Assembly: GCF_964355755.1 (NCBI RefSeq)
Contig: NC_092677.1
Coordinates: 1,245,001 to 1,309,000 of the forward strand
DNA length: 64,000 bases
Direction of reading: 5' to 3'
DNA from: Antedon mediterranea
Taxonomy: Eukaryota > Echinodermata > Crinoidea > Comatulida > Antedonidae
Both the position numbers and the translations under genes were made by a program. Of this stretch, positions 1 to 64,000 are shown in pieces (positions within the stretch are counted from its first letter, which is position 1; each line of letters starts with the position of its first letter). The notes below the pieces were generated by a model, which was not told the DNA's origin, made no database searches, and worked only from the letters and a program-made list of their open reading frames with translations.

Positions 1-1011
1 AATGGAATATTCACATTACAGTATATTAGCCTATGCCATGCGGTAAAAAAAATAAAGCACAGCTACAGCGAAATCTGAAAGTTTCAGTTTATTTTAGTAA
101 TAAAAGGCCTTTTGTAATATGAACGCATGACGTGTTTTATTAATATTGCAATTTTCTATTTCTTTAGCATTAACGACGACTTCTTTTATATCCAGTAAGT
201 CAACTACACGTATATTTTGCTTGCATGCATTGAATTGTAAATTTCCGGGTTTTTGCTTTTGCGAAAAGAAAAAAGGGATAGAAATGGAAAGGGATATCCC
301 CGCTCCATCTCATGATTAGTATCACGCTTAAAAAGGAAAATAATGATGACCTTTGTACATTGTCAACACTACATTATTGTAAACATGTTTAAAACACATG
401 GAAACACTTAGCCTTCTGTATTATTTGGTTTTAAATTTTTTTAAATACAGAAGTTCCAAAGAAAGAGAATGATTGTAATTCAATTGGTCATGTTGTTGGA
501 ATGACGTTTGTTGGTGTGCTCATTGGATTCATTATCTGTTTGCTTGTGGTTTTTATCATCAGCAAAATCAGGAAGTCACATGCACAGGTAAAGTATAATT
601 CAGAAAGTAGAACCAAAAGCAAAAGTGCAGACTTGAAATGACCAAAGGTTTAATGAAATACCGCACACTCAAGTAATGGAAACTATTTAAGCATGAAATT
701 TGATTTTAATTTAAAGGTACCTACATCGAAAAATACCAACCAATCAGGGGTAAAGATGTTAATCTAATTATTCAATTTCACTCATCATAATTAGTATTAT
801 TACTATTGCCACCAATATATCAATAAAGGTTTACACGATAATTGTTTTTTTGCATGCACTAAACTGTTGTATTTTTTTTTAGCAGCAGGCGTATATGACT
901 TATACTGGAGAGACAGATAAAAAAACAAACCACACATACCAAGATTTACAGAAGAAAGACGATAATCAAGCTGTATATGTAAATGTTAAAGCAAAAAAAG
1001 ACAACAAATAA
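1..1011 (+). CDS. IgR-A, 3' part (exons 4-7) of an Ig-superfamily transmembrane receptor, cut by window edge
   Basis: This is the last half of the first receptor copy; its leader and Ig exons lie left of the window. Visible exons are linker 168-194, transmembrane 451-587, spacer 717-749 and tail 883-1011 (TAA). All have canonical AG/GT borders and phases matching the other copies. The transmembrane exon encodes a short stalk with one Cys, then a hydrophobic stretch (VVGMTFVGVLIGFIICLLVV) followed by basic SKIRKS, so the tail faces the cytoplasm. The tail has YMTY, YTGE, YQDL and YVNV tyrosines. Unlike most copies it lacks the extra upstream ttcag, which supports tacag (447-450) as the real exon 5 acceptor. 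A polyadenylation-like AATAAA run follows at about 1030-1130. No defect is seen, so the gene may be intact. Confidence 0.75.
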
Positions 1012-1559
1012 TATACATGTTTAAAATTAAAATAAAATAAATATATTATAATTATTAATGGAATATCATTACATTGGTTTGAAACTACAATAACATACAT
1101 CTTGATGATTATATTATAGAAATAAAGAGAAATTATTACATTGAGAAAGTGTTTTCTTTCTCTTGATTTAACTCTTTAACGCCTACAAATTTAATAACAA
1201 GGAAATGTGATGCTGCAATTTGTTTTGCATTAACTAAACAAAAAAGTACTTAGCCCCAGAATTTATCATACGGTAAATAGGAATATTTGATGTAAAGATG
1301 AAAACCATACACATATACTTGAAACATGAAAAAAAAAGATAACTAACACGACTTTATTGAAAATGTTATTTCTTGTCTGTTGGAAATAAAACGTGATTGT
1401 ATTAGACCAATTTATTCGTTACTTTGAATGTAATGTTTGACTGCATTATTGCATTGATAATGACCATTATACCAGCATAAGAAAGAAAATAAACTAGACA
1501 ATTATTCTTTATTAAGAATAAGTCTTTTTGAGGAGTAGTGATAACAAAAAAGTTTAGAC

Positions 1560-1703
1560 GGGAGAGCTTAACAACAGTGAACGTTGAGGGCGTATGTAAT
1601 TGAATCAACTCGTATTAGGCCTACTTTCATAATCTCACAGAACAAGGAAGGACAATTTCGATTTATATTCGATATTCGCTATACTAGTAATTCTGTCTTT
1701 GTG
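1560..1703 (+). promoter_or_regulatory. Upstream block of the type-1 leader (IgR-B)
   Basis: The stretch before the IgR-B start codon (gagggcgtatgtaatt, then tctcacagaacaaggaagg) recurs before IgR-G at about 24865-25032 and nowhere else in the array. It is probably 5'UTR and proximal promoter. No TATA box is obvious, unlike the TATAAATA-type promoters of the other copies. Confidence 0.35.
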
Positions 1704-4700
1704 ATGATGACTTTTTGTTTGCTGCTATTTGTTCTTGTATTTGGTAAGTACCAGGCTTTAATGTTTTGTGGGTGCTACTATAAGTTAACATTTGATTTTC
1801 AATTTTTTTTATAAAACCATATTAGTCGATCCAGGTCAAGGTCAAAATAGAAGGTTTCTAAAGGTTTTTGGTATTTTTATTTCATTAAAGTAAATAGAAA
1901 GTTGGGCATTCCGAATAATTTGGGAAAACTTTGAAGTCTCTACGACCAGTCGTTGATGAGATATTGAGATAATCCAAATTTACAGTCAAAGTTCAAAACA
2001 TGCATTTCCGGTCATATTTTAAAAAACTTTCCCATTTTAATGAATATAAATATGGGTCTTCTGAGTATTTTGACACCAATTTCGCTTATGTACTCCTATC
2101 GATCACCAAGATGTCTATAAAATTAAAATATGCTTAGGTCAATAGTTCAAAGGTCAGAATAGAAGGTTTCTAAAGGAATTTAGTATTTTTCTTTCATTAG
2201 AGTGAATAGAAAGTTGGGCATTCTGAATAATTTGGGACAATTTTGAACTCTCTACGGCCAGTCGTTGATGAGATATTGAGATAATCCAAATTTATGGTCA
2301 AAGGTCAAAACAGGCATTTCCGGTAATTTTTTTAAAAAACTTCTCGATTACAGTGAATATAAATATTGGTCTTCTGAGTATTTTGACACCAAAATTGTTT
2401 ACTTACACCTACTGGTTGTCAAAATATGGTAAATAATGTTAAGATGGCCGCCATTTTGAAAAATGGCCCAATCAGGTTGAAGCACAACGGGGAAACCCGG
2501 GGACTTTTAGTATGTTGTTCCAGACAACATTGGGGACCTATCCTGAAACATTCAGCTTTAGCATATTTATTTCTACCTTTGGCCCTTTTTTGTCTAATAC
2601 TCCTGGACTAATACATGTAGGCCTATAGTACCTTTCCGTCATTGTTTGAGATACAAATAATCATCATGCATGTTATTTTCGAATTTATAGAGGTCGTTCT
2701 AACTTAGGTTAACAATTATAAAAGTAAACTATTAATTACAAAATCTTGAAATTTGCCGGACCACTGGTTTGGTTTGTGTGAGAGCCCAGAACAGAAAACA
2801 CAATAGAAAGAATGCATTCACTAGAATGTTGATTGTTGTCGTATCTTTCTGATTTTAATACTTTGCAGCATAATGTTATCAATTGATCAAATTTATTCAC
2901 CTTCCTTAGGAGAAACATATAAAAACTGTACAGCAAAATAAAACACATTAAAATAAAGATTCACACGAATCAATAGATTAAAATGGTTTTAACAAGTTAA
3001 ATAAAGTGTCAAAACCATTGTGAAATAGGGCAGACTTGTTATATTTCAAAATCAAGTTAAGTAACTTATTTAGTTTCAGATGCAAGTGCACAAACACAAG
3101 TGACAGTGGATGCTGGTACAGCAAAAGTTGATGAAGCTGCAACAATGATGTGCACCTATATACTTGTACCAAATGATCAATTGAGTCAATTGTCTTGGAC
3201 CAAAGCAAATGACAATGGTCAAGCAGTAGGAACTGCTCTTGTGACTTCTACAGGAGAAACAAGCAATGGTCGATACAGTTTGTCCAATGATAATCTTATA
3301 ATAACTGATGTTGAAAGAGGTGACGCAGGCAACTATCGTTGTGTTGTTGGCACAATGGGTGGAAATAGTGCTGAAAACTTTGCTAATCTCACAGTCTATT
3401 GTGAGTATTGTTTTGGAGCTAAAAATTTTTTTTTTTTAATTTATTTAAATATGTTTATTTCAAGTACTGTACAGTACATGTCAGTTAGTACAGTAATTTT
3501 AATTTCATCTTTGAATCATAAGTTTCACAATCAAAAAAAAAAATTGAAACCAATAATTTGGATAAAAAGTACAAAGTATAATCATCTATTGTGATATTCA
3601 ATCTATTTCGGTGGTATGATGGTAATTAGCTTTCCAATTGATGTGTTTGCTTTTTAGAGTATAATGTAATCATAATGGTATCATTTACAAATTTAATCTA
3701 ATAAATGTATATATAATATGATATTAAAGTGAAAATTATAATGCAGGGATGTTATTTACATCAGAACCAAACGAATATTCAATATCCTATGTATGTATTA
3801 TAATTTCAAAGAAGAGTACTAAACATTAACAATTACTGTATTACAATTGGTAGGCATGTCAATTGTGTAATTTTAAACAAATGAGTATCCAAGAACTGTA
3901 CAGTATAATTTTGCCATTTCAGATCTTGAAGTACCAGTTTTAAAACCAGTAGAATTGCGTGCCACATTAAATGAAACAGCAACATTTATATGTTCTGAAC
4001 TTGAAGGTTTACCAACACCAATTACCATAACATGGATCAAAGATGACAATCCACTTGGTGTTTCTAATACAGACAAGTATCCAACTTCTGACGCAACATT
4101 AACGATTAATGACGTTGATGAGAGAGATGAGGGAGCTTATCAGTGTAGAGCAGAGAATGCTGCTTACATTGGAGAGGAGGGAAAACTTAGTAATACTGCC
4201 ACACTGTCAATAGGTTTGTGGGAATAAACATTTTAATAAATAATGTATTTTATTAGCATCATTGTATAAGTCATTTCTGCATGTCATAATTATAAATGGA
4301 ATATTCATATTACAGTATATATTATGTCATGTGGTAACAAAATAAAGCACAGGTAAACAGCCAAAACTGAAAGTTTTAGTTTATTAAAGTCATTTTTATA
4401 AAATGAACGCATGACGTGTCAGATTATTGCTTGTTTGCTTTCTATTTCTTTAGCATCGACGACAACTTCTTTTATATCCAGTAAGTCAACTACACGTAGG
4501 TTTCGTTTGTTTGCATTGCATTGTAAATTTCCGGGATTTTGCATTTGCGAAAAAAAAGGATAGCAATGGAAAGTGATATCCCTGCCCCATCCCCATGATC
4601 TGTATCACGCCTTAAAAGGAAAAATAAGTATGACTTTGTATATTTGTCAACACTACATTATTGTAAACATGTTTAAAACACGGCATGGTAACCCGAATCC

Positions 4701-5311
4701 TTCTGTGTTATTTGTTCAGTTTTAAGTACAGAAGTTCCAAAGAGAGAGAATGATTGTACTTCAACTGGTCTTGTTGTTGGAATGACGTTTGTTGGTGTGC
4801 TCATTGGATTCATTCTCTGTTTGCTGGTGGTTGTTATCATCAGCAAAATAAGGAAGTCACATGCAAAGGTAAAGTATAATTCATAAAGTAGAACCAAAAG
4901 CAAAAGTGTAGACTTAAAATTACCAAAGTTTAATGAAATACCGCACACTTAAGTAATAGAAACTATTTTAACATTAAATATGATTTTTTATTTTGAAGGT
5001 ACCGACATCGAAAAACACCAACCAATCAGGGGTAAGGATGTTACTTCAACTTTAAGTATTCAATTTCACTCGTCGTCGTCATCACCATCATTATTATCAC
5101 TATTGCCACCAATATATCAATAAAGGTTTACACAATTTTCATTCTTTTTTTTGCATGCACTAAACTTTTGTATTTTTTTTAGCTGCAGGCGTATATGACT
5201 TATACTGGGGAGACAGATAAAGAAACAAACCACACATACCAAGATATACAGAAGAAAGAAGATAATCAAGCTGTATATGTAAATGTTAAAGCAAAAAAGG
5301 ACAAAAAATAA
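1704..5311 (+). CDS. IgR-B, two-Ig-domain receptor with tyrosine-motif tail, apparently intact
   Basis: Seven exons: 1704-1743, 3074-3400, 3923-4213, 4454-4480, 4732-4868, 4999-5031, 5183-5311; about 327 aa. Exon 1 is a hydrophobic leader (MMTFCLLLFVLVF; tandem ATGs at 1704 and 1707). Exon 2 is a V-like Ig domain with MMC in strand B, LSW in strand C and DAGNYRC in strand F, and no J-like FGxG motif. Exon 3 is an I-set domain with FIC, ITWIKD and DEGAYQC. Exon 5 holds the transmembrane helix and basic stop-transfer. Exon 7 carries YMTY, YTGE, YQDL and YVNV. The frame is open throughout and every junction is phase-compatible. Inference: a type I surface receptor signalling through its own phosphotyrosines, since no charged residue lies in the helix. 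Ligand unknown. Intron 1 is enlarged by an inserted repeat. Confidence 0.8.
1822..2612. mobile_element. Inserted repeat in intron 1 of IgR-B
   Basis: Intron 1 of IgR-G lacks this block, so the paralogue acts as an approximate empty site. The insert has an internal direct duplication with a period near 312 bp (starting at about 1846 and 2158, both AATAGAAGGTTTCTAAAGG). It ends in a segment with gatggccgccattttgaaa. Similar pieces in the opposite orientation (TGGTGTCAAAAT, atggcggccatttt, TTTGACCTT) occur at 57720-57950 beside the 1534-aa ORF, so it may be a degenerate end of the same element family. No coding capacity is seen. Confidence 0.5.
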
Positions 5312-6341
5312 TATACATGTTTAAAATAAAATGAAAGAAATACATCAGTATTATTATTCTTATTATTAATGGAATATCATTGGTTTGAAACTACAATCAC
5401 ATACATCTTGTAGAAAGTGTTTTCTTTCTCTTGAACGCGTACAAATTTAATAACAAGAAATGTGAATGCTGTAATTTGTATTATCATTAACTAAACAAAA
5501 TATACACAAGTACCTATAGTGACATAAAATATACCAATATTATATAGAAACATGTGATATAAAGATGAAAACCACAGACATACTTGAAAAATGTAAAAAA
5601 AAAGATATGTAACTAACAACGATACATTTATTAAAATATTACTTTCTATTTTTGATTTTTTTTTAATTAAAACTTGCTTGTATTAGACCGACTTTGATTC
5701 GTTACTTTGATTTTAATGTTTGAATGCATTAGTACATTGACATATAATGACATACTAGAATAGACTAGACAATCAATTCTTTTAACACGCGTGTAATTGT
5801 ATTATTGTTATATAGCATTCTTTAATTTAATTCGCCTCGAGATGTGCTTTGGTTGCTTGCTGCCATATTTTTTCAAAGAGTTTAGTAATGATCAAATTGT
5901 TTTTTAAACGTACAAACTAAATTCTAGGGACAAATTGGACGGAGGTTTTAAAGTTATGTGCGATTCCGGCTCATTTCTTTTTTAGGGAAGACATTAAGAA
6001 ATACCTATAAAAATAGTAAATAGTAGTTTGAACTACTTACTGTATAAATACAATTTTTAAAAGGCTAGGTGTTTTATGATTTTATTTTAAATAATTGATA
6101 CTATTAAAAAAGAATAATTGTATCATCTTGATTTGGACGGAAGTACAGTGCACTATAATTATGAAGGAAGTAAAACTAATATATCACAAGTATGAATGGC
6201 AATCCAGAATCATAACAACGACAGGAACAATCAATACTTCAGTATACAATACAGTATAGTGTGGTAGAGTGCAAGACAATAATAGTGAAATAGTCATCAC
6301 CTAATAAAGCGGAAAAGATTTCCATATTTTACAGATTTGTA
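5312..6341 (+). promoter_or_regulatory. Intergenic region with TATA-type promoter of the decayed IgR-C relic
   Basis: There is no gene from 5312 to 6341. It holds the IgR-B 3' flank and then a TATAAATA box at 6043-6050, 299 bp before the relic leader ATG. A module starting near 6133 (ggacggaagtacagtgcact) follows and recurs before most other leaders. The whole block is nearly identical to 38760-39823. Confidence 0.4.
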
Positions 6342-6590
6342 ATGGAGGCGAAAAGTAAAAATGCGATGATTGTAAGTACAAAATTATTTAAAATATTTTT
6401 TCACACAATGACGCAATCGTAAATCGTTAATAGCTATTTTGTTTAATTTATTTTCAGATACAAGTGGAAAGTTTGACAATGTAACAATGATGTGCACTCC
6501 TACATTTGTTACAGGAGATTCGTTGCTTCAACTGGTTTTGTCAAAAGTTAATGTCAGTGGTCAACAAGAAGCTAGCTAGCTAGGCCTTCT
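6342..6590 (+). pseudogene. Decayed leader plus V exon fragment upstream of IgR-C
   Basis: A 30-nt leader remnant (6342-6371, ATG GAG GCG then a gtaagt donor) has lost the hydrophobic half seen in IgR-L, and it ends in phase 0 instead of phase 1. A V-exon remnant follows from 6458: it keeps GTAACAATGATGTGCACT but has internal deletions and in-frame stops (ctagctagctagg near 6576). No downstream exons belong to it; the next sequence is the IgR-C leader. The same relic is present at 39824-40085. Confidence 0.75.
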
Positions 6591-6787
6591 TGCAGTACAG
6601 AAGTACAGAGCAAAGATCGTTAAAAAAAAGATGCCATGCCCTTTAAATCATGCACAGAAGAGGGCGGTGTTTCGCCTTACTACAAATAATGTACTAATAA
6701 AGTTGCATTTCCTTCTTGTAAATAGATTGCTGTGAAGATGAAGAGTGTTTCAATTCACTAAACTAAACCTATACTATTAAGCATTCT

Positions 6788-7108
6788 CTATTATATAACA
6801 CCTATATAAATTCCTGTCATTTGATTGGACGAATGTGGGTCACATGGCGTGCAATAGTACGCACTATTCAACGATCGTTAAATAGTACTTTTTGAAACAT
6901 TTTTGTGTACGAAAAAAAAACGTCTAGATGTTATATAAAACAAATAATGAATGTTTTGTATTCGTGTAATGGTACAAATAATGGCACTTGGTGAATGATG
7001 AAAGGTTATATCAACTCGGCTTTGCCTCGTTGATATAACCTTTCATCATTCACCTCGTGCCATTATTTGTACCATTGCACTCATAAACATTCATTATTTG
7101 TATAATAG
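6788..7108. mobile_element. Foldback (MITE-like) insertion in IgR-C intron 1
   Basis: Long inverted arms at 6940-7020 and 7031-7101 (such as AAAGGTTATATCAAC against GTTGATATAACCTTT) surround a short loop at about 7021-7030. The matching stretch of IgR-K (around 40320) goes straight from gcattttcta to agagttcataaac, so the block is absent there. Its borders are therefore known only approximately. No terminal duplication can be fixed with certainty. Confidence 0.6.
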
Positions 7109-7192
7109 TTCATAAACTTTGATGATTTGAACAGTTATTAACTAAATATATTTTGCTTGTAAAGTAAATATATCTCTATTTATGGTAGGTTT

Positions 7193-7242
7193 ATGGCACG
7201 TCAGGATGGACATACATAGTCATGTCCGTCCTAGCATGCCAT
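7193..7242. repeat. Short hairpin, conserved with 40411-40460
   Basis: ATGGCACGTCAGGATGGACAT pairs imperfectly with ATGTCCGTCCTAGCATGCCAT across an 8-nt loop, about 20 bp of stem. The IgR-K counterpart is also a hairpin. It may be a small foldback relic or a structured intronic RNA; nothing shows which. Confidence 0.5.
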
Positions 7243-9481
7243 ATATGTTCAAACGCTAGTTTATAGGTTAGCTATAAAATACTGTAAAGGCCTGTAACAT
7301 CGTGACAGTACTCATGCTGCTTTAATGTCGCTGTGCTACTAATTGTGAAAATACAGTAGTTATATATACATATATGTTTTCAGTATTTTTTGTTTGTGTT
7401 GTTTGCATTTCCTATAATTTTGTTTCCAGAAATGACAAAAAAAAAACTCTCTTGACATCAACACAATGTTTAATAAATGGTAGGCCTACTAGACATACAG
7501 CACATGTTTGTAGCAAGCTATCTTTAAATATAAGTAACAAGCTTTATCTTTTATAACACCAAATCAACGTAGCTACCCTAAACTAAAAAAAAAACATGCA
7601 ATAAAAGTGCACAATATGCAGTATTTATAATAATTACTGCACAATTTTTTTTAGTTTTAGGTACACATGCACAAACTACATCTGTGACAGTGGGTGGTGA
7701 TACAGTTAAAGTTGGTGAGGTTGCGACGATGACGTGTAGTTATACACTTCAAGCGGAGATGTCTTGAATCAACTTGTTTGGTTCAGAGTAGATGATGGAA
7801 AAAACTATCTCGTATCTTTAGTTGAAACAAGCAATGGTCGTTATAACTTATCTAATGACAAAGATCTTATGATAAGTAATGTTGAAGTAAATGATGCAGG
7901 AAATTATTTTTGTACAATTTAGACACAAACGTTTCAAATTGCTGACTACTATGGTGAACTTATAGTCCAATGTGAGTTTGTCATTTCTTTGTCATAAAAG
8001 TTAAATACACAAACTCTGTTCGACAATCTTCAAATTACAATAAATAATTATAATTAAAAATTATCAAAATGAAAATAAAGCTGTGTTTATGGTATTACAT
8101 TTAATAGTCAAATTGTCTATTACACCGCAGATCTTGACACACCAGTTGTGACTCCAGCTCAATTGTCTGAGCTGCCAATATGGATGAAACAGCATTGTTT
8201 TCTACTGTACCTGTTGGATTCCCAACATCAATTACCATCACATGGATCAAAGATGACGTCGAACTTTATGTTTCTGATATAGAAAAGTATCCGTTTTCTG
8301 ATGCAACATTAACGATAAAGAATGTAAATGAGACAGATGCAGGAAGTTATAAGTGTATAGCAGAGAATGCTGCTTACATGGGAGAAGAAGGAAAAGGTAG
8401 TAATACTGCCACACTGTCAATGGGTTGGTTGGAAAACAAACTTGTTATAACTGCTGATACAGCAATATCATATTTTATTGATATTTTCTACAAGGACCAA
8501 ATTGCCTTTCATAATAATTGGTTAATATTCCTATTATGTTACGTGGTAATGAAAATGAAGCACAGCTACACAACAAAAACTGTTGGAAGTTGGGGGAAAT
8601 GTTTGGAAAAAGAAAGGGAAATGTTTTAATACTGATTGGTGTGAAACGATATTCTTTTTTTTTTAGTTATAAAAGGCTTTTTGTGATATGACGTGTTACT
8701 AATATTGCTTGTTTCTCTATTTCTTTAGCACTGACGACAACATCTTTTATATCCAGTAAGTCAACTACACGTAGGTTGTGTTTTTTTGTATTGTATTGTG
8801 TAAATTTCCGGGTTTTTGCATTTGCGAAAAGAAAAAAGGGATAGAAATGGGAAGGGATATCCCCGCTCCATCTCATGATTAGTATCACGCATTAAAAGGG
8901 AAAGTAATGATGACCTTTGTATATTTGTCAACACTAAATTATTGTAAACACGTTTAAAGCACATGGAAACACTAATCCTTCTGTATTATTTGTTCAGTTT
9001 TAAATACAGAAGTTCCAAAGAGTGAGAATGATTGTAATTCAACTGGTCTTGTTGTTGGAATGACGTTTGTTGGTGTGCTCATTGGATTTATTATCTGTTT
9101 GATTGTGGTTTTTATCCTCAGCAAAATAAGGAAGTCACATGCACAGGTAAAGTATAATTCAGAAAGTAGAACCAAAAGCAAAAGTGTAGATTTAAAATTA
9201 CCAAAGGTTTAATGAAATACCGCACACTTAAGTAATGGAAACTATTTTAACATTAAATATGATGGTTTATTTTGAAGGTACCTACATCGAAAAACACCAA
9301 CCAATCAGGGGTAAGGATGCCATACTTCAACTTTAAGTATTCACTTTACTCATCAACATCATCCTTATCATTTATTATTATTACTCTTGTCACCAATATA
9401 TCAATAAAGGTTTGCACGATTTTCATTCTTTTGTCATGCAATAAACGTTGTATTATTTTTTGCACAGGCGTATATGACTTA

Positions 9482-9923
9482 GCCCCTTTCACACAGAGCT
9501 GTAAGACGGTAATATTGCGGTAATTTGCGAACGCCGGCTTATGTGTGAAAGGGTAAAAACCCCTTAATGCCGGCTTCCGTTAGACCGCCTCTGGACCTGG
9601 TAAAATTGCGGTAATATTACCGTCACGGTCGTAAGCCTGAGTCCACGATATAACGCCTGCTTACGCAGTGAAGCAAGGCAAAGAATATAATATTCTTTGA
9701 GCAAGGATAAATTCGGGACATTTTCCTTGATTGAGAAAGACTGTGGCAATTACTTTAGGCCAAATTATTTGATTATATCCATTATATATATATATATTTT
9801 TAGGTTAGTTTGTAAATAATACAATGGAAGAATACGGCCAATAATAATAAAAATATAACAGATGTTGGTCCAAAGATTATTTAACTTGCTGTAACGTACG
9901 TAAGCCTAGGCCCTAGTTAGCAT

Positions 9924-9958
<35 letters not shown>

Positions 9959-10880
9959 CAGATTTCAGATAATATTTATTTAGATAATAATGAATGAATA
10001 TATACAAAATAGAAAAAAGATATTAAAGTGAACATAGATAAAGCAGTAATAATTGGTAGTCATTATTATCATGGATCCCTTCTAGAAGTTAAAAACTTGT
10101 CTCGTAGGGACCCACAACAAAACACATTACTAAAAAAATAAAAATAACCTAGAATATATAATTATATAATTTAGGATAAAAAATTACAGTATAATAACAT
10201 AACTAACATCTTCTTTATAAAAATTATTTAAATTATATTTCAATAATTTCATGATAATAGTTCTAGCAGGAACATCCTCCGGTGCGCGCTCCCGGTGCTA
10301 GCTCATACCGTAACAGCTTCTGATAATTAAATTCGCGTCTATTTGTAGGCCTAATAGATTTTGTTTCTGTAGAATGGCCATCACGATCGGGCCGTTATTA
10401 GCACGGAGTGGTGTTGGAGCGCGCACCGGCGGATGTTCCTGCTAGGACTATGCTAACTAGGGCCTAGGCTTACGTATACAACGTTACAGCAAGTTAAATA
10501 ATCTTTGGACCAATGGCAATATATGTTATATTTTTTTTATTATTGGCCGTATTCTTCCATTGTATTATTTACAAACTAACCTAAATATATATATATGGAT
10601 ATAATCTAATAATTTGGCCTAAAGTAATTGCCACAGTCTTTCTCAATCAAGGAAAATGTCCCGAATTTATCCTTGCTTCACTGCGTAAGCAGGCGTTATA
10701 TCGTGGACTCTTTCACACAGATCAGGCTTACGACCGTGACGGTAATATTACCGCAATTTTACTAGGTCCAGAGGTGGTCTAACGGAAGCCGGCATTAAGG
10801 GGTTTTTACCCTTTCACACATAAGCCGGCGTTCGCGAATTACCGCAATATTACCGTCTTACAGCTCTGTGTGAAAGGGGC
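9482..10880. mobile_element. Harbinger-like long-TIR element inserted in exon 7 of IgR-C
   Basis: The element begins GCCCCTTTCACACAGAG and ends with the exact inverse CTCTGTGTGAAAGGGGC, flanked by TTA (9479-9481 and 10881-10883). A TTA target duplication is typical of the PIF/Harbinger superfamily. The inverted arms are very long, about 470 bp each once the nested retroposon is discounted. They meet around a loop of roughly 120 bp near 10285-10405. No transposase ORF is visible, so it is non-autonomous. It interrupts the receptor exon before the tyrosine motifs. Confidence 0.8.
9927..10256 (-). mobile_element. Retroposon (3' end of a LINE) nested in the Harbinger-like element
   Basis: A run of about 30 T (the poly(A) tail on the minus strand) starts the block, and ATAGT repeats at both ends (9922-9926, 10257-10261). 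The right arm of the host element reads catagtcctagc uninterrupted, which gives a clean empty site. The minus-strand text caagtttttaacttctagaa through TAAATAAATATTATCTGAA matches the insertion at 51575-51723, so both come from one retroposon family. Confidence 0.75.
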
Positions 10881-11167
10881 TTATATGACTTATACAAGAG
10901 TATATGACTTATACAAGAGTATATGACTTACACTGGAGAGACGGATAAAGAAACAAACCATACATACCAAGATTTACAGAAGAAAGACGATAATCAAGCT
11001 GTATATGTAAATGTTAAAGCCAAAAAGGGCAAAAAATAATATACATGTTTAAAATAAAAATTAAATAAATATATTATCATTATCATTATTCTTATTATTA
11101 ATGGAATATCATTATAATGGTTTGAAACTACAATCCTTCTGTATTACTTGTTCAGTTTTAAATACAG

Positions 11168-11731
11168 AAGTTCCAAAGAGTGAGAATGATTGTAATTCAA
11201 CTGGTCTTGTTGTTGTAATGACGTTTGTTGGTGTGCTCATTGGATTCATTATCTGTTTGCTTGTGGTTGTTATCCTCAGCAAAATAAGGAAGTCACATGC
11301 AAAGGTAAAGTATAATTCATAAAGTAGAACAAAAAGCAAAAGTGTAGACTTAAAATTATCAAAGGTTTAATGAAATACCGCACACTTAAGTAATGGACAC
11401 TATTTTAACATTAGATATGATGTTTTATTTTGAAGTTACCTACATCGAAAAACACCAACCAAACAGGGCCATGGGTAAGGATGTTACTTCAACTTTAAAT
11501 ATTCACTTTACTCATCATAATCATCATCATTTATTATTACTATTGTCACCAATATATCAATAAAGGTTTACACGATTTTCATTCTTTTTTCATTTTTTTT
11601 AGCAGCAGGCGTCAATGACTTACACTGGAAAGACAGATAAAGAAACAACCCACACATACCAAGATTTACGGAAGAAAGAAGATAATCAAGCTGTATATGT
11701 AAATGTTAAAGCCAAAAAGGGCAAAAAATAA
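11168..11731 (+). pseudogene. IgR-D, orphan 3' block (exons 5-7 only)
   Basis: Only about 130 bp after the IgR-C stop, the 3' flank (gaaactacaat) passes directly into the pre-exon 5 sequence (ccttctgtattacttg). The transmembrane exon 11168-11304, spacer 11436-11474 and tail 11603-11731 follow, all open. The spacer is 39 nt with two extra codons (CCA TGG). The tail has Ser instead of Tyr in the first motif (SMTYTG) but keeps YQDL and YVNV. There is no leader or Ig exon, so this looks like a product of unequal crossing-over. It could serve as an alternative tail for IgR-C transcripts if spliced in, but nothing shows that. Confidence 0.7.
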
Positions 11732-12276
11732 TGAATGTTAAAATAAAAATAAATAATTTTTATTATGAATTGGTTTAAATCTTCAATCACATACCTCTTG
11801 TTGATATTATTATAGAAATAAAGAGAAATCATAATCTGTAGAAAGTGTTTTCTTTTCTCTTGATGTAACTCTTTAACGCGTACCGTACAAATTTAATAAC
11901 AAGGAAATGTGAATGCTGCAATTTGTATCATCATTAAAAAAAAAACCTATATATATTTTTTTTTTCTTACGGGTAGGCCTACATTGACATAATAAATGAC
12001 TATACCAGGAAAATAAATTAGACAATCAATGCTTTTAACACCAATACGCGTGTAATTTATATTATCATAGCGTTATTTAATTCAATTTAACTTTGAGATG
12101 TGCATTTGGTTGCTTGCTGCCATATTTTTTCAAAGAGTTGAGTAATGTTCAAATTTGAAACGGAAAAATTTAATTATAGGTACAAATTGGACGGAGGTTT
12201 TAAAATTGGATGCGATTGAGGTTCATTTCTTTTAAAGAAAGACCATCAAGAAAGTTTGCACTGTTTGAACGCATTG

Positions 12277-12551
12277 TATAAATAAGGCCTAAAACCATGT
12301 GTTTAAATAATGGTTACTAATTGAAAAGATTAATTTGATCAACTTGATTTGGACGAAAGTACAGTGCACTATAATTATGAAGGAAGTAAATACCTGTACA
12401 ATATATCACAAGTGTGAATGGCAGTCATGACAAAGAAAGGAACAATCAATATTTCAGTATACGATGTTAGAGTATGGTAGAGTACAAGACAATAGTGAAA
12501 TAGTCATCACCTAATAAAGTGGAAAAGATTTCCATATTCTATAGAATTGCG
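12277..12551 (+). promoter_or_regulatory. TATA-type promoter block of IgR-E
   Basis: TATAAATAAGG at 12277-12287 lies 275 bp before the ancestral leader start. It is followed by the shared gtacagtgcactataatt / aggaacaatcaa / agtgaaatagtc module. Position and wording match the blocks before IgR-H, I and N. Confidence 0.45.
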
Positions 12552-13592
12552 ATAGAGGTGAAAAGTTCAAATGCGATGATTTTCCTGATTATTCAACTTT
12601 GTGGATGTAAGTACAAAATATTGAAAATATATCTTCCCATTTTTCACAAAAAGACGCAATCTTAAATTGCAGTATTTATAATAATTACTGTACAGTTATA
12701 TTTTAGTTTTAGGTACACATGCACAAACTTCGTCTGTGACAGTGGGTGGTGATACAGTTAAAGTTGGTGAGGATGCGGCGATGACGTGTAATTATACACT
12801 TCAAGCGGGAGATGTCTTGAATCAACTTGTTTGGTTCAGAGCAGAGGATGATGGTACTCCAGAGTTAGGAAACCCTCTGGTATCTTTAGTTGAAACAAGC
12901 AATGGTCGTTATAGCTTATCTAATGACAAGGATCTTATGATAAGTGTCGTTGAAGTAAATGATGCAGGAAATTATCTGTGTAGAATTGTAACACAAAATG
13001 TTCAAATTGCTGACGACATGATCAACTTATAGTCCAATGTGAGTATAGGCTAATTCATTGTCAGTGAAGCTATAATCGGTATAGTACTGTTTTTAGCAGC
13101 TTTTGTTCGTTTGTTAATAAGCAATCACTAATTAACAACTACATTTCCTAATTTATCTTTTTTGAAATCTGTTTTGTTGATTTTACAGTAAATAGAGGTA
13201 GAGGGCGCTTCATGGTGGTTGGACGTGTTTCTGAAGTTGTAAAAGTTTTGAGTCTTGTTTGCTGGTTTTGTATAGTTTATAGTTACATAAAGTCTCCATT
13301 ACTCTTCTTATTGCTACAAATGTAGCTTAAGCCCTTGTATTATTCGATTTATCTTTCGATTGGAGAGATTTTTTGAGATTGTCTTTGCTAGGCCTGTGTT
13401 TGTGGTTGGACGAATATCTGTTATCGGAAAGTCTTTGAATCTTGTTTGCTAGTTTACTTTCATATCATTATCATTCCTATTCTTATGGCTTCAAATTTCT
13501 GCTTGAGCTCTTACTGTATTCTAAGGACTGGTAAGATTTTTATTTTTTAGATTGTCTTTCGCTAGGCCTAGGGTTGTGTAAGCAGTTAGGGC

Positions 13593-14477
13593 ATGGCTTC
13601 CAAAAGCAAAGATCAAGGTGCCAGGCCAAAGCCTAGATCACGTAATGCAAGAGGCACAGTTGATAAAACGGTAGTAGATATCGAGGGTGAAGACGAATGT
13701 GGTTCATGTGGTGGCCATTTTATGTCTGGTGGCAAATCGGTTTTATGCGGTCTTTGTAAGCTATGGTTCCACATAGATTGTCAGAAAATTAATGAAGCCA
13801 AATATAAGTGGCTATCCAAAGATGACTCATCCATTTTTTGGTACTGTAGGAGCTGCTCAGTCTCAGTAGGCAATTTCATGGGTCTTATTAATAATGTTAA
13901 TGAGACACAAAAAACCATGATTAAAACAATTGAAGCAATTAAATCTGAGGTAGAGATCAATAAAGAGGATATTAAAAAGTTATTCCAGTCATCTAGTGTT
14001 GTTAATAATGAGGATGTTAAGACAATAATTGAAAATAGAATTAAGGATGAAAATGAGAGATTGAAAAGAAAATCTAATTTGATGCTATATAGAATAGATG
14101 AGTCCAAGAGTAATGACTCAGATAGAAGAAAAAATGATGACCTCAGTAAATTGGCAGGTATTTTCGAGGATATTGACCTAGAGGTCGAAATGAGAACATT
14201 TTTCCGGGTGGGTAAACACAGAGAAGATGGGTGCCGCCCTATAAAGGTAGTTTTCAAGAAGGAATGTATCAAAAGAGATGCCTTTGAAATTGCTATACAA
14301 AAAAAGTGCGCAGTAAGTAATGATAGAACAATAAAGGAACGTGATGAGTATAATAAACTTAGGGACATATTGAGGGATAGGCAAAGCAAAGGGGAAAAAG
14401 ACTTGGTAATTAGAAGGGGGAAAATAACTCGGTTTCGTTCCCAAAGCACTACCCAATCGGAAGAGAACACTGCCTAA
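13593..14477 (+). CDS. LINE ORF1, PHD-finger protein
   Basis: 294 aa, ATG start. A PHD-type zinc finger spans roughly residues 35-90: CGSC, CGLC, WFHIDC and YCRSC supply the Cys4-His-Cys3 pattern. It is followed by a charged, predicted coiled-coil stretch (about 100-165: INNVNETQKTMIKTIEAIK and onward). The C-terminal half (RSSNLMLYRIDES-like, then FFRVGKHREDGCRPIKVVF) resembles the RNA-recognition/C-terminal part of LINE ORF1 proteins. Role by family knowledge: nucleic-acid chaperone and ribonucleoprotein formation. The ORF is intact. It ends 46 bp before the conserved start of the endonuclease frame. Confidence 0.8.
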   Translation: MASKSKDQGARPKPRSRNARGTVDKTVVDIEGEDECGSCGGHFMSGGKSVLCGLCKLWFHIDCQKINEAKYKWLSKDDSSIFWYCRSCSVSVGNFMGLINNVNETQKTMIKTIEAIKSEVEINKEDIKKLFQSSSVVNNEDVKTIIENRIKDENERLKRKSNLMLYRIDESKSNDSDRRKNDDLSKLAGIFEDIDLEVEMRTFFRVGKHREDGCRPIKVVFKKECIKRDAFEIAIQKKCAVSNDRTIKERDEYNKLRDILRDRQSKGEKDLVIRRGKITRFRSQSTTQSEENTA

Positions 14478-14523
14478 CAATGTAAGTTCTACGCAGTCAG
14501 AAGATGTTAATGATTTTTTTAAT

Positions 14524-17388
14524 GTGTTTTATACAAATTGTGATTCCCTTCTAAATAAGAAGAATGAGCTTCTGTTGCGTTTATCTTCAGAGAAAGTAGA
14601 TATCATTGCTTTGACTGAGATTCTACCAAAGAAGTACTTTTTTGAATTGTCTATAGAGGAGTTTCATATCCCTGGTTTTCAGATGTTTTTGCCAAATGAA
14701 AAGCTTTCATCTGGTAGAGGAGTTGTTATTTATGTTCGAAATGGGATGTCTGCCACTCCGGTTTTGTTTAAAGATATTTTGTTTGAGGAATCCATGTTTG
14801 TTGAGATTAAAGTCAAGGATCGCACCTTTTTAATTGGATGTGTGTATAGAAGTGACGCCGGATCTAGTGTCAATAATTCTGCTTTGTGTTCTCTGTTTAG
14901 AAAAGTGGCATCCTTTTCTTGTTCTGATTTGATTATAGTTGGAGATTTCAATTATAGGAGTATTAATTGGGAGCTAGGATATGTGACTGGTGAAGATGGT
15001 AAAAATAGTCATAATTTTTTCGACACCATTAATGACTTATTTTTAGCTCAGCATGTACGAGACCCAACCCGTTACAGAATAGGAGAACAGGCCAATGTTC
15101 TGGACCTGGTACTTACATCTAATGAGGATTCTATTAGTGAGGTCCTTCAAGCTCCACCATTAGGTAAGAGTGATCATATGGTACTTCAATTTAAAATTCC
15201 AGTTAATTTAATCAAAGAAGAGGTGGTAGAGGTTAGAAATTATTTCCATGCTGATTATGATAAGTTTCGTGGTTTTCTTGATGGTGTCGATTGGGACACT
15301 GAGTTATTGGATAAGGACGGGTTACACTCGCACGGTTCTTTTGATGAGATCTTATCTAGAGGTATGGAACAGTTTGTTCCAAAGTGTAAGAAACACTTGT
15401 CTGGAAATGTTAAGAGACCTTTGTGGTATACTAAGGAGGTTGATAAGTCTATTAAACAGAAGAATAAATGCTGGAAACAGTATATCAAAGCAAAACGTAA
15501 AGGGCATGACTGTGCTTGTGTCAAATGGAACACGTTTATTAGAGTAAGGAATGATACTGTCAATTTGATTAAGAGTTCTAAAAGCATCTTCGAAAATAAG
15601 ATTGCAAATGAGGTTAAAGTCAATGAAAAGTCTTTTTGGCGCTATGTAAATTCTCAGTTAAACACCAGATCTGGTATTCCTACTCTTAGAAATGTTGAAG
15701 GTAAACTTGTTGTAGATGACCAAGATAAAGCCGAGTCTTTTAATTCTTTTTTTAGCAGTGTCTTTTGTAAGGAGAACTTATCGAATGTTCCGAATCTTGA
15801 TAAAAAGATTGAGGCTTCTTTGTCAGATATTGAGTTTAATGTAGAAGATATTCATAAGCTGTTGTCTAACTTAGTTATAGATAAGTCAGCTGGCCCTGAT
15901 GGCTTTCACCCACGGGTTTTGATTGAATTAAAGGATCAAATTGCTTACCCTCTCAGTCTAATATTCACTAGATTATTCAATGATCAGAAGGTCCCTCTAT
16001 CGTGGAAGGAGGCAATTGTAATACCTATATTTAAGAAAGGCAAAAAGGAGGACCCGGCTAACTACAGACCGGTTAGTTTAACGTCGGTCATAGGGAAAAT
16101 GATGGAAAGGATTAATAGGGATAAACTTGTAATGTATCTTGAGAGTAATGGTCTTTTGTGCAATGAGCAATTTGGATTCAGACAAGGTAGATCATGTGCA
16201 TTACAACTACTTGATGTCCTGGAGAGTTGGACTACTAACCTGGATAACCATGATAGCTTTGATTGTGTCTATTTAGACTATAAAAAGGCCTTTGATAGTG
16301 TGCCACACCAAAGGCTTCTAGTCAAATTGAAAGGTTTTGGTATTACGGGAAATCTACTAGGATGGTTCTCTAATTATTTGTCAAATAGAACACAACGAGT
16401 TAGTGTCAATGGTCAATTGTCATCACAGGCTCCAGTATAAAGTGGAATTCCACAGGGTAGCGTTGTGGGCCCAATCTTATTTTCAATCTTCATTAACGAT
16501 TTACCTGATGTTGTCGAATCTAGTATACGTTTATTTGCAGACGACACCAAGTTGTATAGAAAGGTCAATAACATTGATGATGCAGATTTATTTCAAAGAG
16601 ACATTGACAGTGCTTCCCATTGGTCTAATGTTTGGCAATTGCCTTTTAATGACACTAAGTGTAAGGTATTTCATTATGGTCGTGATAATCCCAATTTCTT
16701 GTATTCAATGGCTGGTAATTTACTACATGAGGTAAAGCAGGAGAAAGATCTAGGTGTTACCTTTGATCATAGTTTAATCTTTAATTTGCATGTAGCGGAT
16801 ATTTGTAAAAGAGCTAATAAGAAACTAGGAATGATTTATAGATCTTTTAAATTCTTGAATAAAGATGGATTTTTGAAGCTGTATAAGTCTATTGTCAGGC
16901 CAACGCTTGAATATTGTAACACTGTTTATAATCCTATTAGAAAACGAGATCAGGATGAAATAGAGAAGGTCCAGCAAAGAGCAACAAGATTGATTCCTAG
17001 GTACCGTAATATTCCTTATGAACAACGTTTGAGAATTCTTGGTCTTCCTACCATGAGATATCGAAGGCAGAGAGCAGATATTATCCAAGTTTTTAGGATT
17101 GTTAAAGGTTTCGATCGTATTTCGATCAACACATTTTTTGAATTTGATCTAGAATCTCGGACCCGTGGACACCCATATAAACTCAAGTTTAAAAGCTCTC
17201 GTCTTAATATTAGGAGGGACACGTTCTCCAGGAGAGTTATTCTCTTATGGAATACTCTGCCTATGGATGTAGTTTCATGTGCTACGGTGAACTTGTTCAA
17301 AGCAAAACTTAACGTCGCATGGTCTAACCACCCGCTGAAGTTTTCACCCTATATAGAATATGATTTTATTGCTAAGAGGGGCTTTTAA
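14524..17388 (+). pseudogene. LINE ORF2, endonuclease-reverse transcriptase with one internal stop
   Basis: The frame is open from about 14428 to 17388 except for one TAA at 16438-16440. No ATG precedes the endonuclease, so initiation probably depends on ORF1. Residues show an APE-type endonuclease (FYTNCDSLLNKKNEL, VGDFN, SDHM), then the reverse transcriptase: SAGPDGFHP, PIFKKGKKEDPANYRPVSL, YLDYKKAFDSVPHQ, GIPQGSVVGPILF and the catalytic FADDT. The C-terminal domain (RPTLEYCNTVYNP, RATRLIPRYR, FSRRVILLWNTLP) is typical of CR1-like LINEs. The stop falls between the palm motifs, just before the GIPQGS motif, and truncates the enzyme ahead of the catalytic FADD. Otherwise the copy looks young. 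Confidence 0.85.
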
Positions 17389-17450
17389 GCACTGAGTGCT
17401 TCGCCTCGATCCCGTAGACGAAAGTGTACGGGAAACAAGTAAACAAGTAA

Positions 17451-18467
17451 ATGATCTTGTATTAGTTAGTTTTTACTGTTATGGAATAATTATTTAATAA
17501 CATTCAACGTTTTTTACATATTTGTTTTCCTTTTTTTTTTTCAATATTTTAGATTTATTAGTTTTCTTGTCATGTCGACAACTGTTCAGGTGGTCAATGC
17601 TTAAAGTAATTTTTAATTATTTTGATCTCCTTTCACACATCTTTTTTCTTTTCTTATAGTTCATATATCTGTTCATTTAGTTCAATATGTGGAAAATAAA
17701 TAAATGAAACAAACAGTTATACACATAACTTGTTAGACAATTCATTTTTAGACTTTCAGACCTTATCTTGATATCAGTTTAATCTAAGTCAATTTTTCAC
17801 AGTATATTCCTTATGGCCAGGAATCGATGTGGTTATGTTTTCACGGTGCGCAATAAAAAATTACGCGGTCTACGCACGATTTAACGAAATCACGTTTGTA
17901 ATCATATCTTCAATACCATGAATCACAATTAAAAAAAATTTGGTACTCATAAATTTCAGGGCATAAATCATCATATGGCAATACAATTACGTACGTAGCG
18001 CATGTAACGCATGCGTACGCGCGCTTAAAATTTTCAAAATTTATTTGCGATGAAATAAGAGTACGTTTCAGGCAATTTTAAGCGTTTACAAAATTGCCAT
18101 GAGTCCGCAGATTTTTGCGCGCGCACTGCGCGTTAAATGTTGTTACGCACTCTTTTTGCCCGATTTCTGTTTTCTTGACTTACTTTTCAACTCGAAATTA
18201 CGTTATACGAGCACGTCAAAAGTGACAGGCTACGCACTTGTAAATTAAAAAAATATAAATGTTTTTAAACATTTCAACATTTTTAAACATGTTCAGTAAT
18301 TTCGGTCAATTGGTCGGTCGGTCGGTAAACACTAATGAGCACGCGACTGCATCCATCTATATGGCCTTGTTTTTCTAACAATTACTTTTAAACACTAGGC
18401 CTAATGTAAACATGATAAAAATCCTGTGTTGTGCTTGTATAGTAAGATTATTCTTTTGTTTTTCTAG
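17451..18467. repeat. Remainder of IgR-E intron 2 with a CpG-rich repeat-like stretch
   Basis: No gene is seen. From about 17840 to 18250 the sequence is unusually rich in tacgcac/gcgcgc words compared with its AT-rich surroundings, and probably derives from an unclassified dispersed repeat. A short (GGTC)n run sits near 18310. Confidence 0.35.
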
Positions 18468-20115
18468 ATGTTTCAGAACCTTTTTTTAAGCCAGAAGAAG
18501 GATTATCCATCATGATAAATGACACAGCAACATTTATATGTACTTCACTTGATGGTATTCCAACACCGATTACCATAACATGGATCAAAGATGGCAATGA
18601 ACTTGATGTTTCTGATACAGACAAGTATCCGTCTTGTGATGTAGCATTAACGATTAATAAAGTTGCTGAAACAGACGAGGGAGTTTATCAGTGTAGAGCA
18701 GAGAATGCTGCTTACAGTGGAACAGATGGGAAACTTAGTAATACTGCCACACTATCAATAGGTTGGTGAAAATAAACATTTTGATAAATAATATATTTTA
18801 TTGGCATCATATTATAAGTAGTTTCTACAAGTCATAATTATTAATGGAATATTCATATTACAGTATATTATGTCATGCGGTAACAAAAATAGAGCACAGC
18901 TACAGCAAAATCTGAAAGTTTCAGTTTATTTTAGTAATTAAAGGCCTTTTGTAATGTGAACGCATGGCGTGTTTTATTAATATTGCAATTTTGTATTTTC
19001 TATTTCTTTAGCATTAACGACAACTTCTTTTATATCCAGTAGGTTTTGCTTGCATGCATTGTATTGTAAAGTTTCAGGTTTTTGCATTTGAGAAAAGAAA
19101 ACAAGGATAGAAATTGGAGGGATATCCCCGCCCCATCTCTAGGATCTGCATGAGTGCTTAAAAGGGAAAATAATGATGACCGTTGTATATTTGTCAACAT
19201 TTCATTATTGTAAACATGTTTAAAACATGGTAACACTTAGCCTTCTGTATTATTTGTTTAGTTTCAAGTACAGACGTTTCAAATAGTGAGCGTGTGTGTA
19301 ATTCAACTGGTTTTGTTGTTGGAATGACGTTTGTTGGTGTGCTCATGGGATTCATTCTATGTTTTCTTATGTGTTTTATCATCAGCAAAATAAAGAAGTC
19401 ACATCCAAAGGTAAAGTATAATTCAGAAAGTAGAACAAAAAGGGCAAAATAGCCAAGGTTTAGAGAAATACTGTACACTGCAAATAGTATATAGAAATAT
19501 ACATTAAATGTACTTGTTGATGTTTTATTTTAAAGGCACCGACATCGAAAAACGACAACCAATCAGGGGTAAGGATGCCATACAGCTTTCACTGCTAATT
19601 TTCACTTTGTTTCACTAATTATCATCAAAATTGTCACCAATAAGGTTTACACGATTCTAATTCTTTTTCTATCCAATAAACTCTAGTTTTAGCAGCAGGC
19701 GTATATGACATACACTGGAGAGACAGATAAAGAAACAACCCACACATACCAAGATTTACAGAAGAAAGACGATAATCAAGCTGTATATGTAAATGTTAAA
19801 GCAAAGAGAGACAACAAATAATGCATCTTAAATTGTTAATGAAATATCACAGTTTGTAAATTGTTGATTTTAATAATATAACTCAATCATTTATGGGTAA
19901 AACTGACAAATTAATTAATTAAGTAATTTAAAATAACAAGAAAAAATTGAATTCTCCAATTTGTTATAAAAAACCCATACACTTTATACCTAGTGCCATT
20001 GCCTATGGCGTATAGCAAGATGTGATGTAAAGATGAAAGCCATAAGACATATCTAAAAAACAAGATACATTTATATGAATTCTATTTCTTGGTCATTATT
20101 TCGTACTGAAATTAA

Positions 20116-20658
20116 AGATGTATTGTCCCTTGAAACACACAAAATGAAAAAAAAAATATTCTAAATTTAAATTGGCCATATCAAAGTAATATTAAAGTTA
20201 TTCACTTTAAGTCAAAAACTCGAACCCAAAACAACAGTTTACGTAATTAACAGGTAAATTAATTAGATTACATTTCGTCTGAGAAATCGTCGCAAGCGAA
20301 AGTAAACAAAGATTTCAAACCATGAGTATGCATTATGCATGATGCTAATTAGGATTGTTTACAACTCATCACGGTTGAGAAGGTGTTTTCACACAGATCG
20401 CGAGGAAGTTTGATTATGCATACAGAGTAGCCAAACAAGCGCATTGCATTATGGGATATGTTTTGATTGAAAAGTTTGACTGGAAGTCAAATTTATTTTT
20501 TGAACAAAAAAACATCTGTATTTCGGTTAAATTATTTTTTTTTTGACTAACTTTTGGTGAAAGTTAATAACTATTATGATACTTCAAAATGACCCACTTT
20601 TTTTCGAAATTAAAAAAAATAATTTTTTTTTGTAATTAGTCAAATGGACAATACATCT
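20116..20658. mobile_element. Short TIR element with TTAA flanks (piggyBac-like MITE)
   Basis: Ends AGATGTATTGTCC and GGACAATACATCT are perfect inverses, each flanked by TTAA (20112-20115, 20659-20662). TTAA duplication is characteristic of piggyBac elements. 543 bp, no ORF of note. It lies in the IgR-E/F intergenic region, which holds no gene from 19822 to 21802. Confidence 0.65.
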
Positions 20659-20906
20659 TTAAAATTTGCTTGTAGTTGAATCGTTGAATATTTGAAAACA
20701 ACATACAAAGGAAAAATAAGGATTTCTTACACCAACACGCGTTTAAGTTCATATTATTAAAGTGTTCTTTAATTGTGTGCATAAGTTCAACATTATTTTG
20801 AAACGAATTTCATCATCTTTCGTTCAAATGTAGCTTAATGACGGTTGACGCCCTCTACCTCTCCCTGTAGCAATCATTTTCTTACAAAATTGCTACACAC
20901 TCTTTA

Positions 20907-21199
20907 AGCCTGGTTTCCATAAAATCGCTACACCGTTTCCATTGAAATCGCTACACGCGCAAATGTCGCCGACGCGCATCGGGGAGGTCTCCCCGATTCA
21001 TCGCAGACAAATCGGCACAGTTCAACCATGTTCAACTTTGCCGATTTTGTCGGCGATGAGTCGTATACGCGTATACCAAAGAATATTTAGCTCTCGCGTA
21101 CTAGATCCCCGATAAATTCTAGCGTTTCCATAGAATCGCTACGCTCTGTCGGCGACAGCAGTCGGCGACACGGTGTAGCGATTTTATGGAAACCAGGCT
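20907..21199. mobile_element. Harbinger-like MITE, 293 bp
   Basis: Perfect terminal inverted repeats of about 30 bp start AGCCTGGTTTCCATAAAATC and end with its inverse. TTA is duplicated at 20904-20906 and 21200-21202. The interior is CpG-rich and non-coding. The end sequence differs from the 9482-10880 element, so it is another family. Confidence 0.8.
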
Positions 21200-22302
21200 T
21201 TAGTCTTCACGCTTATTAGACATTACAAGCAAGTAACGTTACAGGTTGGTTCTATTTTTTGTTAATATACGTAATACATAAAACTACTTTCTATTATTTA
21301 GCAAATTAATTGTCACTATTAAAAATCAGGTATATTGATTCAATCGATATTGGACATGAACGATACTGTATGGTTGAAGCAGACATAATAATATATCAAA
21401 GTATGAATGGAAATCCACACTCATAACAATAATAACAATCAGTATTTCAATATACATTATATACAATCACAATAGTGGAATAGTTTTGCTTTATAGGCCC
21501 ACTGGTCGTATTTAAGATTTCCTGCTTTATAGATTTGTAATGAAAACGGAAATGTAAACAAGATATGTGATATCTTGTTTTTTTTTTCAACTTTGTGTTT
21601 GTAAAAAGACAATTCTTTTATAGATATATAGGAAATATGTTTGTTCACAAACAAATAATCTAAACATTAGGCCACCATACAGTATCATGGAGTAAGTAAA
21701 CAAAAATGTAAATGAATCCTCATTCAGACAATACAAGAACCATCAGTGTCCTGTATACACATTGAGAGACAAGAGTGATATTTTATTTTCAGATTATTAG
21801 CCATGCTCAGAATGTCATTCTTAACAGAAGTAATGGCGATATGTGAATGTGCACTAATTTTCCTGATTTTCCTAAGCGACTGTAAGTAGAAACTTAATTG
21901 TCATGCATGTTATTAGTAGGGTCCTACTATTATTTCAACATAGACTATAAGACTGAAATGGCTATGGACGGTGACAGCGTAACCAATTTTTATTTATCTA
22001 CGAATTACGTACTGTAGATTTAAGTCATTTAAAAGTAGGCAATCATCATTTTAATATAAAGACAATTGATTTTGTGAATACAGATCTGGAAACCCCCGTT
22101 TTGAAGTCGGACACATTATCTGTGATGATAAATGACACCGCAACATTTACATGTACTCAACTTATCGGTGAACCAAAATCAATTAATGTCAGATGGACAA
22201 AAAATGATGCTACGCTAGATATTTCTGATACAGACAAATATCCGTTTTCTGATGCTTTATTAATTATTAATAAAGTAGATGAAATGGACGACGGAAGTTA
22301 TC

Positions 22303-22807
22303 CGTAATGCCTTGTTGTTTGGCATACCAAAATCTCAAATACAACGTTTGCAGCGCTTGCAAAATATGGCAGCTAGAATTGTAACTTATACAAAATCAAA
22401 CGCTCACATAACTCCTGTCCTGATGGATTTGCATTGGTTGCCTGTTCAACAACGTATTAAGTACAAACTTGCGTTGTTTGTATTCAAGATCCTAAATGAC
22501 AGTGCTCCTGCTTATTTATCTGACCTTGTGGATCGTTACGAATCATCCCGCAGAGGCCTACGATCATTGTCACAAAACCTTCTTCAAGAGCGTAGAGCGA
22601 AAAATCAGTGGGGTCAGAGATCTTTTTACGTTGCGGCCGCAAGTGTATGGAACAGCTTACCAGCAACAGTTAAATGCTCAACTAGTCTAAACAGTTTCAA
22701 GACCAACCTAAAGACGTCGCTATTCGCTGATGTTCTCGCACGTTGTTAATGCACAAAGCGCCATGAGCGCCACATGGGTGGAGGATACCGGCGCTATATA
22801 AGTTTTC

Positions 22808-22881
<74 letters not shown>
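22303..22881 (+). mobile_element. 5'-truncated CR1/L2-like LINE fragment inside IgR-F exon 3
   Basis: The translated end of a reverse-transcriptase ORF (QRLQNMAARIVT, LHWLPVQQRIKYKL, RSFYVAAASVWNSLP, FKTNLKTSLF) is followed by the typical gcgctatataag 3' end and an (ATT)n tail. TTATC at 22298-22302 and 22882-22886 looks like the target duplication. It cuts the I-set domain just before its strand F Cys. Confidence 0.85.

Positions 22882-22885
<4 letters not shown>
22807..22885. repeat. (ATT)n microsatellite tail of the LINE
   Basis: About 26 uninterrupted ATT units form the 3' tail of the LINE fragment. Length may vary between individuals. Confidence 0.9.
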
Positions 22886-23954
22886 CAGTGTGTAGCAGAG
22901 AATGCTGCTTACAGTGGAGATGAAGAAAAACCGAGTAATCCTCTTATACTCTCAGTAGGTTGGTTGCAATAAAGTTGTTATAACTAATGATACAATAATA
23001 TCATATTTTATTGAGATCATAGGTATAATATAGTCTATCATAATTAGACGGAATATTCCAACAATTATGTATTATGCGGTAATGGAAATAAAGCACAGCT
23101 ACACAGTTTAATTATAAAAGGCCTTTTTATAATAATATTAATAGAACAAGAAAATATATAAAACCAATAGATGAACTGACTATGTTTAAATAACATAATC
23201 ATATGTACTTTCTATTTCTTTAGCATTTACGACAACTTTTTCTACATCCAGTAGGTCAACTACACGTACGTTTTGTTTGTTTGCATTGCACTAATAGTTT
23301 CCTATTTTTAGGTTTGCAAATAAAAAATATGACTATTGTATATTTGTTATGTCACAATCACATGGTAACTCTGATCCTCTTGATTTGTATATCGTTCGTA
23401 CACAGAAGTTCCAAATAGTGAGGATGTATGTACTTCAACTGGTCTTGTTGTTGGAATGACGTTTGTTGGTGTGCTCATTGGATTCATTCTCTGTTTGATT
23501 GTGGTTTTCATCATCAGCAAAAAAAGGACGACAAAATCACAGGTAAAGTATAATTCAGAAGGTAGAAAAAAAAACAGTAAAATAGTCGAAAGTTAAGTGA
23601 AATACCGTCACACGTAATGGCAAACGTATTATCATTCAATTTACTTTTTGATGTTTTATTTCAAAGGCACCGACATCAATAAATGACAACCAATCAGGGG
23701 TAAGAATGCTATACTTCAACCTTAATTATTCGCTTTCACTTTAATCATTACCATCATTGTCACCAATACACAATAAAGGTTTGCATGATTGTAATTCATC
23801 TTACTTTACTGTTGTATTTTTTTAGCAGCAAGAGTATATGACTTATACTGGAGAGACAGATAAAGAAACAAACCACACATACCAAGATTTACAGAAGAAA
23901 GACGATAATCAAGCTGTATATGTAAATGTTAAAGCAAAAAAGGACAAAAAATAA

Positions 23955-25032
23955 TATACATGTTTAAAATAAAAATGAAAGAAATACATTATTATTGTTA
24001 TTCTTATTATTAATGAAACACCATTGGTTTAAAACTACATGAATGACATACCTATTGTTGATTTTATTATAGAAATAAAGAGAAATCATAATCTGTAGAA
24101 AGTGATTTCTTTCTCTTGATTTAACTCTTTAACGCGTACAAATTTAATAACAAGGAAATGTGAATGCTGCAATTTGTATCATCATTAACAATAAAAAAAA
24201 ACCTCTATGTACCTATAGTGGCATAATCTACCAGTGGTATAGAGCAACATATGATGTAACGATGAAAACAATTAAAATAACCCTGTATGGATCGTATGGT
24301 ACAACTTTTTTTTTCTATCCGTGGGCCTAGGCGAAGGTCTAAATCACTTGGATCTAACAATGGGTTCTGTAATAAAAAGTGTTACTTTGCTTTTATATGA
24401 GTTCTTGTTTATCATTATGAGTCCAACTCCAAATAAATGTCCAAATATTGTCAAATAATAACAATTAAGAGATATGTTTCAAATACAATCTATAATCAAA
24501 GAGTAAATTCATTCGTTAAACAACAAAATGCCGTGACATGAGATGCAAAAGAAAAATCAATTTTGAAATCAGTAGCCTATAATAACAGTTGACGGCCGTT
24601 TAATTAGTATATTAGTACCGTAGCCTATAGGCCTAGTAATGGACCCCATCGTCACCAACAACGGCACCAAAATGCCATTTTCTTGTTCAAAGAATCATCG
24701 TTACTTTTGATGCAGGACACATCAAGTTTGTGCCGATTTCACAATAGCAATTGTTTGAGAAATTAAAGTTTAGACCAAAGATACTTTAGCGTCTTGAAGT
24801 GGCGCCACTCTACGTGGCGCGTTATACGATCTTTGGTTTTAGACTGGGTGTGGCCGGGGATAGAGCGAGATAGCTTAGTGAACGATGAGGGCGTGTGTAA
24901 TTAATTCAATCCAGAGCCATCAGATTCAATAAACTCGTACTGTATTAGGTCTACTTTCAAAATCTCACAAAACAAGGAAGGACAATTCGATTTATATTCC
25001 GTATTCACTATACTAGTAATTCTGTCTTTGTG
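23955..25032 (+). promoter_or_regulatory. IgR-F/G intergenic region with the type-1 leader upstream block
   Basis: No gene. 23955-24290 is the usual receptor 3' flank (AATAAAGAGAAATC near 24073). Around 24770-24835 a small inverted repeat (accaaagata / atctttggtt) surrounds gtggcgccac. 24865-25032 repeats the block before IgR-B (gagggcgtgtgtaatt) and is the probable 5'UTR/promoter of IgR-G. Confidence 0.35.
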
Positions 25033-28000
25033 ATGATGACTACTTGTTGTTTGCTGCTATTTGTTCTTGTATTTGGTAAGTACCAAGCTTTAATGTTTTG
25101 TTGTCAAACTAAGAAAACATTTAATTTTGTTTGTATTTAAATTACACATTTCCGTCATTTATTGAAATACAAATAGTTATACAGTTATGTTATTTTCGGA
25201 TTATAGATGGTGGTTCAAATTTTCAACAATCATAAAAATAAACTATCAAGTGAAAGTTGTTCCGGTTGTCTGTGTTTCTATGAAAAAATGCATTTACTAG
25301 AACTAGAGGGTGAGCTCGCTTCGCTCGCTCCCCCTTTAGGAAGTGTAGACGATGGTTCTCGGAATGATAATTTTTTTTTATTTTTTTTTTTATTCAATTT
25401 TCAGGCACACATACATGACAACACAGCAGTGCAGCACCCTGGGAATTGCCATGAGTGCAAAGCACTATCGAGATGGCTCTCTATATACTGCACTAGAACA
25501 TATAAGACAAACATATACACAAGATGCTCTACATAGACAAAGACTTATTATTAAGTCTTTGGGAGTGGAGTTGTAAATTGTCATGAGAAAAAAACCCTGA
25601 CATATGACAGGACCCTTAGATTGGTAGCCAAGCATCATAACCACCAAGCCACAACTCCACTCTAATGTTCTCCTTATACATTTTCTGTCGGTTACCATTA
25701 TTGAAAATGCTTGACATTCGTAAAACTAAACTACTTTGTTTCACAGTGTTTTAGATGATTAATAACATTTTAAAGTATAGTTTTTATTGTTTGGTAGGGC
25801 CCTTTGGGGAGGCGGAGGTCATTTGAGGGAGGTGCTTATTCGAGGGATATATGTTAAATTTTTTAGTTCTAATAATATGGTAACATTTATAATCAAATTA
25901 AATCCTCTAATAGATATGAAAAGTGGTAAAAAAGAATAACAAATGCTTGGTAAATTGCAGATAACAGTGCGGTGAATTCTACTACAAATAGTATAATTGT
26001 GTTATTATAAATATGTGGATGGACGTTTATTAGATATTAGATAGTTGGGTTGGGGGTGGTGGGGGGGGGGGGTTAGGTGGGGGGGGGGGGGGGTTATTAT
26101 TCAAAGTGATGTTTTATTGGAGAGGCGTTTATTCAAATGAATACCATCCTAATAATTATTAATACATTATTTAATTTAATCATCTTTTGAAACTAACTGC
26201 CGTGACAGAGTGGGCCCAAGAAAAAAGACATTACGGCTTGCAACATGGGCAGACATCTCGGTCCTAACGGGACACAGGAAGATAGCCTACAGTTATTCCT
26301 GCAAGCTTACTCAATAAAACTCAGCTATCGGGATTTCACTCGAAAAATGTCTTATCATCAAATCTCCCTATGTAATTTTAGAATACTATTCCCCACAATA
26401 TATTCTGATTCTTTATGGCGTATATTTAATTTGATCTTTATTACTTTGCAGTATAATTCCTATTATTTAACTACTGTACCTTCACACACGCGCGGTATGT
26501 TTTAAAATAAACAAAAAAATGAAATGGCTATGATTAATGGCCAACTTAAGCTCCAGTCCTACTATATCTGATTTTTTTTTTCGTCTTCCAAAGGGACACT
26601 GTATTGATTGATGGAAAGTGCCTGTTTCCATTCACCTTTAGGGTCAAATCTATTATTTTAACTGCTCCCTTGTGTATAAAAGAGAGAAAATATTTGAAAC
26701 CAGGTTGTTGCAAGGTGAACTTATCTTAAACCCGGAAATTACTTTGACCGGGAAGAATTGAAATTGAGATGAAAATCTAATGTTGAAATCATAAATTGTG
26801 TTAGAAAACTCTTTATAATATCTTCCTAAGATAGAAATATGGAACAATAGCGTCGCTGTGAACACTAATGTTATCAAATCTCCGTTTCGCGGTACATCTC
26901 AGATAGATAAGGTAGGTATCCAAGGCGGAGATTTGTACCGAAGTTTTTGCATTGTGCTCGCCTATGTCAGAATTAACCATAATTTATATATAGATTTATT
27001 ATTTTGCTATTATCATAATTCTGATTTAAACACTTTTCAGTATAGGCCTAATATGTCATATTTCACAGACAATCTTAGTTTCAGATACAAGTGCCCAAAC
27101 ACTAGTGACAGTGAATGCTGGTACAGCAAAAGTTGATGAAGCTGCAACAATGACGTGTACTTATACACTTGAACCAAATGATTCACTGCTGCAACTGTCT
27201 TGGACAAAAGCAGATGACACTGGTGAAGTAGTAGGAAATGCTCTTGTGACTTCTACGGGTCAAGCAACCAATGGTCGATACAGTTTGTCCAACGATAATC
27301 TTATAATAACTGATGTTGAAAGAGGTGACGCAGGCAACTATCGTTGTGCTGTTAGCACCAATAATGGAAATACTGCTGACAACTTTGCTAATCTCACGGT
27401 CTATTGTGAGTATTTTTAATAGTAAAATGATTTTTTTTTTTAATTTATTTAAATATGTTTATTTCAGGTACTGTACAGTACATGTCAGTTAATACAGTAA
27501 TTTTTATTTCATCTTTGAATCATAAGTTTCACAATCAGAAAAAAAAAATGAAACCAATAATTTGGATAAAAAGTAAAAAAGTATCATCATCTATTGTGAT
27601 ATTCAATCTTTTTTTTTAAATTTTTCTATTTTGGTGGTATTATGGTAATTAACTTTCCAATTTATGTGTTTGCTTTTTAGAGTATAATGTAACCATAATG
27701 GTATCATTTACAAATTTAATCTAAAAAATGTATATATAATATGATATTAAAAAGTGAAAAGCAATTATAATGCAGGGATGTTATTTACATCAGAACCAAA
27801 TGAATATTCAATATCCTATGTATTCTGTTATATTGTCAAAGAGTACTACTAAACATTAGCAATTACTGTATTACAATTGTAGACATGTCAATTGTGTAAT
27901 TCTAAACAAATGATAATCCAAGAACTGTACAGTATAATTTTGCCATTTCAGATCTTGAAGTACCAGATTTGAAACCAGTAGAATTGCATGCCACATTAAA

Positions 28001-29259
28001 TGAAACAGCGATATTTACATGTACTGAACTTGAAGGTTTACCAACACCAATTACTATCACATGGATCAAAGATGGCAATCCACTTGGTGTTTCTAATACA
28101 GACAAGTATCCAACTTCTGATGCAACATTAACGATTAATAACGTTGTTGAAGAAGATGAAGGAGTTTATCAGTGTAGAGCAGAGAATGCTGCTTACATTG
28201 AAGAAGAAGGAAAACTTAGTAATACTGCCACACTGTCAATAGGTTTGTGGGAATAAACATTTTAATAAATAATATATTTTATTAGCATCATTGTATAAGT
28301 ATTTTCTGCATGTCATAATTATAAATGAAATATTCATATTACAGTATATTATGTCATTGTGGGAACAAAAATAAAGCACAGCGAAAACAGCGATAACTGA
28401 AAGTTTTAGTTTATTAAAGTCATTAATATAAAATGAACGCATGACGTGTCGGATTATTGCTTGTTTATTTTCTATTTCTTTAGCATTGGCGACAACTTCT
28501 TCTATACCCAGTAAGTCAACTACACATAGGTTTTGTTTGTTTGCATTGCATTGTAAATTTCCGGGATTTTGAATTTGCGAAAAAAAAGGATAGCAATTAA
28601 AAGGGATATCTCTGCCCCCATCCCCATGATCTGTATCATGCCTTAAAAGGGAAAATAATGTCAACACTACATTATTGTAAACATGTTTAAAACACGGCAT
28701 GGTAACACGATCCTTCTGTATTATTTGTTCAGTTTTAAGTCCAGAAGTTCCAAAGAGAGAGAATGATTGTAATTCAACTGGTCTTGTTGTTGGAATGACG
28801 TTTGTTGGTGTGCTCATTGGATTCATTATCTGTTTGCTTGTGTGTTTTATCATCAGCAAAATAAGGAAATCACATGCACAGGTAAAGTATAATTCAGAAC
28901 GTAGAACCAAAAGCAAAAGTGTAGACTTAAAATGACCAAAGGTTTAATTAAATACCGCACACTTAAGTAATAGAAACTATTTTAACATTAAATATGATAT
29001 TTTATTTTAAAGGTACCTACATCGAAAAACACCAACCAATCAGGGGTAAGGATGTTACTTTAATTTAATTATTCAATTTCACTCGTCGTCCTCACTATTG
29101 TCACCAATATATCAATAAAGGTTTACACACACGATTTTCATTCTTCTTTTTGCATGCACTGAACTGTTGTATTTTTTTTAGCAGCAGGAGTATATGTGTA
29201 CCGCCAAACCAAAACCAGGCGTTTGTCGGCAGCAAGGGATTTCTGTAAAATGCTTCTGA
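25033..29259 (+). CDS. IgR-G, two-Ig-domain receptor with a tail truncated by an insertion
   Basis: Exons 25033-25075, 27079-27405, 27952-28242, 28484-28510, 28745-28881, 29013-29045 and 29182-29259; about 311 aa. Leader MMTTCCLLLFVLVF. The V1 domain has MTC, LSW and DAGNYRC; the I-set domain has FTC, TWIKDG and DEGVYQC. The transmembrane exon is normal. In exon 7, a 99-bp insertion after QQEYM introduces a TGA at 29257-29259. The normal YTGE/YQDL/YVNV segment then lies downstream, untranslated, to TAA at 29407-29409. The product would bind but lack the distal tyrosine motifs, a decoy-like form. Readthrough of the single TGA would keep the frame, because 99 is divisible by three. Confidence 0.75.
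25320..25400. repeat. Repeat-like fragment in IgR-G intron 1
   Basis: gagctcgcttcgctcgctcc is a word common in dispersed repeats. It is followed by a long T-rich run near 25374-25395. Intron 1 of IgR-G (25076-27078) otherwise shows no exon, apart from the entries listed separately and a gaggcg/tatt-rich repeat at about 25795-26150. Confidence 0.3.
25563..25662 (-). repeat. tRNA-derived SINE-like unit
   Basis: On the minus strand the 100-nt unit starts GAGTGGAGTTGT and ends with its complement ACAACTCCACTC, like an acceptor stem. TGGCTTGGTGG resembles a tRNA box A. The box B region is poor and there is no CCA or clean cloverleaf, so a functional tRNA is unlikely. Confidence 0.35.
26047..26093 (+). 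repeat. G-run tract in IgR-G intron 1
   Basis: Forty-seven bases almost entirely G, with runs of 14 and 15 broken by single T/A/GGT steps. It can form G-quadruplexes and is a likely site of assembly length error. Confidence 0.8.
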
Positions 29260-29295
29260 ATGTGTAAAACCTATATCTTGACCATTCATATTATG
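29197..29295. mobile_element. 99-bp insertion in IgR-G exon 7
   Basis: The usual TATATGACTTATAC is split after TATATG. The foreign segment ends in TATG (29292-29295), repeating 29193-29196, so a 4-bp duplication is plausible. The insert matches nothing else in the window. Confidence 0.65.
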
Positions 29296-29409
29296 ACTTA
29301 TACTGGAGAGACAGATAAAGAAACCAACCACACATACCAAGATTTACAGAAGAAAGACAATAATCAAGCTGTATATGTAAATGTTAAAGCAAAAAAAGAT
29401 AAAAAATAA

Positions 29410-30426
29410 TATACATGTTTAAAATAAAAATAAAATAAATATATTATCATAATTAATAGGATCATTGCAATGCTTTGAAACTACAATCAAATACCTCTTG
29501 TTAATTTTATTATAGAAATAAAGAGAAATTAACTTTGAGAAAGTGTTTTCTCTATCTTAATTTAAAATTTAATAACAAAGAAATGTGAATGCTGCAATGT
29601 GTATCATCATTAACTAAACAAAGTGTACACAAGTACGTATAGTGACATCTACACCAATGGTATAATATAGCAAAATGTGAAGTAAATATCAAATTTGTAA
29701 TGTAATGTAAAGATGAAAACCATAAACATATAACTTGCAAAATATGAAAAATAAGATATGTAACTAACAACGATACATTTATTAAAATTGAATTTCTTGT
29801 TTTTAGTTGTTGGAAATAAAACTTGCTTGTACTAGACCAACTTTGATGATCCGTTAATGTTTGAATGCATTAGTACATTGATATAGAAATGAAAATAAAC
29901 TATACAATCAATGATTTTAACACCAATACACGTAGCGTTATTTAAATTTAATTCGCCTTCTAGATGTGTATTGGTTGAGTGCTACCATATATTTACAGAA
30001 AATTGAGTAATGTTCAAATTGATTTTGAAACGGAAAAATTAAACTCTATGGACAAATTGGACCGGGCCTTAAAGTTGGGTGCGATGCTGGTTCATTTCTG
30101 TTTTTAAAGAAAACATTTAAGAAATACCACAGTTTGAGTTTGCGCGGTTGAACGCACTGTATAAATAAGGCCTAAAACCATGTGTTTAAATAATTGTTAT
30201 TAATTAAAAAGATAAATTACCATCTTGATTTGGAAGGAAATACAGTGCACTATTGTGATAGAAGTAAAACAAAGATCACAAGTATGAATGGCAATCCAGA
30301 ATCATAACAATGACAGGAACAATCAACAATTCAGTATACAATGCAGTAGAGTGTGTTAGAGTGCGAGACAATAAAAGTGAAACAGTCATCATCTAATAAA
30401 GCAGAAAAGATTACATATTCGATGCG
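29410..30426 (+). promoter_or_regulatory. IgR-G/H intergenic region with TATA-type promoter
   Basis: No gene. Receptor 3' flank to about 29850, then a TATAAATAAGG at 30160-30170, 267 bp before the IgR-H start. The shared gtacagtgcac / caggaacaatcaa / agtgaaacagtcatc module follows. Confidence 0.45.
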
Positions 30427-32668
30427 ATGGAGGCAAGATGTACAAGTACGATAGTCTTCTAATTGTTCAACTTTGTGGTTGTAAGTACAAATATTAAAAA
30501 TATCTTCTTTTTTTTCACAAAATGACGCAATCGTAAATCGTTATTTGTTTAATTTAGTTTCAGATACAAGTGCACAAACACCAGTGACAATGGATGCTGC
30601 TAAAGCCAAAGAGTTTGAAAATGTAACGATGGTGTGCACTTATACATTTCTGAAAGGAGATTCATTGTTGCAACTGGCTTGGTCAAAAACTGATGACAAT
30701 GGTCAACAAAATAGGACCTGCTCTTGTGGTTTCTACAGGACTAACAACCAATGGTCGATACAGTTTGTCCAATAATAATCTTATAATAACTGATGTTGAA
30801 CGAGGTGATACAGGCAACTATCGTTGTGCTTTTAGCACCAATCTTGGAAATTCTGGTGAAAACTTTGCAGCACTCGCAGTCAATTGTGAGTATAATTATA
30901 TACTGTGCAGAATTTGTATTTAAAACAATAAATCTCTTAATTAAAGTAATCTTTTAACCTAAAATGTTGATTTCCGACTTTTAAAGTTACTTTAGAATTT
31001 CAGAGTAATAGTTCAGTAATTAATTAGTAATAATAATAATAACAGTATAATAATTTTGAATTCAAATGAACATCAGCTAGTTTAAGCATATACAGGTCAA
31101 ATAGCATTGTAAGTTAACAACAGTGAAAACTGATGAGACAAATTTTCCTATGCACTAATGACGTCTTAGCCAATTTTAGACGACGGCTGTATTTTTGGTA
31201 AGCGCATATCGGAAGTATTATATCGCAATTGTCCTGATATCATATAGTATGTTCATCCCTAATACATTGTCAAACTATGGTTACCGGTAAATTCTTAATA
31301 CGCAGATCTTGAAACACTCGTTGTGACTCCAACCAAATTGTCTGCCAATATGGATGATACAGCAGAGTTTTCTACTGAACCTGTTGGATTCCCAACACCG
31401 ATTACCATCACATGGATCAAAGATGACGTCACACTTGATATTTCTGACATGCAAAAGTGTCCGCCTTCTGATGCAACATTGAAGATTAATAATGTAAATG
31501 AAACGGATGCAGGAGTGTTTAAGTGTAGTGCAGAGAATGGTGCTTATAGTGGAGAAGAAGGAAAACTTAGTAATACTGCCACACTGTCGATAGGTTGGTT
31601 GGAAAATAAACATTTTAAATGTTGATACAAAAATATTATATTTTATTGATATTTTCTGTAAGGACTAAATTGCCTGTCATAATTAATTGGTCCTATTATG
31701 CTATGTAGTAATGAATCTAAAGCACTGCAGCTACACAACAAAAACTGGAAGTTGGGGGAAATTTTTGGGAAAAAGAAGGGAAATGTTTTAATACTGAACT
31801 TTTACATTGGTGCGATACGATAAGGTTTCTTATTTTTTTTTTTATTATAAAAGGCTTATTGTGATATGACGTGTTTTACTAATATTGCTTGTTTCTCTAT
31901 TCTTTTAGCATTAACGACAACATCTTTTATATTCAGTAAGTCAACTACACGTAGGTTCTGTTTGTTTGCATTGTATTGTAAATTTCCAGGTTTTTGCTTT
32001 TGCAAAAAGAAAAAATGATAGAAATGGAAAGGGATATCCCCCTCCATCCCCATGATCTGTATCACTGCTTAAAAGGGACAATAATTATGTCCTTTGTATA
32101 TTTGTCAACATTAAATTATTGTAAACATGTTTAAAACACATGGAAACACTAATCCTTCTGTTTTATTTGTTCAGTTTTAAGTACAGAAGAAGTTCCAAAG
32201 AGAGAGAATGATTGTAATTCAACTGGTCTTGTTGTTGGAATGACATTTGTTGGTGTGCTCATTGGATTCATTATATGTTTGATTGTGGTTTTTATCATCA
32301 GCAAAATAAGGAAGTCACATGCACAAGTAAAGTATAATTCAGACAGTAGAACCAAAATAAAAAGTGTAGCCTTAAAATGACAAATAGTTTAATGAAATAC
32401 CGCAACTTAAGTAATGGAAACTATTTTAACATTAAATATGATGTTTTATTTTGAAGGTAACTACATCGAAAAACACCAACCAATCAGGAGTGAGGATGTT
32501 ACATCAACATTCATCATTTATTATTATTACTATTGTTATCAATATATCAATAAAGGTTTACACGATTTCCATTCTTCTTTATTTTTTTTTTAGCAGCAGG
32601 CGTATGTGACTTATACTGGTGAGACATATAAAGAAACAAACCACAGAAGATTTACAGAAGAAAGATGA
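30427..32668 (+). pseudogene. IgR-H, receptor with three frameshifts
   Basis: The ancestral leader ATG (30427) runs into a stop after a one-base loss; a later ATG at 30438 reads MYKYDSLLIVQLCG and has the correct phase to 30480. The V1 exon 30558-30885 is 328 nt, one base too long, probably in the AAAA near 30711. Both halves are otherwise normal (VCTYTF, LAWSK, DTGNYRC). Exon 3 (31306-31593) is open but lacks the strand B Cys codon (EFSTEP). Linker 31909-31935, transmembrane 32187-32326 (one extra codon) and spacer 32457-32489 are fine. Exon 7 from 32594 has lost 5 nt at the YQDL tyrosine and ends at TGA 32666-32668. The V lesion could be a homopolymer error; the tail lesion is less likely to be. 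Confidence 0.75.
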
Positions 32669-33720
32669 TAATCAAGCTGTATATGTAAATGTTAAAGATA
32701 AAAAAAACAACTAATAAAATACATGTTTAAAATGAAAGTAAATAAATATATTATTATTATTAATATTAAAGGAATATCATTGGTTTGAAACTACAATTAC
32801 ATACCTCTTGTTGATTTTATTATAAAAATAAAGAGAAATCAAAACATTTAGAAAGTGTTTTCTTTCTCTTGATCTCTATAACGCGTACAAATTAAAAACA
32901 AAGAAATTTGAATGCTGTGATTTGTATCATCATTAACTAAACAAAATATACACAAGTACTTATAGTGACATTGTATATACCAATGGTATGCATATAACAA
33001 CATTTGATGTAAAGATGAAAACAATAGGCATACTTGAAAAATGTAAAAACAACGATAAATGTATTAGAATTGTATTTCTTGTTTTGATTTGTTGGAATTA
33101 AAACTTGCTTGTATTAGACCAACTTTGATTCGTTACTTTAAATTCAATGTTTGAATGCATTACTAGTACATTGACATATAATTATTCCAGCATTGAAGGA
33201 AAATAAACTTGACAATCAATAATTTTAACACCAATTTTTAATTTAATTTGCCTTCAAGATGTTGCTTGCTGCCATGGTTTTTCAAAGAGTTGAATAATGT
33301 TCAAATTGATCTTTAAACGGAAACAAATTAATTCTAGGGACAAATTGGACCGGGTTTGGGTGCAATTGAGGTTCATTTCTGTTTTTAAGGAAGACATTTT
33401 AGAAATACCAGTTTGAGTTTGCACTGTTTGAACGCACTGTATAAATAAGGCCTAAAACCATGTCTTTAAATAACGGTAACTAATTGAAAAGATTAATTTG
33501 ATCAACTTGATTTGGACGAAAGTACATTACATTATAATTATGAAGGAAGTAAAAATAATATAATACAACAATGACCGGCAATTCATCTCAATCATAACAA
33601 CGACAGGAACAACAACAACAGTATACAATACCGTAGAGTGTGGAAGAGTGCGAGACAATAAAAGTGAAATAGTCACCACCTAATAAAGCGGAAAAGATTT
33701 CCATATTCTATAGAACTGCG
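32669..33720 (+). promoter_or_regulatory. IgR-H/I intergenic region with TATA-type promoter
   Basis: No gene. A TATAAATAAGG at 33440-33450 lies 281 bp before the IgR-I start, followed by the shared module (aaagtacattacattataatt, gacaggaacaac, agtgaaatagtcacc). It also serves as the empty site for the element at 54439-55490. Confidence 0.45.
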
Positions 33721-34575
33721 ATGAAAGCAAAATGTACAAGTGCGATAGTGCTGTTGTTGTTGTAAGTACAAATATTTAAAAAAGATTCACAAAAGGACGC
33801 AATCGTAAATCGCTATTTTTTCGGATTTTTTATTTTAGTTGCAGATAGAAGTGGTCAAACACCAGTGACAGTGGATGCTGCAACAGCCAATGTAACAATG
33901 ATGTGTACTCCTACATTTCTGACAGGAGATTCATTGCTTACTGGCTTAGTCGACAGGTGATGATAGTGGTCAACAAGAATTAGGAAGTCCTCTTGTGATT
34001 TCTACAACCAACCAATGGTCGATAACGCTTGTCCAATAATAATCTGATAATAATTAATGTTGAAAGAGATAATGCAGGCAACTATTGTTGCGCTGTTAAT
34101 ACTAATTTAGGAAATGATGGTGAAACCTTTGCAGCACTCACTGCCAATTGTGAGTAGTAGATGATGCATTTTATACAGAATTTACACTTCTTGACTTTCA
34201 AAGTGAGATGATGCTTAAAAATATAAAATATAAAATCAAATGCCAATTAATTATCTGGTTGGGGTGCACTGTGAGTAAAAAATACAAATTAAGTTCAGGA
34301 CAAAGTACAAAAAGAGCGAATGTGGCTGTCATAAAATATCATAAAAATACAGCTAGTTATGTGTCATACATTTAAGGATATATATTACATTTAGGTCTAA
34401 TATTTGAACAATATTTTAAAATTGTTAAATGTAAACTTTCCATACACAGATCTTGATGAACCAGTTTTTAACCTAATGTCTGTCAACGATGAAACCGCAA
34501 CATTTAAATGTACTGAACCGGATGGATTGCCAACACCAATTACCACCACATGGATCAAAGATGACGTCAGACTTG

Positions 34576-34706
34576 AGATTCTGTCGGTCGTCGTCTTCGC
34601 GCAAGGGTGCGTAACTAACGGCTTTGTTGACTGTGTATGATTTTACGCTTTAGATAGCGAACATTTGATTATATTCGTCGTCTCCTAACCGTCGTGTTTC
34701 GTAAAG
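34576..34706. other. Foreign segment replacing the middle of IgR-I exon 3
   Basis: About 130 bp rich in gtcg/cgtcg stand where other copies have the D-E strand region (SDTDKYPSSDA). Both flanks are receptor sequence. No terminal repeats were recognised, so it may be filler DNA from break repair. Confidence 0.5.
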
Positions 34707-35552
34707 TCCAAATTAACAATTAATGACGTTGATGATGCAGATGAAGGAGTTTATCAGTGTAGAGCAGAGAATGCTGCTTACAGTGGAACAGATGTGAAAC
34801 TTAATACTGCTACACTGTCAATAAGTTGGTAGGAAAACAAACTTTCTATAACTGTTAATAACCAATTACCTGTCGTAATATGGTCCTTTATGGCTAATAT
34901 TCCTATTATGCTATGTAGTAATTAATTTAAAGCACAGCAGCCACACAACGAAAACTGAAAGTTGGGGTAAAATGTTTGGGAAAAATAATGGGAAATGAAT
35001 TCTGAACTTTTGCATTGATGGGAAACAATAAGGATTTTTATTTAGTTTATTTTAGTAATATAAGAGGCTTTTGTAATGAACACAAGACGTGTTTTACTAA
35101 TATTGCTTGTTCTTTTCTATTTCTTTATCATTGACGACAACATCTTTTATTTCCAGTAAGTCAACTACACGTAGGTTCTGTTTGTTTGCATTGTATTTAT
35201 TGTAAATTTCCGGGTGTTTGCATTTGCATAAAGCAAATAAAGGATAGGAATGCCCTCATCCCCAGGATCTGTATTAATGCTTAAAAGGGCTACCTTTTTG
35301 TATATATTTTTCAACACTACATTATTGTGTATTAAAACACATGGCATTGAACATTTTGTTTTTGTGGTCCTATTTATTGTTTAGTTGTATTTCTTTCCCG
35401 GATTTTGCGAAAAGCAAATAAATGATAGTGAATCTGGGGAGGGTGCTCAAAGGATCTGCATGAGTGCTTACAAAGTAAAATATGACCTTTGTATGTTTGT
35501 CAACATTTTACATTATTGTAAAACACATGGAAACACTGATCCTTCTCTATTA

Positions 35553-35731
35553 AGCGTGGTTCCCACTAGCGACGTCACACAAGGACGTAACGCAACGCAA
35601 GTGAATTGACCAATCACAAGCGATGGCTTATTCGCTTGTGATTGCTAACTGTCTATAACTTCGCTTGTCATTGGTTAAAACACTTGCGTTGCGTTTACGT
35701 CCTTGCGTTATGTTTTTGTGGGAACCAAGCT
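35553..35731. mobile_element. Harbinger-like MITE, 179 bp, at the IgR-I exon 5 acceptor
   Basis: Imperfect inverted ends AGCGTGGTTCCCAC and GTGGGAACCAAGCT are flanked by TTA at 35550-35552 and 35732-35734. It sits where the acceptor and first codons of the transmembrane exon should be. Confidence 0.75.
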
Positions 35732-36039
35732 TTAACGAGTGCGGGCGTATGCATTCAACTGGTCTTGTTGGAATGACGTTTGTTGGTGTGCTCATTGGAT
35801 TCATTATTTGTTTCTTGTGGGCTTTATTATCAGCAAAAGTAATAATAAATAAAAGATAAAGAAGTCAAAGGTAAAGTATAATTCTGATTCATAAAGTAGA
35901 ATTACCAAAAAGGAGTAAAATTCTCAAAGGTTACATGAACTACGGTACACTGCACAAGTAATGAAATGGATTAACATTAAGTTCTTGCTGATGTTTTATT
36001 TTAAAGGTATCTACATAAAAAAACGACAACCAATTAGGG

Positions 36040-36749
36040 GTAAGGATACCATAACACTTTCAATACCAATTTTCACTCATCATTATCTATATATAAATTA
36101 TTTTACGTAAGGGAAAAATTCTGTAAATCGCCCGTACTTCTAGAATTTCTACTCGATGGTATATAAAGTTGGTTCGTACTTTCGGTACTGATTTTAGCCA
36201 CCTGATTTAACCCTGCTTACAAATTAAATTGAGTTAGACAATTAGTTATTGACAATTAAAAAGAATTTAGGTTCAACGATTTGTCCCAAATAGGGGTGTT
36301 TTCCGTGGTATACATTGTCTAATGGATGTCCATCTTGAAAAATATCCGCACACAATAATACTATCTCCTTCTACGATAATTGATCAGCTCGAGTACAGCA
36401 TCATAATGTTGAAGAAAGGCCGACTTTCTTAAAAAAATACTATTTGGATATATTTAATATATACGTTTATACAAATGTATTGATTTGCGATGAATGGAAC
36501 ATTCCAATCTGTTAGAAGCTTCAAATTCCTCGGTAAATAGAGGGCGCATTATTTCGTAAGAAGACAGTACTTTAAAAATATTGGAAATATGCTTGTTCAC
36601 AAAAAGTAATCTAAACATTGGGCCTCCGTACAGTATCATGGAGGAAGTAAACACAAATGTAAATCAATTGGCATTCAGAACCATCAGTGTCCTGAGAGAC
36701 AAGAGTGAAAGTATCATTTTGGATTTTCAGATTGTTAGGCGTGACCAGC
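36040..36749 (+). other. IgR-I/J intergenic region
   Basis: No gene. 36600-36740 (gtacagtatcatggaggaagtaaac, then accatcagtgtcctg) repeats the block before IgR-F (about 21665-21790) and is the likely 5'UTR of the type-3 leader. 36060-36550 shows nothing recognised. Confidence 0.35.
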
Positions 36750-38740
36750 ATGTCCTTCTTAACAGAAGTAATGGTGATATGTGAATGTGCACTAATTTTC
36801 CTGATTTTCCAAAGCGACTGTAAGTAGAAACTTAAATGTCATGCATGTTATTAGTAGGGTCCTACTATTATTTCAACATAGACTATAAGACTGAAATGAC
36901 TATGGACGATGACGTAGTAACCAATTTTTATTTATTGTATTGTTTGTATTAATTGATTGGTTTCATTAAATACATTGCCACGCATTCATTTTCTGTGTAT
37001 ATAGTTATAAATGGACAAAATCCGGTTGTCAATGTACAAGATGCTAACGTTATATTAGGTAAGGATGCTGTTATCACCTGTAGTTATACACTCAGTGGTT
37101 CAAGAACATTTAATGCTGCTCAATGGTACAATAGTAATTCAGATGGAGATCAGTTAGACGTCCATGTTAATACTGCAGATACAAATCCAAATGGTAGATA
37201 TACAGTTAATGTCACAACAACAACTGCTCAAACTGGTACAGCTACTCTCACCATTGCTAACACAGTGTTGTCTGATGATGGATACTATCTATGTAGAATT
37301 GTGGATTCATCTATTTTCTCTGGTGAAAACAACGGAAACCTTATTGTTCAATGTAAGTATTAATAAATCCACGAATGATATACTGTATATTTAAGTCATT
37401 TAAAAAATAAATTTTGTAAAAAAGGCAACCATCATTTTAATACTTGGCTTTGTCATTTCAGATCTGGAAACCCCCGTTTTGAAGTCGGACACATTATCTG
37501 CCATGATAAATGACACCGCAACATTTACATGTACTCAACTTATCGGTGAACCAACACAAATTATTGTCAGATGGACAAAAGAGAATATTGCACTTGATAT
37601 TTCTGATACAGACAAATATCCATCTTCTGATGCAACATTAATTATTAATAAAGTGGATGAAATGGATGAAGGAAGTTATCGTTGTGTAGCAGAGAATGCT
37701 GCTTACAATGGAAATGAAGGAAAACCGAGTAATCTTCTCGAACTCTCAGTAGGTTGGTTGAAATAAAGTTATTATAACTAACGATACAATAATATCACAT
37801 TTTATTGAGAGCATAGGTATATTCTATGGAACCAAAGAATCTATCATAATTAGACGGAATATTCCAACAATTATGTATTATGCGGTAATGGACATAAAGC
37901 ACAACTACACAGTTTAATTATAAAAGGCCTTTTTATAATATAGAACAAGACAATATATAAAACCAATAGATGCACTGACTATGTTTAAATAACATAATCA
38001 TATACTTCCTATTCTTTAGCATTGACGACAACTTCTTCTACATCCAGTAGGTCAACTACACGTACGTTTCGTTTATTTGCATTGCACTAATAGTTTTCGA
38101 TTTTTTTGGCCCTATAATTTTGCGAATAAAAAATATGACCTTTGTATATTTGTTATGTCACAATCACTTGGTAACTCTGATTCTCCTGAATCTTGCGTAC
38201 ACAGAAGTTCCAAAGAGTGGTGAGGGCGTGTGTAATTCAACTGGTCTTGTTGTTGGAATGACGTTTGTTGGTGTGCTCATTGGATTCATTATCTGTTTGA
38301 TTGTGGTTTTTATTATCAGAAAAATAGAGAAGTCAAAATCGCAGGTAAATTATAATTCAGAAAGTAGAAAAAAATAGTCGAAGGTTTAGTGAAATACCGT
38401 CACAATTAATGGAAAATGTATTCAATTTACTTTTTGATGTTTTATTTTAAAGGCACCGACATCAACAAATGACAACCAATCAGGGGTAAGGATGCTATAC
38501 TTCAACCTTAATTATTCGCTTTCACTTTGATCATTATCATCATTGTAACCAAAACACAATAAAGGTTTGCATGATTGTAATTCATCTTACTTTACTGTTG
38601 TATTTTTTTAGCAGCAGGCGTATATGACTTACACTGGAGAGACAGATAAAGAGGATAACCACACATACCAAGATTTACAGAAGAAAGACGATAATCAAGC
38701 TGTATATGTAAATGTTAAAGCAAAAAAGGACAAAAAATAA
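36750..38740 (+). CDS. IgR-J, intact two-Ig-domain receptor, V class 3
   Basis: Exons 36750-36819, 37005-37352, 37462-37752, 38020-38046, 38205-38344, 38453-38485 and 38612-38740; about 345 aa and open throughout. The leader MSFLTEVMVICECALIFLIF is longer than in other classes. The V3 domain has VITCSYTL in strand B, AQWYNS in strand C and DDGYYLC in strand F. The I-set domain has FTC, VRWTKE and DEGSYRC. The transmembrane exon carries one extra stalk codon and a basic IRKIEKSKSQ end. The tail is QQAYMTYTGETDKEDNHTYQ followed by DL and the AVYVNV motif. Inference: surface receptor with self-contained phosphotyrosine signalling. It is the most compact copy (2 kb), with no element in its introns. 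Confidence 0.85.
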
Positions 38741-39823
38741 TATACATGTTTAAAATATAAAATAAAAGAAATACATTATTATTATTATTCTTATTATTAA
38801 TGGAATATCATTGGTTTAAAACTACAATCACATACATCTTGTTGTTTTGTTATAGAATACCGTATAGAATAAAGAGAAATCATAACATTGATAAAGTGTT
38901 TTCTTTCTCTTGATTTAACTATTTAACGCGTACAAATTAATAACAGGAAATGTGAATACTGCAATTAGTATCATCATTAACTAAACAAAATATACACAAG
39001 TACTTATAGTGACATAATATATACCAATATATAGCAACATGTGATATAGATGAAAACCACAGACATACTTGAAAAATGTAAAAAAAGATATGTAACTAAC
39101 AACGATACATTTATTAAAATGTTATTTTCTATTTTTGATTTTTTTGAATTAAAACTTGCTTGTATTAGACCAACTTTGATTCGTTACTTTGATTTTAATG
39201 TTTGAATGCATTAGTACATTGACATATAATGACATACTAGAATAGACTAGACAATCAATTCTTTTAACACGCTTGTAATTGTATTATTGTTATATAGCAT
39301 TCTTTAATTTAATTCGCCTCAAGATGTGCTTTGGTTGGTTGCTGCCATATTTTTTCAAAGAGTTTAGTAATGATCAAATTGATTTTTAAACGTACAAACT
39401 AAATTCTAGGGACAAATTGGACGGAGGTTTTAAAGTTATGTGCGATTCATGTTCATTTCTTTTTTAGGGAAGACATTAAGAAATACCTATAAAAATAATA
39501 AATAGTAGTTTGAACTACTTACTGTATAAATACAATTTTTAAAAGGCTAGGTGTTTTATGATTTTATTTTAAATAATTGATACTATTAAAAAAGAATAAT
39601 TGTATCATCTTGATTTGGACGGAAGTACAGTGCACTATAATTATGAAGGAAGTAAAACTAATATATCACAAGTATGAATGGCAATCCACAATCATAACGA
39701 CGACAGGAACAATCAATACTTCAGTATACAATACAGTACAGTGTGGTAGAGTGCAAGACTATAATAGTGAAATAGTCACCACCTAATAAAGCGGAACAGA
39801 TTTCCATATTTTACAGATTTTTA
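38741..39823 (+). promoter_or_regulatory. IgR-J/K intergenic region with TATA-type promoter, duplicate of 5312-6341
   Basis: No gene. TATAAATA at 39525-39532, then the shared gtacagtgcactataatt module, 299 bp before the relic ATG at 39824. The block is nearly identical to the one after IgR-B. Confidence 0.4.
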
Positions 39824-40085
39824 ATGGAGGCGAAAAATAAAAATGCGATGATTGTAAGTACAAATATTTAAAATAGTTTTTCACAAATGACGCAATCGTA
39901 AATCGTTAATTGTTATTTTGTTTAATTTAGTTTAATATCAGATACAAGTGGATGCTGCTAAAATGTAACAATGTAAGAATGATGTGCACTCCTACATTTT
40001 TTACAGGAAAATCGTTGCTTCAACTTGTTTTGTCAAAAGTTGATGTCAGTGGTCAACAAGAAGCTACTGTAGCTAGGCCTTCTTG
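39824..40085 (+). pseudogene. Decayed leader plus V exon fragment upstream of IgR-K
   Basis: A 30-nt leader remnant (39824-39853) ends in phase 0, followed by a V-exon relic from about 39942 (GATGTGCACTCCTACATTTT) with stops. It is the same defect set as 6342-6590, so both descend from one already broken unit. Confidence 0.75.
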
Positions 40086-40229
40086 CAGTACAGAAGTACA
40101 GAGCAAAGATCGTTAAAAAAATATGCCCTTTTAATCATGAACAGAAGAGGGCGGTGTTTAGCCTTACTACAAATAATGTACTGTACTCGTAAAGTTGCAT
40201 TTCCTTCTTGTAAATAGATTGCTGTGAAG

Positions 40230-42772
40230 ATGAAGAGTGTTTCCTTCTTGTTATTGTTTCTTCTATATTTACGACGTAAGTACAATTCACTAAACTAAAC
40301 TAATACTATTAAGCATTTTCTAAGAGTTCATAAACTTTGATGATTTGAACAGTTATTAACTAAATATATTTTGTTTGTAAAGTAAATATATCTCTGTTTA
40401 CGGTAGGTTTATGGCACGCCAGGATGGACATACATAGTTATGTCCGTCCTAGCGTGTCATATAGGTTCAAATGCTAGATATAGGTACGTTAGCTAAATAC
40501 TGCATGAGGCCTGTAACATCATGACATACTCATGTTGCTTTACTGTCGCTGTGCTACTAATTGTGCAAATAGTTATATATAATACATATATATATATAAA
40601 CATTTTCAGTATTTTTTGTTTGTATTGTTTGCATTTCCTATAATTTTGTTTCCAGAAATGACAAAAAAACCTTTCTTGACATCAACACAATGTTTAATAA
40701 ATGGTAGTAGACATACAGCACATCTTTTTAGCAAGCTGTCTTTAAAAATGAGTAAAGCATTATCTTTTATAACACCAAATCAACGTAGGTCTACCCTAAA
40801 CTCGAAAAACATGCAATAAAAGTGCACAATATGCAGTATTTATAATAACTACTGTACAGTTATATTTTAGTTTTAGGTACACATGCACAAACTACGTCTG
40901 TGACAGTGGGTGGTGATACAGTTAAAGTTGGTGAGATTACAACGATGACGTGTAGTTATACAGTTTCAACAAATGATGCATTGGATCGACTTGTTTGGTT
41001 CAGAGCTGATGCTGATGGTACTCCAATATTAGGAAACCCTATCGTATCTAGTGATACAGGAGAAACAAGCAATGGTCGTTACAGCTTATCTAATGACAAG
41101 GATCTTATGATAAGTGCTGTTGAAGTAAATGATGCAGGAAATTATCTGTGTAGAATCATCACACAAAATGGCCAAGTTGCTGACGACTATGATGAACTTA
41201 TAGTTCAATGTGAGTTTGTCATTCCTTTGTTGTTTTTTTTTCTAGTAAAAGTTAAAGACATAACTTCTGTTGGACAATCTTCAAATTACAATAAATAATT
41301 ATAATTAAAAATTATCCAAATGTCATGAAAATAAAGCTGTGTTTATGGTATTACATTTAATAGTCAAATTGTCTTTACACTGCAGATCTTGACACACCAG
41401 TTGTGACTCCAGCCCAATTGTCTGTCAAGATGGATGATACAGCAACGTTCACAACTGAACCTGTTGGATTCCCAACACCAATTACCATCACATGGATCAA
41501 AGGTGACGCCACACTTGATGTGTCTGATACAGAAAAGTATCCAAATTATGATGCAACATTAACCATTGATAATGTAAATGAGACGGATGAGGGAGATTAT
41601 AAGTGTAGAGTAGAGAATGCTGCTTACATGGGAGTAGAAGGAAAACTTAGTAATACTGCCACACTGTCAATAGGTTGGTGGGAATAAACATTTTAATAAA
41701 TAATGTATTTTATTGGCATCATTGTATAAGTATTTTCTGCATGTCATAATTATAAATGGAATATTCATATTACAGTATATTATGTCATGTGGTAACAAAA
41801 ATAAAGCACAGGTAAACAGCGATAACTGAAAGTTTTAGTTTATTAAAGTCATTTTTATAATATGAACGCATGACGTGTCGGATTATTGCTTGTTTATTTT
41901 CTATTTCTTTAGCATTGGCGACAACTTCTTTTATATCCAGTAAGTCAACTACACGTAGGTTTCGTTTGTTTGCATTGCATTGTAAATTTCCGGGATTTTG
42001 CATTTGCGAAAAAAAAGGATAGCAACGGAAAGGGATATCCCTGCCCCATCCCCATGATCTGTATCACGCCTTAAAAGGGAAAATAAGTATGACTTTATAT
42101 ATTTGTCAACACTACATTATTGTAAACATGTTTAAAACACGGCATGGTAACACGATCCTTCTGTATTATTTGTTCAGTTTTAAGTACAGAAGTTCCAAAG
42201 AGAGAGAATGATTGTAATTCAACTGGTCTTGTTGTTGGAATGACGTTTGTTGGTGTGCTCATTGGATTCATTTTCTGTTTGCTTGTGTGTTTTATCATCA
42301 GCAAAATAAGGAAGTCACATGCACAGGTAAAGTATAATTCAGAATGTAGAACCAAAAGCAAAAGTGTAGACTTAAAATGACCAAAGGTTTAATGAAATAC
42401 CGCATACTTAAGTAATAGAAACTATTTTAACATTAAATATGATGTTTTATTTTGAAGGTACCGACATCGAAAAACACCAACCAATCAGGGGTAAGGATGT
42501 TACTTCAACTTTAAGTATTCAATTTCATTCGTCGTCGTCATCACCATCATTATTATCACTATTGCCATCAATATATCAATAAAGGTTTACACGATTTTCA
42601 TTCTTTTTTTTTTGCATGCACTAAACTTTTGTATTTTTTTTAGCTGCAGGCGTATATGACTTATACTGGGGAGACAGATAAAGAAATAAACCACACATAC
42701 CAAGATTTACAGAAGAAAGAAGATAATCAAGCTGTATATGTAAATGTTAAAGCAAAAAAGGACAAAAAATAA
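40230..42772 (+). CDS. IgR-K, intact two-Ig-domain receptor, V class 2, second Ig domain lacking a Cys
   Basis: Exons 40230-40275, 40871-41209, 41386-41673, 41913-41939, 42190-42326, 42458-42490 and 42644-42772; about 332 aa, open. Leader MKSVSFLLLFLLYLR. The V2 domain has MTCSYTV, LVWFRA and DAGNYLC. The I-set domain keeps TWIKGD and DEGDYKC but reads TFTTEPVGFPT where other copies have TFTCTEPDGFPT-like text: the TGT codon is deleted in frame. That leaves the strand F Cys without its usual partner. The tail is normal (LQAYMTYTGE, YQDL, YVNV). The 5' half resembles IgR-C and the 3' half IgR-B/G, so it is a mosaic. Confidence 0.82.
40411..40460. repeat. Hairpin in IgR-K intron 1, counterpart of 7193-7242
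   Basis: ATGGCACGCCAGGATGGACA pairs with TGTCCGTCCTAGCGTGTCAT around a short loop. Some differences from the IgR-C copy keep pairing and others do not. Confidence 0.5.
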
Positions 42773-43856
42773 TATTCATATACATTTAAAATAAAATTAA
42801 AGAAATACATCAGTATTATTATTCTTATTATTAATGGAATATCATTGGTTTAAAACTACAATGACATACATCTTGATGATTTTATTATAGAAATAAAGAG
42901 AAATCATAACCTGTAGAAAGTGTTTTCTTTCTCTTGATTTAACTCTTTAACTCGTACAAATTTAATAACAAGGAAATGTGAATGCTGTAATTTGTATTAT
43001 CATTAACTAAACAACATATACACAAGTACTTATAGTGACATAATATATACCAATATTATATAGCAACATGTGATATAAAGATGAAAACCACAGACATACT
43101 TGGAAAATGTAAAAAAAGATATGTAACTAACAACGATACATTTATTAAAAAATTGTATTTCTTGTTTTGATTTGTTTTAATTAAAACTTGCTTGTACCAG
43201 ACCAACTTTGATTCGTTACTGAATTTAAAGTTTGAATGCATTATTACATTGACATATAATGACTATTCCAGCATTAAGAAGGAAAATAAACTAGAAAATC
43301 AATTCTTTTAACACGCGTGTAATTGTATTATTCTTATATAGCCTTCTTTCGTTTAATTCGCCTCGAGATGTACGTTGTTTGCTTGCTGCCATATTTTATA
43401 CAAAGAATTGAGTAAGTTCAAATTAATTTTGAAACGGAATATTTAGATTCCTGGGAATTGGAACAGGGCTTTAAAGTATATGGGTGCGATTTTTATTTTG
43501 TTAATGATTTTTAAACACATTTAAGAAATACCACAGTTTGAGTTTGCACTGTTTTGAACTACAATACAATTTAATAATAATCACGTGTTTTATTATTTTA
43601 TTTTAAATAATTGATACTATTAAAAAATAATAATTTGATCATCTTGATTTGGACGGAAGTACAGTACACTATAATTGTGAAGGAAGTAAAACTAATCACA
43701 AGTATGAATGGCAATTCATCACAATCATAACAACGACAGGAACAATCAATACTTCAGTATACAATACAGTAGAGTGTGGTAGAGTGCAAGACAATAATAG
43801 TGAAATAGTCACCACCTAATAAAGCGGAAAAGAGTTCTATATTCTATAGAATTGCA
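42773..43856 (+). promoter_or_regulatory. IgR-K/L intergenic region and IgR-L upstream module
   Basis: No gene. From about 43652 the shared module appears (ggacggaagtacagtacact, caggaacaatcaatacttc, agtgaaatagtcacc). The TATAAATA seen before other copies has been lost here (acaatacaatttaataat near 43560). Confidence 0.4.
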
Positions 43857-46800
43857 ATGGAGGCGAAATGTACAAGTGCGATGATTTTCCTGATTATTCA
43901 ACTTTGTGTTTGTATGTACAAATATTAAAAAATATATTTTTTTTCACAAAATGACGCAATCGTAAATCGTTATTTTTTTTTTTTTTTTTTAATTTAGTTT
44001 CAGATACAAGTGCACAAACACCAGTGACAGTGGATGCTGGTACAGTCAATGAGTTTGACAATGTAACAATGATGTGTACTCCAAACGTTTTTATAGGAGA
44101 TTCGTTGAATCAACTGGTTTGGACAAAAGTTGATGACAATGGTGAACAACAAGGACCTGCTCTTGTGATTTCTACAGGACAAGCAACAAATGATCAATAC
44201 AGTTTGTCCAATAATTATCTTATAATAACTGAGGTTGTAAGAGGTGATACAGGCAACTATAAATGTACTGTTAGCACCAATCTTGGAAATCCTGGTGAAG
44301 ACTCTGCAGCACTCACAGTCAATTGTAAGTATTAGAATTTTATGAATATACATTTCAGAGTGGGAGAAAGCTGCTTAGAAATTTACTCTATTTTAGACTA
44401 TTGACTATCCCAAATGTTTATTTACATGTTTATAACATTGTAAAAACACACACAAGGTACAATATTTAACAAGTAGAGTATTCTATTGTTCATTATATTT
44501 AATTAAAATGTTTTTCTTGAATGTTTACACACATGCCTTGTTGATAAATAGTATTTGTAGCACAAACAAATTATTATAAAAATGTATCATGAAAATAAGC
44601 TGTGTTTATGGTAATACATTTAATAGACAAAGACAAAGAGTATTTTAAAAATTGTTATGTAAATTTTTCATTTCAAACCTCTGACACCGGTGTTCCTCAG
44701 GGTACTGTCAACGCACCTAAATTATATTCCTTGTATACGGCGGATTACAGATCTTTAAATGATGAGCTTTGCCCCGTTGTTTAAATTCGCTGATGACACT
44801 AGTACTATTGGTCTCATAGTTTCAAACAATGATGAAAATTATCGTAGCGAAATACAAAGATTTGTTAAATTTTGTGACGATAATTATCTCCAAATAAATG
44901 CATCAAAAACAAAGGAGATGATCATTGATTTTAGGACTAAACATAAATTTAATTTTCAACCAATCACTATCAAAGGTAAAGAAATTGAAATTGTTGACCA
45001 GTACAAGTATCTAGGAATTGTTTTCAATGATAAACTGAGTTGGGGAGACCATATAGACTTCATCAGCAAAAAATTAAGTCCCAGAATGTATTGTATGAGA
45101 ACTTTATATAAATTTAACTCCTGTGATTTGATGTTACTTTCGTTCTATAGATCCGTTATATGTAGTGTTTGGACGTATTGCCTCTCCTGTTGGGCTGGTA
45201 ATGTTACCGGAGGGAATAAAGGACGCCTTGAAACTTTCATCCGTCGGGCTGGTAAAATGATTGGTCTGGAACTGCCTTCCTTTACCGATGTGCACCTAGA
45301 ACACCTCCAGAAAGATTTCGAACGCAATGAGTCGGATGCCTCTCATCCTCTCCACAAAGTGATCATAGACCAACTTAATCCAAGTGGTAGATTGAGGCTC
45401 CTCAGTGTGAAAACAAATCGATTTGCTAAATCCTTTATTCCCTCCGGTATCATCCAGTACAACAGGAAGTCAAGAAGATAATTTTATATTGTATTTTTTT
45501 AGATGTTTTTATATGAATGGTTTTATGCTATATTTGTTTTTATAGTGTTTTCTTTGTTATTATGACGAGCAATGAATTTCCTTTTTGAGGATCAATAAAA
45601 GTTATCTTATCTTATCTTATCTTATCTTATCTTATCTTCATGAACAGATCTTGACAACCCAGGTTTGAAGCTAATGTCTAACGATCATGAAACAGCAATA
45701 TTTGAATGTACTGAACCTGATGGATTCCCAACACCAATTACCGTCGCATGGATCAAAGATGGCAATGAGCTTGGTGTTTCTGATACAGACAAGTATCCGT
45801 TTTCTGATACAACATTAACGATTAATGACGTCGATGGGGCAGATGAAGGAGTTTATCAGTGTAGATCTGAGAACGATGCTTATAGTGGAAATGAGGGAAA
45901 ACTTAGCACTACTACTGCTACACTGTCAATAGGTTGGTTGGAATAAACATTTTGATAAATAATATATTTATTGGCATCATAGTATAGTATAAGTATTTTA
46001 TGCATGTCATAATTATAACCGAAAATAAAGCACTGCTTTAGCGAAATCTGAAAGTTTCAGTTAATTTTAGTTATTAAGGGTTATTTTTATAATATGAACG
46101 CATGGCGTGTTTTACTAAATATTGCTTGTTTGTTTTATATTTCTTTAGTATTGACAACAAATTCTTATATACCCGGTAAGTCAACTACACGTAGGTTTTG
46201 TTTGCTTGCATTTTTATTTATTGTAAATTTCCGGGTTTTGTTTTGCATTGCCAAAAGCAAATAAAAAAAGGATAGACATTGGAGGGGATATGCCACGCCT
46301 CATCCCTAGGATCTGCATGAATGCTTAAAGGGAAAATAATGATAACCTTTTTATAATATATTCGTCAACACTACATTATTGTAAACATGTCTAAAATGAC
46401 ATGGTAACACTGTACTAATTGTTTAGTTTTAAGTACAGAGTTTCCAAAGAGTGAGGGCGTTTGTAATTCAACAGGTCTTGTTGTTGGAATGACGTTTGTT
46501 GGTGTGCTCATTGGATTCATTCTCTGTTTGCTTGTGGGTTTTATTATCAGCAAAATAAAGAGATCAAATCCAAAGGTAAAGTATAATTTTTAAAGTAGCC
46601 CCAGCAAAAGAGATAGGCATAGAATGACCAAGTGTTTAAAATACCGCACACTTGAGTAATGATTTTAACATTAAATATGTTTTATTTTAAAGGTACCTAC
46701 ATCAAAAAACACCAACCAATCAGGGGTAAGGATGCTATACTGTACTTCAACTTTAAGTATTCACTTTCTCTTGTCATCATCATCATCATCATTTATTATT

Positions 46801-47011
46801 ACCATTATCACCATCATATCAAAAGGTTTACACGATTTTCATTCTTCTTTTTCCATGCACTAAACTGTTGTATTATTTTTAGCAGCAAGAGTATATGACT
46901 TATACTGAAGAGACAGATAAAGAAACAAACCACACATACCAAGATTTACAGAAGAAAGACGATAATCAAGCTGTATATGTAAATTTTAAAGCCAAGAAGG
47001 ACAACAGTTAA
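43857..47011 (+). CDS. IgR-L, intact two-Ig-domain receptor, V class 1, LINE in intron 2
   Basis: Exons 43857-43911, 43998-44324, 45648-45932, 46149-46175, 46439-46575, 46693-46725 and 46883-47011; about 330 aa, open. Leader MEAKCTSAMIFLIIQLCV. The V1 domain has MMCTPN, LVWTK and DTGNYKC. The I-set domain has FECTEP, AWIKDG and DEGVYQC. The linker differs (LTTNSYIP) and exon 5 begins EFPKSEGVC. The tail is QQEYMTYTEETDKETNHTYQ followed by DL, then VYVNF in place of VYVNV, ending KKDNS. A LINE fragment of about 1 kb lies in intron 2 without touching splice sites; its TTATC repeat ends about 10 bp before the exon 3 acceptor, so it may affect splicing. Confidence 0.83.
44628..45640 (+). mobile_element. 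5'-truncated non-LTR retrotransposon fragment in IgR-L intron 2
   Basis: It encodes the second half of a reverse transcriptase (GVPQGTVNAP, then FKFADDTSTIG, LQINASKTKEMIIDF, YKYLGIVFNDKLSWGDHI, RSVICSVWTYC). A frameshift at about 44760-44785 splits the GVPQGT motif from FADD. It ends at aatcaataaaag and a (TTATC)n tail at 45601-45638. It is not the same family as the CR1-like copy at 13195; the C-terminal text suggests a Rex1/Babar-like LINE, which is tentative. IgR-K intron 2 gives the empty site. Confidence 0.8.
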
Positions 47012-47403
47012 TACATTATTCAAGATAAATGAATACAATATTAATTATTGTTATTGGAATATCATACTTACAAGTTTTTACTTATAAGTGTTACCTATAG
47101 TGAAACTGACAGAACCACGGTATATCGCAACATGTGATATAACGAAGAAAACCATCACACATTGTTTTAAAAATGTAACAGTTTATTCAAATGAATAAGT
47201 TGTTCGTTATTTTGTAATTTTGTAATTATATAATTAATTTGCTTTAGTATACCAACTTTGATTTGTTACTTTGAATGTAATGTTATAATGCATAAGTACA
47301 ACACCAATACGCTTGTTCTTTTGTATTATTATTATTATTATTAATTTTATTTCGCTTATGAGATGTGCATTGGTTGCTTGCTGCCATTTTCCATCTGCGT
47401 AAG
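47012..47403. other. IgR-L 3' flank before the hAT element
   Basis: Ordinary receptor 3' flank with a short (ATT)n near 47327; no gene. Confidence 0.4.
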
Positions 47404-49360
47404 CAGTGGTGGCGCCAGCGGGGGAGGGGGGGGGGACTACGGGGGCTGTATCCCCCTCGCCGGGGAGCCTATCCCCCACGTCGGGGAACGCGAGTACTTT
47501 TCGTCGGGGAATATAATATACAGTAAAAATCATTCGCGTTCACTTCGTAGCTTCAGCGACTAGAAAACCGCGAAGTTCCATTTTTTTTAAAGTACGTCGG
47601 AGAGGGCTATTACACTTTATTATGCATGCATTATTGCCAGCGATCTAATAAACAATAGGTATGCACTTGTCTGGCGGTGTCCCTTTGTACGAATCGTTTA
47701 ACATTGGGCCCGGCAAAAAAAAATCGCGGCCCGGCCCATCGCGGTTTACGCGTGATATCATGTTCCACCCAGGGACCAGAATGTGTACTGTGCAGTTAAT
47801 TTCCAGGCGAAGTTTACTGACGCGTTACGTCGTGTACTGTGTATCGACAGCAAAAGGGTACGAATTATCTTCGCGATCTATTTATTGTTCATATGTTCAA
47901 TTTTTTAATTTACGATTACCGTGGGGTACCTGAACCTGAAATAGACGTTTTTCACTGTAGGCTCGGCCTACATCACTAAACAAAAAACCATGCCATTTTC
48001 GTTTAGCCAACATCTTATTATAGTTAAGTTATTACATTTCCAATGTCCTGTATGTCATGAACTGCCTGTACATCGAAATTCCAGATTCACTTCTGGGAAA
48101 TAAACTGATTTCCCCGATGGAAAATGGTCTACGCTTGTGGACGCATTCCCCTCCAAATAAAAGTTAAAAGGGTAACTTGTTTAGGCCTCTATGTCTGAAA
48201 TTTTTTTAAGTATAGGTGTAATTTTTGAAGACCTGCATCTCTAGTTTTCAAAATTGTCTTAGCTCAACCGTCCTAAATTATAGAGCTGGTCATGTATACT
48301 CACCGTACATTTTGTTTCATATTTCGATGTACAATATACAGTCAGTGCATTGAACCTTGAGCTCTATTTTTTCATTTTTTTTTAATATCCATGGTAGGGC
48401 TGGTTCTGGAGACGTACCGGTATATATCTTGTGTTATGCTTCGAAGTATAATAAGTTAAATTTCCAGGACCTAGCAACTCTATTTTTAGAATGTTCTTAG
48501 CTCCACCCCAACCATGGTGGGCTGGACCTATAATTTCGTTTCATATTCAATGTTTTGCAGGGATCTAGCAGCTCTATTTTTGACAATTTTCTTAGCTCTG
48601 GTTCTGTAGACTTATAATTTCGTTTCATTTATCAATATGGGCCTATATAAGTGCAATTTCCAGGTACCTAGCAGGTCTATTTTTCACAATTTTCTAAGCA
48701 GCTCAACCCTAATGTTTGGGCTGGTCCTGGAGCCTTATATATTTTGTTTCTTTTTTTCGAAATACTATAATCCAATATCCGGGGACCTAACAACTCTAGT
48801 TGTTTAAATGTCCTTAGCTCCATTTCAACCTCGGTGGGCTTGTTGTCTGATAGACTTGTAATTTCGTTTTATATATCAATGTATAATTGCAATTTGGGGA
48901 CCTAGCAGCTCTATTTTTCAAAATTTTCTTACAGATCAGACCATGGATATCTCGCGCATTTACAATTTTCGCACCCCCAGACAGCAACCTTCCTACGTCT
49001 CTGCGATTATAACGATATACCTCTTGGCCCGTGGGTAGGTTTTACGTTAGCGTATATTTTCTATGATAGGCATATTGAACTTTAAAAACTTCATTTTTAA
49101 ATTTGAAAGAATGGATTTACACGGTCATCGTACCGGACCAGCTTCTTGCAATGTGTTTTTCACACAGTATTTTATTTATATACCATACAAAATTGAAAAA
49201 ATTGGCTACCCTAAATCTGATTAAAACGGCTCCCCCCGGACCCCCACCAGGGGCCCTTGGCGGCCCCCTGGCCCCAAGCCAAGTGATGCTCGCTTCACTC
49301 GCATAGCCCCCCGACGGGGAATTTAGCCCCGGCGTCGGAAAGATCCTGGCGCCACCCCTG
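47404..49360. mobile_element. Non-autonomous hAT element, 1957 bp
   Basis: It starts CAGTGGTGGCGCCAG and ends CTGGCGCCACCCCTG, and is flanked by an exact 8-bp duplication TGCGTAAG (47396-47403, 49361-49368). Eight-base duplications and CAGNGGTGGCGCCAG-like ends are typical of hAT transposons. No transposase is present; short ORFs inside (such as 47661-47933) show no recognisable domain. Between about 48220 and 48930 are roughly five or six diverged modules of 110-130 bp (gacctagcagctctatttttc, then cttagctc). Confidence 0.88.
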
Positions 49361-49368
49361 TGCGTAAG

Positions 49369-50877
49369 TTAAAATTGATTTGACATTCTCGCGCTTTTAT
49401 ATTTCTGAGTTTGATTTGAGTTTCCACTGATTGACTCTTGAATATGTATATTACGATTATTAATTTCACCATCACAGATCTAGTAAACGCAGTTCCAAAT
49501 CAATTGTCTTGGTTTATTGATATTACATACGGTACTCTCATTACTCTTCACAGTCATTTTAATAAACATAAATCAATATGATATATTATGATTTAGATTT
49601 TGAAGGGATTTTGAATGAAATTCAATGTGAACGAATTTAGAATGTGACCGTTTTATAGAGCCTCTGAATTTTTGTATTTTGAATTTGTTTTTAAAACCAA
49701 GTACCGTAAGCTAATTTCCTCTTTATAAGAATGTAAACAAAATATGGTTTAGGGGTGTAGTGGTAATACCTTATTTTCCTTGAAGCATAACAATGAGTAC
49801 GGTAAATCTAATCTGGTGACAGGGATAGCATTCAATTATACCCGTGCGCGAGTTTGGTTGCAATAATATTTCATTTCTGTTTTTAAATGTTAATGTTACG
49901 AGTATACTGTAATTTGATCATCTTAATGATTCAATAAATTTGACATGAACTGAAGTACAGTACACTATGAGGAAGTAAAAATAATATATCAAGAAGTAGC
50001 AAAATCAGTCCATACTCGTATAACAGGAACAATCAATAAGTACGTATACAATACGATAATTAGAGTGTGGTAGAGTGCGAGACAATAATAGCGAAACAGA
50101 TCTGCACCTTATGCAGCGGAATTTAAAATTTCCTTTTCATACAAATTCGCACCCATACATTTTTTTGCAGTAAAAAACAATCGCAGCTAGTTAATTTCTC
50201 TGGACATTCACCGGCAAAAAGTAAGTTGTTGCAAGATGTTTTATCAAATTATTTTAAATTGTTTTACTGAATGTTTGGATAGTTTAGATAATTCGTGATA
50301 AACGAACAATAATCCTAGTACGTTATAGCATGATCTAGAGGAAGTAAACATTGTTATATCAAAGTGTACATGGCTTGACAATTCACATTTCTGACACTGT
50401 ATAGGAAGAATGAATATTTTACGTGAGGTAATTTCGCGACTGTAAAATCAACGATGAGTATGATGATCAACTTTCCTCATTCACATTCTTTTAGAAAGAT
50501 ATAACTGGTAAAGAAAGCCTGTCTAGTGTGGTAATGATAGAGGTCCGAACATGAATATAACTTCGGCTTTAGAAGTCACGATGCTTAATTGTTATGACCC
50601 TGTATAACCAAATTATGATGGGTTGAACAATTGTATTCTTATTGACATAAGAAAAACTATTATCTCTAAACAGCAACATGAATGAATTGCGGAGAGCAGA
50701 AACATGAACACTAGTTGATCATACCCAGTATCATGATGTGGCTGTTGTATGATAATGAAAATAGATACATACCGAGAATCGGCTGACTTATCTCAGGAGT
50801 CGGAGTAGTCATGGTTTGTAATTTACAAGTCTGTAATCCTGCTGGCTCTGACGCGATTCATTTTCTTTACAGATTTA
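49369..50877 (+). promoter_or_regulatory. IgR-M 5' region with a promoter module lacking its leader
   Basis: No intact gene. 49946-50110 carries the shared module (gaagtacagtacacta, aggaacaatcaata, gcgagacaataatagcgaaac) but no leader ATG follows. A partial second echo is at about 50330-50430. The used leader begins only at 50878, so this may be a long 5'UTR intron or a remnant of a lost unit. Confidence 0.35.
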
Positions 50878-51143
50878 ATGGAGGGGATCTATGGTGTAAT
50901 AATAATTCTAATGTTTCAACTATGTTCTTGTAAGTAAGAAATTAGAAAACAAATAAATAAATAATTAAAACAAATAATTTAAAAATAATAATAATAAAAA
51001 TACAAAACTTTCTCGAAACACATAAATAAGTAATTAAAACAAATAATGTTAAAAGTGTGATGTAGAATGTTAATTTTAGTTAAAATGCTCAGCAGATGTG
51101 TCTGTGATTGAATAGAAATGTTATACTTGAAATGTGAAAAAGA

Positions 51144-51210
51144 AGGTAGGTAATCGAATTTCGCTGACGTTTTTAAACAAAAAATGTCAGCGAAATTCGA
51201 TTACCTACCT
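51144..51210. repeat. Perfect 25-bp hairpin in IgR-M intron 1
   Basis: 51144-51168 (AGGTAGGTAATCGAATTTCG, then CTGAC) is the exact reverse complement of 51186-51210, with a 17-nt A/T-rich loop. No paralogue intron has it. It could be a tiny foldback element; length and perfection also fit a small-RNA precursor, but nothing else supports that. Confidence 0.7.
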
Positions 51211-51574
51211 ATTGATTTTTTTCTATGTCAAAATATATAAATTCATATCATGTATTCTATTTCAGTTTTAAATGGTCAAACTGAACCTATAGTCAATGTA
51301 CAAAATGCTACTTTAAAGTAGGTGAAAATGCTGTTATCATCTGTGATTACACACTCGGTGGTGGTACAAGAACACTTCAGGCTGCTCAATGGTACAATAG
51401 CACATCAACAGGAGATAGGTTAAACCTTCTTGTTAATAGTGCTCTAACAAAGCCAAATGGTAGATATGCAGTTGATACCACACAAACTGGTGTGGTTACT
51501 CTCATTATTGCAAACACAGTATTGTCTGATGATGGATACTATCTATGTAGAATTGTTGATTCACCTGCTGTTGA

Positions 51575-51723
51575 CAAGTTTTTAACTTCTAGAAGGGATC
51601 CATGATAATAATGACTAACAATTACTGCTTTATCTATGTTCACTTTAATATCTTTTTTCTATTTTGTATATATTCATTCATTATTATCTAAATAAATATT
51701 ATCTGAATCTGAATCTGAATCTG
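51575..51723 (+). mobile_element. Retroposon fragment inside the IgR-M V exon
   Basis: Inserted between GCTGTTGA and AACTGGTGAA, which are contiguous in IgR-N. The text caagtttttaacttctagaa through AAATAAATATTATCTGAA equals the minus strand of 9959-10110. The tail is (TCTGAA)n instead of poly(A). Confidence 0.8.
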
Positions 51724-53805
51724 AAACTGGTGAAAATGTTGGAAAGCTTACTGTTCAATGTAAGTATGAATGTTTACATCATTTAACAATGAATAAATAT
51801 TTTATATTAAAAATAAGTGTGATTGTGAACAGAATGGTGGTCTTTTAATGTTTACCAGTGGCTTACCAATAATCAATTAATATTTTATTTCTCAGAATAA
51901 ATTGCACATCAAACTAACAACAAATATCTAAATATCTATCAAGAAAAAAATAATAATAGGAAGGGTAAGACTATCAAACAATATCGTTGGTCAAAGAGAG
52001 AAGCTATCGCTATTGAGAGTATATATACTAATTAAACTAGAGTATTGAACAATTTGAGAAAGTATTCATAAAAAAAGATAAATAGGGAACGCCATATAAA
52101 CAAACATCATGCCGGTACTACACTAATTGAGATACAACAATAGTCTGATGCGTTTTGATAGTTGATTTCTGGAATATACAATGCATCTTTTTAGTTTATA
52201 CACTTCGACATGGTGAATGTAAGACTGTTTATTTTGCCTTTACAGATCTTGAAGAACCAGTTCTAAATCCAACAAACTTGTCTATCAACGAAATAGAAAC
52301 TGTGACATTTACATGTTCTAACCTTATTGGTGTACCAACAATTACCGTCACATGGATCAAAGATGGCAATGAACTTGGTGTTTTTGATACAGACAAGTAT
52401 CCGTCTTCTGATGCAACATTAACGATTAATGACGTTGATGAAGAAGATGAAGGAGATTATCAGTGTAGAGCAGAGAATGCTGCTTATAGTGGAACAGATG
52501 GTAAACTTAGTAATACTGCCACACTGTCAATAGGTTGGTGGGAATAAACATTTTGATAAATAATATATTTTATTGGCATTATAGTATAAGTATTTTCTGC
52601 ATGTCAAAATTATAAATGGAATATTCATAATACATATGTCATGCGGTAACAAAAATAAAGCACAGCTATACAGCGAAATCTGAAAGTTTCAGTTTATTAA
52701 AGCCATTTTTATAATATGAACGCATGACGTGTCTGACTATTGCTTGTTTGATTTATATTTCTTTAGCATTAACGACAACTTCTTCTATACCCAGTAAGTC
52801 AACTGCACGTAGGTTCTGTTTGTTTGCATTGTATTTATTGTAATTTCCGGGTTTTTCCGTTTTCGTACAGCAAATAAAGGATAGGAATGGGAGGGGATAT
52901 CCCCCGCCGAATTCCAATGATCTGCATGAGTGCTTAAAAGGGAAAATAGTGATGACTTTTGTATAATATATTTGACAACACTACATTATTGTAAACATGT
53001 TTAAAAGACATGGAGACACTGATCCTTTTGTAGGCCTATGTATGGTTTAGTTGCATTGCCTTCCGGAATTTTGCGAAAAGCAAATAAAGGATAAGAAATC
53101 TGGGGGAGGGTGCACACAGGATCTGCATGAGTGCTTAAAAAGTAAAATATGACGTTTGTATAAACATGTTTGAAATAACATGGAAACACTTATCCTTCAG
53201 TATTAATTGTTCAGTTTTAAGTACAGAAGCTCCAAAGAGTGAAAATGATTGTAATTCAACTGGTCTTGTTGTTGGAATGACGTTTGTTGGTGTGCTCATT
53301 GGATTCATTATCTGTTTGCTTGTGGGTTTTATCATCAGCAAAATAAGGAAGTCAAATTCACAGGTAAAGTATAATTCAGAAAGTAGAAACAAAAGCAAAA
53401 GTGTAGACTTAAAATGACCAAAGGTTTAATGAAATACCGCATACTTAAGTAATGGAAACTATTTTAACATTAAATATGATATCTTATTTTAAAGGTACCG
53501 ACATCGATAAACACCAACCAATCAGGGGTAAGGATGTTACCTCAACTTTAATTATTCAATTTCACTCGTCGTCGTCGTCACTATTGTCACCAATATATTA
53601 ATAAAGTTTACACGATTTTCATTCTTCTTTTTTTTGCATGCACTAAACTTTGTATTTTTTTTAGCAGCAGGCGTATATGACTTATACCAGAGAGACAGAT
53701 AAAGAAACAAACCACACATACCAAGATCTACATAAGAAAGACGATAATCAAGCTGTATATGTAAATGTTAAAGCCAAAAAGACAAAAAATAATATACATG
53801 TTTAA

Positions 53806-54438
53806 AATAAAAATAAAATATATATATATTATAATTATTAATGGAATATCATTGGTTTGAAACTACAATCACATACCTCTTGTTGATTTTGTTATAAAAA
53901 TATAGAGAAATCAAAACATGTAGAAAGTGTTTTCTTTCTCTTGATTTAACTCTTTAACGCGTACAAATTAATAACAAGGAAATGTAAATTCTGCAATTTG
54001 TATCATAATTAACAAAAAAAACCTCTATGTACCTATAGTGACATAATCTACCAGTGGTATATAGAAACATGTGATGTAAAGATGAAAACCATCTAGACAT
54101 ACTTAAAAAATGTAAAAAATGATATGTAATAAACAACGATACATCTATTAAAATTGTATTTCTGGTTTTGATTTGTGGAATTAAAACGTGCTTGTATTAG
54201 ACCAACTTTGATTGGTTAATGTTTTAATGCATTAGTAAATTGACATATAATGACTATACCAGCATAAGAAGGGAAATAAACTAGACTATCAATGATTTTA
54301 ACACCAACACACGTGTAATTGTAGTATTGTTATATAGCGTTCTTTAATTTAATTTGCCTTCAAGATGTGTTTTGGTTGCTTGCAGCTGCTGCCATGGTTT
54401 TTCAAAGAGTTGTATAATGTTCAAATTGATCTTTAAAA
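53806..54438. other. IgR-M 3' flank
   Basis: Ordinary receptor 3' flanking sequence with an AATAAA-type signal near 53806-53820; no gene. Confidence 0.4.
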
Positions 54439-55490
54439 CACTTTGACGGCCAAACACGAAGATCTTCGTTTTTGGAAACACAACGCTTGACTGCCAAAAA
54501 CGAAGATCTTCGTTTTTCGCGTTTTTTTACGAAATCCGGTAGATAGGTTAATTATTGGTATATACTATAAATATGAACACTATATTCGGTCTGGACCGTC
54601 AATGTTTTACAATTTGAAAGTAACTAATCTGGTTACGAACGACTGTCAAAATGGTACCTGTCGAAATAACAAACACCGCGCATCACAGTAGCGCGTAGAG
54701 CGATGGCTTGGCGCATTGTGTATCGGTCGCGCGCTAGCTATGCCGCCGAAGCATTACAAAGGTTTTTGTGGATTGACATGTTTGTTTGTTATCTGAATAA
54801 AAAATAATGGAGTCATTTTCAATATGAAGTCTTTAATTTTATTATTGTATGTATACCCTAATTGTTTTGGTGATTTACTGAAAGTGACCGAGTTTCACGC
54901 AACAAACTTGTTTTGAAATGGTATGGTTATTATCATCAGTTTACTATCTCCTAGGCCTAGGCTAGTAGTACTAGGCTAGCCTAGCCCAAGTCGTAAAACG
55001 GTTCCGGACCAACTTTAGGCCTGGTTAACTAGGCCTGGTGTCTTTACTATGTGGATTTTGGCGAAACATTGATGTAAGATTTATGATTTATAAAATGTAA
55101 TACATTTTTCGATAGTGATAACTTGTTTTTATAGGCCTATCGGTGCCGTGTAAGTAACTTTTTTGTTGTTTGTTGATCTCACCGGGCGATATTTTCATAT
55201 TGTGATGTCTTGCACAAAATCGCGAATATCTCGACTTTCTTGCGCGAAACTACGAAAAATTCAAAAAGTGGGTTACTTTCATTTTACTATTACGATTTAC
55301 ATATTGCGATTTAAAAATCGTTCTTGGTACCATTGTAAAGCTAAAATCTTTATGATTATTTTAGTCTAAATTACATATAAATCAGATCACATACATGGTT
55401 TCAATCAGCTTTAATAAAAACATCGAATTGGGCTAAAAACGCTGGCGGTGGCAGTTTCTAACTGGAAAAACCTCTCTGGCAGTCAAAGTG
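54439..55490. mobile_element. TIR element with TTAA flanks upstream of IgR-N (piggyBac-like)
   Basis: Inverted ends CACTTTGACGGCCA and TGGCAGTCAAAGTG lie next to TTAA on both sides (54433-54436, with two extra A, and 55491-55494). IgR-I at about 33300-33325 shows the uninterrupted site (gatctttaaacgg). Near the left end the palindrome-like CGAAGATCTTCGTTTTT occurs twice (about 54459 and 54500). Short ORFs only; non-autonomous. Confidence 0.7.
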
Positions 55491-55617
55491 TTAAACGGAA
55501 CAAATTAATTCTAGGGACAAATTGGACCGGGTTTGGGTGCAATTGAGGTTCATTTCTGTTTTTTAAGGAAGACATTTTAGAAATACCAGTTTGAATTTGC
55601 ACTGTTTGAACGTACTG

Positions 55618-55908
55618 TATAAATAAGATCTACCACCAAGTGTTTAAATAATGGTTACTAATTAAAAAGATTAATTTGATCATCTTGATTTGGACGGAAG
55701 TACATTACACTATATTTATGAAGGAAGTAAACACAATATATCACAAGCCTAACAAATGCAGTCTACACTAATAAAAATAACAGGAACAATCAATATTTAA
55801 AAGTATACAATACAGTAGAGTGTGGTAGAGTGCGAGACAATTATAGTCAAACAGTTATCTGCACATCGAAGCGGGGTTTAAATATTTCAATCATTTTACA
55901 GATTTGTA
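55618..55908 (+). promoter_or_regulatory. TATA-type promoter block of IgR-N
   Basis: TATAAATAAG at 55618-55627, 291 bp before the leader ATG, then the shared module (ggacggaagtacattacact, aggaacaatcaatatt, agtgtggtagagtgcgagac). The piggyBac-like insertion lies just upstream of it. Confidence 0.45.
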
Positions 55909-57614
55909 ATGGAGGAGAAATGTAAAGGTGCGATAGTTCTTCTGATTGTTCAACTTTGTGGTTGTAAGTATGAATATTGAAAATACCTGCAATGATGAAT
56001 GATGTAACCAATCCTAGATAAAACTGTATATTTTTGTAATCATGTTTGAATCGAAGTTGTTGCATTTAAAATGCAGCCTGACAATTTCGGTGGTTTATTT
56101 GTTTTATAAATGCTTTAAGTTTGCAATCTTTTTCGTTCATAATTATATTTTAATAATCAACGTGAACAAATACTAGTTTGGATACAACTAGATTATTTAA
56201 ACACATTTGTTTTTATTTTCTTATTTGTTAAAGTTACAAATGGTCAAACTGAACCTGTAGTCAATGTGCAAAATGCTACTGTTAAATTAGGTGAAGATTC
56301 TGTTATCACATGTGAATACACACTCAGTGATTCAAGAACACTTCAGGCTGCTCAATGGTACAATAGCACATCAATAAGAGATAGGTTAAACCTTCTTGTT
56401 AATAGTGCTGAAACGAATCCAAATGGTAGATATGCAGTTGATACCACACACACTGGTGTAGCCACTCTCACCATTGCAAACACAGTGTTGTCTGATGAGG
56501 GATACTATCAATGTAGAATTATTGATTCACCTGCTATTGAAACTGGTGAAGATTATGGAAAACTGACTGTTCAATGTGAGTACGAATTGTTATATCATTT
56601 AACAAGACCTATTTTCACATTTTAAATAATCTTAATTATTATAATATTTACTTTAAGGTTATAGGTTAGTCCAAAAAGCATTGCAATATACCTTATCGTT
56701 TATTTATTTATAGAACTTTTTTAACATCTCCATTGAGATCCAGCTAGTGATACCCATTTATCAGTAGTTTGCCTTTTGATTTATGTTTACATTTAATATT
56801 TTCACGTACCTGTTAATGTTCGCCATTGGCTAACGAATAATAAATAATCAATCAATTTAAATTGTATGCATAAGTAAGAAAATAAATAGATTTGTAAAAA
56901 GCTAACCAGGAAGAGAGATATTACTATTCTTTTCTGGGCTTCAAACAAAAGCATTAATCAAAGAGAAGCTGTCCCTATTGAGGGTACATTGTATTCAATT
57001 AATATACTGATTGTTGATCAGGTTTCATAAAACCAAACACTTAACATACAAAATGGAAGACCAATGAAAGTACAGTACAGTACAATAAGAAGATAAAACA
57101 AGGTCGTCGTGAGGCAATGCCTCGGGTCACATTCTATGGTCACCGTACAGGCAGGCTACTACATTAGTACTTCTATGAATGGATGACTAGCCGGTGACAA
57201 TAACGCTAGTTGGTCATAACCAGTACCGTTTTGATTTTACGATCATTCGGGAAACCACCTCACGACGATGATAAAAGTAACATTTTTTGTTTTTTTGCCT
57301 TTACAGATCTTGAAAACCCGGTTCTGATTTCAACAGGATTGTCCGTTAACACAAATGAAACTGTGACATTTACGTGCTCTGATCTTATTGGTATACTGAC
57401 ACCGATTACCATCACATGGATCAAAGATGACGTCATACTTGATTTGTCTGATACACAAAAGTATCCAACTTCTGATGCAACATTAACGATTAATAATGTC
57501 AATGTAACAGATAAGGGAGTTTATCGCTGTAGAGCAGAGAATGCTGCTTACAGTGGAACAGATAGACAAGTTCTATTTCCCCTGAAATATGATGCAAGAA
57601 GCATTTTTGGGTAG
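55909..57614 (+). pseudogene. IgR-N, receptor truncated inside exon 3
   Basis: Leader 55909-55963 (MEEKCKGAIVLLIVQLCG). The intact V3 exon 56234-56575 has VITCEYTL, AAQWYNS and DEGYYQC. Exon 3 starts at 57307 (FTCSDLIG, TWIKDD, DKGVYRC) and follows its paralogues to AYSGTD at 57563. It then enters unrelated DNA, reading RQVLFPLKY to a stop at 57612-57614. Exons 4-7 are not in the window. Either the gene was broken by insertion of the following element (its 3' half would lie beyond 64000), or the array ends here at a rearrangement. As read it would encode a secreted two-Ig fragment. Confidence 0.75.
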
Positions 57615-58242
57615 AAGCTGGGATCCACTTGATTTAGGATATTTCGACCTCGCTGATTACGAATATGGCGGATCCCAAGCGAAATTCGGCCATCTAGGCT
57701 CTTAATTTGCATAATTAAAAATGGCGGCCATTTTTTATAATAACCCTATATCTCGAGAACCACTAGTCACAGATAATTAATTATGGTGTCAAAATGTTTT
57801 AAATATATGTTTTTATATTCACTTTAATGAAACATTTTGTCAAAAAATGGATGCAAGTCTTATTTCTGACATTTTGACCTTTGACCTTGATGTATCGTAT
57901 CTCAGTAACCAATAATCGGAGAGACATGAAATTGGGCTCAAATTGTTCAGAAACTATATATTCATATTTATTATAATGACAAGTTTTTACACAAAATGGC
58001 CGATTTTACAACTATTGACTTTGAACTATTAGTCAAATATATTAATATAACTCTGAAACATTTTGGTCTTATGACATTTTTTTTCTTTTTCTTTTTAAAT
58101 TGTTTAAAACATGTTTGTACAAGAATGGCCGATAGTATGGTTTTTGACATTTGAACTACACCATAGGCCTACTGTATAATAAATAAAATTGCATAACTAT
58201 GAAATTATTTATACACAATAATAATTAGTAAAATTATAAAAT

Positions 58243-58676
58243 TCACTGCCATCAAATATGTGTTATGATTTATATAGATTTAAAAGAAATTTGAACACGT
58301 AAGTTACATTTGGAAATTACCTGCCATCAATATGATGGATTATGATTATAGATTTAAAAAAGAATTTGAACACGTCAGCTACATTTTAAAATTACCTGCC
58401 ATCAATATGATGAATTAAGATTATAAATTTTAAAAAGAATTTGAACACGTCAGCTACATTTGAAAATTACCTGCCATCAATATGATGGATTATGATTATA
58501 GATTTAAAAAAGAATTTGAACACGTCAGCTACATTTGGAAATTACCTGCCATCAATATGATGGATTATGATTATAGATTTAAAAAAGAATTTTAACACGT
58601 AAGCTACCTGCCATCAATATGATCGATTATGATTATAGATTTAAAAGAAAATTTGAACACGTAAGCTACATTTGGA
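58243..58676. repeat. Tandem array of about 75 bp, six copies
   Basis: CTGCCATCAA recurs at about 58247, 58321, 58396, 58471, 58546 and 58608. Each unit reads on through GATGGATTATGATTATAGAT and GAACACGTCAGCTACATTTG. The last unit has a short deletion. It ends 19 bp before the stop of the 1534-aa ORF (minus strand), i.e. in its 3'UTR. Confidence 0.9.
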
Positions 58677-58694
58677 ATGAACATGTTAAGGGCA

Positions 58695-61600
58695 TCAGTT
58701 TTGATCGTTCATACAAATGTTTACGTCATCTTTAGCGTTGTTACAGCGGCATAAAGCTGTACATGGTAGTTTTGACTTCTTGCACCTACATCTATTGGTT
58801 ATGCATCGTGTCTTGCATCCACAATAAATCATCTCTAACGAAGCTGTAGGAATAGATTCATTTTTCAGAAGCACTGGTTGAAGTTTACCATTACATAGCT
58901 CCCAACCAAAATCTGTTGGTGATGGCAAATGCTGGATTGGCGATACAGCTTTTTTCCATACGAGTGCTTGGAAGTGTGCTCTTTTTATATGCTGGTGCAC
59001 TGCATCGCTTGTTGGAGGTAATGCCTCTGGTTTTGTTTTTTTAAAAAACATGGCATGCCTAACTTCATTGGTACTTTTAACTTGACCAACGCCGTAAACG
59101 TAGCAAATGAATCTTTCCGATTTCATAATAACTTGGTCACTGATAGGTTGTTCTCCCAGGTCTTTAATTAGTTCATGATTTTTCTTGAATACTTCCCATG
59201 CCGATGCCTTTGAGTGACCACTTAGATATGAGGTAGTATCGCATCCAGTAATAGTGTGAAATGGAACCAGTGCTTTTGCAGAACCCTCGGGCAAGGCTTG
59301 AAAAATGTCTTTTATAGGAAGATACTTTCTTTTTTTGGATGTCCCTGACATCATCCATATATCTTTGGATACCATGCTTTGGTAGTGAGACACTAGAATT
59401 ACTAGTACATCTGTATCCCTAGAAGCAACTACAACTGTGTCGTATCGGACATTGGCAGCATGAAGAACAAGTCGCGTGTCCGCTTCTTCATGATCTGCGA
59501 CCAGAGACAACGTATTCGTGTAGACTTTTGATGATTTAACAACTGATTCTTCCATAAATCCACCAGCTGTGACAATTTCTTTGTCTATAGGAGCTTGACG
59601 AATCAACTCCTCTGATAGAAACCGTGCCAGATCTGCTTTATTATCTTGTAATGCCAAAAAGTTTGACCAGCAATTTGGCAGCGGTATCTCACCACTTTCT
59701 ATAATTCGACGAATTGGTCTGTGTGTTTTGGTTCGTCTTTGTCTGGTGGTGCCCTTTATCGACAGTTTTCGATACCGATCAAACACTACGTCTATTCTCT
59801 GATAATCTTTTCCCCATATCATCACCGTTTTAACAAATGTGTTTGCCAAATCTCCAAAAGTAGAACAGTCAGCCGGTTTGCCTAGTGTCACAACTAGAGC
59901 CTGACCGTCAATTATTATACAAGCTGTTTTTCCCTGAATGTCGATACTTTCCGGGCAATCGATGCCATCTGTTAGCTTTTCTACTAGAATCGACTTGTTT
60001 CCCGTACGAAGTGATCCATTCATTTCAGCGAGAGATAGCGGTACTGTCATCAGTTCATGGCACAACATATTTTTAAGATCAACTTCACGGCCACCGTCAT
60101 ATGCTGTGATTAGCCGCAACAAAACATTTCGATCGGTCTTTGTAACTGTCTTCTTTTCTTTGTCATTGGCATTCTTGGGAACATCATACAGGCTTTTAAA
60201 TGTCAGGGCTTTGTTTCTTTTTATTGGATCATTAAATGAAGTCTTTCGCTCTACTTCAGATGACATCAGTCTATCTTCAACGAATGTTAAAGTCTGTTGC
60301 TGACCCAATTCGGTTGCTTGTAGTAAGGATTCTTGAATCTCTGTGCTTACCAGGTCTTTGGTTGCTATGTTTTGTAGGATATCTGTTGAAGTGTCTGTTA
60401 GAAACACATTGAAGCTTTTGAAAATCGTTAGCAAAGAATCTTCGTCGGCATTGTCTTTCTTTATTCTTGTTGGTGTAGATTCAACAGATATTGATTTATC
60501 TTGGGTCAGACCATACAATTCATGCGTATTTACTGCTAAATGCGACCTGAGATTGAATGAAAGGCTCCATCTCATCAAAGCAGATATAGTTTTTGTTATT
60601 CCTACGATTCCTCCTGATCGCTTTCCTGTACCATTTAGCCATTCTTGGGCATGGTCTGGATCTACTTCGTTAAAAGACTTTGTTGAACATTTGACAACAA
60701 AATTTCCTTTTGAAAATTCTTCTTTGATTTCATCTGGAAGCTGGTTCATTTCAGCTATATAAACAGGACCCCAACGGGCGTAATTATAGTGATCGTATCG
60801 GAAAAAGTATGGGATCATTCGATTGAAGGACGCCATGTGTAAGTCCCAGTTTCCTTCTCTCTGAGCTCTAGTGAACATGAGTAGGATTGATACCATTTCT
60901 ATGTAACACCACCAAAATTGAAAGTTAACGTTCTTCTCGCATTCATCTTCTATGTACTTGGATAGAATGTTCTGGTATGTATCGCCTTTGATCATTGCCA
61001 CTAAAGCGTTGATTTTATCACTTTCTTTTTGAATTGAACTTACACTTTCATGAAGATCACTGTTGATTTCTGCCAACCTTTCGGAAAACGCTGGGATTAA
61101 TATTCGCCACAATGCTTGAATAGATAGCTTGTGGACTCGCATCGCTTTCTTATACCCTTTTCCAGACAACACAAGCTCGGCTGCACCCGCGCCTATAATT
61201 CCACTTTCAATCCATGATTCATACAACCCACACCCTTCCATGTGCTTTCCAATAACTTTCAAAAAGTTCATAGATATGTGGAGACCTCCCAGACGTGGAA
61301 TTAATTTTAACATGTATTCAGGAACATTCCATTTTAACTCCATTAGTTTGCAATAAAGTGCTTGATCAACGGTAATGACAGTGTAGTTTTGTCCAAAATG
61401 ATCCGATATTGACATACACCTCCTTACAACTGTATTTAATGTATCAAATTCATGAGCAGGAGCTAGTATCATGGGCATGTACCCAACGGAAGTTTGTCTG
61501 TGATCGGTTGTTGAATTCTGTTGATTAAAGCTTGTCCAACTTGGTTTGTCCTGTAGGTGTTGACGATGCAACAGAAACGCAATATCAGCTGCTTTCGCTT

Positions 61601-63299
61601 GCTTCTCGCATTCAAGATTTGTACTTTTGCCATTAAACCAATTAGCATTTACTGGCTGATGGAAAACTGGTTTGGTTTTACTTTCGACAATCTTTGTTGA
61701 GAACAACTCAGTAAGAATATCTGGAACTTCTAAAGTAGATTTAGAAGTAACTTCAACATTTTCAAGTAAGGCCGGTTCTTTTCCAGTGGATCTTTGATAA
61801 GCTGCTAGTTGCGTGGCATGGAATGTGTTCTTACCGTCAAGTGATTCGTCTAATATATCAATATTATCTGCCGTAAAGTGTATGAATTCATCTGGAACAA
61901 AGTTCTGTGGTATAACTGCTCCTGTAGTACGATCCATTGACCGCAAAGTATAGTTGGCAAGGGCAGTATCAACTTCCAATAATTGTTTGTAACTTAAACA
62001 GTGTCCCGCTCGATGGAATAAGTTAACAAGATCCTTTGACCTAGTTGCTTGGTGCAATGTACTTGTCAATCCAATATGTTTTGGTGTCCACTTCTTTCCT
62101 TTGCTTATTCCATAAACCAAATCCTGTGCATTGCTCATAACCATACGTCGTGTTTGATCCTCATATTTCATTTCAGAACAATCTTCATTTAAATGGTCTT
62201 GGCCTCCATATAATAATCTCAGAAACATATACAAACTATCAGGTATGCACTCGGCTTCATCTTTCTCACTAACTGCCAATCCTTCGTGACCAGGTTTCGA
62301 AATAATATCGCCACGGATCTTTAATGCAACATGTACCAGAGATAGAAATACATCTTCTTGCTCTGGTTGGTACGTTGGAATCGTGATGTCTTCATTCGCT
62401 TGAACTGACTGAGAAACCATATTATTTTGATAATGGATGGGAATTAGTAATGTTTGGCGATCTGATGAATTAACATTTAGAGGATGAAAAAAGTGAAATT
62501 CAGTATTCAGTTGAGAAACAAGCTTCTCTTTAAATGTTGCCCTTCTGCTCAAATATGAATATGGGATATCTATGCACAAATTATTAGCTAATTCAACATA
62601 CCGATTCCATACATCAATCAACTTAAAAACTAATCCTCTTCTAGCTGCCTTTTCAAGTTCATTGCAAAGCCAAACAAATGCAAGATCTCTTTTCACGCAA
62701 TTTTTTTTAATTTTCTCTGTAGATCTATCAAATGCTTTCAAACACACTAAATGGTATTTTCCTTCGGATGCTATTAGGTCATTTACATCTGCTACTCTAA
62801 CAGAAAAATTATAATCAAAAGGAGCAGCTTCGAGTATACGATTACTTAAGCCAAATGTCATTATAGAACAAAGACGGTCTTTAGAATCTTTTTGACAAAA
62901 TATGCATTTTTCCCAGTCAACAACCGGCATATTTGAACGTCTTGAGAGCCTATCTGTTGTATTGTGAAAACTTGAAGTGGGTTTGGATGATGCGTCTAGC
63001 TCGTGTTGTTTTCTCTTATTTTCTAATCGTTTCATTCTGTCTTGATCAGTGAAATGGCAATAACACTGTTTATGCCATAATGTCTTTTGATCAACTTCAG
63101 TTGTAAAACTTAGTGAAACTCGATTCGTAATATCGTCATCATCGCCGAGCTGACATCTCTTTTCAGCTGCATCCTTTACAGTTCTTAAACCTTGCTCGCT
63201 TGCTTCTCTCAAATTATCATTAGCTTTACGTTTCTGACAAAATAGACACAGCTTATAATTTACTGGTCTTTGTTTTTTTAAATCACAAACTGACTCCAT
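58695..63299 (-). CDS. 1534-aa intronless protein with PIN/XPG-like nuclease region and C-terminal CXC domain
   Basis: ATG at 63297-63299, stop at 58695, uninterrupted. The N-terminus has two related Cys-rich modules (LCLFCQKRK near residue 18, KCIFCQKDSKDRLC near 131). The long central part (GRGDIISKPG-like text, then IGKHMEGCGLYESWIESGII) is one I associate with multicopy hypothetical proteins of aquatic invertebrates. About residues 1120-1385 resemble a PIN/FEN1-type fold, with acidic motifs IIIDGQAL, VFDRY, HEEADTRL, ASRDTDVLVIL and TITGCDTTSYL in the order expected for metal-binding residues. The end (CGCKTRCITNRCRCKKSKLP, then CTALCRC) is a tesmin/TSO1-like CXC zinc domain, a DNA-binding fold. 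Inference: a nuclease-like protein of a mobile element or a retroposed family; biochemical function unknown. Confidence 0.75.
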   Translation of the reverse strand: MESVCDLKKQRPVNYKLCLFCQKRKANDNLREASEQGLRTVKDAAEKRCQLGDDDDITNRVSLSFTTEVDQKTLWHKQCYCHFTDQDRMKRLENKRKQHELDASSKPTSSFHNTTDRLSRRSNMPVVDWEKCIFCQKDSKDRLCSIMTFGLSNRILEAAPFDYNFSVRVADVNDLIASEGKYHLVCLKAFDRSTEKIKKNCVKRDLAFVWLCNELEKAARRGLVFKLIDVWNRYVELANNLCIDIPYSYLSRRATFKEKLVSQLNTEFHFFHPLNVNSSDRQTLLIPIHYQNNMVSQSVQANEDITIPTYQPEQEDVFLSLVHVALKIRGDIISKPGHEGLAVSEKDEAECIPDSLYMFLRLLYGGQDHLNEDCSEMKYEDQTRRMVMSNAQDLVYGISKGKKWTPKHIGLTSTLHQATRSKDLVNLFHRAGHCLSYKQLLEVDTALANYTLRSMDRTTGAVIPQNFVPDEFIHFTADNIDILDESLDGKNTFHATQLAAYQRSTGKEPALLENVEVTSKSTLEVPDILTELFSTKIVESKTKPVFHQPVNANWFNGKSTNLECEKQAKAADIAFLLHRQHLQDKPSWTSFNQQNSTTDHRQTSVGYMPMILAPAHEFDTLNTVVRRCMSISDHFGQNYTVITVDQALYCKLMELKWNVPEYMLKLIPRLGGLHISMNFLKVIGKHMEGCGLYESWIESGIIGAGAAELVLSGKGYKKAMRVHKLSIQALWRILIPAFSERLAEINSDLHESVSSIQKESDKINALVAMIKGDTYQNILSKYIEDECEKNVNFQFWWCYIEMVSILLMFTRAQREGNWDLHMASFNRMIPYFFRYDHYNYARWGPVYIAEMNQLPDEIKEEFSKGNFVVKCSTKSFNEVDPDHAQEWLNGTGKRSGGIVGITKTISALMRWSLSFNLRSHLAVNTHELYGLTQDKSISVESTPTRIKKDNADEDSLLTIFKSFNVFLTDTSTDILQNIATKDLVSTEIQESLLQATELGQQQTLTFVEDRLMSSEVERKTSFNDPIKRNKALTFKSLYDVPKNANDKEKKTVTKTDRNVLLRLITAYDGGREVDLKNMLCHELMTVPLSLAEMNGSLRTGNKSILVEKLTDGIDCPESIDIQGKTACIIIDGQALVVTLGKPADCSTFGDLANTFVKTVMIWGKDYQRIDVVFDRYRKLSIKGTTRQRRTKTHRPIRRIIESGEIPLPNCWSNFLALQDNKADLARFLSEELIRQAPIDKEIVTAGGFMEESVVKSSKVYTNTLSLVADHEEADTRLVLHAANVRYDTVVVASRDTDVLVILVSHYQSMVSKDIWMMSGTSKKRKYLPIKDIFQALPEGSAKALVPFHTITGCDTTSYLSGHSKASAWEVFKKNHELIKDLGEQPISDQVIMKSERFICYVYGVGQVKSTNEVRHAMFFKKTKPEALPPTSDAVHQHIKRAHFQALVWKKAVSPIQHLPSPTDFGWELCNGKLQPVLLKNESIPTASLEMIYCGCKTRCITNRCRCKKSKLPCTALCRCNNAKDDVNICMNDQN

Positions 63300-64000
63300 G
63301 ATGTGGTCTTTATTACACCAAAAACTGATATTCCGTAGCTATAGCTTTAACCAAACTCTAAAGCAAGAAAAAAATTATTTTATTTAACATTTTTTTTTAC
63401 GTTACGTTATATAAAAGTTAGGCCTACTATAAAGTTTATTAAATAAAAAGTAAGACTAAATGGCGCGCCATATTAATACTTTTAATTTACGTGAACTTGT
63501 CTGTGTGGCAACCATAAGAGACGTACGCCCTTGTCAGCGCAATTAAGCTGAGACAACTTGCTAGCTACATACGTAGGCAAATAGTTGGGCCTAGCAAAGT
63601 TTTGCAAATATTATATACTCTAATTATATATATATATTTTAAAACTTACCTCATCTGGTTTGGAAATACAACAATTGCTCTTGAAACAACGGATGATAAA
63701 TTGTGAAAATATTATTTTGTTCGCTTTTAATTTAGGCCTACTAGTGATGTTAGATGAAAGAAATAGACCATAGGGGAATTTCTATGGCGGGCGAAAGACA
63801 CAATAATAAAATTTAAAATTCTACTGGGAAATTGAGATTTTTAATTTCTCACCATCAAATACTGTTGACAAACTTGTCTAAATTAAATATGCAAATTAAG
63901 CCTTTTTCATTTCAAGATTTCACATGGAATCAACTAGATGTGTAATCTAAAAGTTCGAAATAAATATTTAATTTTAATCACATAAACTTATACAAATTCA
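63300..64000 (-). other. Upstream region of the 1534-aa ORF
   Basis: No gene is visible. A TATATATATATATTT stretch near 63625-63640 lies about 330 bp before the start and could act as a promoter, but AT-rich runs are common here. No receptor exon is found. Confidence 0.3.

Follow-up and report, generated by a model that had tools for sequence, protein, structure and literature searches.

The 64-kb stretch of DNA analyzed here (the window, C8:1245001-1309000) carries immunoglobulin-like exons repeated many times over, which raises the questions of what kind of gene they belong to, how many copies remain intact, and what the encoded proteins might do. The initial annotation described an array of Ig-superfamily receptor genes with tyrosine-motif tails, all on one strand. 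Searches with exon seeds (tblastn) and six-frame reading located 11 V-like Ig (D1), 12 I-set-like Ig (D2), 13 transmembrane (TM), and 12 tail exon places, every one of them on the + strand, and self-blast of the window recovered paralogous DNA blocks of 0.3-2.8 kb at 64-92% (mostly 68-92%) identity, bearing out both the array and its layout.

Alignment across copies, with splice sites, phases, and frames checked, confirmed the proposed seven-exon gene: leader, V-type Ig (D1), I-set Ig (D2), linker, TM, spacer, and tail. The exon phases are 1 for the leader, D1, D2, and linker and 0 for the TM and spacer; the linker (27 nt) is Thr/Ser-rich, the spacer (33 nt) encodes VPTSKNTNQSG, and the tail is QAYMTYTGETDKETNHTYQDLQKKDDNQAVYVNVKAKKDKK. 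When the spliced models are translated, units B, J, and L run uninterrupted from the ATG to the stop codon (330, 344, and 333 aa). Unit G is also open (314 aa) with a complete ectodomain, and an insertion of ~95 bp in its tail exon swaps the tyrosine tail for a short, stop-terminated end, as expected from its earlier description as tail-truncated. Exons 2-7 of unit K are open, but no leader of matching phase was found for it, the candidate at 40521 being out of phase. With the K leader unconfirmed, the complete copies in the window number three (B, J, and L), one fewer than the four first counted. The window edge does cut unit A; the D1 and D2 of this unit, both open, lie just beyond the edge. 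Beyond B, G, J, K, and L the units are mostly fragments or disrupted by transposable elements (TEs), with open copies alongside; stops, frameshifts, and TE insertions were found in many window units, in line with the many broken copies noted at the outset. The units and the open reading frames within them are as follows, in window coordinates.

1-1011, +, unit A, cut by the window edge: TM ~441-590, spacer, tail 886-1011; D1 and D2 at C8:1243935 and 1244655
1704-5311, +, unit B, complete, 330 aa: exons 1704-1743, 3074-3400, 3923-4213, 4454-4480, 4720-4868, 4999-5031, ~5186-5311; the tail acceptor is probably a CAG slightly downstream of the listed site, in the same frame
7647-9481, +, unit C, relic: D1 with a stop, D2 without its first Cys (8174-8422), TM; tail exon lost
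10914-11728, +, unit D, relic: extra tail exon 10914-11036, TM 11155, tail 11606-11728
12552-19818, +, unit E, relic: leader-like 12552, D1 12718-13017, D2 18467-18763, TM 19261, tail 19696-19818
13590-17385, +, LINE insertion splitting D1 from D2 of unit E: a non-LTR retrotransposon with PHD finger, endonuclease, and reverse transcriptase (RT)
21812-23951, +, unit F, relic: leader 21812, D2 broken at ~22304, TM 23402, tail 23829-23951
22279-22746, +, ORF in D2 of unit F: resembles a retrotransposon remnant; no Pfam match
25033-29406, +, unit G, tail broken: exons 25033-25075, 27079-27405, 27952-28242, 28484-28510, 28733-28881, 29013-29045; tail truncated at 29259 by the insertion, original tail 29293-29406
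30427-32708, +, unit H, relic: frameshifted D1 30575-30887, D2 31305-31595 (without its first Cys), TM 32174, frameshifted tail
33721-36053, +, unit I, relic: D1 fragment (with a stop) 34005, interrupted D2 34473-34823, degraded TM 35728
36750-38740, +, unit J, complete, 344 aa, J-type D1: exons 36750-36819, 37005-37352, 37462-37752, 38020-38046, 38205-38344, 38453-38485, 38615-38740
40871-42769, +, unit K, leader unconfirmed: D1 40871-41209, D2 ~41386-41673 (first Cys deleted), linker 41913-41939, TM 42178-42326, spacer 42458-42490, tail 42647-42769
43857-47011, +, unit L, complete, 333 aa: exons 43857-43911, 43998-44324, 45648-45932, 46149-46175, 46427-46575, 46693-46725, 46886-47011
44759-45478, +, ORF in intron 2 of unit L: RT-like remnant, with a weak RVT_1 match below cut-off
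50878-53787, +, unit M: leader 50878, D1 open at 51318-51563 only (5' end out of frame), D2 52245-52535, TM 53214, tail 53668-53787
55909-57551, +, unit N, partial: leader 55909, D1 56251-56577, D2 57306-57551

A block of ~450 bp lies upstream of several units (~5904-6371, 12149-12629, 30028-30505, 55483-55985, and others); it ends with the leader exon or a remnant of it and contains a TATAAATA-like motif, and is a candidate shared promoter. The D2 domains of units K, H, and C form a subgroup without the first canonical cysteine. No TM or tail match was found in the window downstream of unit N. Directly to the right of this last Ig unit is a 75-bp tandem repeat of ~5 copies (58233-58677), and also to the right is a single ORF of 1547 aa on the - strand (58698-63338), perhaps transposon-encoded, with weak similarity to DUF6589 and a CXC domain below cut-off and no PDB match.

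The array was first placed at positions 1-57563, and its last unit in the window does reach ~57.55 kb, but the true array extends to C8:1.115-1.63 Mb. Searches of the genome (354 Mb, 18 contigs) returned 70 tail and 68 TM matches, nearly all in C8:1.116-1.63 Mb and on one strand; ~60 tail and ~60 TM exons fall within C8:1.115-1.63 Mb, again on one strand, so that the array far exceeds the window. Combining D1, D2, TM, and tail coordinates gave 38 ordered V-I-TM-tail chains over ~0.5 Mb, of which 28 are open in the sense of full-length D1, D2, TM, and tail matches free of stops, with leaders checked in the window only and many copies outside it counted by coordinates alone. A number of TM matches have a counterpart ~131-134 kb away (e.g., C8:1120377/1254000 and 1390054/1523438), suggesting that blocks of the array were probably segmentally duplicated. 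Clusters of V-set matches were also found on C8 at 0.38-1.1 Mb and at 4.7-6.1 Mb. Elsewhere on the same contig (L001, C8:2.337 Mb), a V-set exon precedes an extended open frame made up of (M/F)NPGTGG repeats.

The tails of these genes share a conserved motif, YxxL-x9-YVNV, with YxxL/I-x9-YxN[V/F] present in 23 of 25 distinct tails. None of the 25 contains a classical ITAM (YxxI/L-x6-8-YxxI/L), and two match the classical ITIM ([S/I/V/L]xYxx[I/L/V]), neither of them in the window by inspection of the alignment; no strict ITIM was found in the array-family tails. The three motif tyrosines and the Asn (N+2) of YVNV show no variation across the 14 distinct full-length tails that were tabulated. 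The earlier claim of tyrosine-motif tails thus stands as to the presence of a motif, which can be refined to YxxL-x9-YVNV and is neither a canonical ITIM nor a canonical ITAM. As a sequence motif, YVNV/YENV fits pYxN, the motif of Grb2-family SH2 domains (PMC6669380). No clear activating partner form, without a tail and with a charged TM, was seen.

Pooled estimates of omega (with codon-bootstrap 95% ranges) show that the tail is under strong purifying selection, at 0.19 (0.10-0.37) over 27 distinct tails, against 0.84 (0.51-1.41) for the TM, 0.67 (0.41-1.08) and 0.68 (0.49-0.97) for D1, and 0.51 (0.25-1.12) and 0.52 (0.30-0.88) for D2. The tail and B-type D1 have similar mean dS (0.19 and 0.167), which argues that the tail has not merely been homogenized of late. 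No domain as a whole, D1 included, has an omega exceeding 1. Positive selection across D1 was not detected, and diversifying selection is not demonstrated. These values bear on the idea that the locus is largely in decay, with few genes still functional, as the stops, frameshifts, and TE insertions in many window units might suggest; with 28 open chains and the constraint measured on the tails, we regard this as very improbable.

The ectodomain is assembled differently from the tail. In a comparison of 28 genes, D1 type and D2 type assort in part independently: L081 and L083 have D2 domains that are 87% identical and D1 domains that are 33% identical, while L093 and L079 are 87% identical in D1 and 65% in D2, and two D2 types were found with B-type D1 and likewise two with J-type D1. 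The D1 of unit J shares only 24-31% identity with the D1 domains of other genes in the window, while tails remain 83-95% identical. It shares 68% identity with the D1 of L072 (C8:1.037 Mb), whose D2 is different and which also encodes a second Ig and a PKD-like domain. The phase-1 introns flanking D1 would permit exchange of the D1 exon.

Pfam scored D1 as V-set/Ig (48 bits for the V-set in J D1, cut-off 26) and D2 as I-set/Ig_3 (48 bits for the I-set in B D2, cut-off 23.7). The AlphaFold2 model of J D1 has a mean pLDDT of 91 and aligns to TCR V domains with Z ~14 at 19-24% identity, as a true V-type beta-sandwich fold; the D2 model reaches a pLDDT of only 71. Neither Alr nor VCBP structures appear among the listed VIA-align matches of J D1, an absence that excludes neither. 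Foldseek matches of J D1 include Dpr/DIP proteins, butyrophilin, B7-H4, PD-1, nectin, SynCAM2, neuroplastin, and antibody/TCR V domains, the best being Dpr10/DIP-alpha Ig1. That best match, with SynCAM2 and neuroplastin also on the list, could point to lineage-specific expansion of a family that serves neural or developmental cell recognition (Dpr/DIP-, SynCAM-, or neuroplastin-like). V domains of antibodies, TCR, B7, and PD-1, however, stand among the same matches, and a common fold does not set the function of D1; many disrupted copies, ~131-134-kb repeats, and D1 shuffling would also be unusual for stable neural families, and we consider a neural role unlikely.

Twelve Hox genes lie in order in a cluster at C2:7.83-8.21 Mb; among them, as assigned by eye, are a Hox4-type gene and three 11/13-type genes, one inverted, and the cluster resembles those of ambulacrarians. 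In the feather star A. japonica there are likewise 12 Hox genes, and its GC content is 33.2% (PMC7351957); the GC content of the window is 32.8%. The host is most likely a crinoid, with a hemichordate as the less likely alternative. Searches of the genome found neither COX1 nor a plectin match; as the plectin controls gave no match either, this absence is only weakly consistent with an echinoderm. Together the array and the ordered Hox cluster support the earlier suggestion of clustered, fast-turnover Ig-superfamily receptors in an invertebrate deuterostome. A cnidarian Alr locus, despite its similar layout, was ruled out, since the Hox cluster is that of a bilaterian; Hydractinia or Podocoryna, to which layout and GC content had first pointed, was rejected as host on the same ground. 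The same cluster weighs against allorecognition receptors like Hydractinia Alr or Botryllus fester/FcoR, whose V domains would match self alleles on neighboring tissue. Crinoids are solitary animals, and no test here favors allorecognition specifically; we hold this reading to be improbable, if slightly less so than a neural role, even with the ITAM/ITIM motifs reported on Alr candidates (PMC12065747).

Comparison with known systems places the array near several of them. KIR, LILR, CD300, and FCRL are clustered Ig receptors with tyrosine tails; they differ from the array in domain composition and motif, and the likeness is taken at the level of the Ig fold. NITR V domains carry a J-like GxG motif, whereas the D1 alignments have no GxG in strand G, the array tails lack an ITIM, and no clear charged-TM activating form was seen in the array; the combination of a J-like motif in the V domain with an ITIM tail or positively charged TM that marks NITRs was thus not found. 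Teleost NITRs nevertheless share one or two Ig domains, a single TM, a tyrosine tail, and dozens of clustered genes, with V domains strongly diverged and evolving by birth and death (PMC2442602). Hydractinia Alr is likewise a clustered family with many pseudogenes (PMC11067881, PMC11999971, PMC12065747), from which the array differs, as compared by description, in its bilaterian host, its YxxL-x9-YVNV tail, and its D1/D2 mosaicism. The Botryllus fuhc-linked FcoR/fester genes share IgV-like domains, Y-x-x-I/L/V core motifs, clustering, and gene-content variation (PMC12065747), though their ectodomains differ, and nothing like the fester/FcoR pairing or a linked HECT ligase was noticed in the window. 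The amphioxus VCBPs are also a polymorphic immune-type multigene family with V-type domains in an invertebrate deuterostome (PMC2632668); VCBPs combine two V domains with a chitin-binding domain, whereas the complete models here are V+I transmembrane receptors with a tail. By analogy, the array resembles the Alr, NITR, and FcoR systems and probably functions as they do, and we regard it as a novel form of clustered tyrosine-tail Ig receptors.

We favor, with a probability of roughly 0.6, a germline-encoded family of type I, single-pass, immune-type receptors. This reading builds on the exon structure, the V fold of D1, the conserved tail, D1-D2 mosaicism, tandem and apparent segmental duplication, and broken copies beside open ones; outer Ig domains that are shuffled over a nearly unchanged signaling tail fit the pattern of an innate recognition system. 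We infer the ligand class, phosphorylation, adaptor binding, and immune-cell use. The exposed V domain would bind a self or microbial surface ligand, and clustering of the receptors may lead a Src-family kinase to phosphorylate the tail, whose YQDL and YVNV could then recruit SH2 proteins, in the case of YVNV most plausibly Grb2/Gads-type adaptors; these would link to Ras/ERK-type or ITAM-type signaling in coelomocyte-like cells. Ig-superfamily arrays also serve neural or gamete recognition, which counts against an immune reading. Fast turnover and exon exchange would also be compatible with receptors that serve gamete recognition or the control of symbionts instead of defense against pathogens, and we give this possibility little weight, comparable to that of a neural family.

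The signaling portion of the favored immune-type receptors is not confined to the V-I ectodomain, as related TM-tail modules elsewhere in the genome carry different ones. Genes at C8:0.62-1.09 Mb combine V and Ig domains with a PKD-like domain (21.0 bits in one, below the Pfam cut-off of 23.5). L075 and L076 (C6:1.00-1.03 Mb) join the same module to FN3 domains, of which one scores 46.9 bits and one falls below cut-off. This pair also has an Ig-like domain (a C1-set match under the cut-off) and a Cys-rich, EGF-like stretch not called by Pfam. In L075, the TM and tail are separated by a long series of ~64-bp repeats. The tails on these other ectodomains, as read, contain Y-Q/E-D/E-L/I followed 8-9 residues on by Y-V/E-N-V. 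No description of this receptor family in crinoids was found in the literature searched. We tentatively suggest, at a little under even confidence, that these genes form an ambulacrarian, probably crinoid, superfamily of immune receptors that has not been described before and that places a single conserved TM-spacer-tail module (YxxL-x8/9-YVNV) on varied ectodomains (V-I, V-I-PKD-like, V-I-I-PKD-like, and EGF-like-Ig-FN3-FN3), without a canonical ITAM or ITIM; if this is true, germline shuffling of V exons would give combinatorial diversity.

Echinoderm immunity is usually discussed through the TLR, SRCR, and SpTransformer families, and the array provides a concrete gene set for asking how echinoderms use Ig receptors. 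It has been argued that recognition systems from cnidarians to mammals represent unrelated receptors converging on ITAM/ITIM signaling (PMC12065747). An exon-shuffled V-Ig array in an ambulacrarian, outside the chordates and cnidarians and with a different but strongly constrained tyrosine tail, would offer a direct test of that convergence.
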